DNA of 64,000 bases from the IMG/VR virus record IMGVR_UViG_3300025648_000015, positions 52,146 to 116,145 of that record, one strand, 5' to 3'. Source of the DNA: a virus. The notes below the pieces were generated by a model. The model was not told the DNA's origin. It was given only the letters and a program-made list of their open reading frames with translations, and searched no databases. Both the position numbers and the translations under genes were made by a program. Below are positions 1 through 64,000 of this stretch, one piece after another (position 1 is the first letter of the stretch; each line of letters starts with the position of its first letter).

Positions 1-2
1 TA

Positions 3-356
3 AAAAATGTCCTTACATTTTTGAATAGATATGGTATGCGACCAATGGTCCAAGAGCAAAGTGTTATTCACAGTCATGCTATTGAATATTTATATGCTTT
101 ACAACAATTTATGCTTCAATGGGTTAACCAATTTGTTAGCACTGTCCAACTTACATTTATGCCTGAACTTTATCCAGGTATGAGAATAAAGATAAACATG
201 GATCAAAATAACGTTTATCATTTTTATGTAATGGGTGTTACTCACCAGGGTAGCCGTTCTGGTGGATTTACTACACAAGTACAATTAACTGCTCCTATGA
301 AGGGTAATAAGATTCTTCACTATGGGCTTGATCTAGTGCCGAATGTAATATCATGA
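3..356 (+). CDS. Baseplate hub-like protein, C-terminal part (gene runs off the left edge)
   Basis: The reading frame is open to the window edge, so this is the 3' end of a longer gene; the first internal start (TTG at 21) is not needed. The visible C-terminus carries a PGMRI-type stretch and the segment YVMGVTHQGSRSGGFTTQVQL, typical in style of the C-terminal beta domain of gpD/late-control-like tail hub proteins, which precede gp25 and baseplate J genes. It overlaps the next gene by an ATGA. The hub assignment is inference from this short segment and from gene order; another tail-tip protein is possible. Confidence 0.55.
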   Translation, partial: KNVLTFLNRYGMRPMVQEQSVIHSHAIEYLYALQQFMLQWVNQFVSTVQLTFMPELYPGMRIKINMDQNNVYHFYVMGVTHQGSRSGGFTTQVQLTAPMKGNKILHYGLDLVPNVIS

Positions 357-1621
357 GTGTTACAGGAAATCCATATGATAAAAAAATGGGCGTTATTAAA
401 GTACGCCTTACATCACTTCCACAACTTCATCCTTTTAGCCTAGCAAACAATGCTGCACAAAATTATTATTGTCTAGCTTTAGACACAAAAGGTTTTCAAG
501 TTGAAATCGATCTCCAAGCTATGCCACCAGGAGTTACACTTGCTCAATTACAACCTAACCAAGTTTGGTGGGTAGAAAAAAGAACAACATTATATAGGTT
601 ATATCTATACGGTGGCATATTTGATAGCACAAAAAATCAAGTAGTTAGTACAACACCTCTACCGAGCAGTGCAGCAACAGGAGGAGTACCTGCAGGAACG
701 CTTCTTGATTTTGCTGGCCCTGTTGCACCATCTGGGTATCTTCTATGTGATGGATCTAGTTATTCTACAACTACATATAGTGGTCTATTCAATGCCATTA
801 GTTATACATGGGGTGGAACTGGATCTAGTTTTAACGTACCTGATCTTAGAGGTCGTACAACGATTGGTGCAGGCAGTGGTACAGGGCTTACCCTTAGAGC
901 TTTAGCTACTTATAGCGGTGAAGAAACTCACGTATTGGTATCTGGAGAAACTCCTTTAGTAGCTCACTCCCATGGATTCTCAGTGCCTGCACAAACAGGC
1001 CTTACAACTAGTACAGGAACTAGCAATACTGTCAGTTTGAATACAGCCGGTGGATCTACTGGTTCAGGATCTACAGGAACTGGTACTACCAATTCAACTA
1101 CTACTGTGGCAGGTAGTGCTAGTATTAGTTCTGGTACTACAGGAACCGGTACTGCTAATATTAGTGCTAGTACAAGTGTAAGTATAACAGATCCTGGTCA
1201 CACACATAGTGCTGGATCTTATGCTTTTATGGTATACAACACTACTGGTGGTGGAAACCTTTATGGTACCGGAACCCCTAGTAACCACTTTGGTACTGCT
1301 AACCCAACTCAATCTGCAACAACAGGTATTACTTCTAGTGCTACTACTTCTGGTAGTGACTCTGGTCACACTCACAGTCTATCTGGTGTTAGTGTTAGCA
1401 TCCCTTCACTCACCGTTAATGGTGCTACTATACCTGCACTTTCGATTCCATCTCTTTCTATTGCTTCTCAAGCAGTTACCGGTAGCGTATCTATTCCTGG
1501 TCTTGCTTTTACAGTGCCTGCCCAAACGGGGCTTACAACCAGCGGAAACACCGCTACAACAGCTTCTGGCCACAATAATATGCAGCCATATGCCGTAGTT
1601 ACCAAGATCATCAAGTATTGA
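353..1621 (+). CDS. Tail-collar domain protein (tail fibre / baseplate tip)
   Basis: 422 aa. Residues about 115-185 form a phage tail-collar domain: PAGTLLDFAG, then SGYLLCDG, then FNVPDLRGRT, the family hallmark. The rest is Ser/Thr/Gly-rich low-complexity repeat (SGTTGTGT style), as in fibrous adhesins, and the C-terminus HNNMQPYAVVTKIIKY is the usual end of collar proteins. The first 100 residues are a separate globular region. It likely sits on the baseplate and touches the host surface. The ATG at 353 overlaps the upstream stop (ATGA). Confidence 0.85.
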   Translation: MSVTGNPYDKKMGVIKVRLTSLPQLHPFSLANNAAQNYYCLALDTKGFQVEIDLQAMPPGVTLAQLQPNQVWWVEKRTTLYRLYLYGGIFDSTKNQVVSTTPLPSSAATGGVPAGTLLDFAGPVAPSGYLLCDGSSYSTTTYSGLFNAISYTWGGTGSSFNVPDLRGRTTIGAGSGTGLTLRALATYSGEETHVLVSGETPLVAHSHGFSVPAQTGLTTSTGTSNTVSLNTAGGSTGSGSTGTGTTNSTTTVAGSASISSGTTGTGTANISASTSVSITDPGHTHSAGSYAFMVYNTTGGGNLYGTGTPSNHFGTANPTQSATTGITSSATTSGSDSGHTHSLSGVSVSIPSLTVNGATIPALSIPSLSIASQAVTGSVSIPGLAFTVPAQTGLTTSGNTATTASGHNNMQPYAVVTKIIKY

Positions 1622-1653
1622 TGTATAAAAAGCCCTATTTTGCCTAAGATACT

Positions 1654-2106
1654 ATGAAGACTATAACAGTTAGCAACGGTGATATTAAACTTAGTACAGG
1701 AAAAATACAGTTTTCCACAGGTAATGCTAAGTTAGTACAAGACATATCTTTATGGCTAAAAGAACCCATTGGCACTGGATTCACCACGCCTAACTTTGGT
1801 AGCCTATTGCCACAATTGGTTGGTGGGACACAATCTGCATCAACCATTAGTACAGTAACAAACGAAATCATTCGCGTATTACAACTATACCAGGGTCAAC
1901 AAGCATTATATCTACAACAAGCACAAAATACAGCACAGCTTGCCAACTGGAATAAAAGTGAAATTATACAAAACATTGTATCGGTAAATGTATCGATACA
2001 GAATACAACAATATTTGCCGCTATTGCTTTAAACACTTTGAATAACAATACGGTAAATCTTAATCTGACGATCAATAGCAACGGAGTGAATATAACTAAT
2101 GGCTGA
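1654..2106 (+). CDS. gp25-like baseplate wedge protein
   Basis: 150 aa. Residues about 28-55 read DISLWLKEPIGTGFTTPNFG, matching the conserved core of the gp25/gpW-like lysozyme-fold family, a baseplate wedge component next to the tail tube in contractile phages. It sits directly upstream of the baseplate J-like gene, the canonical order. It overlaps that gene by 8 bp, suggesting translational coupling. The C-terminal half is Asn/Thr-rich and unlike the core family, so it is an extension of unknown role. Confidence 0.8.
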   Translation: MKTITVSNGDIKLSTGKIQFSTGNAKLVQDISLWLKEPIGTGFTTPNFGSLLPQLVGGTQSASTISTVTNEIIRVLQLYQGQQALYLQQAQNTAQLANWNKSEIIQNIVSVNVSIQNTTIFAAIALNTLNNNTVNLNLTINSNGVNITNG

Positions 2107-4567
2107 TACCTCAGGAGTTCTCGCTAGGCTACAAGCCGCCCTTTCAGTATACGACCCCACCTGGGACGTCAGCGTTGGTACAGCCACGTATAAAATCCTA
2201 GAATCTGTTGCAAAAGAAATTGCTCTTGCTAACAATAACTCTGTTCTTCAAACATATAGTTATGATGTTAACACAAAGAATGGTATTGAATTAGATACAT
2301 TTTGTAACTTGTTTGGTGTTTATCGCCAATTTGGTAAAAGAGCTTCTGGGCTTGCAACTTTTTCTGTTAATACTCCATCAACTAACATTATTGATATCCC
2401 ACTAGGTACACAAATTGCTGTACCAATTGGCACTAATTATACGTCTGCAATTTACTACGCAACTTCTGCACCAGCAATTATTGGCGTTGGTAGCACATCC
2501 GTTGACGTTCCAATCATTGCAACACTACCTGGAGCTTATGGCAATGTACCAACTGGTGCAATTACTACAAAAGTTAGTTCACTTGTTGGTATTACATCAG
2601 TAGTTAACAATAGTGCAATAACTGGTGGTCTTGACCCAGAAAGTGATGCTTCTTTACGAGCTAGATGGCAAAGCACAGCTTTTAACAACAACATTGGTAC
2701 ACAAGGTAAGTATATTCTTACTGCTCTTCAAGATCCAAACGTAACTCTTGCTAACACAGTTAGTCAACAGACTTTCTATAGCGAACAACTACAAATTAAT
2801 TCATCAATCAGTGGAACAGGCAATGCATTTACCATGCTGCTTGTAGCTTATTCTGGTATGACTAGCGTAATTAGTGGTACTACTTTTAGTGGGACCACAG
2901 TCGTTGCAAGCAGTGGATTTACCGGTTCAGTTACTGGTAGTGCGTTAGCTTCTGGAATAACTGCAATGATCAGTGGTGTTGCACCAAACTATCAAATTGT
3001 TGCATCACCTAACTCAAATACTAATACAGTCAATGGAACAGGTGTTTTAATTAATTATAGCGCAGGTTTACCATATCGTATAATGATTGGTAGCGGTACT
3101 TCTATCCCAGGTGCAAGCGTTACTACCAGTGGCGTTACCACTGTAAGTGGTGTTAGTTACTATAGTTATATTCAAAGTGCAAACCCTGACATTGGTACTA
3201 GCGGTACATTGTCATATAATGGTACTTTTGGTGGATATGTCTACCCGCAGGGTAATGAATTAATTGGTTCAAACCTTAATACGCCTTCACAAATAGTATA
3301 CGCAAACAACACTGATTATTACTATCCTACAAACCCAACTGCCCCTCTAGTAGTAACTATTGCAAACAATGCCAACCAAACTGCACTATTTGCTGGCAAC
3401 CAAATACAATTAATTTCAGAATATTGCCCAGCATCAAGTAGGTCTATAACACTTGCTAGTGGTAATTTTATTGATATCTTTATTAATGGTACGTCAGCTT
3501 CTTCAGCAACTGAACAAGTTGTTTTTAATCCATCATTTACTTTAAGTTCAGGCAACGCGATTGCTAGTCTAAACACTGTTAACTACACATTGGCTAGTGG
3601 TGCTGTAGCAACTACAAACTCAACAATTGCTAATGATATTTATATCCCATTAAACCAACAACCTGTTATCAACTTCCCATCTCAGTTGTCTACATCAACT
3701 AGTGGAATAGCAGACAATATTTATCTTTACAATGTTGGCACAAGTAGTGGTACTACTTACCCAATTGCTTTAAATAAATATCCATGGGTAACGTTTACAG
3801 GTACGGTTGTATCAGGAGCAACTACGAATGGAACAACATTTATTCCAGTAACAAATGCCAATGGTCTATCACAGTTATACCCAGGTTTAGCACTCGCTAA
3901 TAGTGCAATTGCATCAGGATCTGGTTACTATATTACACAAGTAACATCCAGTGGTGTTTATGTAAATCAAAATATTACTGCACCATCAGGTACTGCAACT
4001 ACAGCAGCAATTAGCGGTAAAACTTTAGTTTACCCAATTTATGACACAACAGACAATAAAAATAGTGTACTACAAACAACTGGCCTTGCATTTGATGTAA
4101 CAACGCCACCAAGTGGTTGGCCTGCATTGCCAACACTTATGTCATGGTTGAAATACAACCATAATTATAATAGCGATGTAGTTTCTGTAGAAACGTTGGT
4201 ACAACAAAGTAGACCATTAGGAACAAACACTCTTGTTCACCAAGCAAACTATATCAACCTGGTTCTTAACCTTAGAATTGTGTTCTCATCTGGGTTTACT
4301 CCAACTTCAGTTGAAACAAATATTGCTAATAACCTTGCTACTTATTTTAGTAGTTTTTATTATCTTGGAAGTATTTCTTTCTCGACTCTTGCAGCTCAAA
4401 TCCTATCAGTGCCAGGGGTATCAAACGTTAAAGTAACAAGTATTAATACTGTTGCTTTAGATGGAACAATACTCACTACACAATCTAGTGATTTTAACCT
4501 TGCAAGCAACCAATTACCATTGCTTAACGCAATTAACTTTACAGTTAAGGGAAATAGTAATTTCTAA
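2099..4567 (+). CDS. Baseplate J-like wedge protein
   Basis: 822 aa, longer than typical baseplate J proteins (350-500 aa). The N-terminal part shows the family signature: NGIELDTFCNLFGVYR, then a beta-rich region with IPLGTQIAVPIGT, and the ITGGLDPESDASLRARW motif near residue 180. The conserved C-terminal part (about 680-822) with the LAAQILSVPGVSNVKV segment is also present. Residues about 235-640 are an inserted Gly/Ser/Thr-rich beta-repeat region, probably decoration domains. It builds the baseplate wedge with the gp25-like neighbour. Confidence 0.85.
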   Translation: MADTSGVLARLQAALSVYDPTWDVSVGTATYKILESVAKEIALANNNSVLQTYSYDVNTKNGIELDTFCNLFGVYRQFGKRASGLATFSVNTPSTNIIDIPLGTQIAVPIGTNYTSAIYYATSAPAIIGVGSTSVDVPIIATLPGAYGNVPTGAITTKVSSLVGITSVVNNSAITGGLDPESDASLRARWQSTAFNNNIGTQGKYILTALQDPNVTLANTVSQQTFYSEQLQINSSISGTGNAFTMLLVAYSGMTSVISGTTFSGTTVVASSGFTGSVTGSALASGITAMISGVAPNYQIVASPNSNTNTVNGTGVLINYSAGLPYRIMIGSGTSIPGASVTTSGVTTVSGVSYYSYIQSANPDIGTSGTLSYNGTFGGYVYPQGNELIGSNLNTPSQIVYANNTDYYYPTNPTAPLVVTIANNANQTALFAGNQIQLISEYCPASSRSITLASGNFIDIFINGTSASSATEQVVFNPSFTLSSGNAIASLNTVNYTLASGAVATTNSTIANDIYIPLNQQPVINFPSQLSTSTSGIADNIYLYNVGTSSGTTYPIALNKYPWVTFTGTVVSGATTNGTTFIPVTNANGLSQLYPGLALANSAIASGSGYYITQVTSSGVYVNQNITAPSGTATTAAISGKTLVYPIYDTTDNKNSVLQTTGLAFDVTTPPSGWPALPTLMSWLKYNHNYNSDVVSVETLVQQSRPLGTNTLVHQANYINLVLNLRIVFSSGFTPTSVETNIANNLATYFSSFYYLGSISFSTLAAQILSVPGVSNVKVTSINTVALDGTILTTQSSDFNLASNQLPLLNAINFTVKGNSNF

Positions 4568-5523
4568 TGGCTGGTAATCTTTTCCCCACTGCTTTGCACT
4601 CTACCTTTATACAAAAGGTAAGTAATTTTCCAGATGATATTTATGATTTTAATAGTGGTGATGACCTCACCACGTTAATGAATATTTTGCTTGGCAACAG
4701 TGGTACTGGACAACTTAACAACCTACAGCTTGCTGCAAGGCTTGGTCAGCAAAATATAGAATTTAATAATTTAGATACAATACTTGGATTAATTCTTAAT
4801 GTAAAAAGAACTGCTCCTGAAATCTATAGTTTTGCTACAAATCCTTTTATTGATCAATTGACTGATGCTCAATGGCAAGAAATCAGTACAAAAGATGCAA
4901 GTTATCGTGAAAGACTTATGGGAGCTGCAGAAGCTTTTCAAATAGGTTCAACGCTGTGGGGCGTTCTCACTATGTGTGAAGCATTAACACAAACAAAGTT
5001 TTATGTTGTAGAAAGTTGGAGAACACCCGGTTATGGAAGATCGGGCGTTAACCCAGCCCAAGAAATAGTTCTTATTCCTTTAATGGATTCTACTAACAAT
5101 AGTGGTTTCTTTACTTGGGATCAAAGCAAAGTTAATACAATTTTGAATACTATAAAGTATTTTACATTTAATAATTTTGTAATTAGCTTTGGTTCGCCTA
5201 TTAATACACTTACTCAAATTTCTGGAAACTACGTAGCAACTAACGGTGGTTATTCAGAATACTTTCATTTGCAAACATCTGTGAATGCAAACGGTTTGAA
5301 CTCACCTGGAAATATACAACCAGGTGCTAACACAAGATATTGGGTAAAGAATAATACAAGCAGCGTAGCTCCACATTTTGCTCACTTGCAAACACAAGAA
5401 ATAATTATTGACTTAACAGGGAATATTAATTTTGTTAGCAGTACTGATCCAACTGGTTTCCCAGAAAACAGCGTTGCTCTTCCTTCTATCCAAGTTACAT
5501 CAACAGTCTATGGTGCACAATAA
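4567..5523 (+). CDS. Tail/baseplate protein, tail protein I position
   Basis: 318 aa. Its place after the baseplate J gene is that of tail protein I (gpI) in P2-like modules, but I do not recognise clear family motifs. The central part (about residues 75-140) is helical and Trp-rich (DAQWQEI, STLWGVLTMCEAL), the rest is beta-rich and Asn/Ser-rich. It overlaps both neighbours by the TAATG junction, so it is co-translated with baseplate genes. A role in the baseplate-fibre connection is inference. Confidence 0.6.
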   Translation: MAGNLFPTALHSTFIQKVSNFPDDIYDFNSGDDLTTLMNILLGNSGTGQLNNLQLAARLGQQNIEFNNLDTILGLILNVKRTAPEIYSFATNPFIDQLTDAQWQEISTKDASYRERLMGAAEAFQIGSTLWGVLTMCEALTQTKFYVVESWRTPGYGRSGVNPAQEIVLIPLMDSTNNSGFFTWDQSKVNTILNTIKYFTFNNFVISFGSPINTLTQISGNYVATNGGYSEYFHLQTSVNANGLNSPGNIQPGANTRYWVKNNTSSVAPHFAHLQTQEIIIDLTGNINFVSSTDPTGFPENSVALPSIQVTSTVYGAQ

Positions 5524-8500
5524 TGCCAATTTTACCAAACAATACAGACCCCTCAAAAGAATACGTAACGCAATCGGTTAATCCGCCTTTAACTATTGAC
5601 GGTGTTGTCTATAATAAAATTTATTCACACACTGGTGTAATTGATACTTTATCAAATATTCAAAGCACTGGATATTCAGATCCCAATGTAAACATTTTTA
5701 ATCAATCAAATAGTATTATTAGTTTTGATCCACAACTACAAAAATCATGGATCTCAAGTACTGATTTTGGTGGACCTACAAGTAATCCTGTAGTAATTAC
5801 TTACGATATTGTAAATACTACTTATTACAACAATATTGTTTTTGATGTGCTTAACGTACCTTGTTTTGTTGAGATACTAGACGAGAATGATAATCCATTG
5901 CCCGGTTCCTCAACATTCTCAATTGCCGGTGGTGGAGACATTTACACAACTACTAATTGGTTGCGTTTAGAATACAATGCACCAACTAACCCAACACCAG
6001 CTACAGTATCAGGTACAAATGGAACAAGTAATTTTACTTATCCATTAACTGGTGTAAGCGAAATATCTATTCGCATTACAAGGAATAAAACTGTTCAATC
6101 TAACTCGGGTAATGGAAATACTTTAACAAATATTGCTTATTCAGTAGGTGTACAAAACTTTAGTATCAAATTAATTGTTAAAAATAATTCTGATATTCCT
6201 GCCGCGGTTGTTAGTGGTTCTAATTCTATTATTACACAAAATCGTTTTAATTTTGTAGAAACATATTCTTATTCAGTTAATAGTGTTTCTAATATGTTTG
6301 TTAATGATTCAACATATTGGAAATGTGCTCCACAACCTGTAAAAGACTCAATCGTATATTTTTATATGAAAGTTAGCGATCCAACGCCAAAAACAATTAA
6401 TAGACTATACATTGATCCATTGTACAGTGGTTGCAAATTTAATGTCTATTACACTATTCAATCAACAATTAGTGGTACAGTAGATCCAAGCACTTTCTCT
6501 TGGACGCCTATTCAAAGAGATTTTTCTTTAAGAAAAGGTTTATACGATTTACCAACCGTAAGCTGCACGTATTTAAAAATTGAATTTATAAAACTTATAC
6601 CAGAAGTATATGACCTGCCATTGGATTCAATTAATAAAACTATTAATGTTTTTCCTTATGATGTTGAAAATTACTTCTCTCAACTAGAAGCAAATATTAT
6701 TGACGGTAATGCAGTAAAATATGCAATTACTAACCCAGGTGCTATTGGTGTTTCAACTATCTTAAACCAACAGATTAGTAACTCAACTATCCTGGGTAAT
6801 GCAACTGCAAATATTGGTAATAATTCTACTTTTCCAAGTCTTGCAAATCTTAACTCAACACAGATTAATAATCCTACTACACAATCTATAAATACAAGTT
6901 CATATATCATTGACCCAAGTATTAGTTACAAACTATTAGATTCTAATGGTAATTATAACTATAGTTCATATAATGAATTCCTTCAAAGAAGATTTCCAGA
7001 CAATCGTGTCCATGTTTATAATCAAGTAAACATTAATCAAACTTGGCACCAAGCCTACTTTACTGGTATTAGATACATTACTTCATTTTTTGAAAATAAT
7101 TTTGATGATCTACGTGGAACACCACAAAATTTTATTTCAAGCAATGGATCAAACACAGGATTCTCTAGCCAAGGTGTTGATTACATTAACCTTAATGTTG
7201 ACGAAATTGCAGTAACACCATGGTTCTCTACCATTGATAGTTTTAACGCATTTAATATTGGTGGTTTAACTACTGACTGGCAAAGTTTTTTAACTCAAGG
7301 CAATACAATTAGCAATGATAATACATTGATGAATAACATTAGTGCTGCAACTTTAAGCACCATGCTCATTAATGCTAGCGGTACAAAAATAGGTACGCTT
7401 GGTACAAGTACTATTTATGCAATATCTGGTCAACCTAATACTCAATATGGTATCCAATCAGCAGCGTATTCTTTTGGCAATAATATTCTTAATTACTACA
7501 ACGCTAATTTCCTACCATACTCTGGATCAATTTTAAATTGGTCAGGTCTTGGTGGTACTACAATAACTGGTACATCTGTAAATTATTATAATCCATCAAC
7601 GGGTCTTAGTGGCACTGCTAGCGGACTAAGTGTTAGCGGTGGGAACTATACAGCAGCATTTAACTTTACTATACCAAACGTCAATGCAAGTGGTATCCAA
7701 ACTTGGCAATTGCAATTTGGTGCACCATCGTTTGGTGTAGTTGGTTATGCAAGCTATACACAAGCCGGTGGGTTTAATTACTACTTTTTAACCAATGTCC
7801 AAGCTTCTGGTTCTACTAATATTAGTCTAAAAACTAGATTTATTAATCCAACAACTAATAATGTAATCTCTGGAACTACTGTGAGTGGTAGTACAGTTGC
7901 TGTAACTTCTGGATTTAATATAGCTACTGTTACTGGAACTAATTATAGCACTTCAATACCATCAAATACAATTCAATTAGTGATTAGTGGTAGCGCAAGC
8001 GTACCATATTCACTATATCAATTAGGTGTTTTCACTCAACCAACTAATAAATGGATTGGGCCATCCGACCATAGCAATATGAGAGTTAGTGGAACAGTAC
8101 GTGTACTATTGCCAAAAAATAATGCAGGAACTTATAGAGCAAGTCTTATTGGCACTGATGTATTAGGTAACTTATCTGAACTAGCTTATAAAATTTATAC
8201 ACCAGGAACTATGCCAATAAATACTTGGTTCGATGTAGAACTAGAAGGATTTACCGGTAGCAATTACGTATCATTCGTAATGGTTATAAGGCAGATTGTA
8301 CCAACAATTAACGAAATTTTTTATGTAAGTATGCTTGCACCATTCTATCACCCAGTGCGTTATGAATTTACTAATACACAAAACAACAATATTACTGGAA
8401 AAACAGGTTGGTATCCAATCACTCTTGGTGTAAATGATGCAAATAGTTTTATAAGTACTGCATCTGGATTACCAGCCAGTGGAATACAAATACGTATGAC

Positions 8501-8735
8501 AGCTCTAGACCCTAATGTTTATGTAACTGGAGTAAGTATTATTCCACAATATAAACAAAACTCATATTACTCTAATCTTGATATAAATTACATTGGAGTG
8601 AGTAAAACCAATGAAATTAGTTCACGACGTAGTATTAGTAGTAAACCTTATTTTCAGTTGAATTCTGAATATCATCCAGCTATTTTTAATATAAATAGGA
8701 TCTCAAGCAATGTAAATCTTTACAACGTAGATTGA
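5523..8735 (+). CDS. Large beta-rich tail/baseplate structural protein
   Basis: 1070 aa, the largest structural gene here. It is Asn/Ser/Thr/Tyr-rich and beta-rich with no transmembrane segment. Two regions (about residues 80-150 and 800-950) resemble jelly-roll/carbohydrate-binding-like folds (NNIVFDVLNVPCFVEI; WFDVELEGF), only by style. It closes the tail module: the next gene starts from its own promoter. A receptor-binding or baseplate-peripheral role is likely but not proven by sequence. Confidence 0.6.
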   Translation: MPILPNNTDPSKEYVTQSVNPPLTIDGVVYNKIYSHTGVIDTLSNIQSTGYSDPNVNIFNQSNSIISFDPQLQKSWISSTDFGGPTSNPVVITYDIVNTTYYNNIVFDVLNVPCFVEILDENDNPLPGSSTFSIAGGGDIYTTTNWLRLEYNAPTNPTPATVSGTNGTSNFTYPLTGVSEISIRITRNKTVQSNSGNGNTLTNIAYSVGVQNFSIKLIVKNNSDIPAAVVSGSNSIITQNRFNFVETYSYSVNSVSNMFVNDSTYWKCAPQPVKDSIVYFYMKVSDPTPKTINRLYIDPLYSGCKFNVYYTIQSTISGTVDPSTFSWTPIQRDFSLRKGLYDLPTVSCTYLKIEFIKLIPEVYDLPLDSINKTINVFPYDVENYFSQLEANIIDGNAVKYAITNPGAIGVSTILNQQISNSTILGNATANIGNNSTFPSLANLNSTQINNPTTQSINTSSYIIDPSISYKLLDSNGNYNYSSYNEFLQRRFPDNRVHVYNQVNINQTWHQAYFTGIRYITSFFENNFDDLRGTPQNFISSNGSNTGFSSQGVDYINLNVDEIAVTPWFSTIDSFNAFNIGGLTTDWQSFLTQGNTISNDNTLMNNISAATLSTMLINASGTKIGTLGTSTIYAISGQPNTQYGIQSAAYSFGNNILNYYNANFLPYSGSILNWSGLGGTTITGTSVNYYNPSTGLSGTASGLSVSGGNYTAAFNFTIPNVNASGIQTWQLQFGAPSFGVVGYASYTQAGGFNYYFLTNVQASGSTNISLKTRFINPTTNNVISGTTVSGSTVAVTSGFNIATVTGTNYSTSIPSNTIQLVISGSASVPYSLYQLGVFTQPTNKWIGPSDHSNMRVSGTVRVLLPKNNAGTYRASLIGTDVLGNLSELAYKIYTPGTMPINTWFDVELEGFTGSNYVSFVMVIRQIVPTINEIFYVSMLAPFYHPVRYEFTNTQNNNITGKTGWYPITLGVNDANSFISTASGLPASGIQIRMTALDPNVYVTGVSIIPQYKQNSYYSNLDINYIGVSKTNEISSRRSISSKPYFQLNSEYHPAIFNINRISSNVNLYNVD

Positions 8736-8760
8736 TTTTCTCTGTTGTTTATGGTAATAT
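8732..8760 (+). promoter_or_regulatory. Promoter TTGATT-N17-TAATAT, leaderless
   Basis: TTGATT at 8732-8737 and TAATAT at 8755-8760 are separated by exactly 17 bp, a good sigma-70/SigA consensus. The ATG of the helicase gene is at 8767, only six bases after the -10 box, so the message would be leaderless or nearly so. No Shine-Dalgarno sequence is present. Leaderless messages are common in actinobacteria. Confidence 0.6.
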
Positions 8761-8766
8761 TTACTC

Positions 8767-10626
8767 ATGCCTTCAGAGAAGACTATATATGTTCAAAAGA
8801 GTAAATTACTCAATGGAGTACTAAGATACAGCTCCTTGGACCCTGAAGTCAAGAAAAAACTTTTGATGCTTGATAATTACGGTACTTTAAAAAACCGTGA
8901 CAGGATTGATGAGTTTGCTCAGCTTGTAGAAAATAATGATTATTCTTTAATTTTTGAGGATAAAGAAGCTGAAAACGATTTTATAGATTTACAGATGTGC
9001 AGTTCTGAACCATATGAAGTTAATAGCCCTTTTTTGGTTGAGAACCATTTATTCCCTTTTCAGCATGTTGGACTTAATTATGTCTGGAAGCAAATGCTCT
9101 CAGAAAACCCACAAGTATTAGTCCAGTGGGATACAGGTGCAGGCAAAACTTTATTGAGTTGCCTCACTAGCCAGAAACTGTTTGATCATGGTGCCATTGA
9201 CAAGGTGCTGGTCTTTTCAAAGAAGATCAAACAATACGACTGGGAACAGGAGTTTAAGCGGATGACACACTTAACTGTTGAACGTGTAACAGAAAAGATG
9301 ACTCGCAAAGCTCGCCACGCCATGTACGAAAAAAACACTAACCAAGTATTAGTTCTTAACTACGAAAAAGTACGTGAAGGCAATATGGCTAAAGTGCCAG
9401 GCCAGAGAAAGAAAGTTAAGTCCTACGACCGTACAGATTTATTGCAAATTCTGAACATGATCAAGGGGCAACGTGTACTTATCATTATTGATGAAGCACA
9501 AAAAATCAACAGCGGAGAAAGTCTGTTGGGAGAAGGTTTTCATACTCTTATTAACACACCGGATAGCGAAACAAAAGCTCTAGCATTAACGGCTACACCA
9601 TATACGACTAGCCCATTGAACATCCGTAATATTTTTTCTGTAGTAGCCCCTGGTATTCCTGACGTTAGTGACATGAAACGTGATGTTTTTAAACGTTTTT
9701 ACGGTAAAGAGTTCAGCATGTATAGCAATGGTTTTGTACAAGAACTATATGTAAAAGAATGGGATCGTGCAAAACTTTCTTTATTAGGTAAGAAACACGA
9801 AAATTGGACTCACATTGCAATGAAAAGCGATCCCATTATTGCTGCACAGTTCCCTGAAAGCACTCCAAAAAAGCTTGTATATGAACTTTCTGATATTGAC
9901 CGTGCTATTTATGATTGGGCTGAAGAACAAGCTCGTGAACGTTATAATCCAGATAACCAAGTTGCTAACTGGAGCTATATTGACGTACTCCGTATGATTT
10001 GCAATACCACTGAAGGTCTTAAAAACAGTAATGGTAAGTTTGCTAAAGAAATTGTTGCAGAGTTTGGTAATGACATCAGCATCCAGAATAGTGCAAAATA
10101 TCAGTTGATTATAAATAATCTTGACGTTTATTTTGAAAAAAATGAAAAAGTTGTTTTGTTTACATATTGGACAAACGGCACTCTATTTCCATATTACGAA
10201 GCGTTAAAAGCACAATACCCAGATGTTCTTATTTTGCCTATCTGGGGAGTTGGAATGAGCACTGATCAGTCAGCAGAAAACATGAAACTATTTAATGCTG
10301 CTAAAGGTCCAGCTGTATTAATTACAAGTGATGTACTCCAAGAAGGTGCAAACCTTTATGCACCATACCTTTGGAACATTGAAGTACCACGTACATATGC
10401 AGATTACAAACAACGTAAAGATCGTATCAATCGTGCCGATTCTCGCTCAAAAGGAGTTGACAAAACATGGGTATATCGTCCAGTAGCTGTAAATACTATT
10501 GAAGAAAGAGTAGATGCAAAAGTTTTGAGACGGAGAGCGGAAGCAGAAGCAATTCGTGGTATTATAGACGAGCATGCTGACATGGAAGACACTATTGATG
10601 TAACACCGTTTGGATTTTTGTTTTAA
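8767..10626 (+). CDS. SNF2/superfamily II DNA helicase
   Basis: 619 aa. Walker A is QWDTGAGKTLLS near residue 120; the Walker B/DEAD-like box is IIIDEAQKI near residue 240; motif III is LALTATPYTT. The C-terminal RecA-like domain ends with the QEGANLYAP and RIDRINR-like (KDRINRADSRSKG) motifs V and VI. This is the set for SNF2-type SF2 translocases, which many large phages carry for replication, recombination or early transcription. It is the first gene after the tail module and is driven by the promoter immediately upstream. Confidence 0.88.
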   Translation: MPSEKTIYVQKSKLLNGVLRYSSLDPEVKKKLLMLDNYGTLKNRDRIDEFAQLVENNDYSLIFEDKEAENDFIDLQMCSSEPYEVNSPFLVENHLFPFQHVGLNYVWKQMLSENPQVLVQWDTGAGKTLLSCLTSQKLFDHGAIDKVLVFSKKIKQYDWEQEFKRMTHLTVERVTEKMTRKARHAMYEKNTNQVLVLNYEKVREGNMAKVPGQRKKVKSYDRTDLLQILNMIKGQRVLIIIDEAQKINSGESLLGEGFHTLINTPDSETKALALTATPYTTSPLNIRNIFSVVAPGIPDVSDMKRDVFKRFYGKEFSMYSNGFVQELYVKEWDRAKLSLLGKKHENWTHIAMKSDPIIAAQFPESTPKKLVYELSDIDRAIYDWAEEQARERYNPDNQVANWSYIDVLRMICNTTEGLKNSNGKFAKEIVAEFGNDISIQNSAKYQLIINNLDVYFEKNEKVVLFTYWTNGTLFPYYEALKAQYPDVLILPIWGVGMSTDQSAENMKLFNAAKGPAVLITSDVLQEGANLYAPYLWNIEVPRTYADYKQRKDRINRADSRSKGVDKTWVYRPVAVNTIEERVDAKVLRRRAEAEAIRGIIDEHADMEDTIDVTPFGFLF

Positions 10627-10627
10627 T

Positions 10628-10656
10628 TTGACTCTGGTCCCATATCGTGATATGTT
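10628..10656 (+). promoter_or_regulatory. Promoter TTGACT-N17-TATGTT
   Basis: TTGACT at 10628-10633 and TATGTT at 10651-10656 with 17-bp spacing lie just after the helicase stop, about 70 bp before the lysin-like gene. The same TTGAYT-N17 arrangement recurs before other transcription units in this window. Confidence 0.5.
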
Positions 10657-10724
10657 TTATAAACTTAAAGAAGGGAGATCTATTGAAAACTAACTGACCT
10701 TATTGTTAGAGAGATAGGATAATC

Positions 10725-11117
10725 TTGAGACGTTTAATTACAATCTCAGTATTAGCTGTCAGTATGGTTATTAATCATGTTGGAGCTAGCACCCCAAAAG
10801 TATTAACAAACAAAGAAACACCAAAAGTGGTTCAAAAGATTAAAAAAGTAGTATATCCAGTGATATTGTTTTCTAGGCCAATTATGTTGGCTTGGGAAAA
10901 AGTTAACATCTGTGAAATGGGTGGTAACTGGCATTACATAGGCCCCTACTACAGTGGTGGACTAGGAATGACTAATATTAACTGGATTAAATTTGGCGGT
11001 TTAAAATTTGCCAAGAATGCAGGATTAGCAACACCAGAAGAGCAGGTAACAATTGCTCGTGAGATCGAAAAAAGTGGCTACGTTCCTGACCAATATGGTT
11101 GCGGACAAGGCTGGTAG
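10725..11117 (+). CDS. Secreted Rpf/transglycosylase-like protein
   Basis: 130 aa with a TTG start. Residues 1-22 are a signal peptide (basic start, hydrophobic core, cleavage after GAS). Residues about 58-130 are a resuscitation-promoting-factor/transglycosylase-like domain: WEKVNICEMGGNWHY with the catalytic Glu after Cys, then YSGGLGMTNINW and GLATPEEQVTIAREI. These muralytic domains are typical of actinobacteria and their phages. It probably degrades host peptidoglycan outside the membrane. A second protein of similar kind lies at 59191-59718 on the other strand. Confidence 0.85.
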   Translation: MRRLITISVLAVSMVINHVGASTPKVLTNKETPKVVQKIKKVVYPVILFSRPIMLAWEKVNICEMGGNWHYIGPYYSGGLGMTNINWIKFGGLKFAKNAGLATPEEQVTIAREIEKSGYVPDQYGCGQGW

Positions 11118-11132
11118 AGGAGAAAATAATAA

Positions 11133-11348
11133 ATGGCAATTAATAAGTATGATCAGATCCAACGAGACATGATGGACATGATCACCAGTGGTCAGATGCA
11201 TAGTACCTTGATTGGTAAGACCATTGCTGTGGGCGGAAATAGCCCACGATCACTCCAAGAAATTGAAGATTTTGTAGAATATATCATAAATTTGCTTAAA
11301 AAAGCAGAGCAATTCCGAAAGGATAATGTAAAAAAGAGCAAAAGATAG
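11133..11348 (+). CDS. Small hypothetical protein
   Basis: 71 aa with a good ribosome-binding site (GAGGAGAA) 10 bases upstream. It is a predicted helical protein with a short amphipathic middle (LQEIEDFVEYIINLLKKAEQF) and a Lys-rich end. No family recognised. It lies between the lysin-like gene and the WhiB gene in the same direction. Confidence 0.7.
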   Translation: MAINKYDQIQRDMMDMITSGQMHSTLIGKTIAVGGNSPRSLQEIEDFVEYIINLLKKAEQFRKDNVKKSKR

Positions 11349-11381
11349 CTAATGAAGTGAGAGAGCTTTACAGCCTCTCCA

Positions 11382-11447
11382 GAAGGGCCTGGTCTTCCTC
11401 GGGAGTTGCAGTCGGTGTTCATACCTTGACTCCTCCCGAGGCCCTTC
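11382..11447 (+). ncRNA. Long GC-rich hairpin upstream of whiB-like gene
   Basis: A 66-nt inverted repeat fills most of the 123-bp gap before the WhiB gene. Inner arms are CCTCGGGAG at 11397 and CTCCCGAGG at 11433; outer arms are GAAGGG at 11382 and CCCTTC at 11442. The loop is about 25 nt. No T-run follows, so it is not a simple terminator. It could be a 5'-UTR control element or mRNA-stabilising structure. It is far more GC-rich than its surroundings. Confidence 0.55.
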
Positions 11448-11471
11448 CAGCTATCAATCTTTCCAATAATT

Positions 11472-11957
11472 ATGGATACTAAAATTGATTATAAATGGCA
11501 AAAAGAGTCTGCCTGTAAAGGAATGGATATTGAGTTGTTCTATCCATCGCATGGTAAAGCTCCATCAAAACAACTATCAGACAAATGCGATGGTTGTCCA
11601 GTATCCACACAATGCCTTGATCATGCACTCAAATATGAAGAATATGGGCATTGGGCTAATACAGGACCAACTGAACGTAGAGAATTACGTAATAAACTTG
11701 GCATAGAATTGGTTAATATTAATATTGCGTTTCTAAATAATCAATATATTGAAGAAGAAGAAAAAGTTGAATCTACTTCTATAAAAATTAAAGGACGTGG
11801 TCGTAGACCAGCAGATTGTGGGACACGTTCTGGTTATGGTGCACACAGGCGAAAAAAAGAAATCCCATGCGAAGCATGCCGTGCTGCACAGAATGCAAGC
11901 GTTAAAGAGTTTAATAAAAATAAAAAAGACAAAGAAAGTGATCCATTTTATCAATGA
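11472..11957 (+). CDS. WhiB-family Fe-S transcription regulator with C-terminal extension
   Basis: 161 aa. Residues about 10-70 are a WhiB domain: a first Cys in SACKG, then KCDGCPVSTQC giving the CX2CX5C set, for four Cys ligands of a [4Fe-4S] cluster, and YGHWANTGPTERRELR standing where the G[VI]WGG turn and the helix lie in WhiB proteins. The C-terminal part (residues about 105-150, CGTRSGYGAHRRKKEIPCEACRAA) is a second small Cys/His/Arg module often seen in actinophage proteins. WhiB proteins bind the host SigA and alter transcription. The family is confined to actinobacteria and their phages, so it is strong host evidence. Confidence 0.85.
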   Translation: MDTKIDYKWQKESACKGMDIELFYPSHGKAPSKQLSDKCDGCPVSTQCLDHALKYEEYGHWANTGPTERRELRNKLGIELVNINIAFLNNQYIEEEEKVESTSIKIKGRGRRPADCGTRSGYGAHRRKKEIPCEACRAAQNASVKEFNKNKKDKESDPFYQ

Positions 11958-12649
11958 AAATTGGCTTAGTAATTCCTGTTCTTAATAATTTTGATCAAGC
12001 AATAGATATGATCTATAGTGCTAATAGTGAGCATAATGTAAAGTTTTATATCCAACCACAATACCGTTATCAAGTTCCATTAGCTAAAGCATGGAATACT
12101 GGTATCAAGAATGCAATTACTGATGGGTGTGATGTAATCATTGTAAGCAATGATGATGTTCTATTTTCTGAAAAGACTATAGATTATTTAGCTCGTGAAA
12201 CTAAAGCAATGCCCGATGATTATGTAATGGCATTCCCAGTAGACATGTTTGATGCTTTAAGTGACCCATCACAAATCTTATGGGATGATGAAATAGTTGG
12301 CGATGTTTCATACGCTGTTGAAGATCAAAGTTACGCTTGTTTTGCAATACGACCAGACTTTTTTGAAAAGTGTGGAACGTTTGATGAGAATTTTGATCCA
12401 GCTTGGTGGGAAGATACTGATATGAAATATCGTATCAAGTTGCTTGGATACAAAACTATACAAACAAGCATCCCTTACGTGCATATTAGACACCAGACTA
12501 CAAAAAAACTCACTCAACCTCTTAATTCGTTGAAGAGCGGTCAGTATTATGAAAAAAAGTGGGGAAGTACTCGTAAAGACTTGAAAGAGGTCTATGCTAA
12601 GCCCTATAATGATCCTAATATGAGTCCAAGAGAATGGAAGAATTCATGA
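11954..12649 (+). CDS. Glycosyltransferase family 2-like
   Basis: 231 aa. The N-terminus MKIGLVIPVLNNFDQAI is the GT-A start, IIVSNDDVLF supplies the DxD-like metal/nucleotide-sugar site, and WWEDTDMKYRIKLLGYKT (about residues 150-170) is the ED/acceptor-side motif of GT2 enzymes. It overlaps the next gene by ATGA and begins inside the end of the WhiB gene. First of three adjacent sugar transferases of different families. Targets could be virion proteins, phage DNA or host envelope; sequence cannot tell. Confidence 0.82.
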   Translation: MKIGLVIPVLNNFDQAIDMIYSANSEHNVKFYIQPQYRYQVPLAKAWNTGIKNAITDGCDVIIVSNDDVLFSEKTIDYLARETKAMPDDYVMAFPVDMFDALSDPSQILWDDEIVGDVSYAVEDQSYACFAIRPDFFEKCGTFDENFDPAWWEDTDMKYRIKLLGYKTIQTSIPYVHIRHQTTKKLTQPLNSLKSGQYYEKKWGSTRKDLKEVYAKPYNDPNMSPREWKNS

Positions 12650-13920
12650 GCAAGATTAAGGTACTAGCGTGGGGTGACTATGCTTGTAGCACAGGGTTTG
12701 GTACCGTGATGAAAAATATCATGGGAGAACTGTACAAGACTGGCAGCTATGACATTGACGTAGTTGGTGTTAATTATGATGGTGGGCCTTACGATACAAC
12801 TCTTTGGCCTGGTCGCCTATGGCCTGCTATTAGTGCTTTACGTACACAAGGACCATACGGAGATGTTTTTGGTCGTCAAGTGTTCCTAGACCTCCTTGCT
12901 CAAGGCGATTATGACATCGTATTTATTGTTCAAGATACGTTTATTGTATTGGATATTGTTCCTCAAATTCTTGAATTGCAACGTACTAAGCCAAATACGT
13001 TCTCGACTATTTACTACTATCCATTCGATTGTGCTCCACGTGAAGAATGGGTCAACCAATGTGTATCTAGTTTTGACTTCCCTGTTGCTTATACTGAGTA
13101 CGCAAAGAACGAAAGCCGTAAAGTAATTGGTAACATTGCTGATAAGCAAGATGTTATTTACCATGGAACCAATACTAAAGACTTCTTTCCACTATCACCA
13201 GAAGAAAAGAAACAAGCTAAAAGCATGATCTTCCCTATGCTTCAAGATAAATTTTTGATTACGAATGTTAATCGTAACCAAGGTCGCAAAGATGTTTCAA
13301 GAAGTCTTATGATCCTTAAAGAATTACGCAATATGGGAGTAGAGGATGCGTTCCTTTACATGCATATGCAAGAAAAAGACTTTGGTGGAAGTATTCTTGA
13401 AATGGCTCGTGCACTTGGGCTAGATCCAAATAAAGATTTTACTGTACCAGACCCAAGGCAATTTGGTGCACACAGCGGATTCCCAATTGAATTCCTTAAC
13501 CAAATCTACAACGCTAGCGATGTTTACCTTACCACTACTCACGGTGAAGGTTGGGGCCTAAGTATCACAGAAGCAATGTCTACTAAGACACCTGTTGTTG
13601 CTCCTGATAATACATCAGTCCCTGAAATTCTTGGCGATGACCGTGGTTGGAGAATCCCTAGTGGGCACACCCCATCTCATTGGATTATTAAAGATAATGA
13701 TAATGAACGTATGCGTCCATTAATGAGCGTTGAAGATGCTGCTAAGACTATTAAGCACATTATGGATAATCCAAAGGAAGCTGCAGAACGTGCAGAGAAA
13801 GCCTATGAATGGGCATCTACAAACACTTGGGAAGCCATTGGTAAGCAATGGATGAATGTATTTAATCGTGCTACCAATAAAGCTAAGATGGCACGAAAAC
13901 TTAAGGAACAGGCAAAGTGA
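12646..13920 (+). CDS. Glycosyltransferase family 4-like
   Basis: About 424 aa. I choose the ATG at 12646 (MSKIKVLAWGDY), which overlaps the preceding stop as ATGA, rather than the in-frame ATG at 12634. A GT-B fold is indicated by the C-terminal EGWGLSITEAMSTKTPVVAPDNTSVPEIL motif (EX7E-like nucleotide-sugar site), about residues 300-330. GAHSGFPIEFLNQIYNASDVYLTTTHGEGWG is the usual run-in to this site. Coupled to GT2-like and GT17-like genes on either side. Confidence 0.85.
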   Translation: MSKIKVLAWGDYACSTGFGTVMKNIMGELYKTGSYDIDVVGVNYDGGPYDTTLWPGRLWPAISALRTQGPYGDVFGRQVFLDLLAQGDYDIVFIVQDTFIVLDIVPQILELQRTKPNTFSTIYYYPFDCAPREEWVNQCVSSFDFPVAYTEYAKNESRKVIGNIADKQDVIYHGTNTKDFFPLSPEEKKQAKSMIFPMLQDKFLITNVNRNQGRKDVSRSLMILKELRNMGVEDAFLYMHMQEKDFGGSILEMARALGLDPNKDFTVPDPRQFGAHSGFPIEFLNQIYNASDVYLTTTHGEGWGLSITEAMSTKTPVVAPDNTSVPEILGDDRGWRIPSGHTPSHWIIKDNDNERMRPLMSVEDAAKTIKHIMDNPKEAAERAEKAYEWASTNTWEAIGKQWMNVFNRATNKAKMARKLKEQAK

Positions 13921-14681
13921 CTCGACGTGTAGTTAGCATTACCCCATTTTATAACGAGACGCATATCCTTGAATTGCGGCTTGGCATTTTAGAAAATGTG
14001 GTTGATCGCTTCTACACGATTGAAGCTAACAAAACTTTTACTGGTCTTGATAAACCAATGCTTGCTAATACCATCAAGCACCCAAAACACACAGTTGTAG
14101 AGATTGAGTTTCCTGAGGGCCTTAGTGAGTGGGGCAAAGAAAATTATCAACGGGATGTTATTCTAGATTTATCAGAATATAATGATGATGATATTGTTCT
14201 TATTAATGACTTAGATGAAATTCCTAACCCTAAAACTATTGAATTTCTTATTGAGAACTTTGATCCTGATTTCACATATTCATTTGAAATGGTTATTCAT
14301 CAATATTATTTAAATAACCAAAACCTTGGTGAAGGTATATGGTGGAAGGCTAAGGCTTGCAGCGTAGGCGAATACCGTCGAGCTGGGTTTAATGCTACTC
14401 AACTTAGGTTAGGTGTAAACTCTTTAAATATCCCCAATGGTGGATGGCACTGGACTTTTTGTGGAGATACTACATTCATTAAAAACAAGATTGAAGCTTT
14501 TGCTCATACAGAATGTAATACTGACCAAATTAAATCAAACCTTGATTTGAATTTTGAGAACAATGCTGATACACTTGGTCGTGGATACGAACTAAAACTA
14601 GTAGATATAGATTCAGATTTTTATCCAGATTATCTAAAAGATAACAAGAAAAAATACAGTAAGTATATCAAGGAGCTATAA
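13917..14681 (+). CDS. Glycosyltransferase family 17-like
   Basis: 254 aa from a GTG start overlapping the previous stop. The sequence RRVVSITPFYNETHILELRL, then FYTIEANKTFTG, and later VLINDLDEIPNP matches the family-17 (beta-1,4-N-acetylglucosaminyltransferase-like) pattern, with NDLDEIP as the DxD-containing core. GT17-like genes are frequent in large phages. Together the three transferases could assemble a short glycan. Confidence 0.75.
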   Translation: MTRRVVSITPFYNETHILELRLGILENVVDRFYTIEANKTFTGLDKPMLANTIKHPKHTVVEIEFPEGLSEWGKENYQRDVILDLSEYNDDDIVLINDLDEIPNPKTIEFLIENFDPDFTYSFEMVIHQYYLNNQNLGEGIWWKAKACSVGEYRRAGFNATQLRLGVNSLNIPNGGWHWTFCGDTTFIKNKIEAFAHTECNTDQIKSNLDLNFENNADTLGRGYELKLVDIDSDFYPDYLKDNKKKYSKYIKEL

Positions 14682-14863
14682 TGGATTTTGATGAGTGGTT
14701 AAAATATGGAGTAGATAATGGTTTCTGCTCAGAACAGTTCTGCAGTACCCATGATGGTTTTCCTATGCATGATAGCGAAGAAAAGTCATGGGAAGACGGT
14801 GGAGACCCTTGTGCACATGTTGTGCGCTTGGGATCATATAATGATTGGAACATAGGAGAATAA
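14681..14863 (+). CDS. Small acidic hypothetical protein
   Basis: 60 aa, acidic, with FCSEQFCSTHDGFPMHDSEE and PCAHVVRL: Cys and His residues that could bind a metal. It starts on the TAATG junction of the GT17-like gene, so it is coupled to it. I recall similar short Cys/His proteins in actinophages but cannot name a function. Confidence 0.7.
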   Translation: MDFDEWLKYGVDNGFCSEQFCSTHDGFPMHDSEEKSWEDGGDPCAHVVRLGSYNDWNIGE

Positions 14864-14865
14864 TA

Positions 14866-15051
14866 ATGGGTGCAGGACAAAACTTTTTGAATTGGTTGCA
14901 AGGAACTTTTGGTGGTAATAATGGACCCGGCATTCCAGACCTTCCACTTCCAATGGGAGATAAAGCTCCAACAGCAAAGCCAAAGAAAGATAAACCAGCA
15001 GTGAAGAAAGCAGCACCTAAGAAGGCTGCACCAAAGAAAAAGGAACAATAA
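14866..15051 (+). CDS. Small protein with Lys/Ala/Pro histone-like tail
   Basis: 61 aa from the ATG at 14866; an in-frame TTG at 14845 would add seven residues and is less likely. The N-terminal half is Gly/Pro-rich (GGNNGPGIPDLPLP). The last 25 residues are KPAVKKAAPKKAAPKKKEQ, a basic low-complexity tail like those of H1/HU-tail proteins. It may bind nucleic acid. The stop overlaps the next start. Confidence 0.65.
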   Translation: MGAGQNFLNWLQGTFGGNNGPGIPDLPLPMGDKAPTAKPKKDKPAVKKAAPKKAAPKKKEQ

Positions 15052-15218
15052 TGCACGTAATGTTAGTACTAATTTTACCAGCATTGTTTTTTATGGGTGT
15101 TGGCGCTTTTATTCATATGTTTAGCCAAGGTGTAAAGAATGGTATTTATCAAAAGACCAAAGCACCTGAGAAGAAAAACTCATGTGGTGGCAACTGTAAT
15201 TGTAAATGTAAGAAGTAA
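15051..15218 (+). CDS. Single-pass membrane microprotein with Cys-rich tail
   Basis: 55 aa. It starts in the TAATG junction at 15051. Residues 3-22 are a transmembrane helix (VMLVLILPALFFMGVGAF); the C-terminus SCGGNCNCKCKK is a compact Cys cluster, likely cytoplasmic and metal-binding. The stop overlaps the next ATG at 15218. No family recognised. Confidence 0.65.
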   Translation: MHVMLVLILPALFFMGVGAFIHMFSQGVKNGIYQKTKAPEKKNSCGGNCNCKCKK

Positions 15219-15454
15219 TGGCTAAAGATTTAAATTGGGCAGCAAAGACTATGCTAGAATTAGCACAGATCCCAGCTCAGCCAAAACTTATTGCTGCGTT
15301 TAGTAATTATAGTGCTAATACAATGTGGGTTAAAGGTGTTATCAAGTCTGCATCGCGTAGGGTTGTTAATGATATGAGCAACCCTTATTTTGAACAAGCA
15401 ATGGATATTTTACGTGAAAATGGCATAGACGTAAATATCTATGATACTAATTAA
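15218..15454 (+). CDS. Small hypothetical protein
   Basis: 78 aa, starting on the TAATG junction with the preceding membrane microprotein. Predicted mixed alpha/beta (AAKTMLELAQIPAQPKLIAAF; YFEQAMDILRENGIDVNIYDTN). No recognised domain. It ends seven bases before the tRNA gene. Confidence 0.65.
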   Translation: MAKDLNWAAKTMLELAQIPAQPKLIAAFSNYSANTMWVKGVIKSASRRVVNDMSNPYFEQAMDILRENGIDVNIYDTN

Positions 15455-15460
15455 AGTATT

Positions 15461-15536
15461 GCCCTAGTAGCTCAACGGATAGAGCATCGGAGTTCTAACC
15501 CGCAGGTTGCAAGTTCGAGTCTTGCCTGGGGCACCA
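15461..15536 (+). tRNA. tRNA-Arg (anticodon TCT), CCA encoded
   Basis: A full cloverleaf of 76 nt: acceptor GCCCTAG/CTGGGGC (7 pairs, one G-U), D stem GCTC/GAGC, anticodon loop GTTCTAA, variable AGGTT, T stem GCAAG/CTTGC with loop TTCGAGT, then ACCA. The anticodon stem (TCGGA against CCCGC) pairs only at its three central positions, with mismatches 27-43 and 31-39, and base 32 is G rather than C/U. It reads AGA codons, which are frequent in these phage genes. Confidence 0.85.
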
Positions 15537-15538
15537 AT

Positions 15539-15567
15539 TTGACTTTTATAGTAGTCAACAGTAAAGT
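15539..15567 (+). promoter_or_regulatory. Promoter TTGACT-N17-TAAAGT
   Basis: TTGACT at 15539-15544 and TAAAGT at 15562-15567, 17-bp spacing, start two bases after the tRNA CCA. A strong ribosome-binding site (AAGGAG) and the ATG at 15588 follow. Confidence 0.5.
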
Positions 15568-15587
15568 ATTAAAAAGTAAGGAGTTAT

Positions 15588-15941
15588 ATGAGAACCAAAA
15601 CAAGGTTGCTTAGAAGTGGTTTACAAATAGCACTAGGTGCTGAGCTTGTTTCAGTTAGTAAAAGGATGAAACAATATCAGAATGAGACTCAGCTTGCAAA
15701 AGCTACTCCCATAGAAGTGCCTGTAGCACCGCCAGTAAATAAAGAGTATCAGTATGTCATGCGTGAAAAAGCAATTAAGCAAATTAATACTGTACTTAAT
15801 GAACTAATTAATGCTACTATGATGAATGATATTTATATTGAACCAAACATCTTAAACCAGGCAAAAGAACTTATGGACTTGTTTGCTTGGATTATTGAAA
15901 GTAGTCCCGAAGAAAAGGAAGCATATGGAACTCAAGCTTAG
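15588..15941 (+). CDS. Hypothetical protein
   Basis: 117 aa after a strong AAGGAG site. Basic N-terminus (MRTKTRLLRSGLQ) with a weakly hydrophobic stretch, then a helical C-terminal half (INTVLNELINATMMNDI...QAKELMDLFAWIIESSPEE). No family recognised. It overlaps the next gene by 17 bp. Confidence 0.7.
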   Translation: MRTKTRLLRSGLQIALGAELVSVSKRMKQYQNETQLAKATPIEVPVAPPVNKEYQYVMREKAIKQINTVLNELINATMMNDIYIEPNILNQAKELMDLFAWIIESSPEEKEAYGTQA

Positions 15942-16230
15942 TGTAAGCATTGGAGGCACTCTCCAAGTAAAGAACGCCAAAGGCGAATGGGATTGGATCA
16001 AGCCAGAAGTTGGTTGTGAGATTATACTTCATCATGGTGAGATCACAGAACAATTGCAAGAGCAATTTGCTGCTATGTGGGATCAAGTCGTTGGTCCTCA
16101 ATTTAAGAATGTAGTCAGCGAACTTATTGCTGAACCAGTCGCTGTTGTAGAAGAAACTACAGAAGAAGAATCTACAGAAACGTCAGAGGAGAACGAAAAG
16201 CCTAATGTAGATGAGGATGATTACTACTAA
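15925..16230 (+). CDS. Acidic-tailed hypothetical protein
   Basis: 101 aa from the ATG at 15925 (MELKLSVSIGG), preceded by AAAGGAAG; a longer in-frame start at 15883 lies deep inside the upstream gene and is disfavoured. The first 70 residues look like a small beta-alpha domain (LQVKNAKGEWDWIKPEVG). The last 35 are Glu/Thr/Asp-rich and disordered. No family recognised. Confidence 0.65.
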   Translation: MELKLSVSIGGTLQVKNAKGEWDWIKPEVGCEIILHHGEITEQLQEQFAAMWDQVVGPQFKNVVSELIAEPVAVVEETTEEESTETSEENEKPNVDEDDYY

Positions 16231-16385
16231 TGACTGAATGTAAACATTGTGGCATGCCAATCGTTAAGTATCTAAACCCAGGTAGCTGGGACATTATTGG
16301 CGAAGACGACAATTGGGTCCACTTAGAAGATCAAAATACTATAACTAAACATACTGCTAAACCTGATTGGGATACTAAGTCATGA
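16230..16385 (+). CDS. CXXC microprotein
   Basis: 51 aa starting in the TAATG junction. TECKHCGMPIVKY gives a CXXC knuckle, followed by SWDIIGEDDNWVHLED and a His near the end; it resembles a half zinc ribbon. The stop overlaps the next gene's ATG (ATGA). One of a family of very short CXXC proteins scattered in this window. Confidence 0.6.
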   Translation: MTECKHCGMPIVKYLNPGSWDIIGEDDNWVHLEDQNTITKHTAKPDWDTKS

Positions 16386-16948
16386 CCGTGCTATCTGCAG
16401 CTATTACAAAAATGGATGGCATTGTCATCGCTGCTGACTCTCAAATCTCCTTTGATTATTCTAAGAGCGATGAAGGCCCAGGTAAATTATGGATGGACAA
16501 AGACCGTAGGTATATATTCGGTGGCTGTGGAAGCATTAGAGCTATGCAAGTTATACAATATTGGACTGAATGGCCCGAGTTCCGTGAATTTCATGAAGTA
16601 GATAAATTTGCTGTAAAAGATATTGTTCCTGCTATGCGTGAAGCTTTGAATGAACACGGTGCTCTTGAAAGCTCAAAAAAAGTAGAGACTTTTGGTGCTG
16701 GCATTATTATGGCATGGGATAGCAATCTTTTAATTATTGATGAAGATTTCAGCGTTACTATTCCAGTTAGTGGAAGATGGGCAATGGGATCAGGAGCAAG
16801 CGAAGCATTTGGCAGTTTGGGTGATCAAGGCCCATGGACTAAAACAGATGTTATTAAAGCAGCACGCACTGCAGCAAAAACAGCTCAAGGTGTTGGTGGA
16901 GATATTTACTACATCACAACAAAGAGCATGGAAATCAGAAAGGCTTAA
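16382..16948 (+). CDS. Proteasome/HslV-like Ntn hydrolase
   Basis: 188 aa. The chain starts MTVLSAAITKMDGIVIAADSQIS, with Thr2 exposed after Met removal as the nucleophile, and the AADSQ segment corresponding to Asp17 of proteasome beta and HslV. GPGKLW supplies a Lys in the Lys33 region. Later GSGASEAFGSL and DVIKAARTAAKTAQGVGGDIYYITT match the conserved GSG and last helix of the family. Known relatives are self-compartmentalised proteases; this would be a phage version, perhaps for head maturation or host protein turnover. No HslU/ATPase partner is adjacent. Confidence 0.8.
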   Translation: MTVLSAAITKMDGIVIAADSQISFDYSKSDEGPGKLWMDKDRRYIFGGCGSIRAMQVIQYWTEWPEFREFHEVDKFAVKDIVPAMREALNEHGALESSKKVETFGAGIIMAWDSNLLIIDEDFSVTIPVSGRWAMGSGASEAFGSLGDQGPWTKTDVIKAARTAAKTAQGVGGDIYYITTKSMEIRKA

Positions 16949-16954
16949 GCCAGT

Positions 16955-16983
16955 TTGATTCCTTTCAACTATTATGTTAATAT
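16955..16983 (+). promoter_or_regulatory. Promoter TTGATT-N17-TAATAT
   Basis: TTGATT at 16955-16960 and TAATAT at 16978-16983, exactly 17 bp apart, the same pair as at 8732. A 29-nt leader with AAGGAG then leads to the ATG at 17013, so this unit is not leaderless. Confidence 0.6.
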
Positions 16984-17012
16984 AAATACAAACACAAGTA
17001 AGGAGAATAATA

Positions 17013-17702
17013 ATGGGTCAACCAATCATGCCAAAGCGCAAGGGACTATCAACTGGGAACCTACAGGAGGTTACAGAACCTTTGTATGGAGAATCACCCA
17101 AAGCTGCTACCCGAGCTGAAGTCCGTAGAAATAGTGCAACCGATGTTAACTTAGTTAACCTTGATGAAGTTATGGGTTCTGTGTTGGAAGAGCTAGGCAA
17201 AACAGACATTAGTCAACCACACCCTGAAATCACACCTTTTCAAATTGATACACTTGCTACAGAGCTTGTAGCTGTACGCAATGCTAAAGACGTTATTGAA
17301 GGCCGTGAGAGTGCTCTTAAAGCATATGCAACAGAAGTAATTAATATGCGCATTGCATCTACAGGTAAAGATTACGCCACAGAAAGTGGTTACCTTGTAA
17401 GCCCTGAGAATGGCGTTAAATTATCCAAAGAAGTATCTGGTGGCAAACTTAATATTGATGTTGATCTTTTGTTTGATGTATTAGACCACGATCAATTTAT
17501 TTCAGTCGTTAACATTGTTGAGACAATTACAAAAACTCAAAAGCCTGATGGTGGTGTAAGCACAGTCGAGTCACGTGTCTATGAACTCAATGAAGAGTGT
17601 TTAGAAAAACAACTCAAGCTTGGCAATATTGGCATGGAGCAAATTGTAAAGGCAACAACCCCAGGCAAGGTGCGTTCAGCCTTTTATGTCAGAAGCATCT
17701 AA
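17013..17702 (+). CDS. Hypothetical protein at head of replication block
   Basis: 229 aa after a consensus promoter and AAGGAG site. Residues 1-50 are basic and Arg/Lys-rich. Residues 70-229 are alpha/beta with a long helix (IDTLATELVAVRNAKDVIEGRESALKAYATEVINMR) and the end GKVRSAFYVRSI. I do not recognise the family. It overlaps the MerR-like gene by 17 bp. Confidence 0.75.
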   Translation: MGQPIMPKRKGLSTGNLQEVTEPLYGESPKAATRAEVRRNSATDVNLVNLDEVMGSVLEELGKTDISQPHPEITPFQIDTLATELVAVRNAKDVIEGRESALKAYATEVINMRIASTGKDYATESGYLVSPENGVKLSKEVSGGKLNIDVDLLFDVLDHDQFISVVNIVETITKTQKPDGGVSTVESRVYELNEECLEKQLKLGNIGMEQIVKATTPGKVRSAFYVRSI

Positions 17703-18033
17703 TAAACCAAAAAGATTAATAAAACTACGTGACGATGATCAAATCTACACGCAGACTATGGCTGCAGCATTTTTTGATTTAACTCCAAGAGCTTTTAAGA
17801 AAAAAGAAAAATATTTTATTGATTCAATGGGCAACCCTATTGAGATCGCTAGAACACCTGGTGGTTATCGTCATTACAGTCTAAATGACATTCTTAAAAT
17901 TGCTCATTCATTGCGTAGGGCAAATAAGATGACAGATAGGCAACTACGTTTAATAGTATTAAGAGTAGACGCTTTTAAAGAACCAATAAAGAAACATCGT
18001 CTAAGATATCGAAAAGGCAACAATCCAACATGA
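17686..18033 (+). CDS. MerR-like HTH DNA-binding protein
   Basis: 115 aa. Residues 20-75 resemble a MerR-type winged helix: TQTMAAAFFDLTPRAFKKKEK for the first helices, then EIARTPGGYRHYSLNDILKI where the wing Arg and Tyr of MerR proteins lie. A helical tail follows (KMTDRQLRLIVLRVDAF). It may regulate the replication genes. No sensor domain is present. The ATG of the next gene overlaps its end. Confidence 0.65.
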   Translation: MSEASNKPKRLIKLRDDDQIYTQTMAAAFFDLTPRAFKKKEKYFIDSMGNPIEIARTPGGYRHYSLNDILKIAHSLRRANKMTDRQLRLIVLRVDAFKEPIKKHRLRYRKGNNPT

Positions 18034-18977
18034 ACAAGAAAACATTATTACTGTTTGATGGGCATAATGTGTTCATTAGATCATTTAGTGGTTTGATGAG
18101 GCAGGGGCTGAGCGCTCCAGATGGTTCAGGCACTTGGGGAATCTATGGTGCTTTTAATGTAATTGCTAGTATGGTTAGAAAACATAAACCTACGCATGTT
18201 CTTATTGCTTTTGATAAAGGCCGTAGTGCCAAACGTTTAGCCATTGATCCTGAATACAAAGCTAATCGTGATAAGAAACGTGATCCAAAAAACACAATGG
18301 ATAACGCATTCTCTTTAGAGTTTAAACCGCAATTAGAAACATTTAAATTTCTTTGTTCTAAAAGCGGCATACCTTTTATGAGCATAGAAGACGTAGAAGC
18401 AGACGATATTATTTCTACTGCGGCATTGGGTAATGCTGGTATTTTTGATAAGATTGTAATCGTCAGTGCAGACCATGATTTACATCAATTGATACGACCA
18501 AATATAACTGTTATAAAACCTAGCATTAGCTACAAAGATATTGATGAAGAAGTCAATGACATGGAATCTATCATGTTAGAGTGGGGCGTAGAACCTTGGA
18601 GGCTTCCTGAGATCTGGGCTTTGATGGGTGACAAGGGTGACAATGTTAAAGGTATTCCTGGCATTGGACCTAAGAAGGCTACAAAACTTATTGCTGATTA
18701 TGGCAATTTAGAAGAAGTTCTTGAAAAAGAATCTAAAGTTAAAGATCATATAAATATAGTGCGCAAAGCAAAATCATTGATTGAGCTTAGCCATGATGAA
18801 GATTTACCATTCCCACCATTGGGGGATCTACAGTTTACGCCTGTACAACCTAAAACTGAAAACGCTGATGAATTAGAACAATTGTTTGATGAACTTGGGT
18901 TTATTCAGGTAAAAGATAGATGGAGACATTTCACTTTATGGAATGATGTGATCCCTTTTGGTAGGAAACTGCGATGA
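18030..18977 (+). CDS. 5'-3' exonuclease / flap endonuclease
   Basis: 315 aa. All FEN/PolI-exo motifs are visible: LLLFDGHNVFIRSF at the start, AFDKG near residue 65, EDVEADDIIST (metal site) near 120, VSADHDLHQLI, and LMGDKGDNVKGIPGIGPKKATKLI for the helix-hairpin-helix. It trims RNA primers and flaps on the lagging strand, as T5 and T7-type exonucleases do. A stand-alone protein without a polymerase domain. Overlaps both neighbours by ATGA-type junctions. Confidence 0.92.
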   Translation: MNKKTLLLFDGHNVFIRSFSGLMRQGLSAPDGSGTWGIYGAFNVIASMVRKHKPTHVLIAFDKGRSAKRLAIDPEYKANRDKKRDPKNTMDNAFSLEFKPQLETFKFLCSKSGIPFMSIEDVEADDIISTAALGNAGIFDKIVIVSADHDLHQLIRPNITVIKPSISYKDIDEEVNDMESIMLEWGVEPWRLPEIWALMGDKGDNVKGIPGIGPKKATKLIADYGNLEEVLEKESKVKDHINIVRKAKSLIELSHDEDLPFPPLGDLQFTPVQPKTENADELEQLFDELGFIQVKDRWRHFTLWNDVIPFGRKLR

Positions 18978-20038
18978 TTAATGAATGGATTATTAATCCA
19001 TCGGTGGATATGGTTGCTGTTTTAGCACAATATGGCAGGTTTCTAGAAACTGACTATCGTATGCTAATCGAAAGTATGGGAGTACCTTCTACTTTTGAAG
19101 AATATACAGAAAAGACAGGTAGGCGGTTTCTTATTGTTGGCGCCAAAGAAACACCAGGTCTAATAGCAAAAAGTGCATACTTATGCCTCAAGCTAGCTGG
19201 TCCTGATAGTGTTGTCGTAAAAGTACCAACACTTGATGAAAGTTTTTTGTTGCAAAATGTATTTGAGCATCACGCTGGTGATGTACGAAATAAGATATTT
19301 GTATCGCATGGTGATGAATTAAAGCTTAGTAGCGAATGGCGAGATGAGATTGAAAATGCAACTGATATAATTGTATTTGGTAGCCAAAACGCTATGGAAG
19401 CATTTCGTGAGTACGAGACAGTTGATCGACGTGTATGGGAACATGGTTTTAAATTTAGTTTTGGTTTAGTGCGTGCTGAGTATTTGACTCCAAGCATTAT
19501 TAACGAAATATGTTTTGATTTTTTCAGTTACTACGGTGAAGGTTGTTTAGCACCAAAATTCTATTTTATTGTTGGTAAGCTAAGCAAAAAAATTGCTAAA
19601 CAATTTAGTGAAAACATGTCTTCATTCTATGGAGAGTACATCGAAGAATATAGAGAAAAGCTACCTTTAACAAGAAAAAGCGAACTCGTACAGGTAACTC
19701 TTGATTCAAAGTATGCATATGATTATGTTCGCCTTGGCGACTTGAATTCTGATGATATCTTTGATACTCTTTATGGTGATGTAAGATTAATTGTAGTAGA
19801 TGATTTAGATGAAGTCAGTTATTTCATTCATGAATGGAGTGACAATATCAGTACTGTTGCTATAAATATGCAAGATGATCCAGCTATGATGGATTTATTG
19901 GATGACCATATGGTTATCCGTATTTGTAATATTGGTGAGATGCAGTTCCCTGAATTCTTTGAACAATATGACAGCGTAGATGACTTTAATATTTATGTTG
20001 GTGACGAGATCGAAAATGATCCCTACGACAGTCTTTAG
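18974..20038 (+). CDS. LuxC/acyl-CoA reductase-like protein
   Basis: 354 aa. The central part resembles the LuxC branch of the aldehyde dehydrogenase superfamily: DIIVFGSQNAMEAFREY, then VWEHGFKFSFGLV, then FDFFSYYGEGCLAPKFYFIV, with a Cys in the position of the catalytic nucleophile. LuxC reduces fatty acyl-CoA to aldehyde. No LuxE/LuxD partner is present, and the protein is shorter than bacterial LuxC (about 480 aa). It lies between exonuclease and membrane-protein genes in the replication block. The role is unknown; it could be a repurposed fold. Family call is by motif only. Confidence 0.5.
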   Translation: MINEWIINPSVDMVAVLAQYGRFLETDYRMLIESMGVPSTFEEYTEKTGRRFLIVGAKETPGLIAKSAYLCLKLAGPDSVVVKVPTLDESFLLQNVFEHHAGDVRNKIFVSHGDELKLSSEWRDEIENATDIIVFGSQNAMEAFREYETVDRRVWEHGFKFSFGLVRAEYLTPSIINEICFDFFSYYGEGCLAPKFYFIVGKLSKKIAKQFSENMSSFYGEYIEEYREKLPLTRKSELVQVTLDSKYAYDYVRLGDLNSDDIFDTLYGDVRLIVVDDLDEVSYFIHEWSDNISTVAINMQDDPAMMDLLDDHMVIRICNIGEMQFPEFFEQYDSVDDFNIYVGDEIENDPYDSL

Positions 20039-20072
20039 AACTTACAAAAGTAAGAAATAAAAGGAAGGTAAT

Positions 20073-20348
20073 ATGACAGTTTCTTCAAAACGAAGAAAAA
20101 AGATTAGAGTAATAATTAATAGTTATTCTCAATCAAAATTATTTAAAACAATGTTAACTATTGGTTTTGGCATTGCAACGATTATAATGCTACCATTGTT
20201 TATTGTTGCTATACCATTCATATTTGCATGGGATGTAGCAGGTATTTTTATGGAAAATAATATTATTAAGGAAGAAAGCATGGATGCTGTTAAAAGTAAG
20301 TGGGGAGAATTTTCTCTTGATTTCGATAGCTGGAAGAAGAACGTTTAA
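20073..20348 (+). CDS. Small membrane protein
   Basis: 91 aa after AAGGAAGG. A basic N-terminus (SSKRRKKIRV) is followed by a long hydrophobic segment, residues about 27-55 (MLTIGFGIATIIMLPLFIVA), probably one or two membrane passes, and a soluble tail. The stop overlaps the next start. No family recognised. Confidence 0.7.
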   Translation: MTVSSKRRKKIRVIINSYSQSKLFKTMLTIGFGIATIIMLPLFIVAIPFIFAWDVAGIFMENNIIKEESMDAVKSKWGEFSLDFDSWKKNV

Positions 20349-20725
20349 TGGAAAATTTAGCTCAGCAAACTGAAACAATGTTTGAACGCAACATAGCTAT
20401 TATTGCAAGTAGAAAACAAGAAGTTCAGGTCTTTAGTGATGGTTTCGTTTATGTCGGGTATCTATGTGGGCTTGATGAAAAATGGGTACAATTATATGGC
20501 CACGAAGAGAATGACAAGAATAATGTTGATACCATGTGGCGTTTCCTGTTAATCAATAAGAATAATATCTCAGCAATTGGACCGAATGGTAATGGGCTAT
20601 ACGACATTGATCAAGTGACACGCGAATGGATTAGCAAGAAGATTCAGATGTTTTCAGATGTATGTGATAAGTTTCTATCAGTTAGAGGAATAAAGAAAAA
20701 TGACGATCGAAAAGAAAAGTTTTGA
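20348..20725 (+). CDS. Hypothetical protein, small beta domain
   Basis: 125 aa. The stretch KQEVQVFSDGFVYVGYLCGLDEKWVQLYG and WRFLLINKNNISAIGP has the alternating pattern of an Sm/SH3-like barrel, by style only. It overlaps the next gene by 26 bp. No named family recognised. Confidence 0.6.
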   Translation: MENLAQQTETMFERNIAIIASRKQEVQVFSDGFVYVGYLCGLDEKWVQLYGHEENDKNNVDTMWRFLLINKNNISAIGPNGNGLYDIDQVTREWISKKIQMFSDVCDKFLSVRGIKKNDDRKEKF

Positions 20726-21167
20726 TGGGCCTTTGGCCAATTACGACGACAATAGCTACGACGATGTTGTAGAAGTAGTCCCAGTAGAAAGCAAGAATGA
20801 GCTTGTAAAAGAGATTGATCTTGCTAATGCAGAACCACGTGAGCTTTTGATATATTTTGCATCCCGTTATAAAGAAGTGCATGGCTACGAATATGTGGTT
20901 GAATGGATTAAGGAAGTTGCTATCTTTAAAAGCTTTAAAGAGCGTTACAAAGTTGATGCAGGCCCTATGGTTGCTTTGCTATTCGATAAGCACAAAGGCA
21001 AAATCAACGACATGGTGATGACCGTAACAGCCTTTAGTAAAGGCAGTAAATGGATTCAGGACACCTTATACATTCAGTTACAACAAGATAAGATAAAAGA
21101 AGAAAACCGACCAAGTTCAGAAGGGTTAATGAATACAGATGACTTCCTTAAACGATTCGCTGTTTGA
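20700..21167 (+). CDS. Hypothetical replication-block protein
   Basis: 155 aa, charged and helical (REDLLIYFASRYKE-like, then AIFKSFKERYKVDAGPMVALLFDKHKGKIND). It sits directly before the DnaC-like loader and overlaps it by 29 bp, so it may act with it, for example as a helicase-loading or DNA-binding partner. That role is inference from position. Confidence 0.65.
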   Translation: MTIEKKSFDGPLANYDDNSYDDVVEVVPVESKNELVKEIDLANAEPRELLIYFASRYKEVHGYEYVVEWIKEVAIFKSFKERYKVDAGPMVALLFDKHKGKINDMVMTVTAFSKGSKWIQDTLYIQLQQDKIKEENRPSSEGLMNTDDFLKRFAV

Positions 21168-21939
21168 TTGGCAAAACGACTACGTAAATATTAAGTTTGA
21201 TTTCTTGTCAGACGATGAGATTGATTATTTAGAGCTTAAGTATCCTCAGTTTGAAACGTTTAATAAACGAGGCTGCCCAACGTGTGAAGGCCATAATTGT
21301 GGTGACTGTAAAGCGCAGTTGCAACTTTATAAGCATTACCTACGTGCAGGCATTGGACTAAATTATCAACGACTTGGTTTTGAAGACTTCCATGGCGATG
21401 CTAAAGCATTAGACCTTGCTAACGTTTATCTAAGCCAACACAAACAGTTTGTTAAGGGTGGCATGGGTCTGATGTACCACGGCTCATGGGGTACTGGTAA
21501 GACTCTTCTTACTAGCCTTATTGCTAAAGAACTAGTAAAGCTTGGCTACACAGTTTACTTTGCTACGTTTACCCAAATGGTTGATGAATTTACCCGAGGG
21601 TGGGGTAGTAATGAAGACAAGGCACGATTCGAGAGCAAGGTTGTTAAGAGCGATGTGTTCTTTTTAGATGACATCGGTAAAGAGTTTCGTACCAAGAATA
21701 ACTTGAGTGAAGCTACATTTGACCACGTGCTCCGTCAACGTGCATTGGACAATCGTCCTACTTTTATCACCACGAACATGACAATTGAGGAATTGAATGA
21801 GGGTTACGGTAGTGCTATATTTTCTCTCCTAAAGGAAAGAATGATTGTCCACAACATGGAGGGCGTTGATTACCGAGAGTTTGCTCGTAACCGTACGCTT
21901 GATGAAATTAAGAACGACACAGTACGCAAAATTATCTAA
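21139..21939 (+). CDS. DnaC-like helicase loader ATPase
   Basis: 266 aa. A Cys cluster near residues 38-55 (CPTCEGHNCGDC) forms a small zinc knuckle. Walker A is YHGSWGTGKTLL near residue 112, Walker B is VFFLDDIGKEF near 170, and sensor 1 is RPTFITTNM. This is the IstB/DnaC-type AAA+ layout used to load DnaB. It is followed 15 bases later by the DnaB gene. Confidence 0.85.
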   Translation: MTSLNDSLFDWQNDYVNIKFDFLSDDEIDYLELKYPQFETFNKRGCPTCEGHNCGDCKAQLQLYKHYLRAGIGLNYQRLGFEDFHGDAKALDLANVYLSQHKQFVKGGMGLMYHGSWGTGKTLLTSLIAKELVKLGYTVYFATFTQMVDEFTRGWGSNEDKARFESKVVKSDVFFLDDIGKEFRTKNNLSEATFDHVLRQRALDNRPTFITTNMTIEELNEGYGSAIFSLLKERMIVHNMEGVDYREFARNRTLDEIKNDTVRKII

Positions 21940-21953
21940 TAGAAAGTAAGAAG

Positions 21954-23234
21954 ATGGACATTGAAAAGTCGATAGTAAAGCATTTTGACAAGTTAGAAAG
22001 TTTCAACACAATTTGGGATAAGGGGGTACGTAGCGAACACTTCTTTGATGATGGTGTACGTGAACTGTTTGATTACAGCCTTGACTATTACGTTCGTAGT
22101 GAGTTCAAGAGTACAGTAACTCGTGACTTCCTAGAGACTAAATTTGAAGACTATTTTGTTCGTAATGAGTGGCCAGAAGAAGAATACTTAGTTGGTGTTC
22201 TTATCGAGGAACTTATGACTAAGTACCGCAAGGCAACCACCCAGAGCGCACTGCTTAAGGCAGCTAATGCGCTTGAGGAAGATCCTGAAGTCGGTATTAG
22301 TATGGCACTTAATAGCCTTACACGTATCCAAAGTGACACAAGTACACGTGAGCGTATTGAAATTTATGGTGATGGTTACGAACGTCGTGTTAATGAATAC
22401 ATGGACGAAGTATCTAACCCAACCAAAGATAAGAAGGGAATCTATCTTGGTTGGGATGCATTGAATGACCATATGTACGGCATCCAGAAAGGTGAACTTG
22501 CGGTTGTCGTAGGTATTCCTAACGTTGGTAAGTCATGGGTTGGATCGGTTATTGCTCTTGAAGCAGCACGACGTAAAACTAAAGTTTACTTTGCATCATT
22601 AGAGCTTCGTAAAGAACTAACTCTAATGCGTCTTGATTGTCTTGTTAGTGGTGTGCCGTATGCTCGCTACGAACGTGGACAACTAACTCCTAATGAGTTA
22701 AAACGTCTTAAGGAAGCTCGTGAAGAAGTTATGGAGTTTGGTGAATATCTTCTTATTGACTCACCTAGTCGTAAGTCTGAACGTAGCGTTATGGAGTTGT
22801 ACTCAAAAGCTAAGCACTGGGGTGCTGAACTAATGGTTGGGGACCAATTGTCATGGATCTCAACCGAGAAGAGTTATGGTTCAGCAAGTAACTTCCAAAC
22901 TCTACAGATGTCTGAAGTGATCACTGACGTAGCTTCTACTAACCGAGAGATGGGTATGGCTTCTGTATGGCTTGCTCAGTTCAACCGTGAAGCTATGAAG
23001 AAGAAGAATGGTCGTGGTGGTCTAGCTCAGATTGGTCTTAGTAGTACCATTGAACAAATTGTGGACATGGCTATTGGTATCGGTGCTACCAAAGAAATGA
23101 AGCAGCAAGAAGCACTTGTTATGGATATCCTTAAAAGCCGTCGTAGTGACCTAAAATCATGGATGATGGGTTTTGAGCTAAAGGATCGTACATCACTCCA
23201 AGTTGTTCGTGAATACGAGGATAATAATGATTGA
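21954..23234 (+). CDS. dnaB: DnaB-like replicative helicase
   Basis: 426 aa. An N-terminal helical region precedes the RecA-like domain with GIYLGWDALNDHMYGIQKGELAVVVGIPNVGKSWVG (Walker A, about residues 165-200), YFASLELRKELTLMRL for motif H1a/2, and later GDQLSWIST with Walker B-like Asp. It is the hexameric 5'-3' helicase of the fork. Preceded by its loader and followed by the primase. Confidence 0.88.
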   Translation: MDIEKSIVKHFDKLESFNTIWDKGVRSEHFFDDGVRELFDYSLDYYVRSEFKSTVTRDFLETKFEDYFVRNEWPEEEYLVGVLIEELMTKYRKATTQSALLKAANALEEDPEVGISMALNSLTRIQSDTSTRERIEIYGDGYERRVNEYMDEVSNPTKDKKGIYLGWDALNDHMYGIQKGELAVVVGIPNVGKSWVGSVIALEAARRKTKVYFASLELRKELTLMRLDCLVSGVPYARYERGQLTPNELKRLKEAREEVMEFGEYLLIDSPSRKSERSVMELYSKAKHWGAELMVGDQLSWISTEKSYGSASNFQTLQMSEVITDVASTNREMGMASVWLAQFNREAMKKKNGRGGLAQIGLSSTIEQIVDMAIGIGATKEMKQQEALVMDILKSRRSDLKSWMMGFELKDRTSLQVVREYEDNND

Positions 23235-23364
23235 GAAAACTCCTAAAGAAATGGGCGAAGATGCCCTTAGAGATTTAAGCCCAGAAGATAAAGCATTTTT
23301 AGAGAAGGTCAAAAAAGATAATAAAGACTTTTTAGAACATTTGAAGAATGATAAGTTTATCTGA
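23227..23364 (+). CDS. Acidic helical microprotein
   Basis: 45 aa between the helicase and primase genes, overlapping both (8 bp and 17 bp). The sequence is charged and helical (EKTPKEMGEDALRDLSPEDK, then FLEKVKKDNKDFLEHLK). No family recognised. The tight double overlap argues for a real, co-translated gene. Confidence 0.6.
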   Translation: MIEKTPKEMGEDALRDLSPEDKAFLEKVKKDNKDFLEHLKNDKFI

Positions 23365-24355
23365 TATCTTCACTAACTTAGACGCCAGGGTTGTTCTCCA
23401 AGACATTATTGGGGTAGGAGAACTAATAGAGAACGGTGATGAATATATTCACTCATGCCCACTCCCATTTGGCATGCATAAGAATGGTGACTCCAACCCA
23501 AGTGCTAGTTTAAATAAGGATACCCTACTTTTTAACTGCTTTACTTGTGGTGGAGGTAGCGTCATTTGGCTAGTCCAGAACTGCCTAAATGTCACTAAAG
23601 ATGAGGCTATTTCTGTCCTAAAGAATGAGGTAACAGAACTCAAGGTTATCTCGATTGAGGACTTCACCAAGAAGCTAGAGGGTGTTTTTGGTACCGCTCA
23701 GCAGAGCAAGACAGAAATCCCTATTTATAGCGAAAACCTCCTTAACAGATGGCAAGGAACTTGCGATTATTTGACCGTTAGAGGGGTCTCAGAGGCCGTT
23801 CAGCGGGAGATGCGCACAGGGGTAGAGAGAGCACGGCCCGAAATATCTAAAGTCCAAGGAGAAGAGCATATGGTGACCCTAGATAGGGTCGTACTGCCAC
23901 ACTTTATGAAGGGCAAGCTTATTGGCTGGGTAGCCAGAAAGATCGAAGATGTGCCAGGTGTTCCCAAGTATAGGAATTCCAAAGGGTTCCCTCGTGGGTC
24001 ATGGTTATACAACCTTGATAATAACCTTAACAGCGACCACGTGTATGTTGTGGAGAGTCCTATGAGCGTCCTTGTGCTCAAATCCAGGGGTATTGACAAT
24101 GTCGTTGCGACCTTCGGCGCAAAAGTAGACAATCAACAGATTAATCTGCTTCGCAGGTTTTCTAAGGTGACTATCTTTATGGATGGTGATGCACCTGGAA
24201 GAGCTGCTACGCAACATCTTGTAGACGAGTTGAGTTGTTACACAAAACTTGCTATCATTGAAACACCGGACGACGAAGATCCTGCTACACTGCTGGAGAT
24301 TCCTAGTTCAATGAACTCAATGGAATGGCAGTTAACACATCAAGGAGTATCATGA
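23348..24355 (+). CDS. DnaG-type primase (zinc and TOPRIM domains)
   Basis: 335 aa. The N-terminal zinc domain has CPLPFGMH and later FNCFTCGGGSVIWLVQ. The TOPRIM fold shows HVYVVESPMSVLVLKSRG for the catalytic Glu and VTIFMDGDAPGRAA for the DxD. It is shorter than cellular DnaG (about 600 aa), lacking the helicase-binding domain. It makes RNA primers at the fork. The stop TGA at 24353 overlaps an ATG and is followed in the same frame by a 32-codon hydrophobic reading frame. Confidence 0.88.
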   Translation: MISLSDIFTNLDARVVLQDIIGVGELIENGDEYIHSCPLPFGMHKNGDSNPSASLNKDTLLFNCFTCGGGSVIWLVQNCLNVTKDEAISVLKNEVTELKVISIEDFTKKLEGVFGTAQQSKTEIPIYSENLLNRWQGTCDYLTVRGVSEAVQREMRTGVERARPEISKVQGEEHMVTLDRVVLPHFMKGKLIGWVARKIEDVPGVPKYRNSKGFPRGSWLYNLDNNLNSDHVYVVESPMSVLVLKSRGIDNVVATFGAKVDNQQINLLRRFSKVTIFMDGDAPGRAATQHLVDELSCYTKLAIIETPDDEDPATLLEIPSSMNSMEWQLTHQGVS

Positions 24356-24454
24356 GTTTTATTACTAGCATTCATCACTGGCTTAATAGCCACGTTTTTG
24401 ATATGGTACTGGCCTATTGGTTTTATGCTTGGGCTAGAAGAATTTTTTAAGTAA
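24356..24454 (+). other. In-frame hydrophobic extension after the primase stop
   Basis: Directly after the primase TGA, the primase frame stays open to 24454 and would encode a membrane helix (LLLAFITGLIATFLIWYW) ending GLEEFFK, but it has no ATG, GTG or TTG before the hydrophobic core. An overlapping frame with a proper ATGA junction (24352-24450, 32 aa) gives a less sensible Trp/His-rich peptide. Either stop readthrough, an unusual start, or a plain microprotein in the other frame could explain this. Confidence 0.4.
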
Positions 24455-24490
24455 TTTGATTTATGGTGGAGACATGTGGTACCGTAGTAA

Positions 24491-24504
24491 TTGTCCTAGG
24501 ACAA
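24491..24504. promoter_or_regulatory. 14-bp perfect palindrome TTGTCCTAGGACAA
   Basis: A perfect inverted repeat lies in the 90-bp gap upstream of the SSB-like gene, about 45 bp before its ATG. A weak TTGATT at 24456 precedes it. Its size and symmetry fit an operator for a dimeric repressor. A short mRNA hairpin is the alternative. Confidence 0.45.
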
Positions 24505-24547
24505 CTGAATTAATAAACTAAAATATAAACCAAAGGAATAAACTAAA

Positions 24548-25372
24548 ATGGCACTAAAAAAAGGAATGGCTGCAGTACGTGAAAGCATCGAGCGTTCACA
24601 GAAGAGTAGTGGTCCTCGTACATACGAGACAACCAACTGGTTCTACTGGTCCGCTGGTGAGAGCAAAGCTCTTCGTTTTCTAACTGACTCAGCTGATATT
24701 TATGTTGTACCTGTTCACGAGAATGTACCATCGCATGATGGTAAGAAGAAGACATTTGTATGCCGTGAAGCATTCGATGCTAAGTGCGAACTTTGTGCAC
24801 GCGAAGTTGGCGCACCTGGTCGTTACCGTCGTGATGTAGGCTACGGTATAGCTATTCTGCGTGAAGAAGTGCGTGAAGACGGCAAGATTACCGGATACCG
24901 TGACGTTACTTCTGAGTACACTGAGACTGTTGATGGCAAGGTTGTTACTAAGAAGAAGCCATACGTGGGTATTGTATCCCAGGGTATGCGTAATTTCTGG
25001 AATCAGATTGCTGTTATCTCAGAGAAGTATGGTTCACTCCGTGACCGTGAAATTGAAATCATGCGTCAAGGTGCTGGAACCGATACTACATACATGGCAT
25101 TCGCTCTACCTGAGAAGGAGATCGAAAACATGGATTCACGTTACGCTAAGTTCGTCCCTGATGTTGAGGCGTTCCTAAACCGTATCGGTAGCCAAGAGTA
25201 CTACGATGCTCAGCTACACGGTGTTGTCAAGGAAAAGGAGACTGGTGATAAACCAGCTTCTACTCCAGTTGCTACAAGCGACGATGATGAGTACGGTGAC
25301 GAAGAATACGTCGCAATTGAAGAGGAGACCACTGCTGAGCGACTCCGTCGAAAGATGGCTAACCAGCAGTAA
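24548..25372 (+). CDS. Probable single-stranded DNA-binding protein
   Basis: 274 aa. Residues 1-20 are basic; ETTNWFYWSAGESKALRFL begins an OB-like core, and FVCREAFDAKCELCAREVG forms a zinc-type Cys set inside it, as in gp32-like SSBs. The C-terminal 50 residues are strongly acidic and end in a basic tip (DDDEYGDEEYVAIEEE...RLRRKMANQQ). Such a tail recruits replication partners. Position between primase and polymerase supports the call. GC content looks higher than that of its neighbours. Confidence 0.65.
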   Translation: MALKKGMAAVRESIERSQKSSGPRTYETTNWFYWSAGESKALRFLTDSADIYVVPVHENVPSHDGKKKTFVCREAFDAKCELCAREVGAPGRYRRDVGYGIAILREEVREDGKITGYRDVTSEYTETVDGKVVTKKKPYVGIVSQGMRNFWNQIAVISEKYGSLRDREIEIMRQGAGTDTTYMAFALPEKEIENMDSRYAKFVPDVEAFLNRIGSQEYYDAQLHGVVKEKETGDKPASTPVATSDDDEYGDEEYVAIEEETTAERLRRKMANQQ

Positions 25373-25380
25373 GGTTTGAT

Positions 25381-25431
25381 TACCTGGTAGGGTGGGGGCT
25401 AACCCGACACGGCTTACTACTCTACCAGGTA
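25381..25431 (+). ncRNA. Structured hairpin between SSB-like and GroES-like genes
   Basis: A perfect 10-bp inverted repeat (TACCTGGTAG at 25381, CTACCAGGTA at 25422) encloses a 31-nt loop that contains a further GGGT/ACCC pairing around 25391-25404. It starts just after the SSB-like stop. There is no T-run, so it is not a textbook terminator. It may stabilise the SSB mRNA end or control the downstream start. Confidence 0.55.
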
Positions 25432-25441
25432 TTCATTACAC

Positions 25442-25816
25442 ATGAAAAATTTTATTATTGATTTAGGTGACTACTTTCATATCAAAGAAGGCTTACCAAT
25501 ATTCCTCAAACACGAAAGAGATGCTATGCCATTTAATGCATTAGAAAACAAAGTAATTATTAAAGTCGCCGTTGTGGAAGAAAAAACCGAAAGCGGTCTA
25601 TTCATTCCTGACACTGCCACTGCCATGCCAGAGACTGGTACCGTTGTATCTGTAGGCCCAGGTCGAACGGCTGCCAATGGTCAAACTATCCCAACTGGAA
25701 TTAATGTAGGGGATACAGTATTGTTTGAACGACGCGCTGCACAAAAAGTAGAGATCGAGGAAGAAGAATATCTTGTGTTCCTTACGGATCACATCCTTGC
25801 TATTGTAGGAGAATAA
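25442..25816 (+). CDS. GroES-like co-chaperonin
   Basis: 124 aa from the ATG at 25442, or 96 aa from the ATG at 25526, which has the better ribosome-binding site (AAAGAG) and gives the usual GroES length. The body NKVIIKVAVVEEKTESGLFIPDTA, then GTVVSVGPGRTAANG, then VGDTVLFERRAAQKVEIEEEEYLVFLTDHILAIVG is a clear co-chaperonin, including the mobile loop region ESGLFIP. Like T4 gp31, it may adapt the host GroEL to fold a phage capsid protein. No GroEL gene is in this window. Confidence 0.85.
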   Translation: MKNFIIDLGDYFHIKEGLPIFLKHERDAMPFNALENKVIIKVAVVEEKTESGLFIPDTATAMPETGTVVSVGPGRTAANGQTIPTGINVGDTVLFERRAAQKVEIEEEEYLVFLTDHILAIVGE

Positions 25817-25818
25817 CT

Positions 25819-25992
25819 ATGAAGTTGTTTCTTCAAATACTTGTACCTATTCTAGCTTACCTAGGTATTGGCGCCATGGGAGCTAAAAATAAAGATGATT
25901 GGAAATACATTATCTTTTTACCATTCTACTTGGCTATATTTTTAGGAATCTTTTGCCTACTAGTTCTATTTCTCAAATGGTTGTATGCATGA
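25819..25992 (+). CDS. Two-pass membrane microprotein
   Basis: 57 aa, starting two bases after the GroES-like stop. Hydrophobic segments lie at residues 2-18 (LFLQILVPILAYLGIGAMG) and about 30-55 (IIFLPFYLAIFLGIFCLLVL). No family recognised. The stop overlaps the next ATG. Confidence 0.6.
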   Translation: MKLFLQILVPILAYLGIGAMGAKNKDDWKYIIFLPFYLAIFLGIFCLLVLFLKWLYA

Positions 25993-26219
25993 ACACTGAA
26001 TGGTTTACCAATTATGATGGTAAACACATACACATAGTTGGTGCTAAACGGTTGCCACGTAAACGTAAAAAGTTAGTCACAATAATTTATCAATGTTTGC
26101 CAAACGATAAATCTAGGGAATATTTTGTAACTAGTCCCAAATATATTGATAGAGTAGAAAAACAATTAGTAGAAAAGAATAGCAATGACAGATCGGTTAG
26201 TACACTTACACACGCATAG
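25989..26219 (+). CDS. Small basic hypothetical protein
   Basis: 76 aa. I use the ATG at 25989, in the ATGA overlap with the membrane microprotein, rather than an upstream in-frame start at 25899. The protein is basic (AKRLPRKRKKLVTIIYQ) and its last part overlaps the DnaE start by 35 bp. No family recognised. Confidence 0.6.
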   Translation: MNTEWFTNYDGKHIHIVGAKRLPRKRKKLVTIIYQCLPNDKSREYFVTSPKYIDRVEKQLVEKNSNDRSVSTLTHA

Positions 26220-29200
26220 TGAGCATAGTTTTTTAGATGGTCTTTCAACGATTGACCAGGTAGTGAACCGCGTTGTAGATCTTGGGCAAGAAGCTGTTGC
26301 TATCACTGATCATGGTGAATGCAGCGGTCACCTTCGTCTTCAAAAAGCAGCTGACAAAGCTGGCATCAAACCTATCTTTGGTATGGAAGGTTATTTCACC
26401 GAAGATCGTTTTGAGAAGAGTGGTCGAAAAGGTGAAAACTATGACCACATGACTATTGTTGCTATGAATAACAAGGGACTCGAGAACCTTTGGGCATTGA
26501 GTAGCCTTGCTTATATTGAAGGTAGTTACTACACTAATGCACGTTTTGACTGGGAATTGTTAGAGCGTTACAACGAAGGTCTCATTGTTACTGGTGGTTG
26601 CATGGGTGGTTGCATTGGTAAACACCTTAAAGATGGTGAGAACCATGAGAAGGCTATTGAACGCATTGCTAGATACCAAGCTATTTTCGGTGACCGTTTC
26701 CATCTAGAATTGCATACTTATCTTGACCCTGAAAGCAATGAATGGAATCTTCGTGTTGCTGAAGCAGCATTAGACTACAGCGTTCCTCTTTTATCTGTTA
26801 GTGATTCTCACTACGCTGAGCCTGAGCAATGGTTTGCTCATGAACTCATGACTGCGGTGCAGATGGGTAAAACCATTCATGATCCTTCACGTTTTTCTTA
26901 TGGGCCTAATCAACTATGTATTTTTTCTGAGGAAGACACTCGCAGCAGGCTTAGCTATCTTCCTGAATCAATTGTTGACCAAGCTATCAATCGTACTAAT
27001 GAAGTTGCACAGATGTGTGACGCACGTATTCCTGGCTCACGTAAAATGCCAGTATTTTATTCATCACCTGCTATGGACGAGCGTAAGTTTCGTGAGACTG
27101 TAGAAGAAGGATTCAACCGTAAGATTGTTGGTCATGTAGCAGAAGATATGCTACAGACATACCGTGATCGTCTTGATTTTGAGATCGATGTTATTGTTAC
27201 TCGTGGTTTTCCTGGGTACTTCTTGACCGTTCAAGAAATTATTAATTGGAGTAAAGAAAATGAATTCTTGGTTGGTCCTAGCCGTGGCTCTGTGGGAGGT
27301 AGTCTTCTTGCTTATTGTATGGATATCACAACGGTAGACCCTATTCCTGCAAACCTTATCTTTGAACGTTTTCTAAATCCTGAGCGTGTGAGTATGCCCG
27401 ATATTGATATTGACATGCCTAAGAATGAACGATACCTTGTTCGACAGCACTTAGAAGAGCGTTACGGTAAACATAACATTGCAAGCATTGGCACTTTGAA
27501 TACTCTTGGGCCAAAGCAATCTTTGCGTGATATCTGTCGCGGCCTTGGTATTGACAAAGATGATACACAAAAGATGATCGATATCATTGATGATGACTGG
27601 AATATTAAAAACCGTGGAGCTACGTGGGAAGACGTAGAAAAACAATACGCTAAAGAGTATGCACCTTATATTATTAAATATCCAAAGCTATTTGAGAACT
27701 TACCTGAGTTTGTTAATCACATCCGGCATACTAGTGCACACGCTGCAGGTATTGTAATCAGTAAAGAATCTCTTCTAGGGGTTATGCCACTGCGTTATAG
27801 CCCACAGAATGATGATATCCGTACACAGTTTGACATGAATGAGATAGATGAGTTGGGTTTTGTAAAGATTGACTTGCTCGGTCTACGCACTCTCAGCACA
27901 CTAATGGTTGCGCTAGATCTTATCAAACGTAATAATGGTGGAACATTGCCTTTCAAGCATTTCTACGAATGGGACCATGACTGGGAAACCTATTACGATG
28001 ACCCAGCAGTATGGGATGCTATTTGCACAGGCCACAACATTGGTTTATTCCAGATTGAAACAGGTCAGCTACGCTCTTTGGTAAAACGTTTTCAACCACG
28101 CAGTATTGAAGACCTTTGTACAATGATTGCTATTTATCGTCCTGGCATTACTCGTTCTGTGGATAGCGAGACTGGTTTAAATCTACTTGAAATGTATATG
28201 CAAAAGCGTGAAGGCAAGCGTCCTGTCAAATACAAGCACCCAATGTTAGAGAAGATCCTTGGGGTGTCATACGGTTCATTCGTATACCAGGAACAGATTA
28301 TGGAAACTTGCCACATCCTTGCTGGTTATACCATTCCAGAAACTGACCGTGTTCGCAAGGCTGTTTCTAAGTCTAACTATGAAGACATGAAAGATGAAGC
28401 TGAGATCTTTGTACAAAAATGCATAGACAATGGTATTGATAAAAAGACTGCAGAATCTATCTTTGATGACATGCGTGCATTTGGTATGTATGGTTTTAAC
28501 AAGAGCCACGGTTACGGATACTCTATGCTATCTTACTGGACTGCTTGGGTTAAGTATTACTACCCACGTGAGTTTATGACTGCTCTATTCCGTACTAACC
28601 CATCTGACAGTGTTACCTACACTCGTGAAGCACGACGCATGGGCATCCAGGTTCTTGGGCCTGACATCAACGAAAGTGAAGGAAACTTTACACTCACATC
28701 ATCTGGTATTATCCGTTATGGACTTAGTAGTGTTAAATATGTTGCTAATGCTGCAGCGGAGTTACAGAAACTTGGTCCGTACAAAGACATGGAGGATTTC
28801 CTTGCCCGTGTACCTACCAGAAAAGTAAACAAACGTGCTGTTATGTCTATGATTAAGTGTGGCGTATTTGATAGCGTTTGTGGTGATACTAAGCAGGCAT
28901 TATATGAGTACTGCAAAACAAGGAAAGAGTTTAGGAAATTAGATGATAGTTGCAACGTTGACTGTACTTATTGTGCTGGTCGTTTTACTTTATTTGAGTG
29001 CTTCGCAGAGAACCAGGAATATATCACGCTACGGGGGCAACACGAGCAGGAGCTATTGGGAACTATGGTTAGTATTGATCCTCTTGCTGCTTATATTGAT
29101 GTAATCGAAGAGGAGCAGACTTATCCAGGAGAGAAACGTATGTTCCAGGGTGAGAAAGCTATGCTAGGTGGCATGGTTACTCAGATTAAACCATTGATTA

Positions 29201-29475
29201 CTAAAAAGGGTAAGAACCCTGGTGCTGAGATGTGCCAATTATGGATTGAATTACCGATTAATAATTTTGATGAGGATGGTTTGCTTGAAGAGGAAGATGA
29301 AGAAAGCTCTACGAAAGATGAAAGCGTTCAAATCGTGGCCTTCCCAACAACGTACGCAAGAGTCAAAAAAGATCTTGAGATCGGCACGCCGGTTTTGGTG
29401 GAAGTAGAAAAACTACAAGATGGGTTGAGCCTAAGAAGTTTATTTCGACTTGACTTATTAAAACCGGCAGTGTAA
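26185..29475 (+). CDS. dnaE: DNA polymerase III alpha subunit
   Basis: 1096 aa. The N-terminal PHP domain shows HLHTHSEHSFLDGLS and AITDHGECSGH. The palm carries MPDIDIDMP near residue 407, the two catalytic Asp, followed by RYGKHNIASIGT. HIRHTSAHAAGIVIS, FGMYGFNKSHGYGYSMLSYWTAWVKYYYP and the C-terminal OB region complete a DnaE-type C-family polymerase. It is the replicative polymerase. No beta clamp gene is recognisable nearby, so it may use the host clamp. A proofreading-type DnaQ exonuclease lies at 43560. Confidence 0.95.
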   Translation: MTDRLVHLHTHSEHSFLDGLSTIDQVVNRVVDLGQEAVAITDHGECSGHLRLQKAADKAGIKPIFGMEGYFTEDRFEKSGRKGENYDHMTIVAMNNKGLENLWALSSLAYIEGSYYTNARFDWELLERYNEGLIVTGGCMGGCIGKHLKDGENHEKAIERIARYQAIFGDRFHLELHTYLDPESNEWNLRVAEAALDYSVPLLSVSDSHYAEPEQWFAHELMTAVQMGKTIHDPSRFSYGPNQLCIFSEEDTRSRLSYLPESIVDQAINRTNEVAQMCDARIPGSRKMPVFYSSPAMDERKFRETVEEGFNRKIVGHVAEDMLQTYRDRLDFEIDVIVTRGFPGYFLTVQEIINWSKENEFLVGPSRGSVGGSLLAYCMDITTVDPIPANLIFERFLNPERVSMPDIDIDMPKNERYLVRQHLEERYGKHNIASIGTLNTLGPKQSLRDICRGLGIDKDDTQKMIDIIDDDWNIKNRGATWEDVEKQYAKEYAPYIIKYPKLFENLPEFVNHIRHTSAHAAGIVISKESLLGVMPLRYSPQNDDIRTQFDMNEIDELGFVKIDLLGLRTLSTLMVALDLIKRNNGGTLPFKHFYEWDHDWETYYDDPAVWDAICTGHNIGLFQIETGQLRSLVKRFQPRSIEDLCTMIAIYRPGITRSVDSETGLNLLEMYMQKREGKRPVKYKHPMLEKILGVSYGSFVYQEQIMETCHILAGYTIPETDRVRKAVSKSNYEDMKDEAEIFVQKCIDNGIDKKTAESIFDDMRAFGMYGFNKSHGYGYSMLSYWTAWVKYYYPREFMTALFRTNPSDSVTYTREARRMGIQVLGPDINESEGNFTLTSSGIIRYGLSSVKYVANAAAELQKLGPYKDMEDFLARVPTRKVNKRAVMSMIKCGVFDSVCGDTKQALYEYCKTRKEFRKLDDSCNVDCTYCAGRFTLFECFAENQEYITLRGQHEQELLGTMVSIDPLAAYIDVIEEEQTYPGEKRMFQGEKAMLGGMVTQIKPLITKKGKNPGAEMCQLWIELPINNFDEDGLLEEEDEESSTKDESVQIVAFPTTYARVKKDLEIGTPVLVEVEKLQDGLSLRSLFRLDLLKPAV

Positions 29476-29502
29476 TCTGATAACAGTAAGAAAGGAAAAT
29501 AT

Positions 29503-29637
29503 ATGTCAAAACTATCAGTGTGGCGTTGCCCTAAATGCAAGCAAGAGATACAAGCTCTTGCAACTGAGGTAACACACAAATGCCCAAGCAACAAAAATCT
29601 TCTTGTTCAATGGGAAAGTGCAGGCAAAGATGAATGA
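29503..29637 (+). CDS. Zinc-ribbon microprotein
   Basis: 44 aa with a good AAAGGAAA ribosome site. WRCPKCKQEIQALATEVTHKCP gives a CXXC plus a later HKC, a rubredoxin-like knuckle. It overlaps the next gene by 8 bp. No function can be assigned. Confidence 0.65.
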   Translation: MSKLSVWRCPKCKQEIQALATEVTHKCPSNKNLLVQWESAGKDE

Positions 29638-29797
29638 GATAATCATCAATGCTAATCTTAAATTGAGTCCAATAGCTTTAATCCGTTATGGTAAAGCTCT
29701 TAGAAAGTCAGGTTTAACGCCTGATGACTTTATTTTGCAAGCAGTAGCTACTATGATTTACGAGACTTTAGGAGAAGATGAGTATGAAGTACAATGA
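29630..29797 (+). CDS. Small hypothetical protein
   Basis: 55 aa starting at 29630 inside the end of the zinc-ribbon gene. Helical, with YGKALRKSGLTPDDFILQAVATMIYETL resembling an antitoxin-like or RHH-like helix pair by style. No family recognised. Confidence 0.55.
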   Translation: MNEIIINANLKLSPIALIRYGKALRKSGLTPDDFILQAVATMIYETLGEDEYEVQ

Positions 29798-30080
29798 GTT
29801 AGAACACAGCCATATTAGCCTCCGTACACATGAGGATGGCGAATGTTTAGGTGATGTATGCACTATCCATATGCGTAGTGATCACCATATGCGTGGCTTC
29901 CCACAATTTTATCGATTCGATCGTGGGATTATGGAACGCAAATGCACTCATGGAATTGGTCACCCAGACCCAGATGATATTAATATTATCAATGGTGCTG
30001 ACGATGGTGCACATGCTTGTGATGGTTGTTGCCTAAGATTTGCAACTGAAGAAGAATACAAAAGTGCTAAGGTAAAGTAA
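29778..30080 (+). CDS. His/Cys-rich hypothetical protein
   Basis: 100 aa. A second ATG at 29784 is at a better distance from GGAGAAG. The protein is rich in His and Cys: DGECLGDVCTIHMRSDHHMRGFPQF, KCTHGIGHPDPDD, and HACDGCCLRF, implying at least one metal site. This type of short His/Cys protein is frequent in actinophages. The stop overlaps the next ATG. Confidence 0.65.
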   Translation: MSMKYNELEHSHISLRTHEDGECLGDVCTIHMRSDHHMRGFPQFYRFDRGIMERKCTHGIGHPDPDDINIINGADDGAHACDGCCLRFATEEEYKSAKVK

Positions 30081-30502
30081 TGCAAACATTTTTACCATAC
30101 GAAAGTTTTACTAAATCTGCTTCTGTGCTTGACCGTCAACGTTTAGGGAAACAACGTGTAGAAAATCTACAAGTAATCAAAGCATTAATTACTCCTGGAT
30201 ATGGTTGGCAAAATCATCCAGCAGTAAAGATGTGGCGTGGTCACGAATACACACTTCTTAAATACCAAGAAGCTATCTGCAATGAATGGACTGGTCGTGG
30301 CTACAAAGATACATGCCTTGAAAAATCCATAGATTTACTTGCTGGTTATCCTATTGGCATAACCAAACCAGAATGGTTAGGTGACGTAGAGTTTCATGAA
30401 TCTCACCAAAGCAATCTTTTACGTAAATTCCCAGAACACTATTCACAATATTTTACAAATGTACCAGATAATCTTGAATACGTCTGGCCAATAGGAGCAT
30501 AA
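30080..30502 (+). CDS. Endonuclease V-like pyrimidine dimer glycosylase family protein
   Basis: 140 aa. MQTFLPYESFTKSASVLDRQRLGKQRVE, then GYGWQNHPAVKMWRGHE and ICNEWTGRGYKDTC, is the pattern of the small bacterial family usually annotated as pyrimidine-dimer DNA glycosylase. It would start base-excision repair of UV damage, useful to a phage in sunlit water. Activity has been shown for T4 endonuclease V; for this branch the annotation rests on homology. Confidence 0.72.
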   Translation: MQTFLPYESFTKSASVLDRQRLGKQRVENLQVIKALITPGYGWQNHPAVKMWRGHEYTLLKYQEAICNEWTGRGYKDTCLEKSIDLLAGYPIGITKPEWLGDVEFHESHQSNLLRKFPEHYSQYFTNVPDNLEYVWPIGA

Positions 30503-30675
30503 TGAGTTACAACAGTAGAGAACGATACCACCAAATGATGCGTCGCAAAGAACGAGAAACTCAGCTATACATGGAAATGCATCCACCAAAGAATAATATG
30601 AGTGCAACTGAAGCGATGAGTCGTATTGTATTCCCAGAATATTACGAAAAGGAAGATGATGCAAATAACAATTGA
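30502..30675 (+). CDS. Small charged hypothetical protein
   Basis: 57 aa starting in the TAATG junction. Strongly charged and helical (RERYHQMMRRKERETQLYMEM), ending in acidic residues. No family recognised. It overlaps the next gene by 17 bp. Confidence 0.55.
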   Translation: MSYNSRERYHQMMRRKERETQLYMEMHPPKNNMSATEAMSRIVFPEYYEKEDDANNN

Positions 30676-30778
30676 TATTGATCAACGTACATATAACCAC
30701 TTGAAATCAATGGCAGAAATTGATAGAATGACCGTTGAAGAATTTATTCAAGAACTTGTAGAGGAAAACTATGGCTAA
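30659..30778 (+). CDS. Ribbon-helix-helix-like microprotein
   Basis: 39 aa. The sequence MQITIDIDQRTYNHLKSMAE then DRMTVEEFIQELVEENYG has the beta strand plus two helices of Arc/CopG-type RHH DNA-binding proteins. It lies immediately before and overlaps recA (8 bp), so it may control recA or be an antitoxin-like repressor; no toxin gene is seen beside it. Confidence 0.6.
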   Translation: MQITIDIDQRTYNHLKSMAEIDRMTVEEFIQELVEENYG

Positions 30779-31880
30779 AGATGCTATTGAATCATTAATT
30801 AAAGAACTTAATAAGTTCACTCCTGAAGGTAGCACTAAGCCCATTGCTTTCCGTGGTAATAACATTGAGCGCATTAATGCTATCCCTACATTCACTCCAG
30901 CATTGTCTTACTTGCTTGCAGTTGGTGGATGGCCAGAAGGTAAACTAATCGAGTTCTTTGGCAAGGAACACTCAGGTAAAAGTTCATTCGCTTTGATGGC
31001 ATTGAAAGATTGCTATGACTACTACAAGGGTGAGAAGCTTGTTGCTTATGTAGACCTAGAACACCGTTTTAATCCTGAATGGGCTGAGAAGCTTGGGCTA
31101 AAGGTAGACGAAAGCCTTATCGTTGTGCAACCACCAGATGCTGAAACAGGAACTGACATGATGGTTAGCCTAATTAAGTCAAAAGAAGTTTGTGCAATCG
31201 TATGGGATTCGACTGGTGCTGCAGCTACAAAACATAGCATGCAACAACTTACTGATAAAAATGATCGCATGGGTGGCAACGCTGCAGTGATGAAACGCAA
31301 CGTCCAAACTGTTGCTCCATTAGCTAACCTTTATGGTGTGACTTGTTTCTACCTTAACCAACTTCGTGCAGACATGGATGGATACAACCGACCTATGACT
31401 CCAGGTGGCCACGCAGTAAAACACGCTATGTCAGTACGTATATATTTACGCCCTGGTAGTGACAAATACTTTGACAAAATTAATGGTGAGAATGTACAAG
31501 TTGGTTTCCCTGTTGTTATGAAGACAGTAAAAAATAGTTACGGTCCTCCATTCCGTGAAGGTTGGACTGATTTCTATAATCAGCCAAATGTATTTCTAGA
31601 TCACCCAGGTGTTGACACTAAACGTGATCTTGCTCGTATGGGTATCCTTTTAGGTGTAGCACAACGTGCCGGTGCATGGTTTTCTTGGAAAGATATCAAG
31701 GCACAGGGTCGTGACTCATTTTTTGATCAGATTTGGGAAAGTGGACGTGGTGCAGAGTTTGAAGCAGAAATCGTTGCTGCTATCAAAAAGGGTTCAAGTT
31801 TTGCTGAGGTAGAACAAGATGAATTCTTTGGTCGACCTTTGACCGTAGACAGCGATGACGTTAACGATCCGGACGTGTGA
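30771..31880 (+). CDS. RecA/UvsX recombinase
   Basis: 369 aa. Walker A is LIEFFGKEHSGKSSF near residue 65, AYVDLEHRFNPEWAEKLG holds the catalytic Glu, Walker B is CAIVWDSTGA, and CFYLNQLRADMDGYNRPMTPGGHAVKH covers loop L2. It drives strand exchange and probably recombination-dependent replication, working with the neighbouring nucleases. RecA-like rather than UvsX-like in its N-terminal region. Confidence 0.92.
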   Translation: MAKDAIESLIKELNKFTPEGSTKPIAFRGNNIERINAIPTFTPALSYLLAVGGWPEGKLIEFFGKEHSGKSSFALMALKDCYDYYKGEKLVAYVDLEHRFNPEWAEKLGLKVDESLIVVQPPDAETGTDMMVSLIKSKEVCAIVWDSTGAAATKHSMQQLTDKNDRMGGNAAVMKRNVQTVAPLANLYGVTCFYLNQLRADMDGYNRPMTPGGHAVKHAMSVRIYLRPGSDKYFDKINGENVQVGFPVVMKTVKNSYGPPFREGWTDFYNQPNVFLDHPGVDTKRDLARMGILLGVAQRAGAWFSWKDIKAQGRDSFFDQIWESGRGAEFEAEIVAAIKKGSSFAEVEQDEFFGRPLTVDSDDVNDPDV

Positions 31881-32059
31881 TGATGACTGAAGAATACGAA
31901 GAAGAACAAGGTGTATCTATTGAGATTGATCCAGAAGGTTGGCCAGAAGATCTGGCTGGTATTCTAATCAATGGCAAAGCTTTCTATATTGTTGATGGAG
32001 TAGTAACGATTACAGGCGATCCTATTTGGAAGTTTGGGGTTATTGCCGATGACGATTAA
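31880..32059 (+). CDS. Small acidic hypothetical protein
   Basis: 59 aa. Start taken as the ATG at 31880, overlapping the RecA stop by one base; a GTG at 31877 is in frame. It is acidic (TEEYEEEQGVSIEIDPEGWPEDL) with a beta-rich end. Its stop lies inside the next microgene. No family recognised. Confidence 0.55.
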   Translation: MMTEEYEEEQGVSIEIDPEGWPEDLAGILINGKAFYIVDGVVTITGDPIWKFGVIADDD

Positions 32060-32162
32060 ACATTTTTGCCATAAATGCAATTTATATTTTTATCGTGCTG
32101 TAGACTTTATACTCCATAGACAAGAGCATATGAAAGAAGAACAAAATGAAATTGCGAAATGA
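32049..32162 (+). CDS. C2H2 zinc-finger-like microprotein
   Basis: 37 aa. FCHKCNLYFYRAVDFILHRQEH has the C-X2-C-X12-H-X4-H spacing of a classical C2H2 finger, with aromatic and Leu residues at the core positions. Single C2H2 proteins are rare in phages but known in Ros/MucR types. It overlaps both neighbours (11 and 17 bp). Confidence 0.55.
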   Translation: MTIKHFCHKCNLYFYRAVDFILHRQEHMKEEQNEIAK

Positions 32163-32289
32163 AAAATCGTTTACCTATACCGATGAAAGCTTTCACATTG
32201 AAGCTACCGGTATTTCTTCAAAAGACTTTTTTAGAATTGTTAATGAATTAAAGAATAACCACGTCGAGGATGAAGAGAATGACAACTGA
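32146..32289 (+). CDS. Small hypothetical protein
   Basis: 47 aa nested between overlapping neighbours (17 bp and 11 bp). Mixed composition with the middle SFHIEATGISSKDFFRIVNELK. No family recognised. Its existence rests on the chain of stop-start overlaps. Confidence 0.5.
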   Translation: MKLRNEKSFTYTDESFHIEATGISSKDFFRIVNELKNNHVEDEENDN

Positions 32290-32449
32290 ATGGGAAACCG
32301 CTAAGTGTAAAAACTGCAGGCGTAAGCTTGGAGATGATCGAGAAATTATTAAGAGTGGTAGTGGTGTTTGGGTACACAATAACCCCATTAATTATGATCT
32401 TAAATGCCATCCGTTTCACCAATACGTAGCAGAACCATTGGAAGATTAA
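32279..32449 (+). CDS. CXXC microprotein
   Basis: 56 aa. AKCKNCRRKLGDDREII followed by VWVHNN and KCHP gives a CXXC plus His/Cys pair, a zinc-knuckle pattern also found in the short proteins at 32776, 33158 and 33310. Confidence 0.6.
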   Translation: MTTEWETAKCKNCRRKLGDDREIIKSGSGVWVHNNPINYDLKCHPFHQYVAEPLED

Positions 32450-32465
32450 GAAGAGAGAAAAGATA

Positions 32466-32789
32466 ATGACAACTCCTAAGAAAGCACAAGATGTAACACC
32501 ATTTGAACAAGTGGTTGCTGAGATTATGGCTATGCATACAAAGAAGCAGGCTGATTATGGTCGTGCAGATGTTGGCGACCCATTCGCTAACGTACGTGCT
32601 AGTGAAGATTTTGGGATACCGGGGTGGATAGGTGCTGTAGTTAGAGCTAACGATAAAGTTAGGCGTCTACAAAAAGCTGCCCGTGGTGGTAAATTAGTTA
32701 ATGAATCTATTGAAGATTCATTGCTTGATGCAGCTGTTTATTTTATGATTGCTCTTTGTTTGTTTAGGGAAGAAAATGGGAATAAATAA
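32466..32789 (+). CDS. DUF1599/MazG-like nucleotide pyrophosphohydrolase-type protein
   Basis: 107 aa. HTKKQADYGRADVGDPFANV, then RANDKVRRLQKAARGGKLVNESIEDSLLDAAVYFMIALCLF follows the all-alpha NTP-PPase pattern (ExxE/ExxD-like with ESIEDSLLD). Family members in phages are thought to act on nucleotides. A preceding AAGAGAGAAAAG site supports the start. Overlaps the next microgene by 14 bp. Confidence 0.7.
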   Translation: MTTPKKAQDVTPFEQVVAEIMAMHTKKQADYGRADVGDPFANVRASEDFGIPGWIGAVVRANDKVRRLQKAARGGKLVNESIEDSLLDAAVYFMIALCLFREENGNK

Positions 32790-32910
32790 GTGCCCCGAAT
32801 GCAATGAAGATCTTCGTCTTATCACCGAAGGAAGCGATGCTTATTGGATCCATGATGATGCTGACTTAGCAAACAATCCAGAATGTTTTTTAAGGAACGT
32901 TGCAGAATGA
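32776..32910 (+). CDS. CXXC microprotein
   Basis: 44 aa. NKCPECNEDLRLI then AYWIHDDADLANNPECF: the same CXXC / WxHDD / Cys pattern as its neighbours, suggesting a small paralogous zinc family. Stop overlaps the next start (ATGA). Confidence 0.6.
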   Translation: MGINKCPECNEDLRLITEGSDAYWIHDDADLANNPECFLRNVAE

Positions 32911-33158
32911 TTGATGCTCAACAATGGTTAAAAGAATTTCGTAATAAAGATAAAGCCAATTGGGAAACTTTTGAAGTTGAATTGGAAGATGACGAGTTTG
33001 TAAAAGTCAAGCAAGCTGCATCTATTCTTGGTATGAATGTTGAAGAATACTGCAATTATGCTTTAGTAAAAGCTTTGGATGGGTATAAATGCCCTACATG
33101 CAATAAATTAAGGTTGGATATGTCTCAAAGTTGTAGTAATTGTGGGGAAATAGACTAA
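32907..33158 (+). CDS. Protein with C-terminal zinc ribbon
   Basis: 83 aa from the ATG at 32907 (ATGA overlap); an in-frame ATG at 32883 is less likely. Helical N-terminal two thirds (KVKQAASILGMNVEEYCNYALVKAL) and a C-terminal zinc ribbon, YKCPTCNKLRLDMSQSCSNCG. No family recognised. Confidence 0.65.
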   Translation: MIDAQQWLKEFRNKDKANWETFEVELEDDEFVKVKQAASILGMNVEEYCNYALVKALDGYKCPTCNKLRLDMSQSCSNCGEID

Positions 33159-33307
33159 TGATTTGTGATAAATGCAAAGAACCTGTGCATGTCGGTGAAG
33201 TTTGGTGGGTGCACGATAAGACAAATGATACATGGTGTGACCCCTTGCAAAGTCAGTTCTCTATCGAGTATAATACAATTAAACCTGTGTTTGAAGAAGA
33301 GGATTAA
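33158..33307 (+). CDS. CXXC microprotein
   Basis: 49 aa. MICDKCKEPVHVGEVWWVHDK then TWCDPL: CXXC, W-x-H and a later Cys, as in the proteins at 32279 and 32776. Starts in a TAATG junction. Confidence 0.6.
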   Translation: MICDKCKEPVHVGEVWWVHDKTNDTWCDPLQSQFSIEYNTIKPVFEEED

Positions 33308-33309
33308 TA

Positions 33310-33483
33310 ATGGATGTCTGTAAGCACGGCAAGACTAATGAGTTTGGCACTTTCATGCCTTATTATTCATATTTCTGTCCTGACTGCAATAACCGTATTA
33401 TCCCACAAGAAATGAATCCATGCGACCATCCAAAGAGACGTGATGGAAGCTGCGTAAAGAAAGGCTGTAACGGTAAAGCATAA
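33310..33483 (+). CDS. Cys-rich microprotein
   Basis: 57 aa with seven Cys. FCPDCNNRIIP, NPCDHPKRRDGSC and KGCNGKA are the metal-type elements. Starts two bases after the preceding stop; its own stop overlaps the next ATG. Confidence 0.6.
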   Translation: MDVCKHGKTNEFGTFMPYYSYFCPDCNNRIIPQEMNPCDHPKRRDGSCVKKGCNGKA

Positions 33484-33728
33484 TGAACGTTGGAGATCGT
33501 GTAGCACACGTTAACTTACTAGGAACTATTGTTGGAGTATCTGCAAAAGGACTACCAGTCATTGAATGGAATGATAGTGAATTCACTGAAGAAGATCCAG
33601 ACACACTCTTGGTAGTTGAATTGCCAGAAGAACTAAATCCAGAAAACGAAGTAGCCGAACCTACGGAGAATAATAATGGAACCACTGAACAAACCACTGA
33701 ACAAACCACTGAAACAACTAATAGTTGA
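33483..33728 (+). CDS. Small protein with beta-barrel core and Thr/Glu repeat tail
   Basis: 81 aa. The N-terminus MNVGDRVAHVNLLGTIVGVSAKGLPVIEW resembles a KOW/SH3-like strand pair. The tail TEQTTEQTTETT comes from a 12-bp tandem repeat and overlaps the next gene by 53 bp in another frame. Confidence 0.6.
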   Translation: MNVGDRVAHVNLLGTIVGVSAKGLPVIEWNDSEFTEEDPDTLLVVELPEELNPENEVAEPTENNNGTTEQTTEQTTETTNS

Positions 33729-33879
33729 AGCTCTAAAGAGCCTAGAAGGGTTCATGGAGACTGGCGCTGATAGTTCTTATCACAGTTACGATAGAGGGCG
33801 CTATGATACATATCATGTTGTGCTTGGGTGGATTAACCAATTAGAAAGAGAAAATGGGGAAGTTCCAACAGAAGTTTAG
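33676..33879 (+). CDS. Small hypothetical protein
   Basis: 67 aa. The first 13 residues come from the tandem repeat (EPLNKPLNKPLKQ); the rest is helical (LIVEALKSLEGFMETG) and ends with YHVVLGWINQLERENG. It overlaps the next gene by 26 bp. An internal later start is possible. Confidence 0.55.
   Translation: MEPLNKPLNKPLKQLIVEALKSLEGFMETGADSSYHSYDRGRYDTYHVVLGWINQLERENGEVPTEV
33681..33716 (+). repeat. 12-bp tandem repeat, three units, coded in two frames
   Basis: Units ACCACTGAACAA at 33681, 33693 and (degenerate) 33705. It encodes TEQT-type repeats at the end of one gene and NKPL-type repeats at the start of the next, which overlap here. Confidence 0.8.
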
Positions 33880-34267
33880 CCAACGTCAAGAACGTGAGCT
33901 AGAAGAGCAATGGCCAATGGCCAAGAGAACTATTGGTTCAGGTGCTAAGTGGGAGAAGGCAGACCTTCAAACACAAGAGTACCAGAACATAGAGTTCATG
34001 ATTGAATGCAAGAGCACACAAAGCTCAAGCTTTTCCATTACTAAAACTATTTGGAACACTGTTAAAAGCCATGCTCAGAACAAGAGTTGGCTTAGTCGTC
34101 CGGTACTTGCTGTACGTTTGTACGGTCCTACTATTGAAATGACTGAGTGGGGGGAAAGAGAAAACACTCCTGAAACTTTACCAGTCGAGCTTGACCTTAT
34201 CGTAATAGATAAGGATGATTTTCTTGAATTATACGAAGATTACATAAGACTAAAAGAGAATGAATAA
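33854..34267 (+). CDS. PD-(D/E)XK nuclease-like, resolvase type
   Basis: 137 aa. AKRTIGSGAKWEKADLQTQEYQNIEFMIECKSTQSSSFSI has the Gly-Ser-Gly, Asp and ECK arrangement of Hjc-like/Holliday-type resolvases. It is one of three nuclease-like genes in 33.8-35.7 kb that would act with RecA in recombination. Stop overlaps the next start. Confidence 0.65.
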   Translation: MGKFQQKFSQRQERELEEQWPMAKRTIGSGAKWEKADLQTQEYQNIEFMIECKSTQSSSFSITKTIWNTVKSHAQNKSWLSRPVLAVRLYGPTIEMTEWGERENTPETLPVELDLIVIDKDDFLELYEDYIRLKENE

Positions 34268-34482
34268 TGTGGTCGTGGATCCTAGCAGTTGTCGGAAGCT
34301 TTGGTGTTTTTACTATAGGTAGTAAAAATATCTATGGATGGGTTGTTCTATTCTTGAATGAATGTTTATGGGTTGCTTATGCTTTGCATACACATCAATA
34401 TGGTTTTATTTTTGCTTCTGCTTTATACATGGGTACATACATTAGAAACTATTTGAACTGGAAAAAAGATGATAAAGAATAG
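34267..34482 (+). CDS. Three-helix membrane protein, PnuC/SemiSWEET-like by style
   Basis: 71 aa. Hydrophobic segments at about residues 3-19, 24-40 and 46-62 (SWILAVVGSFGVFTIG; GWVVLFLNECLWVAYAL; FIFASALYMGTYIRNYL). Half-length PnuC/SWEET-type transporters have this layout; a nicotinamide-riboside role would fit phage NAD salvage but is only a guess. It overlaps the next microgene by 14 bp. Confidence 0.6.
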   Translation: MWSWILAVVGSFGVFTIGSKNIYGWVVLFLNECLWVAYALHTHQYGFIFASALYMGTYIRNYLNWKKDDKE

Positions 34483-34558
34483 AATTGTTGATCTAATTTT
34501 TATGGTGCTGGGAACGGTACTTGTGACTGAAATTACTATGAGAAAGAAAAATAAGTGA
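34469..34558 (+). CDS. Membrane microprotein
   Basis: 29 aa, MIKNRIVDLIFMVLGTVLVT with one membrane helix and a basic tail. It bridges the membrane-protein and Cas4-like genes by overlapping both. Weakly supported because of its size. Confidence 0.45.
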   Translation: MIKNRIVDLIFMVLGTVLVTEITMRKKNK

Positions 34559-35304
34559 GTTTTTTAGAACGCACTCTGGCTACATACCAGAACAATGAGC
34601 CTATTACTCCTCATATTGAGGAGGCTTTGATCCATGCAGATTGGCCTGAAGAATACCCTGTAAAGGTATTTAATAAAGAACGTAAGTTTGATAACATGTA
34701 TCATCCCTCATCAGACGTAACAGCTGGTGAGTTGCAATTATATTATAAATTCCATCCAGAATTGAGGTTACAATGTCAAGAAGAAAGAATAAGTCCAACA
34801 CTGCAAATGACCTTTCAAGTGGGTTCAGCTTTTCACAGTATTATTCAGAGCATGTTAATCCATTTAGGTTTTACGACTATGGAAGAAGTAGAAGTAAAGT
34901 TCAAAAACGAAGAAAGAATGTGCGCTGGCGCAGTAGATATCTTGAAACTACAAACTCCAGATGGAGAACAATTCTTAGTAGATATAAAAAGTTGTAATCA
35001 ACTACCTAAAGAAGCTAGTTACCAATACCAGATGCAATTGCGTACATACCAGGATAATTGTCCCGGTGCTCCAGATCGTATGGCATTGCTATTCATTCAA
35101 AAGTCTTACCCACATAAGATTAAAACCATTGAAGTATTTAAGGATCAAAATGAACTCGATAAACTCTACGATAAGTGGGATAGAGTTCGAGTGGCCATCA
35201 GAAATAATGATACCACTGGACTCAAACACTGCTGTAACGGCCCTACAGATGAAGTTTTTCTCAGCTGCCCTGCAAGGAAAATTTGCGAATATTGGAATAA
35301 ATGA
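34555..35304 (+). CDS. RecB/Cas4-like exonuclease
   Basis: 249 aa from a GTG start (GTGA overlap). Core motifs: GSAFHSIIQSML, then CAGAVDILKLQ, then EQFLVDIKSCNQLPKEASYQYQMQLRTYQ, i.e. the H, GxxD, DxK and QxxxY positions of the Cas4/RecB nuclease family. Cys residues near the C-terminus (KHCC, LSCPARKICEYW) could hold an Fe-S cluster as in Cas4. It probably prepares DNA ends for RecA. Confidence 0.78.
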   Translation: MSFLERTLATYQNNEPITPHIEEALIHADWPEEYPVKVFNKERKFDNMYHPSSDVTAGELQLYYKFHPELRLQCQEERISPTLQMTFQVGSAFHSIIQSMLIHLGFTTMEEVEVKFKNEERMCAGAVDILKLQTPDGEQFLVDIKSCNQLPKEASYQYQMQLRTYQDNCPGAPDRMALLFIQKSYPHKIKTIEVFKDQNELDKLYDKWDRVRVAIRNNDTTGLKHCCNGPTDEVFLSCPARKICEYWNK

Positions 35305-35325
35305 GTACATGTTTGGGAAATTGTT

Positions 35326-35667
35326 TTGACATCACCACAAAAGGCTAAAGGCTCCCAATGGGAGAGAGACATTGCAAAATACTTTAACGAACGTGGCTAC
35401 CCAGATGTAGAACGTCGCTATGGTGCTGGAGCTACCCTGGATAAGGGTGACATCAATGGCGTTAAAGATACCGTGATTGAGGCTAAGAATGTAGCCAAGA
35501 TCACGCTTGCATCCATCATGGATGAAGCACTTGTTGAGCAGAAGAATGCCAAGAAACGATTTGGTATTAGTATCATTAAGCGTCGTAATAAAAGTGCTAA
35601 GGAAGCATATGTTGTTATGACGTTAGAACAATGGATTGATCTTTACTCATATTACGTAAATAATTAA
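35326..35667 (+). CDS. Holliday junction resolvase-like PD-(D/E)XK nuclease
   Basis: 113 aa from a TTG start (TTGACATC). GSQWERDIAKYFNERGYPDVERRYGAGATLDKGDINGVKDTVIEAKN gives the E, D and ExK residues of the Hjc/VRR-type fold. It could resolve recombination intermediates before packaging. Confidence 0.75.
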   Translation: MTSPQKAKGSQWERDIAKYFNERGYPDVERRYGAGATLDKGDINGVKDTVIEAKNVAKITLASIMDEALVEQKNAKKRFGISIIKRRNKSAKEAYVVMTLEQWIDLYSYYVNN

Positions 35668-35713
35668 TGATTAACCTTTACAAATGCTATTATAAAATGG
35701 TATTTTTGTAAGG
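35668..35713 (+). promoter_or_regulatory. Short promoter-like gap
   Basis: The 46-bp gap holds TTTACA at 35677 and TATTTT at 35701 with 18-bp spacing, and an imperfect inverted repeat (CCTTTACAAAT, ATTTTTGTAAGG). The AAGG before the ATG at 35714 is the ribosome site. A new transcription unit may begin here. Confidence 0.35.
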
Positions 35714-36274
35714 ATGAATAATAACAGATCGTTACGTAAGGGACTAAGTGGGCTTACAGAGCCCGAGCTTGGCATGGAGCACAACGATAAATTCAATGAA
35801 CTTCATTCGTTTGCAGTCCGTGCATTTGATTGGAAAGATCGTCCAGAAGAAAAAGAGATGCTCGACAGTATTGAAGTTCTCGTAGAGAAATTCTTGTATG
35901 ATTACCTAAATCCTGCTGAAGTTATCATAGCTAAATTCAACACTGATGCTAACATGGGTGAGGTAGAAGCTGAACGTTTATTTCTCAATCTACAGAGTAC
36001 AATCGTATCGATTGAAGAAGAAGTTACCCGTAGGTATCTTAAGGCACAATTTAGCTATTATATGCTAGATGATAAGTACTGGGAGAATTACCGAAAAGGT
36101 AATGGAACTACTAATGATCTAACTGCTCGTGCACGTATGGAGACTCGTGACGATCGTTATTTTTATTTTGTTCAATACGCTGCATGGCGTATCATCAATG
36201 ACAAAGTGCAAAGTCTAAAAGCTACGCAGAGGCATATACAAAACAAGATCTATCGTTCTGGGTACAGAACATGA
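35714..36274 (+). CDS. Hypothetical protein before sigma-like gene
   Basis: 186 aa, helical throughout and charged (EEKEMLDSIEVLVEKFLYDYL; ERLFLNLQSTIVSIEEEVTRRYLKAQFSYYML). No family recognised. ATGA overlap with the sigma region-4-like gene suggests the two act together. Confidence 0.65.
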   Translation: MNNNRSLRKGLSGLTEPELGMEHNDKFNELHSFAVRAFDWKDRPEEKEMLDSIEVLVEKFLYDYLNPAEVIIAKFNTDANMGEVEAERLFLNLQSTIVSIEEEVTRRYLKAQFSYYMLDDKYWENYRKGNGTTNDLTARARMETRDDRYFYFVQYAAWRIINDKVQSLKATQRHIQNKIYRSGYRT

Positions 36275-36639
36275 GCGACACGCCACCTCAAAGAAAAAGT
36301 CGTAAACAAGAAGTTATCAGAGGAAAGATGACATGGCAAATTCTTGAACGACTCTTGAATAATTATTGGGAGTGGTATGAAGTTTATCAAACAACAGGTA
36401 ACCCTGAGTTGCAACTGTTGAATGGAATTACCGTCAACATCTATGACATTTTGAAAGGAATAGATCGTTTGCCTCCTCGCCAGAAGCAAGCAGTCGTACT
36501 ATCATGTTTGGAAAACAGAAAAGAAGTAGAAGTAGCGAGGATAATGGGATTCACGAAGTGGAGCTCCCAGGTGGGGATGTACAAGAGGAAAGCACTGAAG
36601 ACGTTGTGCGAGACAGTGTGGAAGTCAGAAGTAGACTAA
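36271..36639 (+). CDS. Sigma region-4-like HTH protein
   Basis: 122 aa. The C-terminal 60 residues, LPPRQKQAVVLSCLENRKEVEVARIMGFTKWSSQVGMYKRKALKTL, follow the sigma-70 region 4.2 pattern (LPPRQR, a helix-turn-helix and a terminal basic helix). Region 2 is absent, so it is not a full sigma factor. It stands at the switch from replication to packaging genes and may direct late transcription. Confidence 0.65.
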   Translation: MSDTPPQRKSRKQEVIRGKMTWQILERLLNNYWEWYEVYQTTGNPELQLLNGITVNIYDILKGIDRLPPRQKQAVVLSCLENRKEVEVARIMGFTKWSSQVGMYKRKALKTLCETVWKSEVD

Positions 36640-36998
36640 GCACTGACGATCAGTTCTCTGCTTTAGAAGAGAAATATTTTGAACGTTTACCACAAAATTG
36701 GGATGAAATGAACATGGGTGCTAAACTAGATTGGTTTGGTCACCGTATCCTGCTTGATCTTCGTGAAGAAACTGGTCGTGATGCCACTAGAGACTGGGGA
36801 TTCCTCAGTGATTACCAATTAGAGCGTCGCAGAAGACGAGAAGTACAAAGCAAACTTATTGGTGGGTGGGATGATCTACCACCAAGACAAGGTGTATTCC
36901 GTAGAGTACACGTAGACAAGAATAACTTTTTGACAGGCGATAATAAAACAAAGCCAGAAGATAAGAGGCCAGAGGGTAACAATGGACAGAAGAACTAA
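36504..36998 (+). CDS. Hypothetical protein overlapping the sigma-like gene
   Basis: 164 aa as drawn from the ATG at 36504, which overlaps the sigma-like gene by 136 bp with no clear ribosome site. A GTG at 36606 would give 130 aa and less overlap. The stretch from about residue 50 (QFSALEEKYFERLPQNWDEMNMGAKLDWFG) is ordinary coding sequence. The earlier part is Glu/Asp-rich and might be dual-coded or not translated. Confidence 0.6.
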   Translation: MFGKQKRSRSSEDNGIHEVELPGGDVQEESTEDVVRDSVEVRSRLSTDDQFSALEEKYFERLPQNWDEMNMGAKLDWFGHRILLDLREETGRDATRDWGFLSDYQLERRRRREVQSKLIGGWDDLPPRQGVFRRVHVDKNNFLTGDNKTKPEDKRPEGNNGQKN

Positions 36999-37710
36999 AG
37001 AATACAAAGAGCTAGTCCACATGACTCCCACCACTCAGGAGTTGTTGAGCGAAGAAATTGATGGTGAACTATATCTGTATAAATATTCACCACAATGCAA
37101 GATTTGTAATACCAGTGAAGACCTCAGAAATATCATCGATTCACTCCTATTGTTTCCAAAGACCTATAAAGAAGTTCTTCAGTCAATCCAGTCGTTACAG
37201 GATAAATTAGGCATCGTAGGTGATGACCGTATAAATTATGAGAATATTCGTAACCACCAGAAGCGGCACCTTCCTTTTGATAAAGCGATGGTCAGAGAAA
37301 CTGTTGAGCGGCGTGCTCGTGAAAAGAATCGTAGTATTTTAGATACTAGTGAAAGATTACTCACTGCTGAAGCTTTCTATGAAGTTATTGTAGCCAAAGG
37401 ATGGGAAGAGATTGCCAAGGGTCACACTCAACCTACTTTGAACCAAACCATGGAAGCCATGGAGAGGTTACAAAAGCTTGAGAAAGAAGGACAAGAAGAC
37501 TATCGTCCAGAAGAGCTTATTAATCAATTGGATATTATTCTTATGGCTGTTCGTGAAGTATTGCCTCCAGATATGAAAGAAGCACTTTTTCGTAAAATTG
37601 AAGAGTTCCAAACTGCTGATAAGAAACATAAGAACCCACAGGCTCTCAGGGAAGCTGATATCGATATAGATGATTATGTCGATGAAGATCTTTTAGAAGA
37701 AGATCTATAA
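36982..37710 (+). CDS. Hypothetical protein, possible small terminase
   Basis: 242 aa. An N-terminal Cys pair (CKICNTS), a middle with ENIRNHQKRHLPFDKAMVRETVERRAREKNRSI, a helix and an acidic C-terminus (DIDIDDYVDEDLLEEDL). The RNHxxxHLP motif occurs in actinophage proteins annotated as terminase small subunit or DNA-binding protein. The acidic tail fits a partner-binding role. Position before the head genes agrees, but the call is a guess. Confidence 0.5.
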   Translation: MDRRTKEYKELVHMTPTTQELLSEEIDGELYLYKYSPQCKICNTSEDLRNIIDSLLLFPKTYKEVLQSIQSLQDKLGIVGDDRINYENIRNHQKRHLPFDKAMVRETVERRAREKNRSILDTSERLLTAEAFYEVIVAKGWEEIAKGHTQPTLNQTMEAMERLQKLEKEGQEDYRPEELINQLDIILMAVREVLPPDMKEALFRKIEEFQTADKKHKNPQALREADIDIDDYVDEDLLEEDL

Positions 37711-37783
37711 ACCCTCCATTTTCCATGTTTTAATGTAAAAACTCCGTTAAAACGCTAAAGATATTGTAGACGTAGGGGTATAT

Positions 37784-38266
37784 ATGGCTGAAAATCAACC
37801 AAAAAAGTGGTCTAGACAAAAGAATGTCGTAGAAACTGCTATTGAACCACGTCGTCTAAGCTATTCTGACCGTATTTTTGACCCATATGATCCAGATCAT
37901 CCAGATCCAGAAATGCGTTCTGGCGGTGGTGGCATCCAAATTAGCGATTATGCTGAGGATGCTGACCGTCAAAAATACAATAGAAACACTGGACATGCTT
38001 TATTTGATCGTCAAAACGAAGGTACTGGAACAGGTACTCCTAGCCTTTACTCATTCCAACGTGGTGTAAGAATCGCTGCAGGTTTATTGTCACGTCGTTC
38101 TAGAAACGATGCTTGTGTTAGGTGTGGTGTTGGGAAAAAACCACGAAAGATGAAGCAAGTAGAAATATCAGTCCCACCTTATTTTGCTTACGCTTGCAAA
38201 AGTAATTGCAGAGACTGGAATACTGAAAAGAATCCTTACGGCGCTAGACTTAGAAAAAACATGTAA
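37784..38266 (+). CDS. Hypothetical protein with Cys pair
   Basis: 160 aa after a 73-bp gap with TAGGGG before the ATG. Pro/Asp/Gly-rich N-terminus (DPYDPDHPDPEMRSGGGG), a basic middle (RRSRNDACVRCGVGKKPRK) and a second Cys pair (ACKSNC). Start of the packaging/head block. No family recognised. Confidence 0.6.
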   Translation: MAENQPKKWSRQKNVVETAIEPRRLSYSDRIFDPYDPDHPDPEMRSGGGGIQISDYAEDADRQKYNRNTGHALFDRQNEGTGTGTPSLYSFQRGVRIAAGLLSRRSRNDACVRCGVGKKPRKMKQVEISVPPYFAYACKSNCRDWNTEKNPYGARLRKNM

Positions 38267-39093
38267 TGCTTAACGAACCAGAAATAAGTAAGGTAGGTCA
38301 AGACTATGCTGTTAAAGCAGGTCGACTTTTGCCGCTCGTAAAAGATACTGGTAAATACAACATCACTTATCTTTATAAGAACCTTCACAAGAATGCTGAC
38401 AAAGTAACTAATCGTGGAGAGTTCAACTACCCAGTACTCCAACACAGTTTTGATGGCCAAAATCATTCATTCAGTAATTCACCAGAGTTTTCTGAACAAT
38501 TTAATAAATATATCCCACAATTAAAAACATTGTACGAGATGAATCTAGAAAATCAGAAGCCGGACGGCACAAGGGTTACAGCACCATGCGTGTCTTTGAA
38601 TAAGACACACGGCGATGATGAAACTTTAAATGATTACATGAAGCGTAAGTTACCACTTGATGATATTAAAGGTTTAAGAACACCTCAAATTAATGAAGAG
38701 GCTATCATTCCATGCCAAGAATTTCACTGCAATAAATGCAGTTCTTGCAAACCACACCAGGAAGAATTTGTTAAGTCTATGCAAGGTATCCTTTCACATG
38801 ATGCTAATACTGGCGATGGTATGAGAAACTTTCACGTAAAAAACCTTTTAACTACGTTAAATAGCTGGGCAGCTCACCAAGATGAGCGTGGGCATAATGA
38901 TGAAACTGTTGGTGACCATAAATTTGATCATGATCATTATGGGCATAGCTTATTTTCTACTGCATTGAGAGAGATGTCTAACAATCTACACAGAGCATAT
39001 GAAAATGACTGGATTAAATCAGGTGGTAAGGGCGGTGGCACTCATCGAGACCACCTTGGTCAAGAATACGGTAAGAAAACGGAAGCCTACTAA
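38266..39093 (+). CDS. Hypothetical head-block protein
   Basis: 275 aa. A Cys/His set (CQEFHCNKCSSCKPHQ) near residue 150 and a His-rich C-terminal part (NDETVGDHKFDHDHYGHS). Overlaps both neighbours by TAATG. It shares the CxxC...K-H style with the 915-aa protein that follows, so they may be related. No family recognised. Confidence 0.6.
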   Translation: MLNEPEISKVGQDYAVKAGRLLPLVKDTGKYNITYLYKNLHKNADKVTNRGEFNYPVLQHSFDGQNHSFSNSPEFSEQFNKYIPQLKTLYEMNLENQKPDGTRVTAPCVSLNKTHGDDETLNDYMKRKLPLDDIKGLRTPQINEEAIIPCQEFHCNKCSSCKPHQEEFVKSMQGILSHDANTGDGMRNFHVKNLLTTLNSWAAHQDERGHNDETVGDHKFDHDHYGHSLFSTALREMSNNLHRAYENDWIKSGGKGGGTHRDHLGQEYGKKTEAY

Positions 39094-41840
39094 TGAAGAT
39101 AAGTGAAATCTTTAAACGTCGCAATACACGTGAATCTGCAGGGCAATCAACTGAACCCAACCCATTCGGTATGGGTACTACAGTTGAACGTAAGAACCTA
39201 TTAGACGATAACCAAACAGTTGTACGTAATGAAATAACAACACCAGGTAGTCTAAAACCTATTGCTCTTGCTAGCCCAGAAGAATGCAACTGCGCTCAAA
39301 AACTAAACGTTTTGAGCTCTTCACCAAAACTTAGAATACCAAGTGATGCAAGTTCACAATCAATCAATGAACAATTGGAAAGTATTAAGAATACTCCTAA
39401 GGATAAAAAAGATTTCCATAAGCAAGTAGTTAACAAGTGGTTGGGAATGATGAATGAAACTGATGATAAGAAACGTCATGAGAATGTCAATGTTCTTCAA
39501 AGTCTAAAAAGAACCAACCCAACTGCAGATAATCGTTATGAATTCCAAAACCACTTACTCATGCATCTTTACAATGCTGGCATGTCTCATAGAGATCTTG
39601 GTATAAAAGACAGTGAACTTGGTGAACAATTTAAACAGACACAAGGTCTATCACAAGTTGAACAGAATGTTGCTAAGTCTACACACCAATATAATCAAAA
39701 TAACTGTGGTGTTTGCCAACAATATTTAGACTCTTTCAAAAACCATGTACGAAAGTATAAAGATGGTATTGACAATATTTCTATGATGACTACAAAAAAT
39801 AAACCAGAGGATTCTGGTAAGTCTGCTGATGAACTTGTTAAGTCACTTTATGATGATTACCAAACGGGTAACAAGTCAAGAACAAAAGATTCAAGCGCGG
39901 CATCTGCTATAGATACGTTATCTAACTGGGATGAACACAGTAAGAATGCACATGGTTATTCATTTAATAGCGATTATGATAAGTACACACCTGTTGCTAG
40001 AGACAAGTCATTTATTCGTAGTACATACGATAGGTTAAAGGGTTACTCTGGTGGTTGGTCAAGAGGAAAAAATGTACCACTAACAGGCAACCCATTCGAA
40101 GAGCGTAAGCCAGGTGGTGAATTAAGAACAGAGGAAGAACTTTCTACTAAAGAAAAAAAGAAAGTTGATATCATAAAGACTCGTCAAAAGTTCCAAGAAC
40201 CTTCTGCTATATCTACTAGAGAAACACTTTACCCATTACCACCTGTAGAAACTAAGGGTATGACTGCTGATGAAGCAGAAGCTGCCTATGAGAATAGAAG
40301 AAGCCTGTTAGAAAAAGACGAGCAAGGGCAAAGCATTCTTACTCCTATTCAAAAGAGAAAAGATACCGGTGGCACTCTTAGAACAGTTATAGAATTGCCT
40401 AATAAAACAATTACATATTTTCCGCAACAGAAAAAATACAATCAAGATTTTTCAGAAAACACTGTGGGTGGTCCATTTTCTGTAACACCAAAACCGCCTG
40501 TTCAAACATACAATGCTGCTGATGATCCACGCAATAAACTATTTCAAGATGTTGTTAGCGCTGGAGAACACCCAGAGATCATCAAGCCTAGCCTGCGTGA
40601 AGGTATAAATGCTACACTTCCACGTCAGCACAAGTACTTGTTCCAAAAGGCTGGCATTGAACCAGAGACTGCTGGTCTAAAGGAATACTCAGAAAAACTG
40701 CAAGCTTACAAGAATCAACCCACACACTACAGCGTTGATACAGGTAAGAAAGAAACAGTCGAAGAGCCACAGACCGAGAAGCGCAACTTAATTGAAAGAA
40801 ATGGTGAGCTTCTTCCATACGAAGAAACGTATCACAAAGAACACAAAGAATTCTTGCAAAAATTAAATACTGAAGGCAATGAATACTTACCCTTGCGAAG
40901 TGATGGCAAACCAGCAAAGCTCAAAAACATAGCACACGATTGGACTAGCGAAGAAGACGATAAGTGGATAAAAGATTGGCACTCAAAGAATTCAAAGACT
41001 GAAGTATCGTACTCAGCACCTTCAGATAAATTTTCTCCTCCTGTTAAGAATGAAAAACTCGTAGCACCAGTACGACAAGAAATTCCTAAGCTAGATAACA
41101 GTGGTAAGCAGATCACGAAGACTGTAACTAAATCAATCTACGAGGAACGTCCTATCCCTGCTGAACAAATGATCCCAGAACCATCACAGGAATCTTTAGC
41201 AAATGCTCAATCTAAATACAATGAATCATTTGATAATGCTTTGAGCAAGGTTTACCCAAACTATACCAAAGAACAAGCAATGAATGCTCTACAAAATGAG
41301 CACGAAGGCGTCGTAAATAACCTAGAAAAGCAACACCAACGCAGTCTGCAAACCCGTAACCGTCGTATTAACGCAAGCAAGGAAACAATTATGTTTAATT
41401 CAAAGAATAAGAAAGAATCACACATCGATCTGTCAGTCATTCCTGGCATGGTAGAACATGGTATAAAGGATGTTGGTCATATGCTCAACACCGTACGTAA
41501 CCAATGGGACCAAGCACGCCAGAATACTAACCAATCAATGAAAGGTGATGCAACCGTTCAACTTTTAGGTGAAGCTGCTGCTGCTGGTTTTGGTGGCAAA
41601 AAGTTGCTTGACAAGTACAAGAACTGGGTAAACACACCAGGCAAGCGTAAGGATGACGAAGAAGACGGTGAAGCACCACGTCAAGCTAGCCTACGCAATG
41701 CTAAAGCAAAGCTCGAAGCTGCAAAAAAGTCAAAAACTTGCGAAAAGTGTGGCAAGAAGTGTAGCGATGATAAGGAATGTAAGGCTAACATTGAAGAACG
41801 TAGACGTTCACAGTCAGCTGACAACGCTTACAACGATTAA
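39093..41840 (+). CDS. Large hypothetical head-block protein
   Basis: 915 aa, charged, Lys/Glu/Asn-rich and mostly disordered-looking or helical. Cys motifs at about residue 63 (CNCAQKL), 205 (CGVCQQYLDSFK) and the C-terminus (CEKCGKKCSDDKEC). A central region has PFEERKPGGELRTEEELSTKEK. Lies between small head-block genes and TerL. Size and composition would fit an internal virion protein or ejected protein; that is inference. Confidence 0.6.
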   Translation: MKISEIFKRRNTRESAGQSTEPNPFGMGTTVERKNLLDDNQTVVRNEITTPGSLKPIALASPEECNCAQKLNVLSSSPKLRIPSDASSQSINEQLESIKNTPKDKKDFHKQVVNKWLGMMNETDDKKRHENVNVLQSLKRTNPTADNRYEFQNHLLMHLYNAGMSHRDLGIKDSELGEQFKQTQGLSQVEQNVAKSTHQYNQNNCGVCQQYLDSFKNHVRKYKDGIDNISMMTTKNKPEDSGKSADELVKSLYDDYQTGNKSRTKDSSAASAIDTLSNWDEHSKNAHGYSFNSDYDKYTPVARDKSFIRSTYDRLKGYSGGWSRGKNVPLTGNPFEERKPGGELRTEEELSTKEKKKVDIIKTRQKFQEPSAISTRETLYPLPPVETKGMTADEAEAAYENRRSLLEKDEQGQSILTPIQKRKDTGGTLRTVIELPNKTITYFPQQKKYNQDFSENTVGGPFSVTPKPPVQTYNAADDPRNKLFQDVVSAGEHPEIIKPSLREGINATLPRQHKYLFQKAGIEPETAGLKEYSEKLQAYKNQPTHYSVDTGKKETVEEPQTEKRNLIERNGELLPYEETYHKEHKEFLQKLNTEGNEYLPLRSDGKPAKLKNIAHDWTSEEDDKWIKDWHSKNSKTEVSYSAPSDKFSPPVKNEKLVAPVRQEIPKLDNSGKQITKTVTKSIYEERPIPAEQMIPEPSQESLANAQSKYNESFDNALSKVYPNYTKEQAMNALQNEHEGVVNNLEKQHQRSLQTRNRRINASKETIMFNSKNKKESHIDLSVIPGMVEHGIKDVGHMLNTVRNQWDQARQNTNQSMKGDATVQLLGEAAAAGFGGKKLLDKYKNWVNTPGKRKDDEEDGEAPRQASLRNAKAKLEAAKKSKTCEKCGKKCSDDKECKANIEERRRSQSADNAYND

Positions 41841-41859
41841 TAAATAAAGAAAGAAGACA

Positions 41860-42348
41860 ATGGCCATTACAGACCCAAATGAAATTGGTGGTATCCGCCC
41901 TGAAGATGTAAAGCAGACGCCTGAGCAGATTGCTCAAGTCAATGCATTCCTTGCACAACAGAAGCGTGAAGAAGAAGAGCTTGGTAAAGAACAACCTATC
42001 GAGCTTATGGAATCTGAACTCATGGGAGTATGGAAGCTACTTCAAGAACTACAGGCTAAGTATGGTAACCGTAAAGGTAGCTTTGAAAACCTCACGTCTC
42101 TAAAGAGTGAAGCAGACGAGAAGTTCCATGCTCTTGGATTTCAGGTCGTTGTCGACTGGGTTCTCCCAGGTATTAGTCAAAAGCCTACACCTCCAACGAT
42201 TACTATTGTAGGTCGTATTGATGGCAGCGAGTTCAACAATGAGCAAAACCGTTACGAGACTGGTAAGGGTGTTGCTGACGATTACTACGACATGAAGCGT
42301 AAGGCATTGAAGCTGCCTAACAAAAAGCTTATTCTTCCAGGACAGTAA
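41860..42348 (+). CDS. Hypothetical protein
   Basis: 162 aa after a GAAAGAAG site. Helical charged N-terminal half (AQVNAFLAQQKREEEELGKEQPIELMESELMGVWKLLQEL) and a beta-rich second half (FQVVVDWVLPGI, PTITIVGRIDG). The sequence is higher in GC than its neighbours. No family recognised. Confidence 0.65.
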   Translation: MAITDPNEIGGIRPEDVKQTPEQIAQVNAFLAQQKREEEELGKEQPIELMESELMGVWKLLQELQAKYGNRKGSFENLTSLKSEADEKFHALGFQVVVDWVLPGISQKPTPPTITIVGRIDGSEFNNEQNRYETGKGVADDYYDMKRKALKLPNKKLILPGQ

Positions 42349-42354
42349 ACTATC

Positions 42355-43560
42355 ATGGCAGACAAGATCAGTGGCTCTCACAATGAGAATAATGAAGAGG
42401 ACTTCGAATACCCGAAGCACGTCTACATGTCTCCTGCTGAGAAAATTAAAGATCTTGGCATGTCTGGTAGCGAAGTCAATGACATTAACGAAACTAAGAA
42501 TTTAAACTCTAACGATTATTTTAATGCTAGATACCAAGGTGCTACTCACAATGAAGTAATGGATGCTAGCTCATGGGATAGAGGATCTGTCAAGCCAGTC
42601 CCTGTAGAAGAAATGGTATACAACCCTGTAAAAAAGGTTCATATTAAATCTACATACATGTGGGACCCACACGTTTCTAATTATGCTAATGCAAGAGGCA
42701 ATGGTGCTTCTCACGAAGAAGCTAATGAGGTCCACTCAAAGGGACTTAACCTAAGTGATTACTCCATGGGTAGAAAAAGAGGATTGTCTCACGTTGATGC
42801 AATGGATTCTATCAGGCCAACGTTCAATTCAGTTGGAGAAACGGTTAGCGTAGAACCAACCACAGACGAGTATGCTGAAGCTAGAAGCCTAGATATTGAT
42901 CCAGATACATTTGATAAGGCCACATACAAGCGTGTACGAAACGCTGGTGCTCCTCACAAAAATGTAATTGATGCATCTAACCGTGGCATACCAGTTGAAG
43001 ATTATGAAGCTGCTCTAAAAAACAACGGTGGTAACCACTTGAAAGCAGTTGATGAAGCACTGCGTTATCAAGATGATTACAAAGAGAACATGTCTAACAA
43101 CTCTACTATCGTTGCTCACAATACAGAACAGATGAGCAATAACAAAAAATTGATCGATGACAACTCTGAAGCATTCAATGGATTAGTTTCAGAACTGTTT
43201 GGCCATCACATGTCATTGAAAGCTAAGCCATCGTTTGATAATGGTGGTGATGGGTACGTTGATGCTCCATGGCGTCGTCGTGCTAATGAATGGGTAATGA
43301 ACGAATGTTCTAAGCTAGATCCATCGCTTAAACCACACGTAGGCAAAAGCATCCATGACCCAGAAGCAATTCTTTCTCCTGATGATTACAGTCAAAAAGT
43401 AAATCACTTGCTCACAAAGAATCAATATGGCCATATGTTTGCAAATACTTTGAAAGATTATGTGTCACAAAGAAGGAAGCAGAATGCTCTTATCAATATT
43501 GGTGAGAGTCATTTCATTCCATCTGGATACAAGCACGAATTATATGAAGAGGAAAACTAA
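42355..43560 (+). CDS. Protein with about 25-aa tandem repeats
   Basis: 401 aa. Residues about 50-240 hold five degenerate repeats of the pattern DYxxARxxGASHxEVxDAxxxG: NDYFNARYQGATHNEVMDAS, SNYANARGNGASHEEANEV, SDYSMGRKRGLSHVDAMDS, and similar units near YKRVRNAGAPHKNVIDAS and VEDYEAALKNNGGNHLKAVDEA. The rest is charged and helical. Such repeats usually make a helical solenoid that binds another protein. It lies before the DnaQ-like gene. Confidence 0.65.
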   Translation: MADKISGSHNENNEEDFEYPKHVYMSPAEKIKDLGMSGSEVNDINETKNLNSNDYFNARYQGATHNEVMDASSWDRGSVKPVPVEEMVYNPVKKVHIKSTYMWDPHVSNYANARGNGASHEEANEVHSKGLNLSDYSMGRKRGLSHVDAMDSIRPTFNSVGETVSVEPTTDEYAEARSLDIDPDTFDKATYKRVRNAGAPHKNVIDASNRGIPVEDYEAALKNNGGNHLKAVDEALRYQDDYKENMSNNSTIVAHNTEQMSNNKKLIDDNSEAFNGLVSELFGHHMSLKAKPSFDNGGDGYVDAPWRRRANEWVMNECSKLDPSLKPHVGKSIHDPEAILSPDDYSQKVNHLLTKNQYGHMFANTLKDYVSQRRKQNALINIGESHFIPSGYKHELYEEEN

Positions 43561-44327
43561 TGTTTAATTCTAAACTAAAAAGTTTTTTCCGTATTGGATC
43601 GCTTGATACACCTAAAGATCTAACTAAGCACTTCGAAGTACCTAAGCTGATGGTTGCATTCGATACTGAATCAACTGGCCTTAATACTAAAATAGGTTAT
43701 GATAAATATCAAAAGAGAGATATTAAAAAAGAAGATTTAGATGAACCGATTTCTTATGGTCTTGTTGTTTATCGTGATGGTGTACACCGACCAGAAGAGA
43801 ATCAACACTTTCTTGTAAAGCCTCAACAAAAAATAAACCCTGCTGCACAAGCAGTGCATGGATGGTCTGCGGAGAATTTAGAAGCTAGTCACAATGGTCA
43901 TTACTTTAAGATGGAACCAAATGGGTTTTACATGCCTGCGCTTGATCCAAAAATTGGTATCAATAAGATTGCTAACTTATTGAGTGATTATCAAAAACAA
44001 GGTGCAGTTATTGTTGGTGCTAACCACAAGAATTATGACATGGGTCTGCTAAAGAACACCTATATGAAGTATAACAATGGTATGCCATTGCACTCAAGTG
44101 GATTTAATCCAAGTTCAGCAAAGATGATTGATGTTATTGAACACGATAGAGCCATTGACCCAGGATATCCAAGTAACCACCCACAATACCGCAGCCGTAG
44201 CTTGACTAACCTATGTCAGCACTATGGTGTAGACCCAGGTGGACACAAAGCGCTTGATGATGCTCGTGCCTCTGCAGATGTTTTGCTTAAGCAAATAGAA
44301 TTTAATAAAAAGAAGGGGTCCCTCTAA
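43560..44327 (+). CDS. DnaQ-like 3'-5' exonuclease
   Basis: 255 aa. Exo I is LMVAFDTESTGL (DxE) near residue 30, exo II is IVGANHKNYDMGLL, and exo III is HKALDDARASADVLL (HxAxxD), the full DEDDh set. It could proofread for DnaE, which has no exonuclease domain of its own, or act in head-linked DNA processing, since it sits in the packaging block. Confidence 0.85.
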   Translation: MFNSKLKSFFRIGSLDTPKDLTKHFEVPKLMVAFDTESTGLNTKIGYDKYQKRDIKKEDLDEPISYGLVVYRDGVHRPEENQHFLVKPQQKINPAAQAVHGWSAENLEASHNGHYFKMEPNGFYMPALDPKIGINKIANLLSDYQKQGAVIVGANHKNYDMGLLKNTYMKYNNGMPLHSSGFNPSSAKMIDVIEHDRAIDPGYPSNHPQYRSRSLTNLCQHYGVDPGGHKALDDARASADVLLKQIEFNKKKGSL

Positions 44328-44566
44328 TGGATTGGAACCTACGTTACGCCACGGTAGGCGAAAGTGGTATTGATTACTCAAAAGCTTCTCCTTGTACAAA
44401 GGGTAAAGAATGCGGGTTTTGTAAGCATCTTGACAAGATTGAGGCAGGAAATAAGGACGAAACAGGCAAATCTGTTGACCAAGACCATGCAGAAACCATT
44501 AAAAGAGTACGTAAAATGCACCAAGGTAGTATAGAATCCCTTAAAAAGGAACAAAAAAATGCGTAA
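44327..44566 (+). CDS. Small RYA-motif protein
   Basis: 79 aa. N-terminus MDWNLRYATVGE belongs to the M-x-(W/F)-(N/S)-x-RYA motif shared by several genes here (45164, 45884, 63868). A Cys cluster CTKGKECGFCKHL follows, then a charged helix. TAATG junction at both... the start overlaps the exonuclease stop and the end overlaps the next gene by 8 bp. Confidence 0.6.
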   Translation: MDWNLRYATVGESGIDYSKASPCTKGKECGFCKHLDKIEAGNKDETGKSVDQDHAETIKRVRKMHQGSIESLKKEQKNA

Positions 44567-45167
44567 AATCTCAAGAGCTGAAGAACAATACAATAGCCTA
44601 AATTTCCGTACAGCAGATGCTGATGAAGGTGAAAAGTGTATGTCTCCCAATGGAGTATCATACGAATCTGCTGCAGCCACTGGTGGAAGAACCACTTGTG
44701 GAAGACCAGCTGTAGGATATGGATTTAACAAGAAACCTACTTGTGGTGGAAAAACTTGTGCCAGGATAGAATATACACATTATTTAGGTTCTGTTAAACC
44801 ATGGGGGCAAGAAGAACACTTTCGTGTTGTAGATAATGATACTCCACTAACTGAAGGTGGCCCTAGATGTGAAGGCTGCGGAGGTAAAATGCAAGAACAT
44901 GGTAGCAATGGTTCTGTATGTAGGAATAGAGCATGCAATAAAAGGGATATGGTTATAACTTCTGCCATTACTAAAAATGTTCAAGAGAATAAATGGAAAT
45001 ATTATCCAACACTTTCGACCAATAACGGTGTCTCGCGTAAAGAAACAGAACACTGTGGTCGTTGCGATATTGTTATGGATGAATCTAAAAAGTCTAATCG
45101 ACCTATCAATAAAACATTTGGTAAAATCTGCAAAGATTGTCACGATGTATTAAAGTCTGGTGAATGA
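44559..45167 (+). CDS. Cys-rich zinc-finger-type protein
   Basis: 202 aa with many Cys: KCMSPNGVSYESAAATGG, TCGRPAVGYGF, TCGGKTCARIEY, CEGCGGKMQEHGSNGSVCRNRAC, CGRCDIVMDES and CKDCHDVL. At least three zinc ribbons. It could be a DNA-binding or virion protein. ATGA overlap with the next gene. Confidence 0.65.
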   Translation: MRKISRAEEQYNSLNFRTADADEGEKCMSPNGVSYESAAATGGRTTCGRPAVGYGFNKKPTCGGKTCARIEYTHYLGSVKPWGQEEHFRVVDNDTPLTEGGPRCEGCGGKMQEHGSNGSVCRNRACNKRDMVITSAITKNVQENKWKYYPTLSTNNGVSRKETEHCGRCDIVMDESKKSNRPINKTFGKICKDCHDVLKSGE

Positions 45168-45880
45168 TGTCATTCAATGAAAGATATGCTAAAGAAGAAG
45201 GCAAAACCTTTACCCCTCCAAAGGGAGTACAATCTGCTGCTCGTAAGGCACTCAAGTGGATTGAAGAAGGACACGCTGGTAGTGGATTTACAGGCGTAGG
45301 CCGTGGTCGTGCTCACCAACTCGCTAATGGTGAGGCAGTTAGCTTAAGTACTATTAAGCGCATGCACTCATTCTTTTCACGTCACCGTGTAGACAAGCAA
45401 GGTAAAGATTGGAATAAGCCAAGCCCAGGCAAGGTTGCATGGTATGCATGGGGTGGAGACGCTGGTGCATCATGGGCAGCTGGCATTGCTGAGAGCCATG
45501 ACGGTAAGAAAAAAGAAGCTAGTCTTGCAGACATGGCACACAACGTTGTAACTCACCTTCCCACAGTAGTCCCTGCTGTTGCTGCTGAAGCAGCTGCTAT
45601 AACTGGGTTGGTAAAAACTATTAAAAAAAATAGAAATAAGCCTGCTCCTGCTACAGGCTCTGATGAAGCATACAATGCTACTGGATTTATGTCACCTAGT
45701 CAAATACAAGACTACAAAAACAAAGATGCTGTTGAAAAAAATTCTTCTTTTGATGAACGTTATGCTAACGAAAAGACTGAGGCTTCTTTTCGTGCTATGA
45801 TGCAAAGTAAGCATGGCAATGTGTTGTTTGATGACAGTGACTGGCGCAATGATTACAGTGATCTAGATTCAGACTGGTAA
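45164..45880 (+). CDS. RYA-motif protein with actinophage head-block domain
   Basis: 238 aa. MSFNERYAKEEG begins with the RYA motif, and a second copy, SFDERYANEKTEAS, lies near residue 195. The core GSGFTGVGRGRA, then TIKRMHSFFSRHRVDKQGKDW, then PSPGKVAWYAWGGDAG is a domain I recall from actinophage and actinobacterial proteins near portal and protease genes. Its function is not known to me. The duplicated motif may mark two modules. Confidence 0.65.
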   Translation: MMSFNERYAKEEGKTFTPPKGVQSAARKALKWIEEGHAGSGFTGVGRGRAHQLANGEAVSLSTIKRMHSFFSRHRVDKQGKDWNKPSPGKVAWYAWGGDAGASWAAGIAESHDGKKKEASLADMAHNVVTHLPTVVPAVAAEAAAITGLVKTIKKNRNKPAPATGSDEAYNATGFMSPSQIQDYKNKDAVEKNSSFDERYANEKTEASFRAMMQSKHGNVLFDDSDWRNDYSDLDSDW

Positions 45881-45883
45881 ATA

Positions 45884-46231
45884 ATGAACTGGTCTGAGCG
45901 TTATGCTATTGCTAATGAACGTGAATTCAATCAAGCTATGGGCAATGAATTTGGTTCAATGAGCCGTGCATTCATGGATCACTATGCTGATATGTATGGT
46001 CGTCATCAAGAGGCTATAGGACAATTAAACCGTAGACTTATGAATACATATGATCCAGATAAAAAAGATATTATGCGTGAAGGAATTGGCAAACATGAAC
46101 ATTGCCGTTTTTTAATTAATGGTATTATGGGTAAACATAACGTTAATGCGGAGACTGGTGATGATGAAGACCATTACAAATCAGTCGCTAATGATGCATT
46201 TAATCACAGCAATGGTATACTAAGTAATTAA
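45884..46231 (+). CDS. RYA-motif small protein
   Basis: 115 aa, MNWSERYAIANE, the same N-terminal motif, then a helical charged body (GNEFGSMSRAFMDHYADMYG). The stop overlaps the terminase start. No family recognised. Confidence 0.6.
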   Translation: MNWSERYAIANEREFNQAMGNEFGSMSRAFMDHYADMYGRHQEAIGQLNRRLMNTYDPDKKDIMREGIGKHEHCRFLINGIMGKHNVNAETGDDEDHYKSVANDAFNHSNGILSN

Positions 46232-48222
46232 TGGCAAAAGTAACCAAAAATAGTAATGCTAATATTCTTAAGGGACAACAGGATTTCTTCGAGATAGCTA
46301 AGAAAAGCTTAATTGAAACGCCTGATCTCCCTGACATTGTCACGTTTGCTGAGCATCGTGAGTTCCTAGGGCGTAGGTTATATCCTCGTCAAAAGACCCT
46401 ACTTCGCCTTATATGCCTAGAAACAGAGCATATGACTGACTATGATCTAGAAGTTATAGATGAATGGACAAAGGGTTTTGATCGCAACGGCACTAGCATA
46501 GGTATCTCTCCAGATATCTGGGATCGTGTCAATTATCTTAAAGCTAATGGGTATAAGCATTTCCGTGAAGTGGTGAACATCACTGGCCGTCGTGGTGGTA
46601 AAGGCCACATCGGTGGTATCATCGGTGCTTATATTAACTGGGGTCTGCTTATGCTAGATGATCCTCAGTACCACTATGGAATCGATAAGTCAAAAGACAT
46701 GTATATGTTCTGTGTGGCTACCAACATTCAACAGGCCAAGCAATTTCAATTTGCTGACCTTGCCAACACTATCATTGATGCTCCATGCTTTCAACCATAT
46801 ATTGCTGATGCTAAAGAACACTTTGTTGCTCTGCGCACACCAGCAGACCTTAGAAGAATTGCTGCCTTTGAAGCCAGAGGCATTCGTCCTAGTCGATTAA
46901 TTGCCAGTGTTAGAAATATGGCAGTAACAAGTAACTCTAAGGCTAGTCGTGGAGCCGCTGCATTCGGCGTTATGTTTGATGAGTTTGCACACATGCTAGT
47001 GGGTACGGGTGGCTCACGTACAAGTGAAGAAGTATACAATGCTATTACTCCTGCATTGGACCAATTTGGTAAAGATGGGTTTATTTATATCCCAACATCG
47101 CCGTTTACTAAAGTTGGTAAAGCATATAGCCTATATGAATCAGCTATTGAGCGGGACGCAGAAACAGATACACCAGCTTATCCTGACATGATGATGGCAC
47201 AGCTACCATCGTGGGGACCTTACGAAGATTGGGATGATCCACGTGCCACTGGTGGTTTTGAATTCCGTGGCGCTCCTCAGACATATGATGATGCTATGAA
47301 GCGTTTAGAGAAACGTGAACCTGATGCATTTAAGGTAGAACGTCTTTCCCAATGGGCTGAAGTTACCAATGCTTATCTTAATCCTAAAATGGTTGAGCGT
47401 ATGTTTGAACCATTTGTAGATGCCGAAGGCGAGACCAGGATCCTTGAACAACAATACGAAGGTAAATTTAGCATAATTTATAACGGTCACTGTGACCCAT
47501 CAAAGAGTGGTGCAAACACCGCAGCGATGATTGGACACGTTGAGAAGATACCTGACCTAGAAGATGGTGAAGAATGGTATCACGTTATTATTGACTGGAT
47601 GAAAGTCTGGAACCCAGAAGATTACGATGAGCATCAGCTTGATTATGAAGAGATTGAAGAAGAACTTGTACGTACGCTATGCGATTTCCGTACAACTAAG
47701 GTATTTTCATTTGACCAGTACGGTGCATTTGTAACGCTGCCTAGGCTAAAGAAACGTCTAAAGCAAGTGAATCCTCCACATAAGGTTGTCATTCGTGAAG
47801 AGAAGTTTACTGCGCAAAGCAATATGCACAGAGCAGAACGTTTCAAGTCTGCAATTGGTATGAATTGGATCCACTCATACCGTGATAACTACGGTCCCGA
47901 TGGTAGTAGCTTATTGGAACAGGAGCTTAAGTTCCTACAAGAAGTCAATGGTCGAGTGCGCAAACAAGATTTTGGACCTATCCGTACAGAAGACCTTTCC
48001 GACTGCATCATGGTAATTGTTGATGGCTTGCTTGAAGACAACTTCGTTAAGCTAGAAATGCGTGACCGACTAAGCAATACTAATCTTTACCCAGGTGCTA
48101 AAGGTGGTTACCACACCCGTAATGGGTCAGACAACATACCACTTACTGCTAGAGATAAACTACGTAAGTTTGGTGCTCAAAGATCTGCAAAAGATTATGG
48201 TGGTATGAAGAGAGGTCGTTAA
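46231..48222 (+). CDS. Terminase large subunit
   Basis: 663 aa. The ATPase part shows VVNITGRRGGKGHIGG as the Walker A-like box (about residue 120) and FGVMFDEFAHML as Walker B (about 250), with SPFTKVGKAY as a coupling motif. The nuclease part has IYNGHCDPSKSGANTAAMIGHV and later FDQYGAF and DLSDCIMVIVDGLLE for the RNase H-like acidic residues. It packages the genome. It converges tail to tail with the leftward operon, with two bases between the stops. Confidence 0.9.
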   Translation: MAKVTKNSNANILKGQQDFFEIAKKSLIETPDLPDIVTFAEHREFLGRRLYPRQKTLLRLICLETEHMTDYDLEVIDEWTKGFDRNGTSIGISPDIWDRVNYLKANGYKHFREVVNITGRRGGKGHIGGIIGAYINWGLLMLDDPQYHYGIDKSKDMYMFCVATNIQQAKQFQFADLANTIIDAPCFQPYIADAKEHFVALRTPADLRRIAAFEARGIRPSRLIASVRNMAVTSNSKASRGAAAFGVMFDEFAHMLVGTGGSRTSEEVYNAITPALDQFGKDGFIYIPTSPFTKVGKAYSLYESAIERDAETDTPAYPDMMMAQLPSWGPYEDWDDPRATGGFEFRGAPQTYDDAMKRLEKREPDAFKVERLSQWAEVTNAYLNPKMVERMFEPFVDAEGETRILEQQYEGKFSIIYNGHCDPSKSGANTAAMIGHVEKIPDLEDGEEWYHVIIDWMKVWNPEDYDEHQLDYEEIEEELVRTLCDFRTTKVFSFDQYGAFVTLPRLKKRLKQVNPPHKVVIREEKFTAQSNMHRAERFKSAIGMNWIHSYRDNYGPDGSSLLEQELKFLQEVNGRVRKQDFGPIRTEDLSDCIMVIVDGLLEDNFVKLEMRDRLSNTNLYPGAKGGYHTRNGSDNIPLTARDKLRKFGAQRSAKDYGGMKRGR

Positions 48223-48223
48223 C

Positions 48224-48502
48224 CTATTCTTCTTCAATATCAAAGATATCTTTGTTATATTGAGTCGCTGCTGATAACGTATTGAGATATATATCCATTG
48301 CACCTTCTAAACCTAGGTCAGCTTCTAAACTGTTTCTAATTTCAGTAGGTGATTTCCCTGTATCTTTTGCAATTGTTATAATACATGTTAATAACATTTT
48401 ATTATAATAATCCACAATCTTTTCAATTGCTTCAAACCCTACTTCATGTGCTACCAAAGCCATACTAATTTGATCTTGTTTATTAACAAATGGATCTTCC
48501 AT
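48224..48502 (-). CDS. Hypothetical protein, last gene of the leftward operon
   Basis: 92 aa, helical and acidic (FEAIEKIVDYYNKMLLTCIITIAKDTG, then DIYLNTLSAA). Strong AAAGGAAATG-type site before the ATG. Its stop lies two bases from the terminase stop on the other strand. No family recognised. Confidence 0.65.
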   Translation of the reverse strand: MEDPFVNKQDQISMALVAHEVGFEAIEKIVDYYNKMLLTCIITIAKDTGKSPTEIRNSLEADLGLEGAMDIYLNTLSAATQYNKDIFDIEEE

Positions 48503-48514
48503 TACATTTCCTTT

Positions 48515-48712
48515 CTATTGTAAAACATGTGCTTCTATATACCAGATTTCACCATTGGGTAAAATAGTTTCCCAAAATCCCATAGTGTCCTCATGTTCTT
48601 GCCATCCTTCTAAATTCAAAGCATTCTTTGCTGCATCTAAGTTAGAATAAATGCCAGAGATTTCGGCAGCGCCATCTCCAACATCATATAGTAGGGCGTA
48701 TACTATTGTCAT
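48515..48712 (-). CDS. Hypothetical protein
   Basis: 65 aa with the beta-alpha pattern VYALLYDVGDGAAEISGIYSNLDAAKNAL and a C-terminal WETILPNGEIWYIE. Resembles small phage proteins that report on intervals of amino acids like host DUFs; not identified. It overlaps the WhiB-like gene by 29 bp. Confidence 0.6.
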   Translation of the reverse strand: MTIVYALLYDVGDGAAEISGIYSNLDAAKNALNLEGWQEHEDTMGFWETILPNGEIWYIEAHVLQ

Positions 48713-49004
48713 TGTTAAATAACTCCTTCATTGCCCATTCTATACGTTCTTTAGCATCCATGCCACCCCACCAGCCTTCGTCTAGGTTGCGCACTGCTTC
48801 GTACCTACATTCCATCATAACAGGACAATCTTTGCATATATTTTTGAGCTTGTGACGTTGGCTTAATGTAGGCATAGAACTAGCATAAATAAAATCACTA
48901 GTGTTTTTACCATAACAATTGCCTTCTTCTGCCCAAGTAAGGCCTTTATTATCGGGTAAAGTTTGAACTAACTCTTTTAACTTCCACCTACTAATCTTAC
49001 TCAT
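48684..49004 (-). CDS. WhiB-family transcription regulator (second copy)
   Basis: 106 aa. TWAEEGNCYGKNTSDFIYAS gives the first Cys, and KNICKDCPVMMECRYEAVRNLDEGWWGGMDAKERIEW gives CX2CX5C, then the GWWGGM turn and the ERIEW helix, the WhiB signature. Closer to the classical family than the copy at 11472, which lacks the WGG turn. Probably binds host SigA to redirect transcription in the early phase. Confidence 0.85.
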   Translation of the reverse strand: MSKISRWKLKELVQTLPDNKGLTWAEEGNCYGKNTSDFIYASSMPTLSQRHKLKNICKDCPVMMECRYEAVRNLDEGWWGGMDAKERIEWAMKELFNNDNSIRPTI

Positions 49005-49008
49005 ATTA

Positions 49009-49692
49009 TTACCTTTCTATCGATGATTGATTTATATTTGCTTTCATACCACTATCTATTCCATCATTATATCCTGATGATGCTACAATTTTACGTTGAG
49101 TAGCAGGATGACGATCTAATTTTTGGAAATATTCTTCAATTGCATGTTGTTTATTTCTAACAACTAATGCAACTGATGTATTGTTTGTTTCATTAATAAC
49201 TTTTGTTTTTGATTCTCTTATACGTTCATTGATTGTTATACAATAACCGCCAAAGAAACCTTTAACCCAAGTTTTAGTATGTATTTTTTCTTTGCTATTC
49301 TTTTTAATTTTATTTAGCTTAATAAACATTTCATTGACCATGTCTAAAGATAAAATATTATATAATGTTAAACATAATTCAATATCACTCTTGTATCCAT
49401 AGATCATGCAATATTCTTCGCCTCGTAAAACTTTGCAAAAGTTATGCTTTGCAATTGAATTAAGCAATACACTCTTATCAATAGCATATGGTTTAGGTGT
49501 TTCAATACGTCTAGCAACAATATTTCCTTCACCAATATGATCATGAAGTTGAGCTTCTTCAATTTGATATTTGGTAATTAACTCTTGTGCTAATGATTGT
49601 GCTGAACTTACTTCACCAGGTTTGTCACTACTATCTGCAACGCGAAGTAGTTTCTGAACCTTAGAAATAATATCAGACAACTGCATAACCAT
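49009..49692 (-). CDS. DUF2786 family protein
   Basis: 227 aa. MQLSDIISKVQKLLRVADSSDKPGEVSSAQSLAQELITKYQI at the N-terminus is the DUF2786 helix set; the C-terminal part (IVASSGYNDGIDSGMKANIN) also follows that family. Function unknown; found in many actinobacterial phages and mobile elements. Preceded by the AAAGGAGG site that follows hammerhead 1. Confidence 0.75.
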   Translation of the reverse strand: MVMQLSDIISKVQKLLRVADSSDKPGEVSSAQSLAQELITKYQIEEAQLHDHIGEGNIVARRIETPKPYAIDKSVLLNSIAKHNFCKVLRGEEYCMIYGYKSDIELCLTLYNILSLDMVNEMFIKLNKIKKNSKEKIHTKTWVKGFFGGYCITINERIRESKTKVINETNNTSVALVVRNKQHAIEEYFQKLDRHPATQRKIVASSGYNDGIDSGMKANINQSSIER

Positions 49693-49713
49693 AGTATTAC
49701 CTCCTTTCTTTTA

Positions 49714-49776
49714 GTCTAGCCTCATCGGTGTAGAGACAACTACCTTCTACATACGCCTCACGGCGTTTCGGCTTTA
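49714..49776 (-). ncRNA. Hammerhead ribozyme-like element 1 (type II)
   Basis: On the minus strand, 5' to 3': AGCC, GAAA, stem III ACGCC-GTGA-GGCGT, A (H17), stem I TGTAGA/TCTACA with an 11-nt loop, then CCGATGA and GGCU. Stem II (AGCC/GGCU) is the open helix. Predicted cleavage is after the A at 49752. Core difference: C instead of U at position 4. It starts three bases after the stop of the gene at 49777 and ends before the ribosome site of the DUF2786 gene. Confidence 0.75.
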
Positions 49777-50019
49777 TTATAAAGCGTCTTTTAAATCACA
49801 GAATAACTTATGAAAATGATCCATTTGTTCTCCCATTGCATTGATTGCTTTATTAAACATATCTGATAAACTTTCATAAAAAGTGATATCAAGAGTGTTT
49901 TTGTTTTCGTTATAGATTTTAAACCCATTTAACAACTCATCTAAACGATAACCAATCGTAGAAATATTGTTGATAAGTTCGCTTACTTTCTCTAACTTTT
50001 CTTCATTACTTACTGTCAT
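49777..50019 (-). CDS. Hypothetical protein
   Basis: 80 aa, helical coiled-coil style (EEKLEKVSELINNISTIGYR, FYESLSDMFNKAINAMGEQMDHFHKLFCD). No family recognised. Its stop is followed immediately by hammerhead element 1. Confidence 0.65.
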   Translation of the reverse strand: MTVSNEEKLEKVSELINNISTIGYRLDELLNGFKIYNENKNTLDITFYESLSDMFNKAINAMGEQMDHFHKLFCDLKDAL

Positions 50020-50074
50020 ATTACCTAACTTAAATATTTAATGCAACCAATTTAAAATTAATGTTTCATACTTA

Positions 50075-50251
50075 CTATTTTACCTCCATAGGTTTATATT
50101 CACTACAATATGTCTCAAACTTGTTTTTACGAGTCCAAGATCCACATTCACGGCATTCTCCAGACTCTAAATCTTCAAATTCTGGATTCTGACTAATGTT
50201 CCATAAATGTGCTTCATATTCATGATCGCACCAACAATCTGGTTCATTCAT
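50075..50251 (-). CDS. Small Cys-rich protein
   Basis: 58 aa. NEPDCWCDHEYEAHLWN and ESGECRECGSWTRKNKFETYC: three Cys/His pairs, probably a zinc module. Found in the gap between two longer genes, with an ATG after GGAGCAAAT. No family recognised. Confidence 0.6.
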   Translation of the reverse strand: MNEPDCWCDHEYEAHLWNISQNPEFEDLESGECRECGSWTRKNKFETYCSEYKPMEVK

Positions 50252-50260
50252 ATTTGCTCC

Positions 50261-50467
50261 TTACTTGATATTATCTAATGCATTATTAAGTATTTCAGTT
50301 ATTTCTTTTTCTTTATCTCCTGTTTCTGTATTTTGATCAGGAAAAACCCATTCATCAATATTAGGAATGTAAACAGTTTTACCTTTTTCAAATTTAGCAA
50401 AAGTAGTAGGCCAATCTATAAGCCAACCATTTTCTTCTGACCATTTTACTACACAATGATATTCCAT
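50261..50467 (-). CDS. Hypothetical protein
   Basis: 68 aa, beta-rich N-terminus (EYHCVVKWSEENGWLIDWPTTFAKFEKGKTVYIP) with an acidic helical end. TAATG overlap with the next upstream gene. No family recognised. Confidence 0.6.
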   Translation of the reverse strand: MEYHCVVKWSEENGWLIDWPTTFAKFEKGKTVYIPNIDEWVFPDQNTETGDKEKEITEILNNALDNIK

Positions 50468-50598
50468 TATGTTTCCATTTCTATAATTATTTCTTCTAGT
50501 TGATTACAACGATCTAATAAATTAGATATAACATCTTTAGCTTCTGCTAATGTAGTTGGTTCTGTTAAACCAAAGTCATTTAATGTTAATTCTATCAT
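50467..50598 (-). CDS. Small helical protein
   Basis: 43 aa, acidic, TEPTTLAEAKDVISNLLDR then NQLEEIIIEMET. It overlaps the stop-start with 50261 (TAATG on the minus strand). Possibly a short coiled coil. No family recognised. Confidence 0.5.
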   Translation of the reverse strand: MIELTLNDFGLTEPTTLAEAKDVISNLLDRCNQLEEIIIEMET

Positions 50599-50600
50599 TA

Positions 50601-50738
50601 TTAATTAAATCCATAATGCTCAAAGATTTGAGCTCTAGCATCTTCAAGTTCATTATTGAGGTCTTGCAATGTACGATTATCAATACTCTTATCATTACCA
50701 AACCAATCAATTAGATCTTGTCTAGTTACTTCATTCAT
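50601..50738 (-). CDS. Small helical protein
   Basis: 45 aa, NEVTRQDLIDWFGNDKSI and LQDLNNELEDARAQIFEHYG. A GAAGGAG ribosome site precedes it and the direct repeat and hammerhead 2 lie upstream. No family recognised. Confidence 0.55.
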   Translation of the reverse strand: MNEVTRQDLIDWFGNDKSIDNRTLQDLNNELEDARAQIFEHYGFN

Positions 50739-50742
50739 TTTA

Positions 50743-50783
50743 CTCCTTCTCTCTTATATTTGCTACTATGCGTAATGCTTCTG
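50743..50783. repeat. 41-bp direct repeat, copy 1
   Basis: Identical to 51044-51084. In this copy the sequence is non-coding, upstream of the small gene at 50601. In the other copy the same sequence encodes the C-terminal end of the protein at 51035. It carries the ribosome site in both places. A local duplication has probably placed a gene end here. Confidence 0.8.
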
Positions 50784-50797
50784 TTCCTTACTATTAG

Positions 50798-50857
50798 CCT
50801 ATCTTATCAATGCATGGTGGCTAATCCATACAGACGCCTCCCGGCGTTTCGATTCTT
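50798..50857 (-). ncRNA. Hammerhead ribozyme-like element 2 (type II)
   Basis: Minus strand: AAUC, GAAA, stem III ACGCC-GGGA-GGCGU, C (H17, GUC site), stem I UGUAUGG/CCAUGCA with an 8-nt loop, then UUGAUAA and GAU. Cleavage is predicted after the C at 50833. Relative to CUGAUGA, position 3 is U and position 8 is A, a paired change that keeps the 3-8 base pair. It follows the stop of the gene at 50860 by a few bases. Confidence 0.72.
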
Positions 50858-50859
50858 TA

Positions 50860-51042
50860 CTATTCTATTTCCTCAATAATTATATCATTGATAGTATTTT
50901 TAATAGCAAATCCATTGTGTTCTAACCATCCCAATGCTTCTTTTTCAATTACATCGTCATCTTCAGAGTCAGATGTAATCGTAGTTATGAGCACAGCATA
51001 GTCAAACACAAACTGTACATTATATATATATGTTTTACTCAT
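50860..51042 (-). CDS. Hypothetical protein
   Basis: 60 aa. Beta-rich N-terminus (KTYIYNVQFVFDYAVLITTITSD) then acidic, with EEALGWLEHNGF-like helix. No family recognised. It overlaps the next upstream gene by 8 bp. Confidence 0.6.
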   Translation of the reverse strand: MSKTYIYNVQFVFDYAVLITTITSDSEDDDVIEKEALGWLEHNGFAIKNTINDIIIEEIE

Positions 51043-51199
51043 TCTCCTTCTCTCTTATATTTGCTACTATGCGTAATGCTTCTGCAAATCCTTGAGCAAA
51101 TCCATTCTCAAAATCAGTTTGCTTAGCCATTGCTAAGTTAATGTGATGACGAGTTTCATTACTCAATTGATAAAAAGATTTGTCTAATTTTTTACCCAT
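51035..51199 (-). CDS. Small charged protein
   Basis: 54 aa. GKKLDKSFYQLSNETRHHINLAMAK then GFAQGFAEALRIVANIREKENE. The last 15 codons lie in the 41-bp direct repeat. No family recognised. Confidence 0.55.
   Translation of the reverse strand: MGKKLDKSFYQLSNETRHHINLAMAKQTDFENGFAQGFAEALRIVANIREKENE
51044..51084. repeat. 41-bp direct repeat, copy 2
   Basis: Coding copy: encodes the C-terminus of the small protein at 51035 on the minus strand. Identical over all 41 bases with copy 1 at 50743. Low sequence divergence means the duplication is recent. Confidence 0.8.
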
Positions 51200-51201
51200 T
51201 A

Positions 51202-51618
51202 TTATTCCTTTGTTGTAACTAAACTATTAAGATAAATAAATACCTCAAAAGGTACTGGCTCTAGTTCCCAATTCCATACAACATCGTCTTCGTTGTAGTT
51301 TTGCCAGTCAACTTTATCATAGTTAACTACCTTAATACCAACAGTTTGGTCAATGTGATTTACAACAACTAACTTCCATGTATCACCATGAAGAGAAAGT
51401 CCGATACCATATCCAGTATCAGACATTACATCATCTTTAATCATTTCACTGAAGATAATACGGTTAAGGTATTCGTCATCACTCCAACGACCCTTGCCAC
51501 GTACTATAGCGTCAGCTACAACGTTTTCTAGATGACTAGCTCCCCAATGGGTATATAGATAGATAGAATGCTCTGATCCATATGTACCAATAAGTTGTAC
51601 TTGTCCACGGTCTCCCAT
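51202..51618 (-). CDS. Conserved hypothetical protein (MGDRGQV family)
   Basis: 138 aa. MGDRGQVQLIG, YLYTHWGASHLENVVADAI, RWSDDEYLNRIIFSEMI and DTGYGIGLSLHGD are pieces I recognise as a conserved set in actinobacteria and phages, function unknown. The stop is three bases from the gene downstream; its 5' leader carries a T-arm element and a GNRA hairpin. Confidence 0.7.
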   Translation of the reverse strand: MGDRGQVQLIGTYGSEHSIYLYTHWGASHLENVVADAIVRGKGRWSDDEYLNRIIFSEMIKDDVMSDTGYGIGLSLHGDTWKLVVVNHIDQTVGIKVVNYDKVDWQNYNEDDVVWNWELEPVPFEVFIYLNSLVTTKE

Positions 51619-51671
51619 GATTACCTACTTTCTTACTTGTTTGTTTATTTGTTTAACGTCTCCCGACGTAG

Positions 51672-51713
51672 TGCCTTGAGTAGGAGTCGAACCTACTCTA
51701 CGACCATCAAGGC
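51672..51713 (-). ncRNA. tRNA-like minihelix 1 (acceptor + T arm)
   Basis: Minus strand: GCCUUGA (51713-51707), linker UGGUCGUAGA, T stem GUAGG, loop UUCGACU, CCUAC, then UCAAGGC and A. All 7 acceptor pairs and 5 T-stem pairs are Watson-Crick, and the loop matches T54-T55-C56-R57-A58-N59-Y60. D and anticodon arms are absent and no CCA is encoded. It begins about six bases after the stop of the gene at 51720. A hairpin ACGTC-GGGA-GACGT follows. Confidence 0.75.
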
Positions 51714-51719
51714 TACCAT

Positions 51720-52103
51720 TTACCACCAACTATCGTAATATATTTCCATATCTTGTCCAATAGCTTTCATAGCATCATCAATAAACTTAAGGTCAATTTC
51801 TCTATCTTCTGGTAAACTTTCACCAAAGAAAAAACCTTGAGTTACTGGGAGTTTTTCATGTATTACAGCATGTCTTAAATTAACAAGGTCTTGAAATGTT
51901 ACTCGAACTGGTTGACAGTTAAAAACACCTTCTCCACCTTTACTTTCATATAACTTTTCCATCCAACCTTGAATGTTAGGATGTTTACGCCATTGAGCAA
52001 TTAAAAAGACTTTATCTTCAGATTGTTCATGAGTCCAAACATAACTTAAATCTGTATTGTTTGGATGAGGCATAACAGCATATGCATATTGGTCTAATCC
52101 CAT
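51720..52103 (-). CDS. Conserved phage protein (MGLDQYAY family)
   Basis: 127 aa. MGLDQYAYAV, then VFLIAQWRKHPNIQGWMEKLYESKGG, then FNCQPVRVTFQDL follow the pattern of a small phage family often found in actinophages and other phages, sometimes mislabelled as phosphoglycerate kinase. Function unknown. Confidence 0.7.
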   Translation of the reverse strand: MGLDQYAYAVMPHPNNTDLSYVWTHEQSEDKVFLIAQWRKHPNIQGWMEKLYESKGGEGVFNCQPVRVTFQDLVNLRHAVIHEKLPVTQGFFFGESLPEDREIDLKFIDDAMKAIGQDMEIYYDSWW

Positions 52104-52152
52104 TATGTTTCCTTTCTTACTTATTTATTTACTTGTTTGTGTCTCCCGACAG

Positions 52153-52194
52153 CACCCCAAGATAGAATCGAACTATCTTACAACCATTTGGGGT
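52153..52194 (-). ncRNA. tRNA-like minihelix 2 (acceptor + T arm)
   Basis: Minus strand: ACCCCAA, linker AUGGUUGUAA, GAUAG, UUCGAUU, CUAUC, UUGGGGU, G. Same geometry as element 1: 7-bp acceptor, 10-nt linker, 5-bp T stem, 7-nt T loop. The linker shares UGGUYGUA with elements 1 and 4, although the helices differ in sequence, so the pairing is compensated. Followed by TGTC-GGGA-GACA and by the gene at 51720. Confidence 0.75.
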
Positions 52195-52202
52195 TACCTT
52201 AG

Positions 52203-52859
52203 TTAGCTAGGCCAACTAATAGGAATTTCTTTACCATTAATAACAATGATTTTAGGTGTTTCCATTGCTTTATCAACAGCTTCAGATACTTCTTTAATTG
52301 TTTCCATCATAATAGATGGCATTGCTGCTAAACGTTGTTTCACCTCAGCTTCAACTGCTTGTTGCATTTCTGCATCAGACATAGTTGGAGCTAAAAACTC
52401 TTCCATAATTGGATCTTCTTCAATAGCATCTTCTGTTGTTACTGCTGCAGAAGTTGTTGCAGAAGGAACAGAAGTTTTATTTATATAACTTCCGTTAATA
52501 ATATAATATGGATAAAGTAAGGATTTCTTACCAGGAGCACCTTCATTTAACGATATAGACAACATCTTAGTAAGGAATTCTTCACGACCAGCTTCTTTGC
52601 TTGTGTGTTTAGAATTCACATCTTTGATGTAATCTTCAATTACAGCTTTAGCTGCTTTGTGATCAGTAAAGTAGAATCTACCAATTACACGACGAGCACG
52701 AGCATCTTCTGAATTGTACCACGTACAACGTACAAATACTTCAGAATAATAATCTCCGTGTTCTTTGTGTACAGTAAATGCTAGGTCTACAACATCACGA
52801 GTACGGTTGGAAGTCCAACCAGCACCATTAGCTTTAGCTACCCAAGTCATTTCTGACAT
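52203..52859 (-). CDS. Hypothetical protein
   Basis: 218 aa. Residues 1-95 form a likely globular domain (WVAKANGAGWTSNRTRDVVDLAFTVHK; EVFVRCTWYNSEDARARRVIGRFYFTD), then an Ala/Thr/Glu linker, then a C-terminal helix. No family recognised. Its end is followed by minihelix 2. Confidence 0.65.
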   Translation of the reverse strand: MSEMTWVAKANGAGWTSNRTRDVVDLAFTVHKEHGDYYSEVFVRCTWYNSEDARARRVIGRFYFTDHKAAKAVIEDYIKDVNSKHTSKEAGREEFLTKMLSISLNEGAPGKKSLLYPYYIINGSYINKTSVPSATTSAAVTTEDAIEEDPIMEEFLAPTMSDAEMQQAVEAEVKQRLAAMPSIMMETIKEVSEAVDKAMETPKIIVINGKEIPISWPS

Positions 52860-52887
52860 ATTATCTCACTTTCTTTTTCTTACTATT

Positions 52888-52949
52888 GACCTATCTCATC
52901 AGTGCATGGAGGTCATCCCATACATACCCCTCCCGGGGTTATCGACTAA
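52888..52949 (-). ncRNA. Hammerhead ribozyme-like element 3 (type II)
   Basis: Minus strand: GUC, GAUAA, stem III CCCC-GGGA-GGGG, U-A (GUA site), stem I UGUAUGGG/UCCAUGCA with a 6-nt loop, CUGAUGA, GAUAGGUC. The CUGAUGA box is perfect and C-G flanks stem II. The 5' core reads GAUAA where GAAA is expected, i.e. one extra U. Cleavage predicted after the A at 52925. Directly follows the stop of the gene at 52950. Confidence 0.72.
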
Positions 52950-53108
52950 TTAATCGATTGACTGCAATGGTACACCAAAATAGTCATTAAGACCTTCTTG
53001 TACACCACAAGGTGAACAAATATCAGTCTTGTTATCAACCCTAGACAAAGCAGGATATCCTGTCCAAGATTCTTTACAAAGTGGACATATAAATGTTTTT
53101 ACTGTCAT
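52950..53108 (-). CDS. Zinc-ribbon small protein
   Basis: 52 aa. TFICPLCKESWTG and TDICSPCGVQEGLNDYFGVPLQ are two CXXC knuckles of a four-Cys zinc ribbon. Such proteins, with the GLNDYFGV-like ending, are widespread in actinophages. ATGA-type overlap with the next gene. Hammerhead 3 follows its stop. Confidence 0.68.
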   Translation of the reverse strand: MTVKTFICPLCKESWTGYPALSRVDNKTDICSPCGVQEGLNDYFGVPLQSID

Positions 53109-53305
53109 GATTTTTCTATCATCCCTTCAGGCATTTTACAATAGCCATTTTCTATTAAATCCATAGCCATACGACCATAGTGTCCTTGTAGTTTCCAAGC
53201 CATACCATTGTCAATTAACTCTTGAAAAAGTTGGATAATTTCATTACCATCAAGTTCATCTTGTTCATAACTTATTATTTTATTTGTTAAATCATTAATA
53301 ATCAT
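53105..53305 (-). CDS. Small hypothetical protein
   Basis: 66 aa, acidic, helical (IIQLFQELIDNGMAWKLQGHYGRMAMDLIENGYC). The DNGMAWKLQGxYGRMA motif is common in short actinophage proteins of unknown role. Overlaps both neighbours by 1-4 bp. Confidence 0.65.
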   Translation of the reverse strand: MIINDLTNKIISYEQDELDGNEIIQLFQELIDNGMAWKLQGHYGRMAMDLIENGYCKMPEGMIEKS

Positions 53306-53694
53306 TATTTATCTTCTTCAAGTTGCCAATTAAATTTATCATCTTGTACTTGATTTAATTCATCATACAATGATTGAGCCATTTTTGCATGTTCTTCAGG
53401 CGTAGAAGGTACTTGTGACCTAAAATCAACACCAAATACAACGCCTACGTTACTAGCAAATGTAATAAGGTTTTGTAAAACCTCAGTACCTGCTTTAACA
53501 GCTTGGTCAAATGTATGTTTGAAGTCATCTGACTCTACATAACTATTAAACTCTGAAGGAAGTTCACCAGTTACATATTGACGATAAGCTTCAATGGTTG
53601 TCTGAATTGTGATTTGCATTTTAATACACATCATCAAATTATCAACTTCATTTTTAATGAGTTGTAATTTTAATTCATCTGACATGTTGTCCAT
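53305..53694 (-). CDS. Hypothetical helical protein
   Basis: 129 aa, helical (ELKLQLIKNEVDNLMMCIKMQITIQTTIEAYRQYV). No family recognised. Hammerhead 4 sits in its 5' leader. Confidence 0.6.
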   Translation of the reverse strand: MDNMSDELKLQLIKNEVDNLMMCIKMQITIQTTIEAYRQYVTGELPSEFNSYVESDDFKHTFDQAVKAGTEVLQNLITFASNVGVVFGVDFRSQVPSTPEEHAKMAQSLYDELNQVQDDKFNWQLEEDK

Positions 53695-53724
53695 CTTACT
53701 CTCTTTCTTGTTTAACTATTATCT

Positions 53725-53789
53725 GACTTGTCTCATCAGTACCCAAGTTGTCATCTTAGGTATACCCCTCACGGGGTTATCGACTAACG
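53725..53789 (-). ncRNA. Hammerhead ribozyme-like element 4 (type II)
   Basis: Minus strand: GUC, GAUAA, stem III CCCC-GUGA-GGGG, U-A, stem I UACCUAAG/CUUGGGUA with a 7-nt loop AUGACAA, CUGAUGA, GACAAGUC. Stem II pairs GUC with GAC, a mismatch, then four more pairs. The upstream stop codon at 53784 is itself part of stem II. GAUAA again replaces GAAA. Predicted cleavage after the A at 53763. Confidence 0.78.
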
Positions 53790-54182
53790 ATAATGTCTAT
53801 ATATTTTTGTATCATAAGATTCATCAAAATCTGGTTGTTCAGGAGATGGTGCTCCTTGCCATTCAGATAAAGTCTTAAGAAACCATGTTTCTGCTGCTGC
53901 ATCATCTTTACCATAAAAAACATAGCATAATGTTAACACAGCATCAACTGCTTCTTTAGCTATCCAACTACTTGTAAACTCCCTGGTCAAAAGTATTTCT
54001 TTCTTTTTTGTACCAGGAATAGGACGCATTACTTGTAATATAGCATTATGATTCATAAGATTACTTTGTACGCCTGCTTTTAATGATAAATATAAATTAA
54101 CATTAGTTCTATAATAAACAGTAGTCTTACAATTCCATGATACTTCATCACGAGAACGACGCCAATTAACTTGTCTTGACAT
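53784..54182 (-). CDS. Hypothetical protein
   Basis: 132 aa. RQVNWRRSRDEVSWNCKTTVYYRTNVNLYLSLKAG, then TREFTSSWIAKEAVDAVLTLCYVFYG and a Glu/Pro-rich end. No family recognised. Its stop overlaps hammerhead 4 stem II. Confidence 0.6.
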   Translation of the reverse strand: MSRQVNWRRSRDEVSWNCKTTVYYRTNVNLYLSLKAGVQSNLMNHNAILQVMRPIPGTKKKEILLTREFTSSWIAKEAVDAVLTLCYVFYGKDDAAAETWFLKTLSEWQGAPSPEQPDFDESYDTKIYRHYR

Positions 54183-54200
54183 GTTCTTCCTTTATTTTAA

Positions 54201-54434
54201 TTATAACCAATTGCTAAAATCTTTTAATAATTGATGTATTTCTCCAGTTGTATAACCATCTTCAATGTTATTAACTTCTTCACCGTTAACGTTATATATA
54301 CCTGAATCTAAATTCCCTGCTAGTTTCTTTAATAAATCAAGAAACAATTCTTGAAATTTAGGAAGTTGGTCTGGAGTATCGAATGATATTTCGATCTTCA
54401 TCTTGTTTCCTTGTTGCTCACCGCTTACTCTCAT
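54201..54434 (-). CDS. Small hypothetical protein
   Basis: 77 aa from the ATG at 54434 (ATGA overlap, GGAGGAATT site) or 66 aa from the ATG at 54401 with AAGGAAAC. Beta N-terminus (KIEISFDTPDQLPKFQELFLDLL). No family recognised. Confidence 0.55.
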   Translation of the reverse strand: MRVSGEQQGNKMKIEISFDTPDQLPKFQELFLDLLKKLAGNLDSGIYNVNGEEVNNIEDGYTTGEIHQLLKDFSNWL

Positions 54435-54772
54435 AATTCCTCCTCATGGTTATTACTGCATTCACAATCTGATGCGTGAAAAGATTTATCACTAAATTCT
54501 TCTCCAAATAAATACTTAGCATGCTTTTGAATAATCTTAAGAAGAGTTGCCATGTTAATGTTTACAATCTCTGATATGCTTTTGATTGATTCACCAACAA
54601 TTGGTATTTTATCTTCATCAACTTCATGCCAATGCTCAACCGCACCATGTAACCACATAGTAGGTTCACCCATATCCATGAATAGTGTCTTAATTTCACC
54701 TATCATATTACCATAGTTGATTCTGTCACTAGTTTCATGGTCTAAGGCAGCAGTGAATTGCTGTTCATCCAT
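54431..54772 (-). CDS. Hypothetical protein
   Basis: 113 aa, helical, with a short acidic Cys tail (ASDCECSNNHEEEL). FTAALDHETSDRINYGNMIGEIKTLFMDMG and VEHWHEVDEDKIPIVGESIKSISEIVNI. No family recognised. It is the first gene downstream of the large non-coding RNA region. Confidence 0.6.
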   Translation of the reverse strand: MDEQQFTAALDHETSDRINYGNMIGEIKTLFMDMGEPTMWLHGAVEHWHEVDEDKIPIVGESIKSISEIVNINMATLLKIIQKHAKYLFGEEFSDKSFHASDCECSNNHEEEL

Positions 54773-54799
54773 AATTACTCCTTACTTGTTTTGTTTGTT

Positions 54800-55335
54800 T
54801 AAGTGGGCATTTTAACGTCATACCCAGGACGGAGAGTTACAAAAGCTCACTCACAAGGCTAGTGGTTACCTTCACACCACTCAGGTCGTTGGCTCACCTA
54901 TACCACCAACAGGTCGCTAATTAAGGTTTAGACTGACCTCCATGAGCTTCCCCTCATGATGAGTATGTAGTACGATACAAGCGTGTGGGTGCGTTTGAGT
55001 CTGCACCACAATTAGACTCGGTCCCATATAACCGATAAAAGTTATATGGGATTGCCACGTTTTTTGGGTCAGTGACCTAGACCTCATAGTGTGTTGTTAA
55101 GGATGTTACTTCCTACCTAAGCTTCCCCTTTAGGCTGGGTTTGTGAATACAAGACTTGCAACTAGGCACTCTGGATTAATACAACATCCAATCTGGCGGG
55201 TTGACATAGCTGGCATCACAGATCAATAAAGCCCCCTGGCCTATCCAGAAGGGCTATGGAGATGCAACAACAAGAAGGAAAAGCACTCTCCATAACCCAT
55301 CTCAATAGGCTATGTAGAGACTTCATTCTTGTTAA
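54800..55335 (-). ncRNA. Large structured non-coding region (candidate ornate RNA)
   Basis: About 570 bp without a gene (54773-55344) but full of helices, read on the minus strand: a 12-bp GGG-TATGGAGA type stem (55250-55300), a 7-bp long-range helix ACATAGC/GCTATGT closing 55204-55315, TCCCATATAAC/GTTATATGGGA (55022-55051), GGTGC/GCACC and GAGTC/GACTC, CATGA/TCATG and CCTAA/TTAGG with the same loop GGGGAAGC, AGTGG/CCACT and GTTGG/CCAAC. Large phage RNAs such as GOLLD and ROOL have this style; I cannot assign it to either without a covariance search. Confidence 0.6.
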
Positions 55336-55344
55336 TAATTGATA

Positions 55345-55671
55345 TTAAAGAATCTCTTCTGCCGAGGCAATAATCTTCTTTAATTCACTTGGAAAATATA
55401 CTCCGTTATTCTCAAGAGATATTTGAAGCTCTTTAAGAATATCAACAAAATTACGAATCATCTCAATTAAGAGATTACGTTGCATTTCCAGTGATTCAGC
55501 CTTTTCATTGTAAAGGCCAACCAATTTATTAACCTTACCAAAAGTCTCAACTAGTTTCAATGCACGATTGCGCATTGCTTCAAGGTCTTCACTTTCAGTA
55601 AACTTGTCACGAATATTCTGCAACTGTTCTTCTGTTACTATCATTTTATTTACTTTCTTACTTGTAGCCAC
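55345..55671 (-). CDS. Hypothetical coiled-coil protein
   Basis: 108 aa, almost wholly helical with heptad-like runs (EDLEAMRNRALKLVETFGKVNKLVGLYNEKAESLEMQRNLLIEMIRNFVDILKELQ). No family recognised. Its stop leads into the large non-coding RNA. Confidence 0.62.
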   Translation of the reverse strand: MATSKKVNKMIVTEEQLQNIRDKFTESEDLEAMRNRALKLVETFGKVNKLVGLYNEKAESLEMQRNLLIEMIRNFVDILKELQISLENNGVYFPSELKKIIASAEEIL

Positions 55672-55711
55672 ACTTAATGGTAGTGACCTTCACCATGGGT
55701 AAAACAATTTA

Positions 55712-56086
55712 CTATTCACTATCTTTTGGCATGTAATGATCTTGATGGCCACAACGACCTTCGTTTTCATCACATAAAGGGTGGTGTTGATCATGAAGCA
55801 TGAATGGTGCACCAAGAACTTTAACAGCTTCTTTTTGCATTTCTTCATAAAACTCATTTAACTGATTAATTGCAAGCCCAAGCCCAAGTGGGAATACTTT
55901 TGTAATAAGATTTAAGTCATCTTCTGACCTATCCTCATCTAATAGCATTGCTGCAATTTTAGTAAATGGTTCCATGATTGTACCCATCTCAACGCCCCAA
56001 TCTTTAATACGATTGAGGTAATCAGCATGAGCAATACGTGCCTCTGCTGCTTCGTCAAGTGTTAGGTCGAGATCAAACTCTTCCAT
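55712..56086 (-). CDS. Hypothetical protein
   Basis: 124 aa, acidic and helical, with a His/Cys end (HDQHHPLCDENEGRCGHQDHYMPKD), possibly metal-binding. AGGAG site before the ATG. No family recognised. Confidence 0.62.
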   Translation of the reverse strand: MEEFDLDLTLDEAAEARIAHADYLNRIKDWGVEMGTIMEPFTKIAAMLLDEDRSEDDLNLITKVFPLGLGLAINQLNEFYEEMQKEAVKVLGAPFMLHDQHHPLCDENEGRCGHQDHYMPKDSE

Positions 56087-56221
56087 ATTACTCCTTTTAT
56101 TGCTTACTTACAGGACCAATTACGGCCCACTGCATACCAAATAGTATGCATGGCACCTGAGGGTCGCTTGATAGACCCCCAGGTCTCTGAGTTTATATAA
56201 CGTTACTCAGGGAACGCGTGA
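56087..56221 (-). ncRNA. Three consecutive hairpins in the gap
   Basis: Minus strand, between the VWA gene stop and the next start: CTGAGT/ACTCAG-type stem with an AT loop (56180-56205), a long stem ACCTG-GGGGTC / GACCC-CAGGT with loop UAUCAAGC (56155-56185), and TGCATAC/GTATGCA (56133-56152). The middle hairpin has an acceptor/T-arm-like stack with an 8-nt loop resembling a T loop but is not canonical. Structured RNA is likely; its class is not identified. Confidence 0.5.
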
Positions 56222-57718
56222 TTAAGACTTGCCAAGCAAAGCAGAACGAATAGGACCGGCAGGCTTATTAATAAGCTTACCTTTCTTAAACATTGATACT
56301 GCTTCTTCAACACTAGGAATCATAATGATCTTGTGTTTCTTGACGAGTTTAGCACACTGAATGATTATTTGATCATTCTGTCCACTACCCATAGATGTAA
56401 CTTGGCCGTCACTGACCCAGACAATGTCTTCGCCATGCTTACGACGACGAATTGCCCACGTCAATGCAGTACCGTCAACACCATTGTTCATACCACCGAT
56501 GTCACCGGTGTCTCGAACACGCCAACCACGATCAGCGAGTAGCCAAGCGTTGGGGCTGTCGCCACCACAATCACTATATGCCATAATGACTGCGGCAGGA
56601 GCTGCCTCAACAATCTCTTCGATGTCTGACTGTTTCAAATTCATAGAACCTGATATGTCAATAACAACGATGCCACCCTTAACTTTGATTTTCTGTCCAA
56701 AGATCCTACGTTCTGGATCTGTAAGCAGACGTGATGGGTAAGAGACACGACGACCTGATTGCATACCACGCTTTTTACGGCGCATATAACCTTTAACCTC
56801 AACGGTTAGTGGCTTGTCATCAGCCCAGACTAACTTACCAAATTCGCCATTGTCATAGTCAAATTCGAAATCATCTGGCATATCATCAGTGTTGAGTGTA
56901 ACAGGTTGATCACCAAGTGTATTCTTGTCAGGATCAAACTTATCAGGATCACCATAGTTAGCTGCACGCTGCTCTTCTTTCTTGCTGTGTATATCCTTAA
57001 TGTCTTTAGGGGCTTTGTACCCAGAAGACACATAGTCAGCAATATCAGAAGCAGCATACAGAGTGTGACGAAAACCAGTTGGGATATTAAAATTACTGTT
57101 AAACCTTACTGGAATGGTATCACCTAACTCAGATGCTGTGCCATTGAAATTGGTTTTCATTGACTTATTGAGTTGACGCAGTCGTTGACTCCATTCAGGT
57201 CTAACGGAACGAATTCCGCTAGCAAAAGAGTCGAAACTCTTAGTGCTATGATTCTGAACAGTGAATTGAACTGCTGCATCCCAAGATCGCATATCACCAG
57301 CTGTAGCCAACCGCTTACCAAAAGTCTTTTCAGCTCCGGTAGGCTCGTGATCCAACTGCTTGACTTTAGCAAACTGTTCTGTAATCGCATTGATGCGAGC
57401 TTGCTCAGCAACACGTAATACATCGGCTGTAATACCGTTGTTATTGTATGCTTTAGCAATACCAGAATAGATTGATGAGTCAAGAGGAGTAACACGAGCT
57501 TCGATAAGCTTCTCAAGCTGTAGACGCTGTGAATGGCTATCCCCCGAAAGAGGAATAGCCATTATACCAGCAATGAAGTCTACTTTAGCTCCGAAGTCAC
57601 CGACAGTTGGAACAATTTCCCAATTGATTGGATCCTTAACATCCTCACGGAATGAAGTAATAACGTTTGGTAACGGCATTACTTCATCTTCAAGGTAGCT
57701 TGGAGTCACTTCACTCAT
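56222..57718 (-). CDS. VWA-domain (CoxE/MoxR-partner) protein
   Basis: 498 aa. The C-terminal third is a von Willebrand A domain: GGIVVIDISGSMNLKQ (DxSxS metal site, about residue 350), AVIMAYSDCGGD, and DGTALTWAI then IVWVSDGQVTS. The N-terminal part is helical and charged. VWA proteins pair with MoxR AAA+ ATPases for maturation or assembly; the ATPase gene overlaps here by 4 bp. Confidence 0.82.
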   Translation of the reverse strand: MSEVTPSYLEDEVMPLPNVITSFREDVKDPINWEIVPTVGDFGAKVDFIAGIMAIPLSGDSHSQRLQLEKLIEARVTPLDSSIYSGIAKAYNNNGITADVLRVAEQARINAITEQFAKVKQLDHEPTGAEKTFGKRLATAGDMRSWDAAVQFTVQNHSTKSFDSFASGIRSVRPEWSQRLRQLNKSMKTNFNGTASELGDTIPVRFNSNFNIPTGFRHTLYAASDIADYVSSGYKAPKDIKDIHSKKEEQRAANYGDPDKFDPDKNTLGDQPVTLNTDDMPDDFEFDYDNGEFGKLVWADDKPLTVEVKGYMRRKKRGMQSGRRVSYPSRLLTDPERRIFGQKIKVKGGIVVIDISGSMNLKQSDIEEIVEAAPAAVIMAYSDCGGDSPNAWLLADRGWRVRDTGDIGGMNNGVDGTALTWAIRRRKHGEDIVWVSDGQVTSMGSGQNDQIIIQCAKLVKKHKIIMIPSVEEAVSMFKKGKLINKPAGPIRSALLGKS

Positions 57719-58476
57719 GATAGTGTGAACTCAGGAGTGAGTGTACCAATCTTGAGAGCATCGATGATTGGATCAGCCATTTTGCCGAACACCATACGAG
57801 CTGCACGCTCTACGCCAAAGCCAGGAGCAGAACGAAGCTGCTCGAAAGCCTTGAATGAACGTAGAGAAGCACGTTGGCCAGGTCGGCCTGCAACAATAAC
57901 TGCTGCAAGCTGACGCAATTCCACAGGCAATGCTGCGATCAAAGCTGCTGGATGAGCAGCATCAATCTTGATTGCAATTGGGAATCTGTCCTTAAGTGCA
58001 GTTGGCAACTCGTCCATGTCTTCCAAGTTAGTGGTCATCACAGCCGAGAACCCTGGATTTGGAGTAAACAACTCTCCAGTGTAGGGGTGCTTGAATGATG
58101 ATGATTCAACACTGTCTAGGAATGCAAGCAAAGTTGACTGTACGTCACCACCAGCTTTGTCGATCTCGTCAACAACGAGTCGAGCACCAGTAGTACCATT
58201 GCCGATCCAGGAGCGTAATGCAGCACCTGGGACAAAGGTGAATCCACCAACCTCGTTAGGCATAACTGAACCTGATACGTCAGCATTTGTCATATCCTCT
58301 GAGCAGATAAGACGCTCGGAGCCAGCTTCATTGATGCCGAAGTTGAGGCCAGAGTATGTCTTACCAGTGCCTGGAGGGCCGTAAAGGATGACACGGTCTA
58401 CACCGGCCGCCAGCACGTCCTCCAAGTCCTTGTAGCATTGAGGGACAGGGATGCCTTGGTATGTTGCTTCACTCAT
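57715..58476 (-). CDS. MoxR-like AAA+ ATPase
   Basis: 253 aa. Walker A is YGPPGTGKT (residues 32-40), Walker B is RLVVDEIDKAGG, and sensor 1 lies at FSAVMTTNLEDMDELPTALKDRF, where the sensor Asn and Arg finger are seen. MoxR family AAA+ with the VWA partner immediately downstream. The pair may load cofactors, remodel host complexes or help virion assembly. Confidence 0.85.
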   Translation of the reverse strand: MSEATYQGIPVPQCYKDLEDVLAAGVDRVILYGPPGTGKTYSGLNFGINEAGSERLICSEDMTNADVSGSVMPNEVGGFTFVPGAALRSWIGNGTTGARLVVDEIDKAGGDVQSTLLAFLDSVESSSFKHPYTGELFTPNPGFSAVMTTNLEDMDELPTALKDRFPIAIKIDAAHPAALIAALPVELRQLAAVIVAGRPGQRASLRSFKAFEQLRSAPGFGVERAARMVFGKMADPIIDALKIGTLTPEFTLS

Positions 58477-58554
58477 GATTTACTTACTTTCTTCTTGTTT
58501 ATTTTAGTTTGTAGTGCTTCCTTAGCACCAGGGCAGTCACTTATGTGACTCCGG

Positions 58555-58599
58555 CACTGCAGGTGGGAATCGAACCCACAACATCCTCCATGCTGCAGT
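58555..58599 (-). ncRNA. tRNA-like minihelix 3 (acceptor + T arm)
   Basis: Minus strand: ACUGCAG (58599-58593), 13-nt linker CAUGGAGGAUGUU, GUGGG, UUCGAUU, CCCAC, CUGCAGU, G. Seven acceptor and five T-stem pairs, all perfect. It is followed by AGTCAC/GTGACT and GTGCT/AGCAC hairpins before the MoxR gene. Confidence 0.75.
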
Positions 58600-58621
58600 C
58601 CCCCTTATTTAGGGAAATATA

Positions 58622-59095
58622 CTACTTTATTGCATGTACAGTCATTTTGCCATTGTGACGGTCAAAGTTAACTTTAACTTTCTTGTAACCCTTGACTCGT
58701 GCCTCTTTACGCAATTTAGTTTCAATTGCTTGAGCATTCATCTGATGGATAGGCAAGATAGCAGCTAATTCCTTATAACCAATAACATGACTATTTCCAT
58801 CAAGGATTTCGTCAAGCCACCAATTCAATTCAGACCATTTAATTATTACTGATGGTTTTGTATAAGGACGACGCAATGATTTGCTACGTGCATTCATTGA
58901 ATTAACCTTAGTTGGCGGTTTAGCTTTGGTAGCTACGGCTGCTGTTCCCTTACTTGCAGGTTTAACAGAACTATCAAATGATTCAATCAATTCGATAACC
59001 TGAATAACTTGACTTCGGGTAGCAGGACGCCCAAGAACTGTGTCAGTTAACTCTAACGCAGTCTTGATCACCTGGCTCATCTTACTGTTGGACAT
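58622..59095 (-). CDS. Hypothetical protein
   Basis: 157 aa. Helical N-terminus, basic Ala/Lys linker (ASKGTAAVATKAKPPTKVNSMNARSKSLRRPYTKPS) and a compact C-terminal domain (WSELNWWLDEILDGNSHVIGYKELAAILPIHQMNAQAIETKL), DNA-binding-like by composition only. No family recognised. Confidence 0.6.
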   Translation of the reverse strand: MSNSKMSQVIKTALELTDTVLGRPATRSQVIQVIELIESFDSSVKPASKGTAAVATKAKPPTKVNSMNARSKSLRRPYTKPSVIIKWSELNWWLDEILDGNSHVIGYKELAAILPIHQMNAQAIETKLRKEARVKGYKKVKVNFDRHNGKMTVHAIK

Positions 59096-59142
59096 TATGT
59101 CCTCCTTCTTTGTTTGTTGTTTTTGTTGTGCCTCCCGGCAGC

Positions 59143-59185
59143 ACCCCAGGCAAGAGTCGAACTTACCTTACGACCATCGGGGATA
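59143..59185 (-). ncRNA. tRNA-like minihelix 4 (acceptor + T arm)
   Basis: Minus strand: AUCCCCG, linker AUGGUCGUAAG, GUAAG, UUCGACU, CUUGC, CUGGGGU, G. The acceptor has one C-U mismatch and one U-G pair, the T stem one U-G pair. The linker shares UGGUCGUA with element 1. It starts six bases after the stop of the gene at 59191 and a hairpin TGCC-GGGA-GGCA follows. Confidence 0.7.
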
Positions 59186-59190
59186 CCGTA

Positions 59191-59718
59191 TTACTTACAT
59201 ATCTTCAAATCTGGACCCCATTCGGGAACCAAACTGTGATTACGTTGGTAATACCAGACAGCCACAAGTGATTGTTGATCACCAGTTGCTGCCTGTGGTG
59301 TAGCAGGCAATCCATGTATGTACCCTCTAGCATAATTCCATATGGATGGAATAAACTGATACCAACCAGCCGCCTTAGTGTGTATCTCAACACTAGTTAA
59401 GTGGTTTCTAGACTCATGGTATCGAATACAGGCAAACTGTGCTTGTATATGGATAGGCAATTGTCTTGTTGGATCAGTTGCAGAAGGCCATGCGGCTGTT
59501 ACATCTGTGGACATTGTATTCCATTGCATCAGAGCAGGAACCTCGTGCTTAACCACAATTGGCATGGTTTTCTCATACCAGTGCAGATTAGCCTTAGTTA
59601 CTGTCTGAACCTGATGTGGAAGCGCGGGCGGGCGTGCAGCAAATACTTGCCCCGAAATTCCTAAACTTCCCATCAATAGCAATGAAGTACATATACACAG
59701 CTTACGCAGTGTTTCCAT
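59191..59718 (-). CDS. Secreted transglycosylase-like protein
   Basis: 175 aa. Signal peptide residues 1-28 (basic METLRKL, hydrophobic CICTSLLLMGSLGIS, cut after VFA). The C-terminal 80 residues, QFACIRYHESRNHLTSVEIHTKAAGWYQFIPSIWNYARG, carry a CIRYHES Glu like the catalytic Glu of Rpf/SLT-type lysozyme folds and AGWYQFIPSIW like their AGAYQFMPxTW. Second muralytic-type gene in the window; likely exported in the same way. Confidence 0.7.
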   Translation of the reverse strand: METLRKLCICTSLLLMGSLGISGQVFAARPPALPHQVQTVTKANLHWYEKTMPIVVKHEVPALMQWNTMSTDVTAAWPSATDPTRQLPIHIQAQFACIRYHESRNHLTSVEIHTKAAGWYQFIPSIWNYARGYIHGLPATPQAATGDQQSLVAVWYYQRNHSLVPEWGPDLKICK

Positions 59719-59759
59719 GTACCTTGCTCCTTTCTTATTTGGAGTGATTCTTACTAACT

Positions 59760-59820
59760 TCTTTATTAATCACCCCATCGGCCCCCTCCCCTCATCGGGA
59801 GGAGACCTGTGCAATGATTA
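59760..59820 (-). ncRNA. Hairpin structure after stop codon
   Basis: Minus strand: the stop region TTAATCA pairs with TGATTAA, closing a region with CCTCCC-GATGAG-GGGAGG (59784-59803). The loop GATGAG resembles the hammerhead core but no GAAA/stem III is present. It is a structured leader or 3' end of the same sort as those at other gaps. Confidence 0.4.
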
Positions 59821-60219
59821 AAACTGGCTTACACCATCACGCTCTGGATTGTACAAATCAATATGCTGATTCTGTACAAGATGGAAGAAAGAGTTCGCGA
59901 TCTTATGTTCCGTACAGCTATTAACTGACTGGAACGGACCGTGCTTAACCTCTGAACGGATCACTTTCTTAGTGTCCTGAAACAGAGATTTTGCGGTGAC
60001 CTCTTTCAACCTGGGAGTACTAGATATAAGTTGCCAGACACCCGCGGGGGAGACTTCCATCTTAACCACCGCAAAGGTATCTGACAAATCAAAACAACCA
60101 ACGTGTATATGATGACGGCCAAAGTACTCCAGCCACTCATCAAAGACATAGCCCAAAGGACTATCTTCTACACGTACTTGATTGTACTTCCAGCACGCGC
60201 TGTGAAGTGTCATTAGCAT
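59818..60219 (-). CDS. Hypothetical protein
   Basis: 133 aa, alpha/beta with many aromatic residues (LHSACWKYNQVRVEDSPLGYVFDEWLEYFGRHHIHVGCFDLSDTF). No family recognised. It lies between the lysin-like gene and the parS-bearing gap. Confidence 0.58.
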   Translation of the reverse strand: MLMTLHSACWKYNQVRVEDSPLGYVFDEWLEYFGRHHIHVGCFDLSDTFAVVKMEVSPAGVWQLISSTPRLKEVTAKSLFQDTKKVIRSEVKHGPFQSVNSCTEHKIANSFFHLVQNQHIDLYNPERDGVSQF

Positions 60220-60612
60220 AACACTACCTTACTTTCTTGTTATTTACTTAGCTTGCATACCCCCAAGCCAGGGAAGGATATATCTGTACTCCCGTACATA
60301 GATAACCCTGTAGCCACCACCATACCTTTATATGATGATGACTACACAGCCACCTATAAACTGCATGTATACCTAAGGTATCCACACCACTTTACACCAC
60401 ATCGCTCCACATCAAACCACTATGCTCCATATGAGTACCATTATAGTGGTAAAGAGAGTGCCTTAGATATGTGTAAACATGTCTCAAAATATGCCCATTT
60501 TTATAATATATAGGAAATAAACGGCCACATAGCATAATAAGCTATTACCTTACTATGATCCGATCTTATGCCCTAAGTAAATAAGCTATTATATGTATAT
60601 CGGATCGATATA

Positions 60613-60630
60613 ATGTTCCACGTGGAACAT
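60613..60630. promoter_or_regulatory. parS-like ParB-binding palindrome (perfect)
   Basis: ATGTTCCACGTGGAACAT is a perfect 18-bp palindrome. The core TGTTCCACGTGGAACA matches the bacterial ParB site family TGTTNCACGTGNAACA. No ParB or ParA gene is visible in this window, so a host ParB may be the reader. Confidence 0.75.
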
Positions 60631-60713
60631 ACTGACTAACATATGCGGAGATCCAATACACCCGTATATTATTTCCTTACTAGGGTATTAGCTTATTAGC
60701 ATAATAGCCTATA

Positions 60714-60729
60714 CGTTCCACGTGAAACA
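60714..60729. promoter_or_regulatory. parS-like ParB-binding site (second copy)
   Basis: CGTTCCACGTGAAACA, 14 of 14 at the core GTTYCACGTGRAAC positions. It lies 100 bp from the first site and 13 bp from the stop of the gene at 60743. Two sites close together are typical of ParB-recruiting loci. Confidence 0.72.
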
Positions 60730-60742
60730 TATCGAACTTGAA

Positions 60743-61051
60743 TTAGAAGCTTAGCTCTATTCCATCCAGAGCCCACTCTGATACTAATGGGCATATGGTA
60801 TAGGTAAGTTTGATGGGCTTAGATGAGTAGTTTGTTTCCCCGACGACATGCGCGGAGATAGTATCTTCCTCATCATTAATAACCCACTTGGTAGGTGCTA
60901 TACCATAGAACTCAGTCATACTAATGACTGCCATTTCCACGGATGGAAAACTATCTTGTATAACACCACACCTGGTCTTAGCCTTATGGACAATCCTATC
61001 CCATAGAGTAGGCCGGTCAATCCAAGTTATCACAAATCGCTCTTCGATCAT
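60743..61051 (-). CDS. Hypothetical protein
   Basis: 102 aa, beta-rich (RFVITWIDRPTLWDRIVHKAKTRCGVIQDSF; TNYSSKPIKLTYTICPLVSEWALDGIELSF). Higher GC than most leftward genes. No family recognised. Confidence 0.58.
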   Translation of the reverse strand: MIEERFVITWIDRPTLWDRIVHKAKTRCGVIQDSFPSVEMAVISMTEFYGIAPTKWVINDEEDTISAHVVGETNYSSKPIKLTYTICPLVSEWALDGIELSF

Positions 61052-61098
61052 GATTATATTCCTTTCTCTTACTTATATTTAGTTTCCCCATAAGGGAG

Positions 61099-61144
61099 CA
61101 CCTCGGAGGGGAATCGAACCCCTCCAAGCCCACCAGGGCGAGGT
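61099..61144 (-). ncRNA. tRNA-like minihelix 5 (acceptor + T arm)
   Basis: Minus strand: ACCUCGC, linker CCUGGUGGGCUUGG, AGGGG, UUCGAUU, CCCCU, CCGAGGU, G. Six of seven acceptor pairs and all T-stem pairs form; the innermost pair is C-C. The linker again contains UGGU. It lies after the stop of the gene at 61165 and before the gene at 60743. Confidence 0.7.
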
Positions 61145-61164
61145 TACCTACTACTTACAACCTA

Positions 61165-61932
61165 TTACAGGTTGTTCTTGATGCTCTTGAATGTCTCAAG
61201 GAATAGCATCTGCTGGAACAGCTTCTTCTGGTCCTCAGCCATCTCTTCCACAGTCTCCTGTGAGAGCTTGTTGAGTGCTTCAGAGTACGTGTTGATAACA
61301 CCGCTGGCCTGAACGTGGTTCAGAACGGTGTCGTACACTACAGGTGAACCGAGAGCGATTGCACGGTTCTTGGTAGCACCTGTCTCTGGAAGCATGTAGA
61401 ACTTCTGCTGTGCCAGATCCTTAACGTACAGCTTGATGCGTAGCTCAGCACCGTTCAGCTTCTCGTACTGCTCAATTGCAGTTACGATGCCACTGGTTAC
61501 GTACTGGCGCTGACGCAGCACCTCGTAGTACTGACGACCCTTCTTGTCCGTCAACAGTCCAGAGTTGATAATGAACTGTGTACGGGAACGGTTGTACTTA
61601 CCCGAGTACGCCATAGATGGAGTAACGATGTCGCTTGGCTCGATGCGAGTAGCAACTTCTACAAGCTTACGACCGTACTCGAGGTTCTGGTTAGTGAACA
61701 CATCGAATACACGTCCCATGCTGTAGTCGTTGTCTTGCTTAGCCATGCTGATAGCGTTGCCAGCAATCTGGTCGTAGGTGAATCCACCCAAGATCAGATA
61801 CTGAACAGCGTCCACCAACATCGTGTGCTCTGCTGACGACTCCACTGATGTGTCAACGAAGGCTGCACGTAATACTTCTTGTGCCTCCTCTGCTGTCATT
61901 GATACAGTGTTGGATACATTGAATTCTGACAT
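61165..61932 (-). CDS. Hypothetical protein
   Basis: 255 aa. VSMTAEEAQEVLRAAFVDTSVESS, then AVQYLILGGFTYDQIAG and a basic SGKYNRSRTQFIINSGLLTDKKGRQYYEVLRQRQYV. Codon use is GC-richer than the rest of the leftward operon. It resembles a late, abundant protein by composition only. Near its 5' end the leader carries the cloverleaf element. Confidence 0.6.
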   Translation of the reverse strand: MSEFNVSNTVSMTAEEAQEVLRAAFVDTSVESSAEHTMLVDAVQYLILGGFTYDQIAGNAISMAKQDNDYSMGRVFDVFTNQNLEYGRKLVEVATRIEPSDIVTPSMAYSGKYNRSRTQFIINSGLLTDKKGRQYYEVLRQRQYVTSGIVTAIEQYEKLNGAELRIKLYVKDLAQQKFYMLPETGATKNRAIALGSPVVYDTVLNHVQASGVINTYSEALNKLSQETVEEMAEDQKKLFQQMLFLETFKSIKNNL

Positions 61933-62024
61933 ATTGTCTTCCTTCTTTTCTTATTTATTTGTTTCCTCAGTTCCGCTGAGTTACCGGTACTGCTGTTACT
62001 CCTGCATCCCTGCAGTGGTAACGT

Positions 62025-62089
62025 CCCTAGGTCAGATTTGACCCTGACCCTCCGTTGGACTGGAGTCTAGGTGGATAGCCTAGATAGGG
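62025..62089 (-). ncRNA. Perfect four-way cloverleaf RNA
   Basis: Minus strand, 65 nt with no unpaired junction base: CCCUA closes on UAGGG; inside are UCUAGG-CUAUCCA-CCUAGA (6 bp), CUCC-AGUCCAAC-GGAG (4 bp) and GGUCAG-GGUCAAAU-CUGACC (6 bp). The last loop resembles a T loop (GGUCAAAU). It starts about eight bases after the stop of the gene at 62097. A tRNA-like or attenuator-type element. No anticodon or CCA, so it is not a tRNA. Confidence 0.6.
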
Positions 62090-62096
62090 TAACCCG

Positions 62097-62378
62097 TTAG
62101 TCTGTCAAGACTACGAAGTTAGGCTTGATATCCTCTACCCTGACTTCGTTATAATCGTTGCATATGACGACCTCGATATCACCTGTGCCACTGATAACAG
62201 TGACACAAAGATCTGCCCCGAGTAGACCAGGTATAAACTTCCTATCTGGATCTTTGCGTACCGAGTTCCATCTGTTTTGTACAGCCAACAGAAGTGAACC
62301 TCCATACAGCTCTCTAGGTTGAGGCTCAGGTGTATCTGACCAGATCATTGTTGACCAGGCTAGAATTGTCTCTGACAT
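62097..62378 (-). CDS. Hypothetical protein
   Basis: 93 aa. TILAWSTMIWSDTPEPQPRELYGGSLLLAVQNRWNSVRKD then LLGADLCVTVISGTGDIEVVICNDYNEVRVEDIKPNFVVL, beta-rich. No family recognised. Good AAAGGAAATA site. Confidence 0.6.
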   Translation of the reverse strand: MSETILAWSTMIWSDTPEPQPRELYGGSLLLAVQNRWNSVRKDPDRKFIPGLLGADLCVTVISGTGDIEVVICNDYNEVRVEDIKPNFVVLTD

Positions 62379-62399
62379 ATATTTCCTTTCTTACTTGTT

Positions 62400-62460
62400 A
62401 TTTACTGCAGATGTCTCACGACATGTAGCCACCACCGAGTTACCCCGGTGATGCCAGCCT
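62400..62460 (-). ncRNA. Hairpin pair in intergenic leader
   Basis: Minus strand: CACCG-GGGTAACT-CGGTG and then ATGTC-GTGA-GACAT, a GNRA hairpin of the same kind that follows the minihelices. The first loop is a poor match to a T loop. It lies between genes at 62471 and 62097. Confidence 0.4.
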
Positions 62461-62470
62461 GTCTAGAGGC

Positions 62471-62659
62471 TTAGTTACAACCACCACACTCACAACCGCA
62501 GTCAGAACAGCAGTGTGTGCGACGTGGTTCCTCAGGTTCAATTACTTCAACCATTGGGGGAGCAAGCTCACCAGACTCAAACTCATCTAGGAACTCATTC
62601 CAGTCATGGAGACCCTGAAGTTGATTGTATTTGTATAAGCTAATGCTCATATTTATCAT
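62471..62659 (-). CDS. Small protein with Cys-rich tail
   Basis: 62 aa, LYKYNQLQGLHDWNEFLDEFESGEL then THCCSDCGCECGGCN, six Cys and a probable metal cluster. GGAAATGATAA precedes the start. No family recognised. Confidence 0.55.
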   Translation of the reverse strand: MINMSISLYKYNQLQGLHDWNEFLDEFESGELAPPMVEVIEPEEPRRTHCCSDCGCECGGCN

Positions 62660-62667
62660 TTCCTTAC

Positions 62668-62856
62668 TTATTTGTTATTGACAATCACAGTGATGAGCGT
62701 AGCCACGACTGAGGCCACACCTGCAACACAACAAACAATCTGTGCTATGCCCATAGTTGTGTACCACGCCATCTGTACAGCTACTGTTGCTGTTATTACA
62801 GACAACAATAAACTGCTCAATAAGACTATGATGATGTCTATACGGTTCATTTTCAT
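62668..62856 (-). CDS. Two-pass membrane protein
   Basis: 62 aa, two hydrophobic segments: IDIIIVLLSSLLLSVITATVAVQM and MGIAQIVCCVAGVASVVATLITVI. The ATG after AAGGAGCATG is the first start of the leftward operon. No family recognised. Holin-like size, but that role is not supported by more than size and the topology. Confidence 0.58.
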   Translation of the reverse strand: MKMNRIDIIIVLLSSLLLSVITATVAVQMAWYTTMGIAQIVCCVAGVASVVATLITVIVNNK

Positions 62857-63159
62857 GCTCCTTGTTTTTCTTACTTGTGTATTTGATGTTGCAAGGCATG
62901 GTCCTTAGTTGTACTAACTATATGAGATAGTCCAAAGAAGTTCATAACCTTTTTGTCTATTCGACGCAAGCATCAAAGTAAGGCGTAAAATAGGGAGACA
63001 GATTTTTGCCTTTTCCAGAAACAAAGGGTTTTAGATGGGACCCCTATTGTAGGGAAAAGGTGCCTTAAAAAAAATGGCGGGGACCCCTTGGGGCATTTTT
63101 AGAAACATTGTAAAATAGGGTGCTACTTACTATAGGATATAGACACGAAAGGATTCGTC
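62857..63159. other. Divergent intergenic region
   Basis: About 300 bp between the leftward operon and the rightward block. No gene found. It has the repeated word GTAAAATAGGG (62985 and 63110), two GGGACCCCT blocks (63038, 63081), an A run near 63066, and the rightward promoter at 63108. Leftward promoters probably lie around 62910-62960 but I see no good match. Confidence 0.5.
63108..63136 (+). promoter_or_regulatory. Promoter TTGTAA-N17-TATAGG
   Basis: TTGTAA at 63108-63113 and TATAGG at 63131-63136 are 17 bp apart. The GTAAAATAGGG repeat overlaps it. A GAAAGGA ribosome site and the ATG at 63160 follow. Confidence 0.5.
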
Positions 63160-63585
63160 ATGCCATTTATCCCCGACCCACTATCCCCATTGGATATTAA
63201 GAATGTAAGAATAGCAAGTCTTTCTAAGACAGCTAATAATGCTCAACATCACGAAGATATGATAGCTCATCATCATAGCGTTGCCAAATCTTTGGATAAC
63301 CTTGCTCAAAGGTATCAAATAAATGGTGATAAAGATTCATACAACAACTTTACAAGTAAAGCAATGGAACACCGTAATATTGCTGATGCTCACAGAGAAG
63401 TAAGAGACTATATGAACAATGTACCAAAACCTGATGACAATCGAGACTATGTTAATTCTGCTGGTACATACCAAAGGGCTGAATGTGAACAATGCAATGG
63501 TAAAGGTGTTTCTAGGAAAAACACACAATGTGGACATTGCCGTGGCACTGGTTCTAAGATTACTTTCAATAATAATCCAAAATAA
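63160..63585 (+). CDS. Protein with DnaJ-type zinc finger
   Basis: 141 aa. A helical His-rich N-terminal half (NNAQHHEDMIAHHHSVAKSLDNLAQRYQ) and C-terminal AECEQCNGKGVSRKNTQCGHCRGTG, two CXXCXGXG motifs as in the DnaJ cysteine-rich domain. No J domain. First gene of the resumed rightward head block. TAATG junction with the next gene. Confidence 0.68.
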   Translation: MPFIPDPLSPLDIKNVRIASLSKTANNAQHHEDMIAHHHSVAKSLDNLAQRYQINGDKDSYNNFTSKAMEHRNIADAHREVRDYMNNVPKPDDNRDYVNSAGTYQRAECEQCNGKGVSRKNTQCGHCRGTGSKITFNNNPK

Positions 63586-63866
63586 TGGCTACAGCAAAAC
63601 CAAAGACAACAAAGATAGAAGCACCTATAGAGGAAGCTCTACAAGGCCTCAGTGATGTTCTACAAGAAGAAGCTAAAGTAGAAGAAGTAGTTATTGCGGA
63701 AGCTGTCGAAGAAGCTTTGGTAGAAGAGCCTGTAGCCGTAGAAGCAATCGTAGAGGCCTCACAAGCCCCTGTAGAGGAAGTAACCCCTCCAGTAGCACCA
63801 TTCGGTAGCAAACCTATTTGGCATGGTGCAATGACAGGTCAAATCCATAAGCAAAGGAACCAGTAA
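63585..63866 (+). CDS. Acidic Val/Glu-rich protein
   Basis: 93 aa. The middle is Glu/Val/Ala-rich, low complexity (EEALVEEPVAVEAIVEAS), and the ends are short basic/ordinary pieces (ATAKPKTTKIEAP; GSKPIWHGAMTGQIHKQRN). Perhaps a disordered linker protein. No family recognised. Confidence 0.55.
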   Translation: MATAKPKTTKIEAPIEEALQGLSDVLQEEAKVEEVVIAEAVEEALVEEPVAVEAIVEASQAPVEEVTPPVAPFGSKPIWHGAMTGQIHKQRNQ

Positions 63867-63867
63867 T

Positions 63868-64000
63868 ATGAACTGGAACCAACGTTACGCTAATGATAAT
63901 TCATTATATGACTTTTCTAACTTTTATGAAAAGTTCAATAGCGATGCTGATAAGTATAATAAAGGAAAAGCTGAAGAGTATGAAAATTACCATAATGGTA
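63868..64000 (+). CDS. RYA-motif protein, 5' part (runs off the right edge)
   Basis: Starts MNWNQRYANDNSLYDF, the RYA N-terminal motif shared with the proteins at 44327, 45164 and 45884. Only 44 residues are in the window. It is charged and Asn/Lys-rich so far. The family is unknown to me. Confidence 0.55.
   Translation, partial: MNWNQRYANDNSLYDFSNFYEKFNSDADKYNKGKAEEYENYHNG

Follow-up and report, generated by a model that had tools for sequence, protein, structure and literature searches.

The window analysed here, a stretch of 64,000 nt, covers positions 52,146-116,145 of the IMG/VR virus record IMGVR_UViG_3300025648_000015, which comprises 116,145 bases. In the gaps of its leftward (minus-strand) operon, directly 3' of stop codons, lie four type II hammerheads and five anticodon-less, tRNA-like minihelices. 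Within the 116-kb record, both kinds of element are confined to the same-strand gaps of this operon, and in relatives, too, the hammerheads and minihelices of this operon lie on its coding strand. Roughly 15 of the noncoding operon gaps are longer than 60 bases, and nine of them carry a hammerhead or a minihelix, which starts 1-30 bases past the stop codon. The location just after the stops agrees with the original prediction; its statement that most gaps of more than 60 bp are structured amounts, for these two kinds of element, to nine of roughly 15. The AAA ATPase gene of the operon (57715-58476, minus strand; Pfam AAA_5) served as the query for gathering relatives and yielded 80 loci. Another gene (52203-52859, minus strand) encodes a 218-aa protein of unknown function, which has orthologs in the relatives and no match in PHROG or Pfam. 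A 255-aa protein used as a query for relatives detected the same virus only, and no match of the window to named phages was obtained by megablast or tblastn.

At gathering score, the Rfam search of the window returned only the true tRNA-Arg (15461-15536, plus strand). This gene was also the only one called by ARAGORN, neither program calling a minihelix, and its CCA end is encoded, in contrast to the CCA-less minihelices. No tmRNA was found by ARAGORN, and the Rfam tmRNA matches in the window were 17-base fragments below the cut-off. Matches to Rfam microRNA, plastid and snoRNA families were dismissed as chance. The single-sequence folding energies of the elements are weak (z mostly -1.2 to -1.7) and unconvincing by themselves. 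The case for the elements is comparative, and their origin by chance was ruled out by covariance models and shuffles.

The hammerhead model R3, which was built without the window or any near-identical sequence, was used to search the whole record. It matched exactly four sites (E <= 1e-14), the next best match having E = 0.11. All four are type II hammerheads on the minus strand: hammerhead 1 at 53717-53785 (E 1.1e-14; predicted cut 53763/53762), hammerhead 2 at 52880-52947 (E 1.1e-14; predicted cut 52925/52924), hammerhead 3 at 50788-50854 (E 3.5e-15; predicted cut 50833/50832) and hammerhead 4 at 49706-49773 (E 1.1e-17; predicted cut 49752/49751). The four hammerheads that had been proposed for the operon gaps were thus confirmed. 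In an alignment of 14 sequences, 13 of the 19 hammerhead pairs were changed on both sides, and the double-changed cells (56 vs 17.9 after shuffling) exceeded both shuffled and slid controls. Paired cells made up 100% of stem III and 92.9% each of stem I and stem II, with both-side changes; stem II is open. Complementarity between loop I and the tail 3' of stem II is visible in the window copies, and three of the five pairs of this pseudoknot are double-changed in the alignment, only 61% of its cells being paired because the registers differ. The best window score with Rfam RF02276 (Hammerhead_II) was 24 bits (hammerhead 2), under the gathering cut-off of 37, which is an inclusion threshold and not a structural feature; one relative of the same operon scores 40 bits with this model.

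The cores of all four window hammerheads deviate from the consensus (CUGANGA / GAA / A-UH), whereas a loose census of 100 hammerheads contained 89 with the consensus core. CUGAUGA is combined with GAUAA in hammerhead 1 (extra U) and hammerhead 2. The core of hammerhead 3 is UUGAUAA, in which C3U and G8A form a compensated pair, and that of hammerhead 4 is CCGAUGA (U4C), common to seven distinct hammerheads. Each of these deviations corresponds to a published natural variant class with some reported activity, and by this analogy the window hammerheads may be active. The U-insertion (U13) class was discussed as tolerated, ribozymes with covarying U3-A8 were reported as active, and U4C was slower in vitro, although its activity in vivo sufficed for a viroid (Perreault et al. 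2011; PMC3088659). Some of the core variants are slow. The main alternative to cutting is that the elements protect RNA ends or insulate genes, i.e. that the folds block 5'-3' or 3'-5' exonucleases or uncouple the translation of neighbours, the hammerhead cores mattering little or decaying. Non-consensus cores in all four copies would be in line with this, although the variants are those with reported activity, including the compensated C3U/G8A pair.

The minihelix model R1, based on relatives only, recovered all five window copies, which also lie on the minus strand, with E values from 3e-9 to 0.013. Minihelix 1 (61098-61145; E 2.6e-4; folding z -3.4) has a 5+7 bp stack, a CCC-UGGU-GGG mini D arm and the T-loop UUCGAUU. 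Minihelix 2 (59141-59184; E 0.013) carries the GAUGGUCGUA linker and exactly matches the widespread pattern of the wider family described below. Minihelix 3 (58554-58600; E 3.9e-5) is located upstream of the AAA ATPase gene, minihelix 4 (52152-52195; E 3e-9) has the AAUGGUUGUA linker and minihelix 5 (51671-51714; E 3.7e-4) again the GAUGGUCGUA linker. As the score of minihelix 2 is about that of the real tRNA-Arg, its identification rests on its context and on the match to the wider family. The original prediction had described five stacks of acceptor and T arm; all five were found, but they contain more than these two arms, namely a linker with a GG-containing loop that is often closed by 2-3 pairs and resembles a tiny D arm. 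An anticodon arm with a 7-base loop is absent from all five. The GNRA hairpins that had also been proposed were recognized as GNRA-type hairpins 3' of minihelix 2 (about 59140-59129), minihelix 4 (about 52151-52140) and minihelix 5 (about 51669-51656), while a short hairpin follows minihelix 1 (about 61097-61085).

Both-side changes were detected in 12 of the 14 minihelix pairs, and the double-changed cells (81 vs 24.6 after shuffling) were again above shuffled and slid controls. The covariation in relatives that had been suggested as a check is thus present in both kinds of element. In the orthologs of the minihelix 3 gap in relatives (loci L004-L010), the place is taken by a complete cloverleaf that has no proper anticodon loop, as might be expected if the minihelices were decayed tRNA genes or functionless remnants of recombination. 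Such an origin is hardly credible, since compensatory changes occur in nearly every pair, the GG is invariant in the alignment of the relatives' minihelices and the 10-base linker RAUGGUYGUA recurs in unrelated phages. The identification of the minihelices as tRNA genes or decayed tRNAs was rejected; decay is contradicted by the covariation, and the anticodon loops of the cloverleaf relatives are non-canonical.

Other folds were found in the gaps of the same operon. The perfect cloverleaf of the original prediction is a four-way cloverleaf at 62017-62090 (minus strand; folding z -2.6), which was rejected as a tRNA as it has no T-loop; a similar cloverleaf is present in the same gap of L005 (compared by eye). 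An H-type pseudoknot with the motif CGUC CUGGGUAU GACG ... GCCCAC lies at 54803-54831 (minus strand), and its class recurs in the gaps of relatives with covariation judged by eye and uncounted. A possible second one, AUGGU ... ACCAU with the loop pairing to GUGGC, was recognized by eye only at 55667-55696 (minus strand). Several gaps thus carry folds without a known cutter, and a claim that every gap is cut is unsupported. These pseudoknots, a multi-hairpin RNA and the cloverleaf are what protection or insulation without cutting would lead one to expect, and elements with such a role would occupy the same positions. In L004 and L005, moreover, a hammerhead-like skeleton and the pseudoknot are kept and the catalytic core is lost. 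Plain protection, however, needs neither the exact elbow nor the stack length that are read by tRNA-processing enzymes, and both are kept in the minihelices. We consider a role without cutting rather unlikely.

Comparison of orthologous gaps showed that the two kinds of element replace each other. The gap upstream of the gene for the 218-aa protein harbours a hammerhead in the window (hammerhead 2) and in L003, L007 and L083-L085 and a minihelix in L008 and L010; the orthologous proteins share 29-31% identity (pairwise E 8e-32 and 2e-34). Similarly, the family F10 gap contains a hammerhead-like element in L083 and L085, a cloverleaf tRNA-like element in L008 and a minihelix-like element in L010. 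The minihelix 5 gap has a minihelix also in L003, L007, L008, L010 and L083-L085. This substitution of hammerhead and minihelix for each other at orthologous gaps is a new observation. It bears on the idea that the minihelices are regulators of, or decoys for, host tRNA-binding factors such as the CCA-adding enzyme, EF-Tu or tRNA-cutting defence nucleases. Phages interfere with tRNA-targeting defences, and we counted this in favour of the idea, together with the mimicry of the tRNA elbow and acceptor. Placement right 3' of stop codons and the orthologous exchange with a self-cleaving ribozyme point to a local role in cis, however, and the minihelices have no anticodon loop that anticodon nucleases could attack and hardly ever end in CCA, which makes a decoy function quite improbable.

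We consider it likely that minihelix and hammerhead are interchangeable 'cut here' tags in one long operon transcript, one being cut by host RNase P/RNase Z and the other cleaving itself. The cleavage, the enzymes involved and the effect on stability that we infer would proceed as follows. The operon would give a single long RNA, which would be cut at gene boundaries. In four gaps, a type II hammerhead consisting of stem III, stem I, the open stem II and the loop I/3'-tail pseudoknot would cleave itself; the upstream gene would then end in a 2',3'-cyclic phosphate, and the downstream RNA would carry a 5'-OH and start with the stem I/pseudoknot fold. In five gaps, host RNase P would cut the 5' end of a tRNA mimic that has no anticodon arm and is built of a 12-13 bp acceptor/T stack, a UUCGA T-loop and a GG-containing loop as the elbow; as CCA is absent, its 3' end would possibly be cut by RNase Z. 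Either route would provide each gene with a defined, folded end. A phage-encoded RtcB or RNA ligase for RNA repair was looked for and none was found. RNase P uses a T-loop-to-acceptor ruler, and CCA is an antideterminant for RNase Z (PMC4919913); the 12-13 bp stack and the rarity of CCA fit both. E. coli RNase P RNA cleaves hairpins made of acceptor and T arm (PMC11143913). Among the features of RNase P substrates, the coaxial stack of ~12 bp capped by a T-loop is present in the minihelix family, whereas the 3' RCCA is almost always missing, which counts against the minihelices since bacterial RNase P uses the 3' CCA. This CCA helps cleavage by RNase P and is not always required.

The minihelix, composed of an acceptor, a UGG loop and a T arm, occurs in more than 100 viral contigs and in actinobacterial genomes. 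Unannotated copies are present in phages of Mycobacterium, Gordonia and Streptomyces, among them Mycobacterium phage Journey13 (M. smegmatis mc2 155) and Streptomyces phage Dagobah (S. coelicolor M600). By a register-free count, the helix folds at 125 of 153 sites, with 19 expected after shuffling. Its length is 12 bp at 60 and 13 bp at 44 of these 125 sites, and CCA follows the discriminator at two of them. As the acceptor length varies, a fixed-register scan of helix length retained no more than 53 of 143 sites. In other phages, 24 copies are located in same-strand gaps (5 expected), 25 are 'antisense' and 14 'inside ORF', a statistic that is noisy because of crude ORF calls, the last two groups probably being due in part to false ORFs. 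Minihelices were also found between GGY-NN (GGYNN) repeat tracts resembling vrRNA arrays. In such arrays, the minihelix could be a structured tail of a guide RNA and not a separator. The family is absent from Rfam 15, and no description of it or of its combination with hammerheads was found in the open-access literature; the minihelix is a widespread RNA element, apparently undescribed, that occurs in phages and mobile DNA. We lean slightly towards regarding these tRNA mimics of ~43 nt, which lack an anticodon and CCA and join acceptor and T arm by an R-AUGGU-Y-GUA linker, as portable 'cut here' tags that are read by host RNase P/RNase Z in tailed phages and actinobacterial mobile elements, swapped with type II hammerheads between operon genes and between guide-RNA-like repeat tracts.

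Several known systems resemble parts of this arrangement. Mitochondrial transcripts are punctuated by tRNAs, and plant mitochondria possess t-elements, i.e. cloverleaf-like cut marks between genes. The mitochondrial marks are mostly working tRNAs, whereas the anticodon arm is missing from the minihelices, which alternate with hammerheads. The tRNA-like domains of tmRNA and of mascRNA/menRNA likewise possess an acceptor, a T arm and only a reduced D region; the minihelix differs in having no tmRNA body and gives only stray sub-threshold Rfam matches. The claim that no system combining both routes has been described agrees with our search of the open-access literature, but a paper of 2011 (PMC3088659) already described hammerheads that flank genes in prophages, among them tandem sets that are cut from polycistronic transcripts. 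The RF02276 hammerheads of prophages and metagenomes described there have the same short open stem II and loop I/3'-tail pseudoknot and are also intergenic in phage operons, several copies flanking genes. The window differs in that a single operon combines four hammerheads of non-consensus core with tRNA-like elements, and in that these hammerheads score at most 24 bits with the Rfam model. Natural RNase P substrates include the phage phi80 M3 RNA, the P1/P7 C4 RNA and polycistronic mRNAs (PMC11143913). Like the minihelix, RNase P model and non-tRNA substrates comprise an acceptor/T-arm stack with a T-loop, are phage-borne and offer a precedent for the cutting of mRNA. They are, however, single or synthetic cases, whereas the minihelix is a conserved family in the operon gaps of many phages, with cleavage predicted. 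Finally, VIPR vrRNA arrays interspersed with hammerheads were reported in a preprint whose main text is silent on tRNA-like elements (PMC13142463). Those arrays carry hammerheads, while here minihelices lie between GGYNN tracts, the likeness being judged by the repeat tracts.

If cleavage takes place as proposed, phages would shape polycistronic RNA with tRNA mimics at a large scale, and the minihelices would have escaped notice because annotation tools need an anticodon. Separate ends and life-times of single genes in long phage transcripts would thereby be explained, and host RNase P and RNase Z would take part in the control of phage genes. The minihelix would also be a small genetic part for RNA cutting in actinobacteria.

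The IMG/VR record totals 116,145 bases, of which the window covers bases 52146-116145, and its protein families (portal, terminase, baseplate J, DNA polymerase III alpha and DnaB) identify a tailed phage; no close match to the window was found among named phages. The leftward operon, a row of small genes on the minus strand from about 62.9 to 48.2 kb, contains a hammerhead or a minihelix (an anticodon-less tRNA-like element) in nine of its approximately 15 noncoding gaps of more than 60 bases. In these nine gaps, the element starts 1-30 bases past a stop codon, and the A-rich spacer that follows it contains a ribosome-binding site. When the whole 116,145-base record was scanned, no hammerhead or minihelix was found outside this operon, except for the true tRNA. 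One long operon gap also carries two exact parS-like palindromes (GTTYCACGTGRAAC; 60615-60628 and 60715-60728; chance expectation 0.04). A ParB_N family protein was not found in the record or in three relatives.

All four hammerheads (minus strand, 53785-53717, 52947-52880, 50854-50788 and 49773-49706) are of type II (C-GAA(A)-stem III hairpin-UH-stem I-CUGAUGA), with an open stem II of 2-3 bp and a loop I which pairs with the tail as a pseudoknot. A covariance model built from other phages only (L007, L009, L090 and L092) retrieved exactly these four from the record with E ≤ 1.1e-14, the next match having E = 0.11, although E-values of such home-made models are rough. According to the original prediction, the phage cuts its own polycistronic message between genes by two routes, hammerheads and minihelices, and both folds were found to covary in relatives. 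In the hammerhead alignment (14 sequences), 13 of 19 pairs changed on both sides, relatedness being ignored in the count, and the covariation score was 0.577 compared to 0.192 after shuffling and at most 0.116 after sliding. The stem III pattern alone occurs in at least 120 viral contigs, and the phage contigs L092, L149, L175 and L179 carry six or seven type II hammerheads apiece. The hammerhead half thus adds a new member to an already known kind, since both type II hammerheads with the loop I/tail pseudoknot and prophage genes flanked by hammerheads have been reported (Perreault et al., PMC3088659).

Unlike most phage hammerheads, none of the four in the window (49706-53785) has the consensus core: GAUAA is present in two, UUGAUAA in one and CCGAUGA in one, whereas CUGANGA was found in 89 of 100 distinct hammerheads in a loose census. 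The UUGAUAA core combines C3U with G8A and keeps the 3-8 pair. Covarying U3-A8 hammerheads are active, insertion of U13a is presumably tolerated, and a U4C hammerhead is slower in vitro, yet sufficient in vivo for a viroid (PMC3088659). Since the deviations are exactly of these variant classes, self-cleavage of the window hammerheads is likely by analogy, but may be slow; they are possibly tuned, slower ribozymes.

The five minihelices (minus strand, 61145-61098, 59184-59141, 58600-58554, 52195-52152 and 51714-51671) have an acceptor/T stack of 12-13 bp, the T-loop UUCGANN and a short GG-bearing linker where the D and anticodon arms would be. In relatives (loci L007-L010 and L083-L085), this linker forms a distinct D arm, with 2-3 pairs enclosing (U/C)GG(U/C), the GG being invariant in their alignment. 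Across ten of the relatives' minihelices, 98.6% of cells are paired and 11 of 14 pairs changed on both sides, with relatedness ignored. The model built from these ten matched the five window minihelices with E of 3e-9, 3.9e-5, 2.6e-4, 3.7e-4 and 0.013; when all matches were included, 81 double-changed cells were counted against 24.6 after shuffling, again regardless of relatedness. Upstream of the AAA ATPase gene (57715-58476, minus strand), which served to collect relatives, L004-L010 carry cloverleaves that share an identical or closely similar acceptor (ACTGCAG/CTGCAGT in most) but have non-canonical anticodon loops, and ARAGORN assigns odd or two-base anticodons to several of them. By the tests applied, none of these cloverleaves qualifies as a decoding tRNA, L006 and L010 being the nearest.

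A pattern derived from the window (AUGGUNGUA, 4-7 bases, GUUCGANUC) matched at least 119 stretches in viral contigs, a count from which the family frequency cannot be estimated, since the scans demand a fixed sequence in part of the linker and T arm and therefore under-count variants. Acceptor and T stems form at 86 of 103 distinct sites, compared to 14.7 with the acceptors shuffled, and the bases flanking AUGGU covary at these sites (A-U 54, G-C 29). With genome matches added, 125 of 153 sites fold (19 when shuffled); of the folding sites, 60 have a 12-bp stack and 44 a 13-bp one, and CCA follows in two. A stricter pattern detected 51 stretches in bacterial genomes, mostly of Streptomyces and relatives, some of them near GntR-like or other genes, which suggests integrated elements. 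Unannotated copies are present in named phages (Mycobacterium phage Journey13 (two), Phlei, Streptomyces phage Dagobah, Gordonia phages VanLee and others); in the annotated records examined, each copy is located within a same-strand operon gap or at its border. ORFs in contigs were assigned mechanically. Rfam 15 gave no match to the wider-family loci at E ≤ 0.5.

In several contigs (L299, L319, L320, L322 and L335), a minihelix lies between GGYNN repeat tracts. Such repeats are the signature of VIPR guide RNAs, and hammerhead-interspersed arrays have been reported (2026 preprint, PMC13142463), the main text of which does not mention tRNA. The GGYNN tracts resemble the VIPR vrRNA arrays; the interspersed elements are hammerheads there and minihelices here. 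The minihelix may be a separator in these arrays or a structured tail of the guide RNA.

Other parts of the operon also appear structured. About 570 bases (54773-55344, minus strand) hold no convincing gene, and the relatives' gene order has a long noncoding stretch at about this place; a large structured RNA is possible. An H-type pseudoknot motif at 54803-54831 (stem, loop CUGGGUAU, stem, UAAACU, GCCCAC), for which Rfam gave no match in the window, recurs in gaps of L004, L005, L007, L008, L010 and L083-L085, its stem covarying visibly. A multi-hairpin RNA, about 110 bases long, separates the 498-aa gene from the next one (56087-56221, minus strand) and is kept in relatives with altered stems; a hairpin with a conserved internal loop (UUGCACAG ... 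CGAUGGGG) and an outer AAUCA/UGAUU stem (59719-59817, minus strand) is conserved in L003 and L083-L085.

RNase P gauges the T-loop-to-acceptor distance (PMC4919913), can dispense with the D-loop (PMC4919913, PMC11143913) and accepts acceptor/T-arm hairpins as substrates (PMC11143913), while RNase Z recognises this stack too, but CCA blocks it (PMC4919913). The real tRNA-Arg of the phage carries CCA and the minihelices almost never do. Because the geometry suits both enzymes and CCA is almost always missing, host enzymes would cut the minihelix at its 5' end and possibly also at its 3' end. The hammerheads would cut themselves. The analysis itself demonstrates how the elements are built, conserved, placed and replaced; their cutting, the enzymes and the effect are predicted. 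A phage RtcB or RNA ligase for rejoining the ends was sought and not found.

Gene order is kept, so that gaps can be matched between relatives. In the window, L003, L007 and L083-L085, a hammerhead occupies the gap upstream of the 218-aa gene (52203-52859); in L008 and L010, a minihelix is there instead. The 218-aa protein is homologous across this exchange (29-31% identity, E 8e-32 and 2e-34), and so is the downstream gene; in L004 and L005, the gap contains a hammerhead-like skeleton that lacks the catalytic core. A second gap (family F10) is occupied in L083/L085 by a hammerhead-like element (E 3.5e-6) whose 15.1-16.1 pair is an unusual U-A, in L008 by a tRNA-like cloverleaf, in L010 by a minihelix-like element, and in both the window and L005 by a non-tRNA cloverleaf. 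The occupation of the same gap by unrelated folds suggests that hammerhead and minihelix share one job, and the property common to both folds is predicted to be cutting.

Follow-up and report, generated by a model that had tools for sequence, protein, structure and literature searches.

Hammerhead elements between the genes of a phage cluster

What divides the genes of a leftward phage gene cluster into single genes and short blocks, and what might the dividing elements do to its transcript? The window analysed here, 64,000 bases long, covers positions 52146-116145 of a 116,145-base IMG/VR virus record from an uncultured phage, and its minus-strand cluster is divided in this way by hammerhead and tRNA-like elements. 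A WhiB gene is annotated in the phage genome and the terminase shows distant kinship to Rhodococcus, Gordonia and Mycobacterium phages; because of the WhiB gene and the terminase relatives, the host is probably an actinobacterium. A megablast search against cultured phages returned no matches. For comparison, 23 terminase relatives were retrieved, some of them near-duplicate records (for example G003/G004).

All four hammerhead elements lie on the minus strand, and each takes up the intergenic space between a stop codon and the ribosome-binding site that follows it. HHR1 (49706..49775) is the leader of a DUF2786 gene (49009-49692, Pfam PF10979), HHR2 (50788..50856) of gene 50601-50738, HHR3 (52880..52949) of gene 52203-52859 and HHR4 (53717..53787) of gene 53305-53694, all on the minus strand. 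The initial annotation had placed four elements at these positions with cleavage after 49752, 50833, 52925 and 53763, and the cuts that we predict (49752/49751, 50833/50832, 52925/52924 and 53763/53762) agree with it.

The elements consist, in order, of a 3-4 bp stem II, C-GA(U)AA, a GNRA-capped stem III, the U-H17 site, a stem I of 6-8 bp, a CUGAUGA-type segment and the stem II strand, so that the order of core parts described earlier is right in all four. Loops cap stems I and III, and the two ends of the RNA are at stem II. Stem III is closed by A15.1-U16.1 and H17 is A, C, A and A in HHR1-4. The conserved type II core (C3-A9, G12-A15.1, A15.1-U16.1, H17) is present in every element, variants included. 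HHR2 carries a U3-A8 swap, and HHR3 and HHR4 have an extra U13a; the earlier reading of U3-A8 in HHR2, of GAAA in the first two elements and of GAUAA in the last two was accurate. Its CUGAUGA does not hold for HHR1, which has CCGAUGA, a U4C variant seen again in relatives. Nor is stem II simply open, as had been proposed: it forms a helix of 3-4 bp (GCC/GGC, AUC/GAU, GUC/GAU and GUC/GAC in HHR1-4), and next to it comes a pseudoknot involving loop I. In minimum-energy folds stems I and III are present, but stem II is not recovered for HHR3 and HHR4; the z-scores are modest (-1.3 to -2.8). The first reading included no pseudoknot, no 3 bp stem II and no U4C variant, and it passed over the tRNA-like elements in adjacent gaps.

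Recovery by models and covariation of the stems

A loose descriptor matched the window seven times on both strands, four of the matches being the clustered elements, compared with 0.35 matches per strand in first-order Markov-simulated sequence. Covariance model R1, built from 21 elements with those of the window among them, scores HHR1-4 at 66.1, 72.1, 80.4 and 67.9 bits and, in a search of 22 records with near-duplicates among them, gives 46 matches spread over 12. When training was restricted to phages G010 and G011 (model R3), the search of the 116 kb record recovered all four window elements, with no further match at E<=1. Their E values run from 1.7e-15 (HHR2 and HHR3) through 5.6e-14 (HHR1, 56.3 bits) to 4.4e-11 (HHR4). 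The other half of the record contains no hammerhead by R3 and no tRNA-like element by the corresponding model R2.

None of the four window elements matched Rfam at the gathering threshold. At a relaxed threshold Hammerhead_II gives HHR3 24 bits, below the 37-bit gathering threshold (E 7.7e-4 for the genome), and HHR1, HHR2 and HHR4 had no Rfam match even then; the outcome named beforehand as refuting, no match above noise for any of the four, thus did not occur. The same Rfam model reaches at least gathering in two related phages, with 49, 46.7, 44.9 and 37.7 bits.

Across 36 distinct copies, the stems pair in 96.6% of cells compared with 65.6% after shuffling, and covariation is 0.806 compared with 0.214 in shuffled alignments and no more than 0.114 when the register is slid; these figures carry a favourable bias from an alignment fitted to the structure, and the shuffles leave kinship among copies in place. 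Two-sided change is seen in 13 of the 15 pairs and all three helices covary, bearing out the earlier statement that stem sequences differ with compensatory change. Almost all of these copies retain the nucleotides of the catalytic core. Architecture, covariation and the Rfam matches above gathering in the two related phages support the identification of the four window elements as type II hammerhead ribozymes, as judged from their sequences.

The loop of stem I can also pair with the tail 3' of stem II, a pseudoknot noticed by eye and then tested. In the 36 distinct copies 75% of cells are paired, with 35 double-change cells compared with 13.8 after shuffling, and pairing falls to 19-46% in slid registers, lower in every one. 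The pseudoknot is not part of the covariance model. A possible version in HHR1 is UAGUU x GACUA, and HHR2 has UUAGCC x GGCUAA. For HHR3 we read UGACC x GGUCA by eye and the script gave a 4 bp core, UGAC x GUCA; HHR4, the weakest of the four, has UGAC x GUCA by eye. Such a loop I x tail pseudoknot is typical of type II hammerheads (PMC3088659).

A second element type in the same cluster

Five other gaps contain minus-strand tRNA-like elements. They lie at 51639..51719 (leader of 51202-51618; found by script; R2 51.6 bits, E 6.1e-11), 52119..52200 (leader of 51720-52103; 76.9 bits, E 3e-18), 58535..58605 (leader of a MoxR-like AAA ATPase gene, minus-strand 57715-58476; 41.9 bits, with a partial Rfam tRNA match of 23.9 bits), 59108..59190 (leader of 58622-59095; 58.2 bits) and 61067..61150 (leader of 60743-61051; 69.6 bits). 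The MoxR-like gene adjoins gene 56222-57718, for which a Pfam search gave no match; the names MoxR and VWA are putative, having been assigned from reading the sequences. Two tRNA-like elements were seen by reading and more by script, after which R2 was built. Counting both element types and including duplicate records, 68 of 68 elements are followed at a short distance by a start codon that has a ribosome-binding site.

The tRNA-like elements are made up of a 7 bp acceptor stem, a 5 bp T stem and a UUCRA loop, usually followed by a small (GNRA) hairpin. The anticodon arm expected of a decoding tRNA gene, with its 7-nt loop, is absent in all five window elements, and ARAGORN called none of them. 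R2 gives 25 matches, 22 of them distinct; one low-scoring match, L059:13653, overlaps an ordinary tRNA. Pairing over the 22 distinct copies is 94.3% of cells and covariation 0.839 compared with 0.286 in shuffles that leave kinship among copies in place. In the alignment the 3' end reads R-C-Y in all 22 copies rather than the RCCA of an RNase P substrate, and none has a CCA end. A possible GGU/GCU extension of the acceptor stem showed no covariation when tested.

Exchange of leaders before orthologous genes

For each element we took the gene downstream and looked up its orthologues. Genes that are orthologous and syntenic turned out to be preceded by the ribozyme in certain phages and by the tRNA-like element in others. 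Before gene 52203-52859 there is a hammerhead here (G000) and an intact one in G014, and a tRNA-like element stands in the same place in the near-identical records G003/G004. G002, G008 and G018 have hammerhead-like leaders with a poor stem II and an A.A opposition at 10.1-11.1, which from their sequence may be weak or dead; because of this A.A opposition a clean ribozyme for this gene is counted only in G000 and G014. In G006 the orthologue is preceded only by a hairpin-pseudoknot, UUGACC x GGUCAA, that has no catalytic core.

For MoxR, this phage and G014 have a tRNA-like leader, and G010 has a hammerhead (Rfam 49 bits), with the gene adjoining MoxR also conserved in place in G010. The MoxR leader is a near-complete tRNA cloverleaf in G002, G003, G006 and G015, of Rfam tRNA grade in G002 and G003. 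These cloverleafs differ in anticodon among relatives, an argument against decoding as the conserved function. Among 56 loci with MoxR relatives just five hammerhead and eight tRNA-like matches were found, all in phages near this group.

The exchange rests on these two well-supported gene families. A third candidate, gene 58622-59095, was set aside as too weak to count (E 8e-5). Eight records, the present one among them, have a hammerhead leader before the DUF2786 gene (G003/G004 being near-duplicates), with protein identity among the orthologues down to 41%. Six Rhodococcus, Gordonia and Mycobacterium phages linked by terminase gave no R1 or R2 match, which shows little since the models are clade-specific. 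A pattern scan for one version of the tRNA-like element picked up three contigs, each of them one of the relatives already in the set.

Possible processing of the transcript

Taken together, we consider it quite probable that hammerheads and tRNA-like elements are exchangeable mRNA processing sites in the leftward cluster. Self-cleavage is an established property of the hammerhead family, and from this knowledge we infer that the window hammerheads would cleave themselves, in the cell as well. The cut in the polycistronic transcript, after GUA or GUC, would fall shortly past the upstream gene's stop codon and tens of bases ahead of the next ribosome-binding site. The upstream mRNA would be left with a GNRA hairpin at its end and the downstream mRNA would begin with the hairpin of stem I, kept in place by the pseudoknot between loop I and the tail. 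In the five tRNA-like gaps host RNase P would probably cut, leaving a tRNA-shaped 5' end. Because both element types are exchanged before the same genes, we hypothesize that selection acts on the cut itself and on a structured end of the mRNA, not on the chemistry; the benefit may be separate mRNA units with protected ends. We are evenly divided on the wider proposal of a modular, exchangeable 5'-end-forming set (hammerhead, RNase P-cut tRNA-like element and perhaps bare pseudoknot) that would dice the transcript into monocistronic or short mRNAs.

It is conceivable that the hammerhead folds are instead selected as a structured 5' leader for stability or translation, with the stem I hairpin and pseudoknot or the tRNA-like fold as the useful part and cleavage secondary or lost. 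The hairpin and pseudoknot kept without a core in G006 fit such a leader, as does a separate family of H-type pseudoknots in similar leaders, including one in the window near 54800. The core nucleotides kept in nearly all 36 copies would be useless to a plain hairpin, however, and stem III with GA(U)AA, which lies upstream of the cut, is retained and shows covariation; we regard this explanation as unlikely. Far less probable still is that the hairpins are intrinsic transcription terminators: they are G+C-rich and sit in intergenic gaps, but stem III has no U run after it and runs straight into the hammerhead core, and a terminator has no need of CUGAUGA or GAAA. The terminator reading was rejected for the missing U run.

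The identity of the cutter at the tRNA-like elements is a further point. RNase P RNA contacts RCC, and a 3' R-C-Y is compatible with that contact. The assignment to RNase P, which we hold as probable, is helped by the conservation of R-C-Y in all 22 copies and by the efficient cleavage of acceptor plus T-arm model substrates by this enzyme (PMC11143913); it is weakened by the missing CCA and by the possible GGU/GCU pairing, which could hinder RNase P. These same two features would suit elements that are not RNase P sites but protein-binding sites, decoys or decaying tRNA genes, their alternation with hammerheads being coincidental, and the complete cloverleafs that precede MoxR in several relatives, with anticodons that are not conserved, resemble tRNA genes in transition. 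Yet covariation is strong in the acceptor and T arm while the anticodon arm drifts or has been lost, R-C-Y is kept in every copy, and hammerheads share the slot before orthologous genes. We therefore find this alternative rather doubtful, though less so than the structured leader, and prefer processing by RNase P.

Relation to known elements and significance

These ribozymes add new members to an established type. They share with type II hammerheads (RF02276, PMC3088659) the core, the permutation, the short stem II, the pseudoknot, U3-A8 and U13a; the last three were already published for the type (Perreault et al. 2011, PMC3088659), as was the setting, with multiple copies around single genes of phage-related DNA. 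They differ from RF02276 in that the window copies score below gathering, U4C recurs and some relatives have an extra U between A9 and 10.1.

What is new is the context, namely the alternation of hammerhead and tRNA-like elements before the same gene, which, in the literature searched, sets these elements apart from published type II hammerheads. RNase P acts on T4 gene 32 mRNA, C4 antisense RNA and M3 RNA (reviewed in PMC11143913). An acceptor stem, T stem and T loop in a phage transcript are shared with the RNase P substrates from mRNA and phages and with the AT1 model substrate, whereas a repeated, covarying leader that lacks CCA and stands as a putative substrate before many phage genes is not. 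The minihelices also give weak Rfam matches to Plastid-ycf2 5'UTR RNA (RF04354, on the opposite strand) and mascRNA-menRNA (RF01684), but these are far below gathering and the organisms are unrelated. In the open-licence literature searched we found no precedent for tRNA-like phage leaders or for such alternation, which is weak evidence of novelty.

The role of hammerheads in phage genomes was left open at their discovery (PMC3088659). The occupation of one slot by either a ribozyme or a tRNA-like element amounts to a natural exchange experiment, and the putative function common to the two, a defined mRNA end, is directly testable. The series from tRNA to minihelix suggests a route by which a tRNA gene may become an mRNA processing signal.

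Leader structures in the window and related phages

The gene leaders of a single related phage record, G011, carry 13 hammerheads (stretches L059 and L060). Hammerhead-like leaders in which A.A takes the place of the stem II pair at 10.1-11.1 are found in stretches of relatives at L063:9656, L071:7543 and L072:9405, and these are perhaps decaying ribozymes. Two minus-strand leaders of the related record G006 (L069:12056 and L069:12828) combine a stem I-like hairpin with a pseudoknot, UUGACC x GGUC(A)(A); the hammerhead core is absent from both, and the genes behind them are orthologues of window genes with hammerhead leaders.

Leaders of the MoxR-like AAA ATPase gene contain tRNA cloverleafs at L069:17179, L063:14730, L064:14465 and L076:16728, which have no CCA and differ in their anticodons. 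The MoxR leaders of the window's own record and of G014 are reduced versions of this cloverleaf.

An H-type pseudoknot lies in a leader at window 54800-54833 on the minus strand (CCUGGGUAU...UUAAAAUGCCCA), with about 16 further versions ahead of genes in relatives; among these versions, changes in the first stem run in step. Long near-perfect hairpins, possible RNase III sites, lie within leaders of relatives at L064:15114 and L069:17800 and, on the minus strand of the window, at 55235-55314.

Host

The presence of a WhiB-family transcription factor gene (Pfam PF02467) at window 48684-49004, minus strand, suggests an actinobacterial host.
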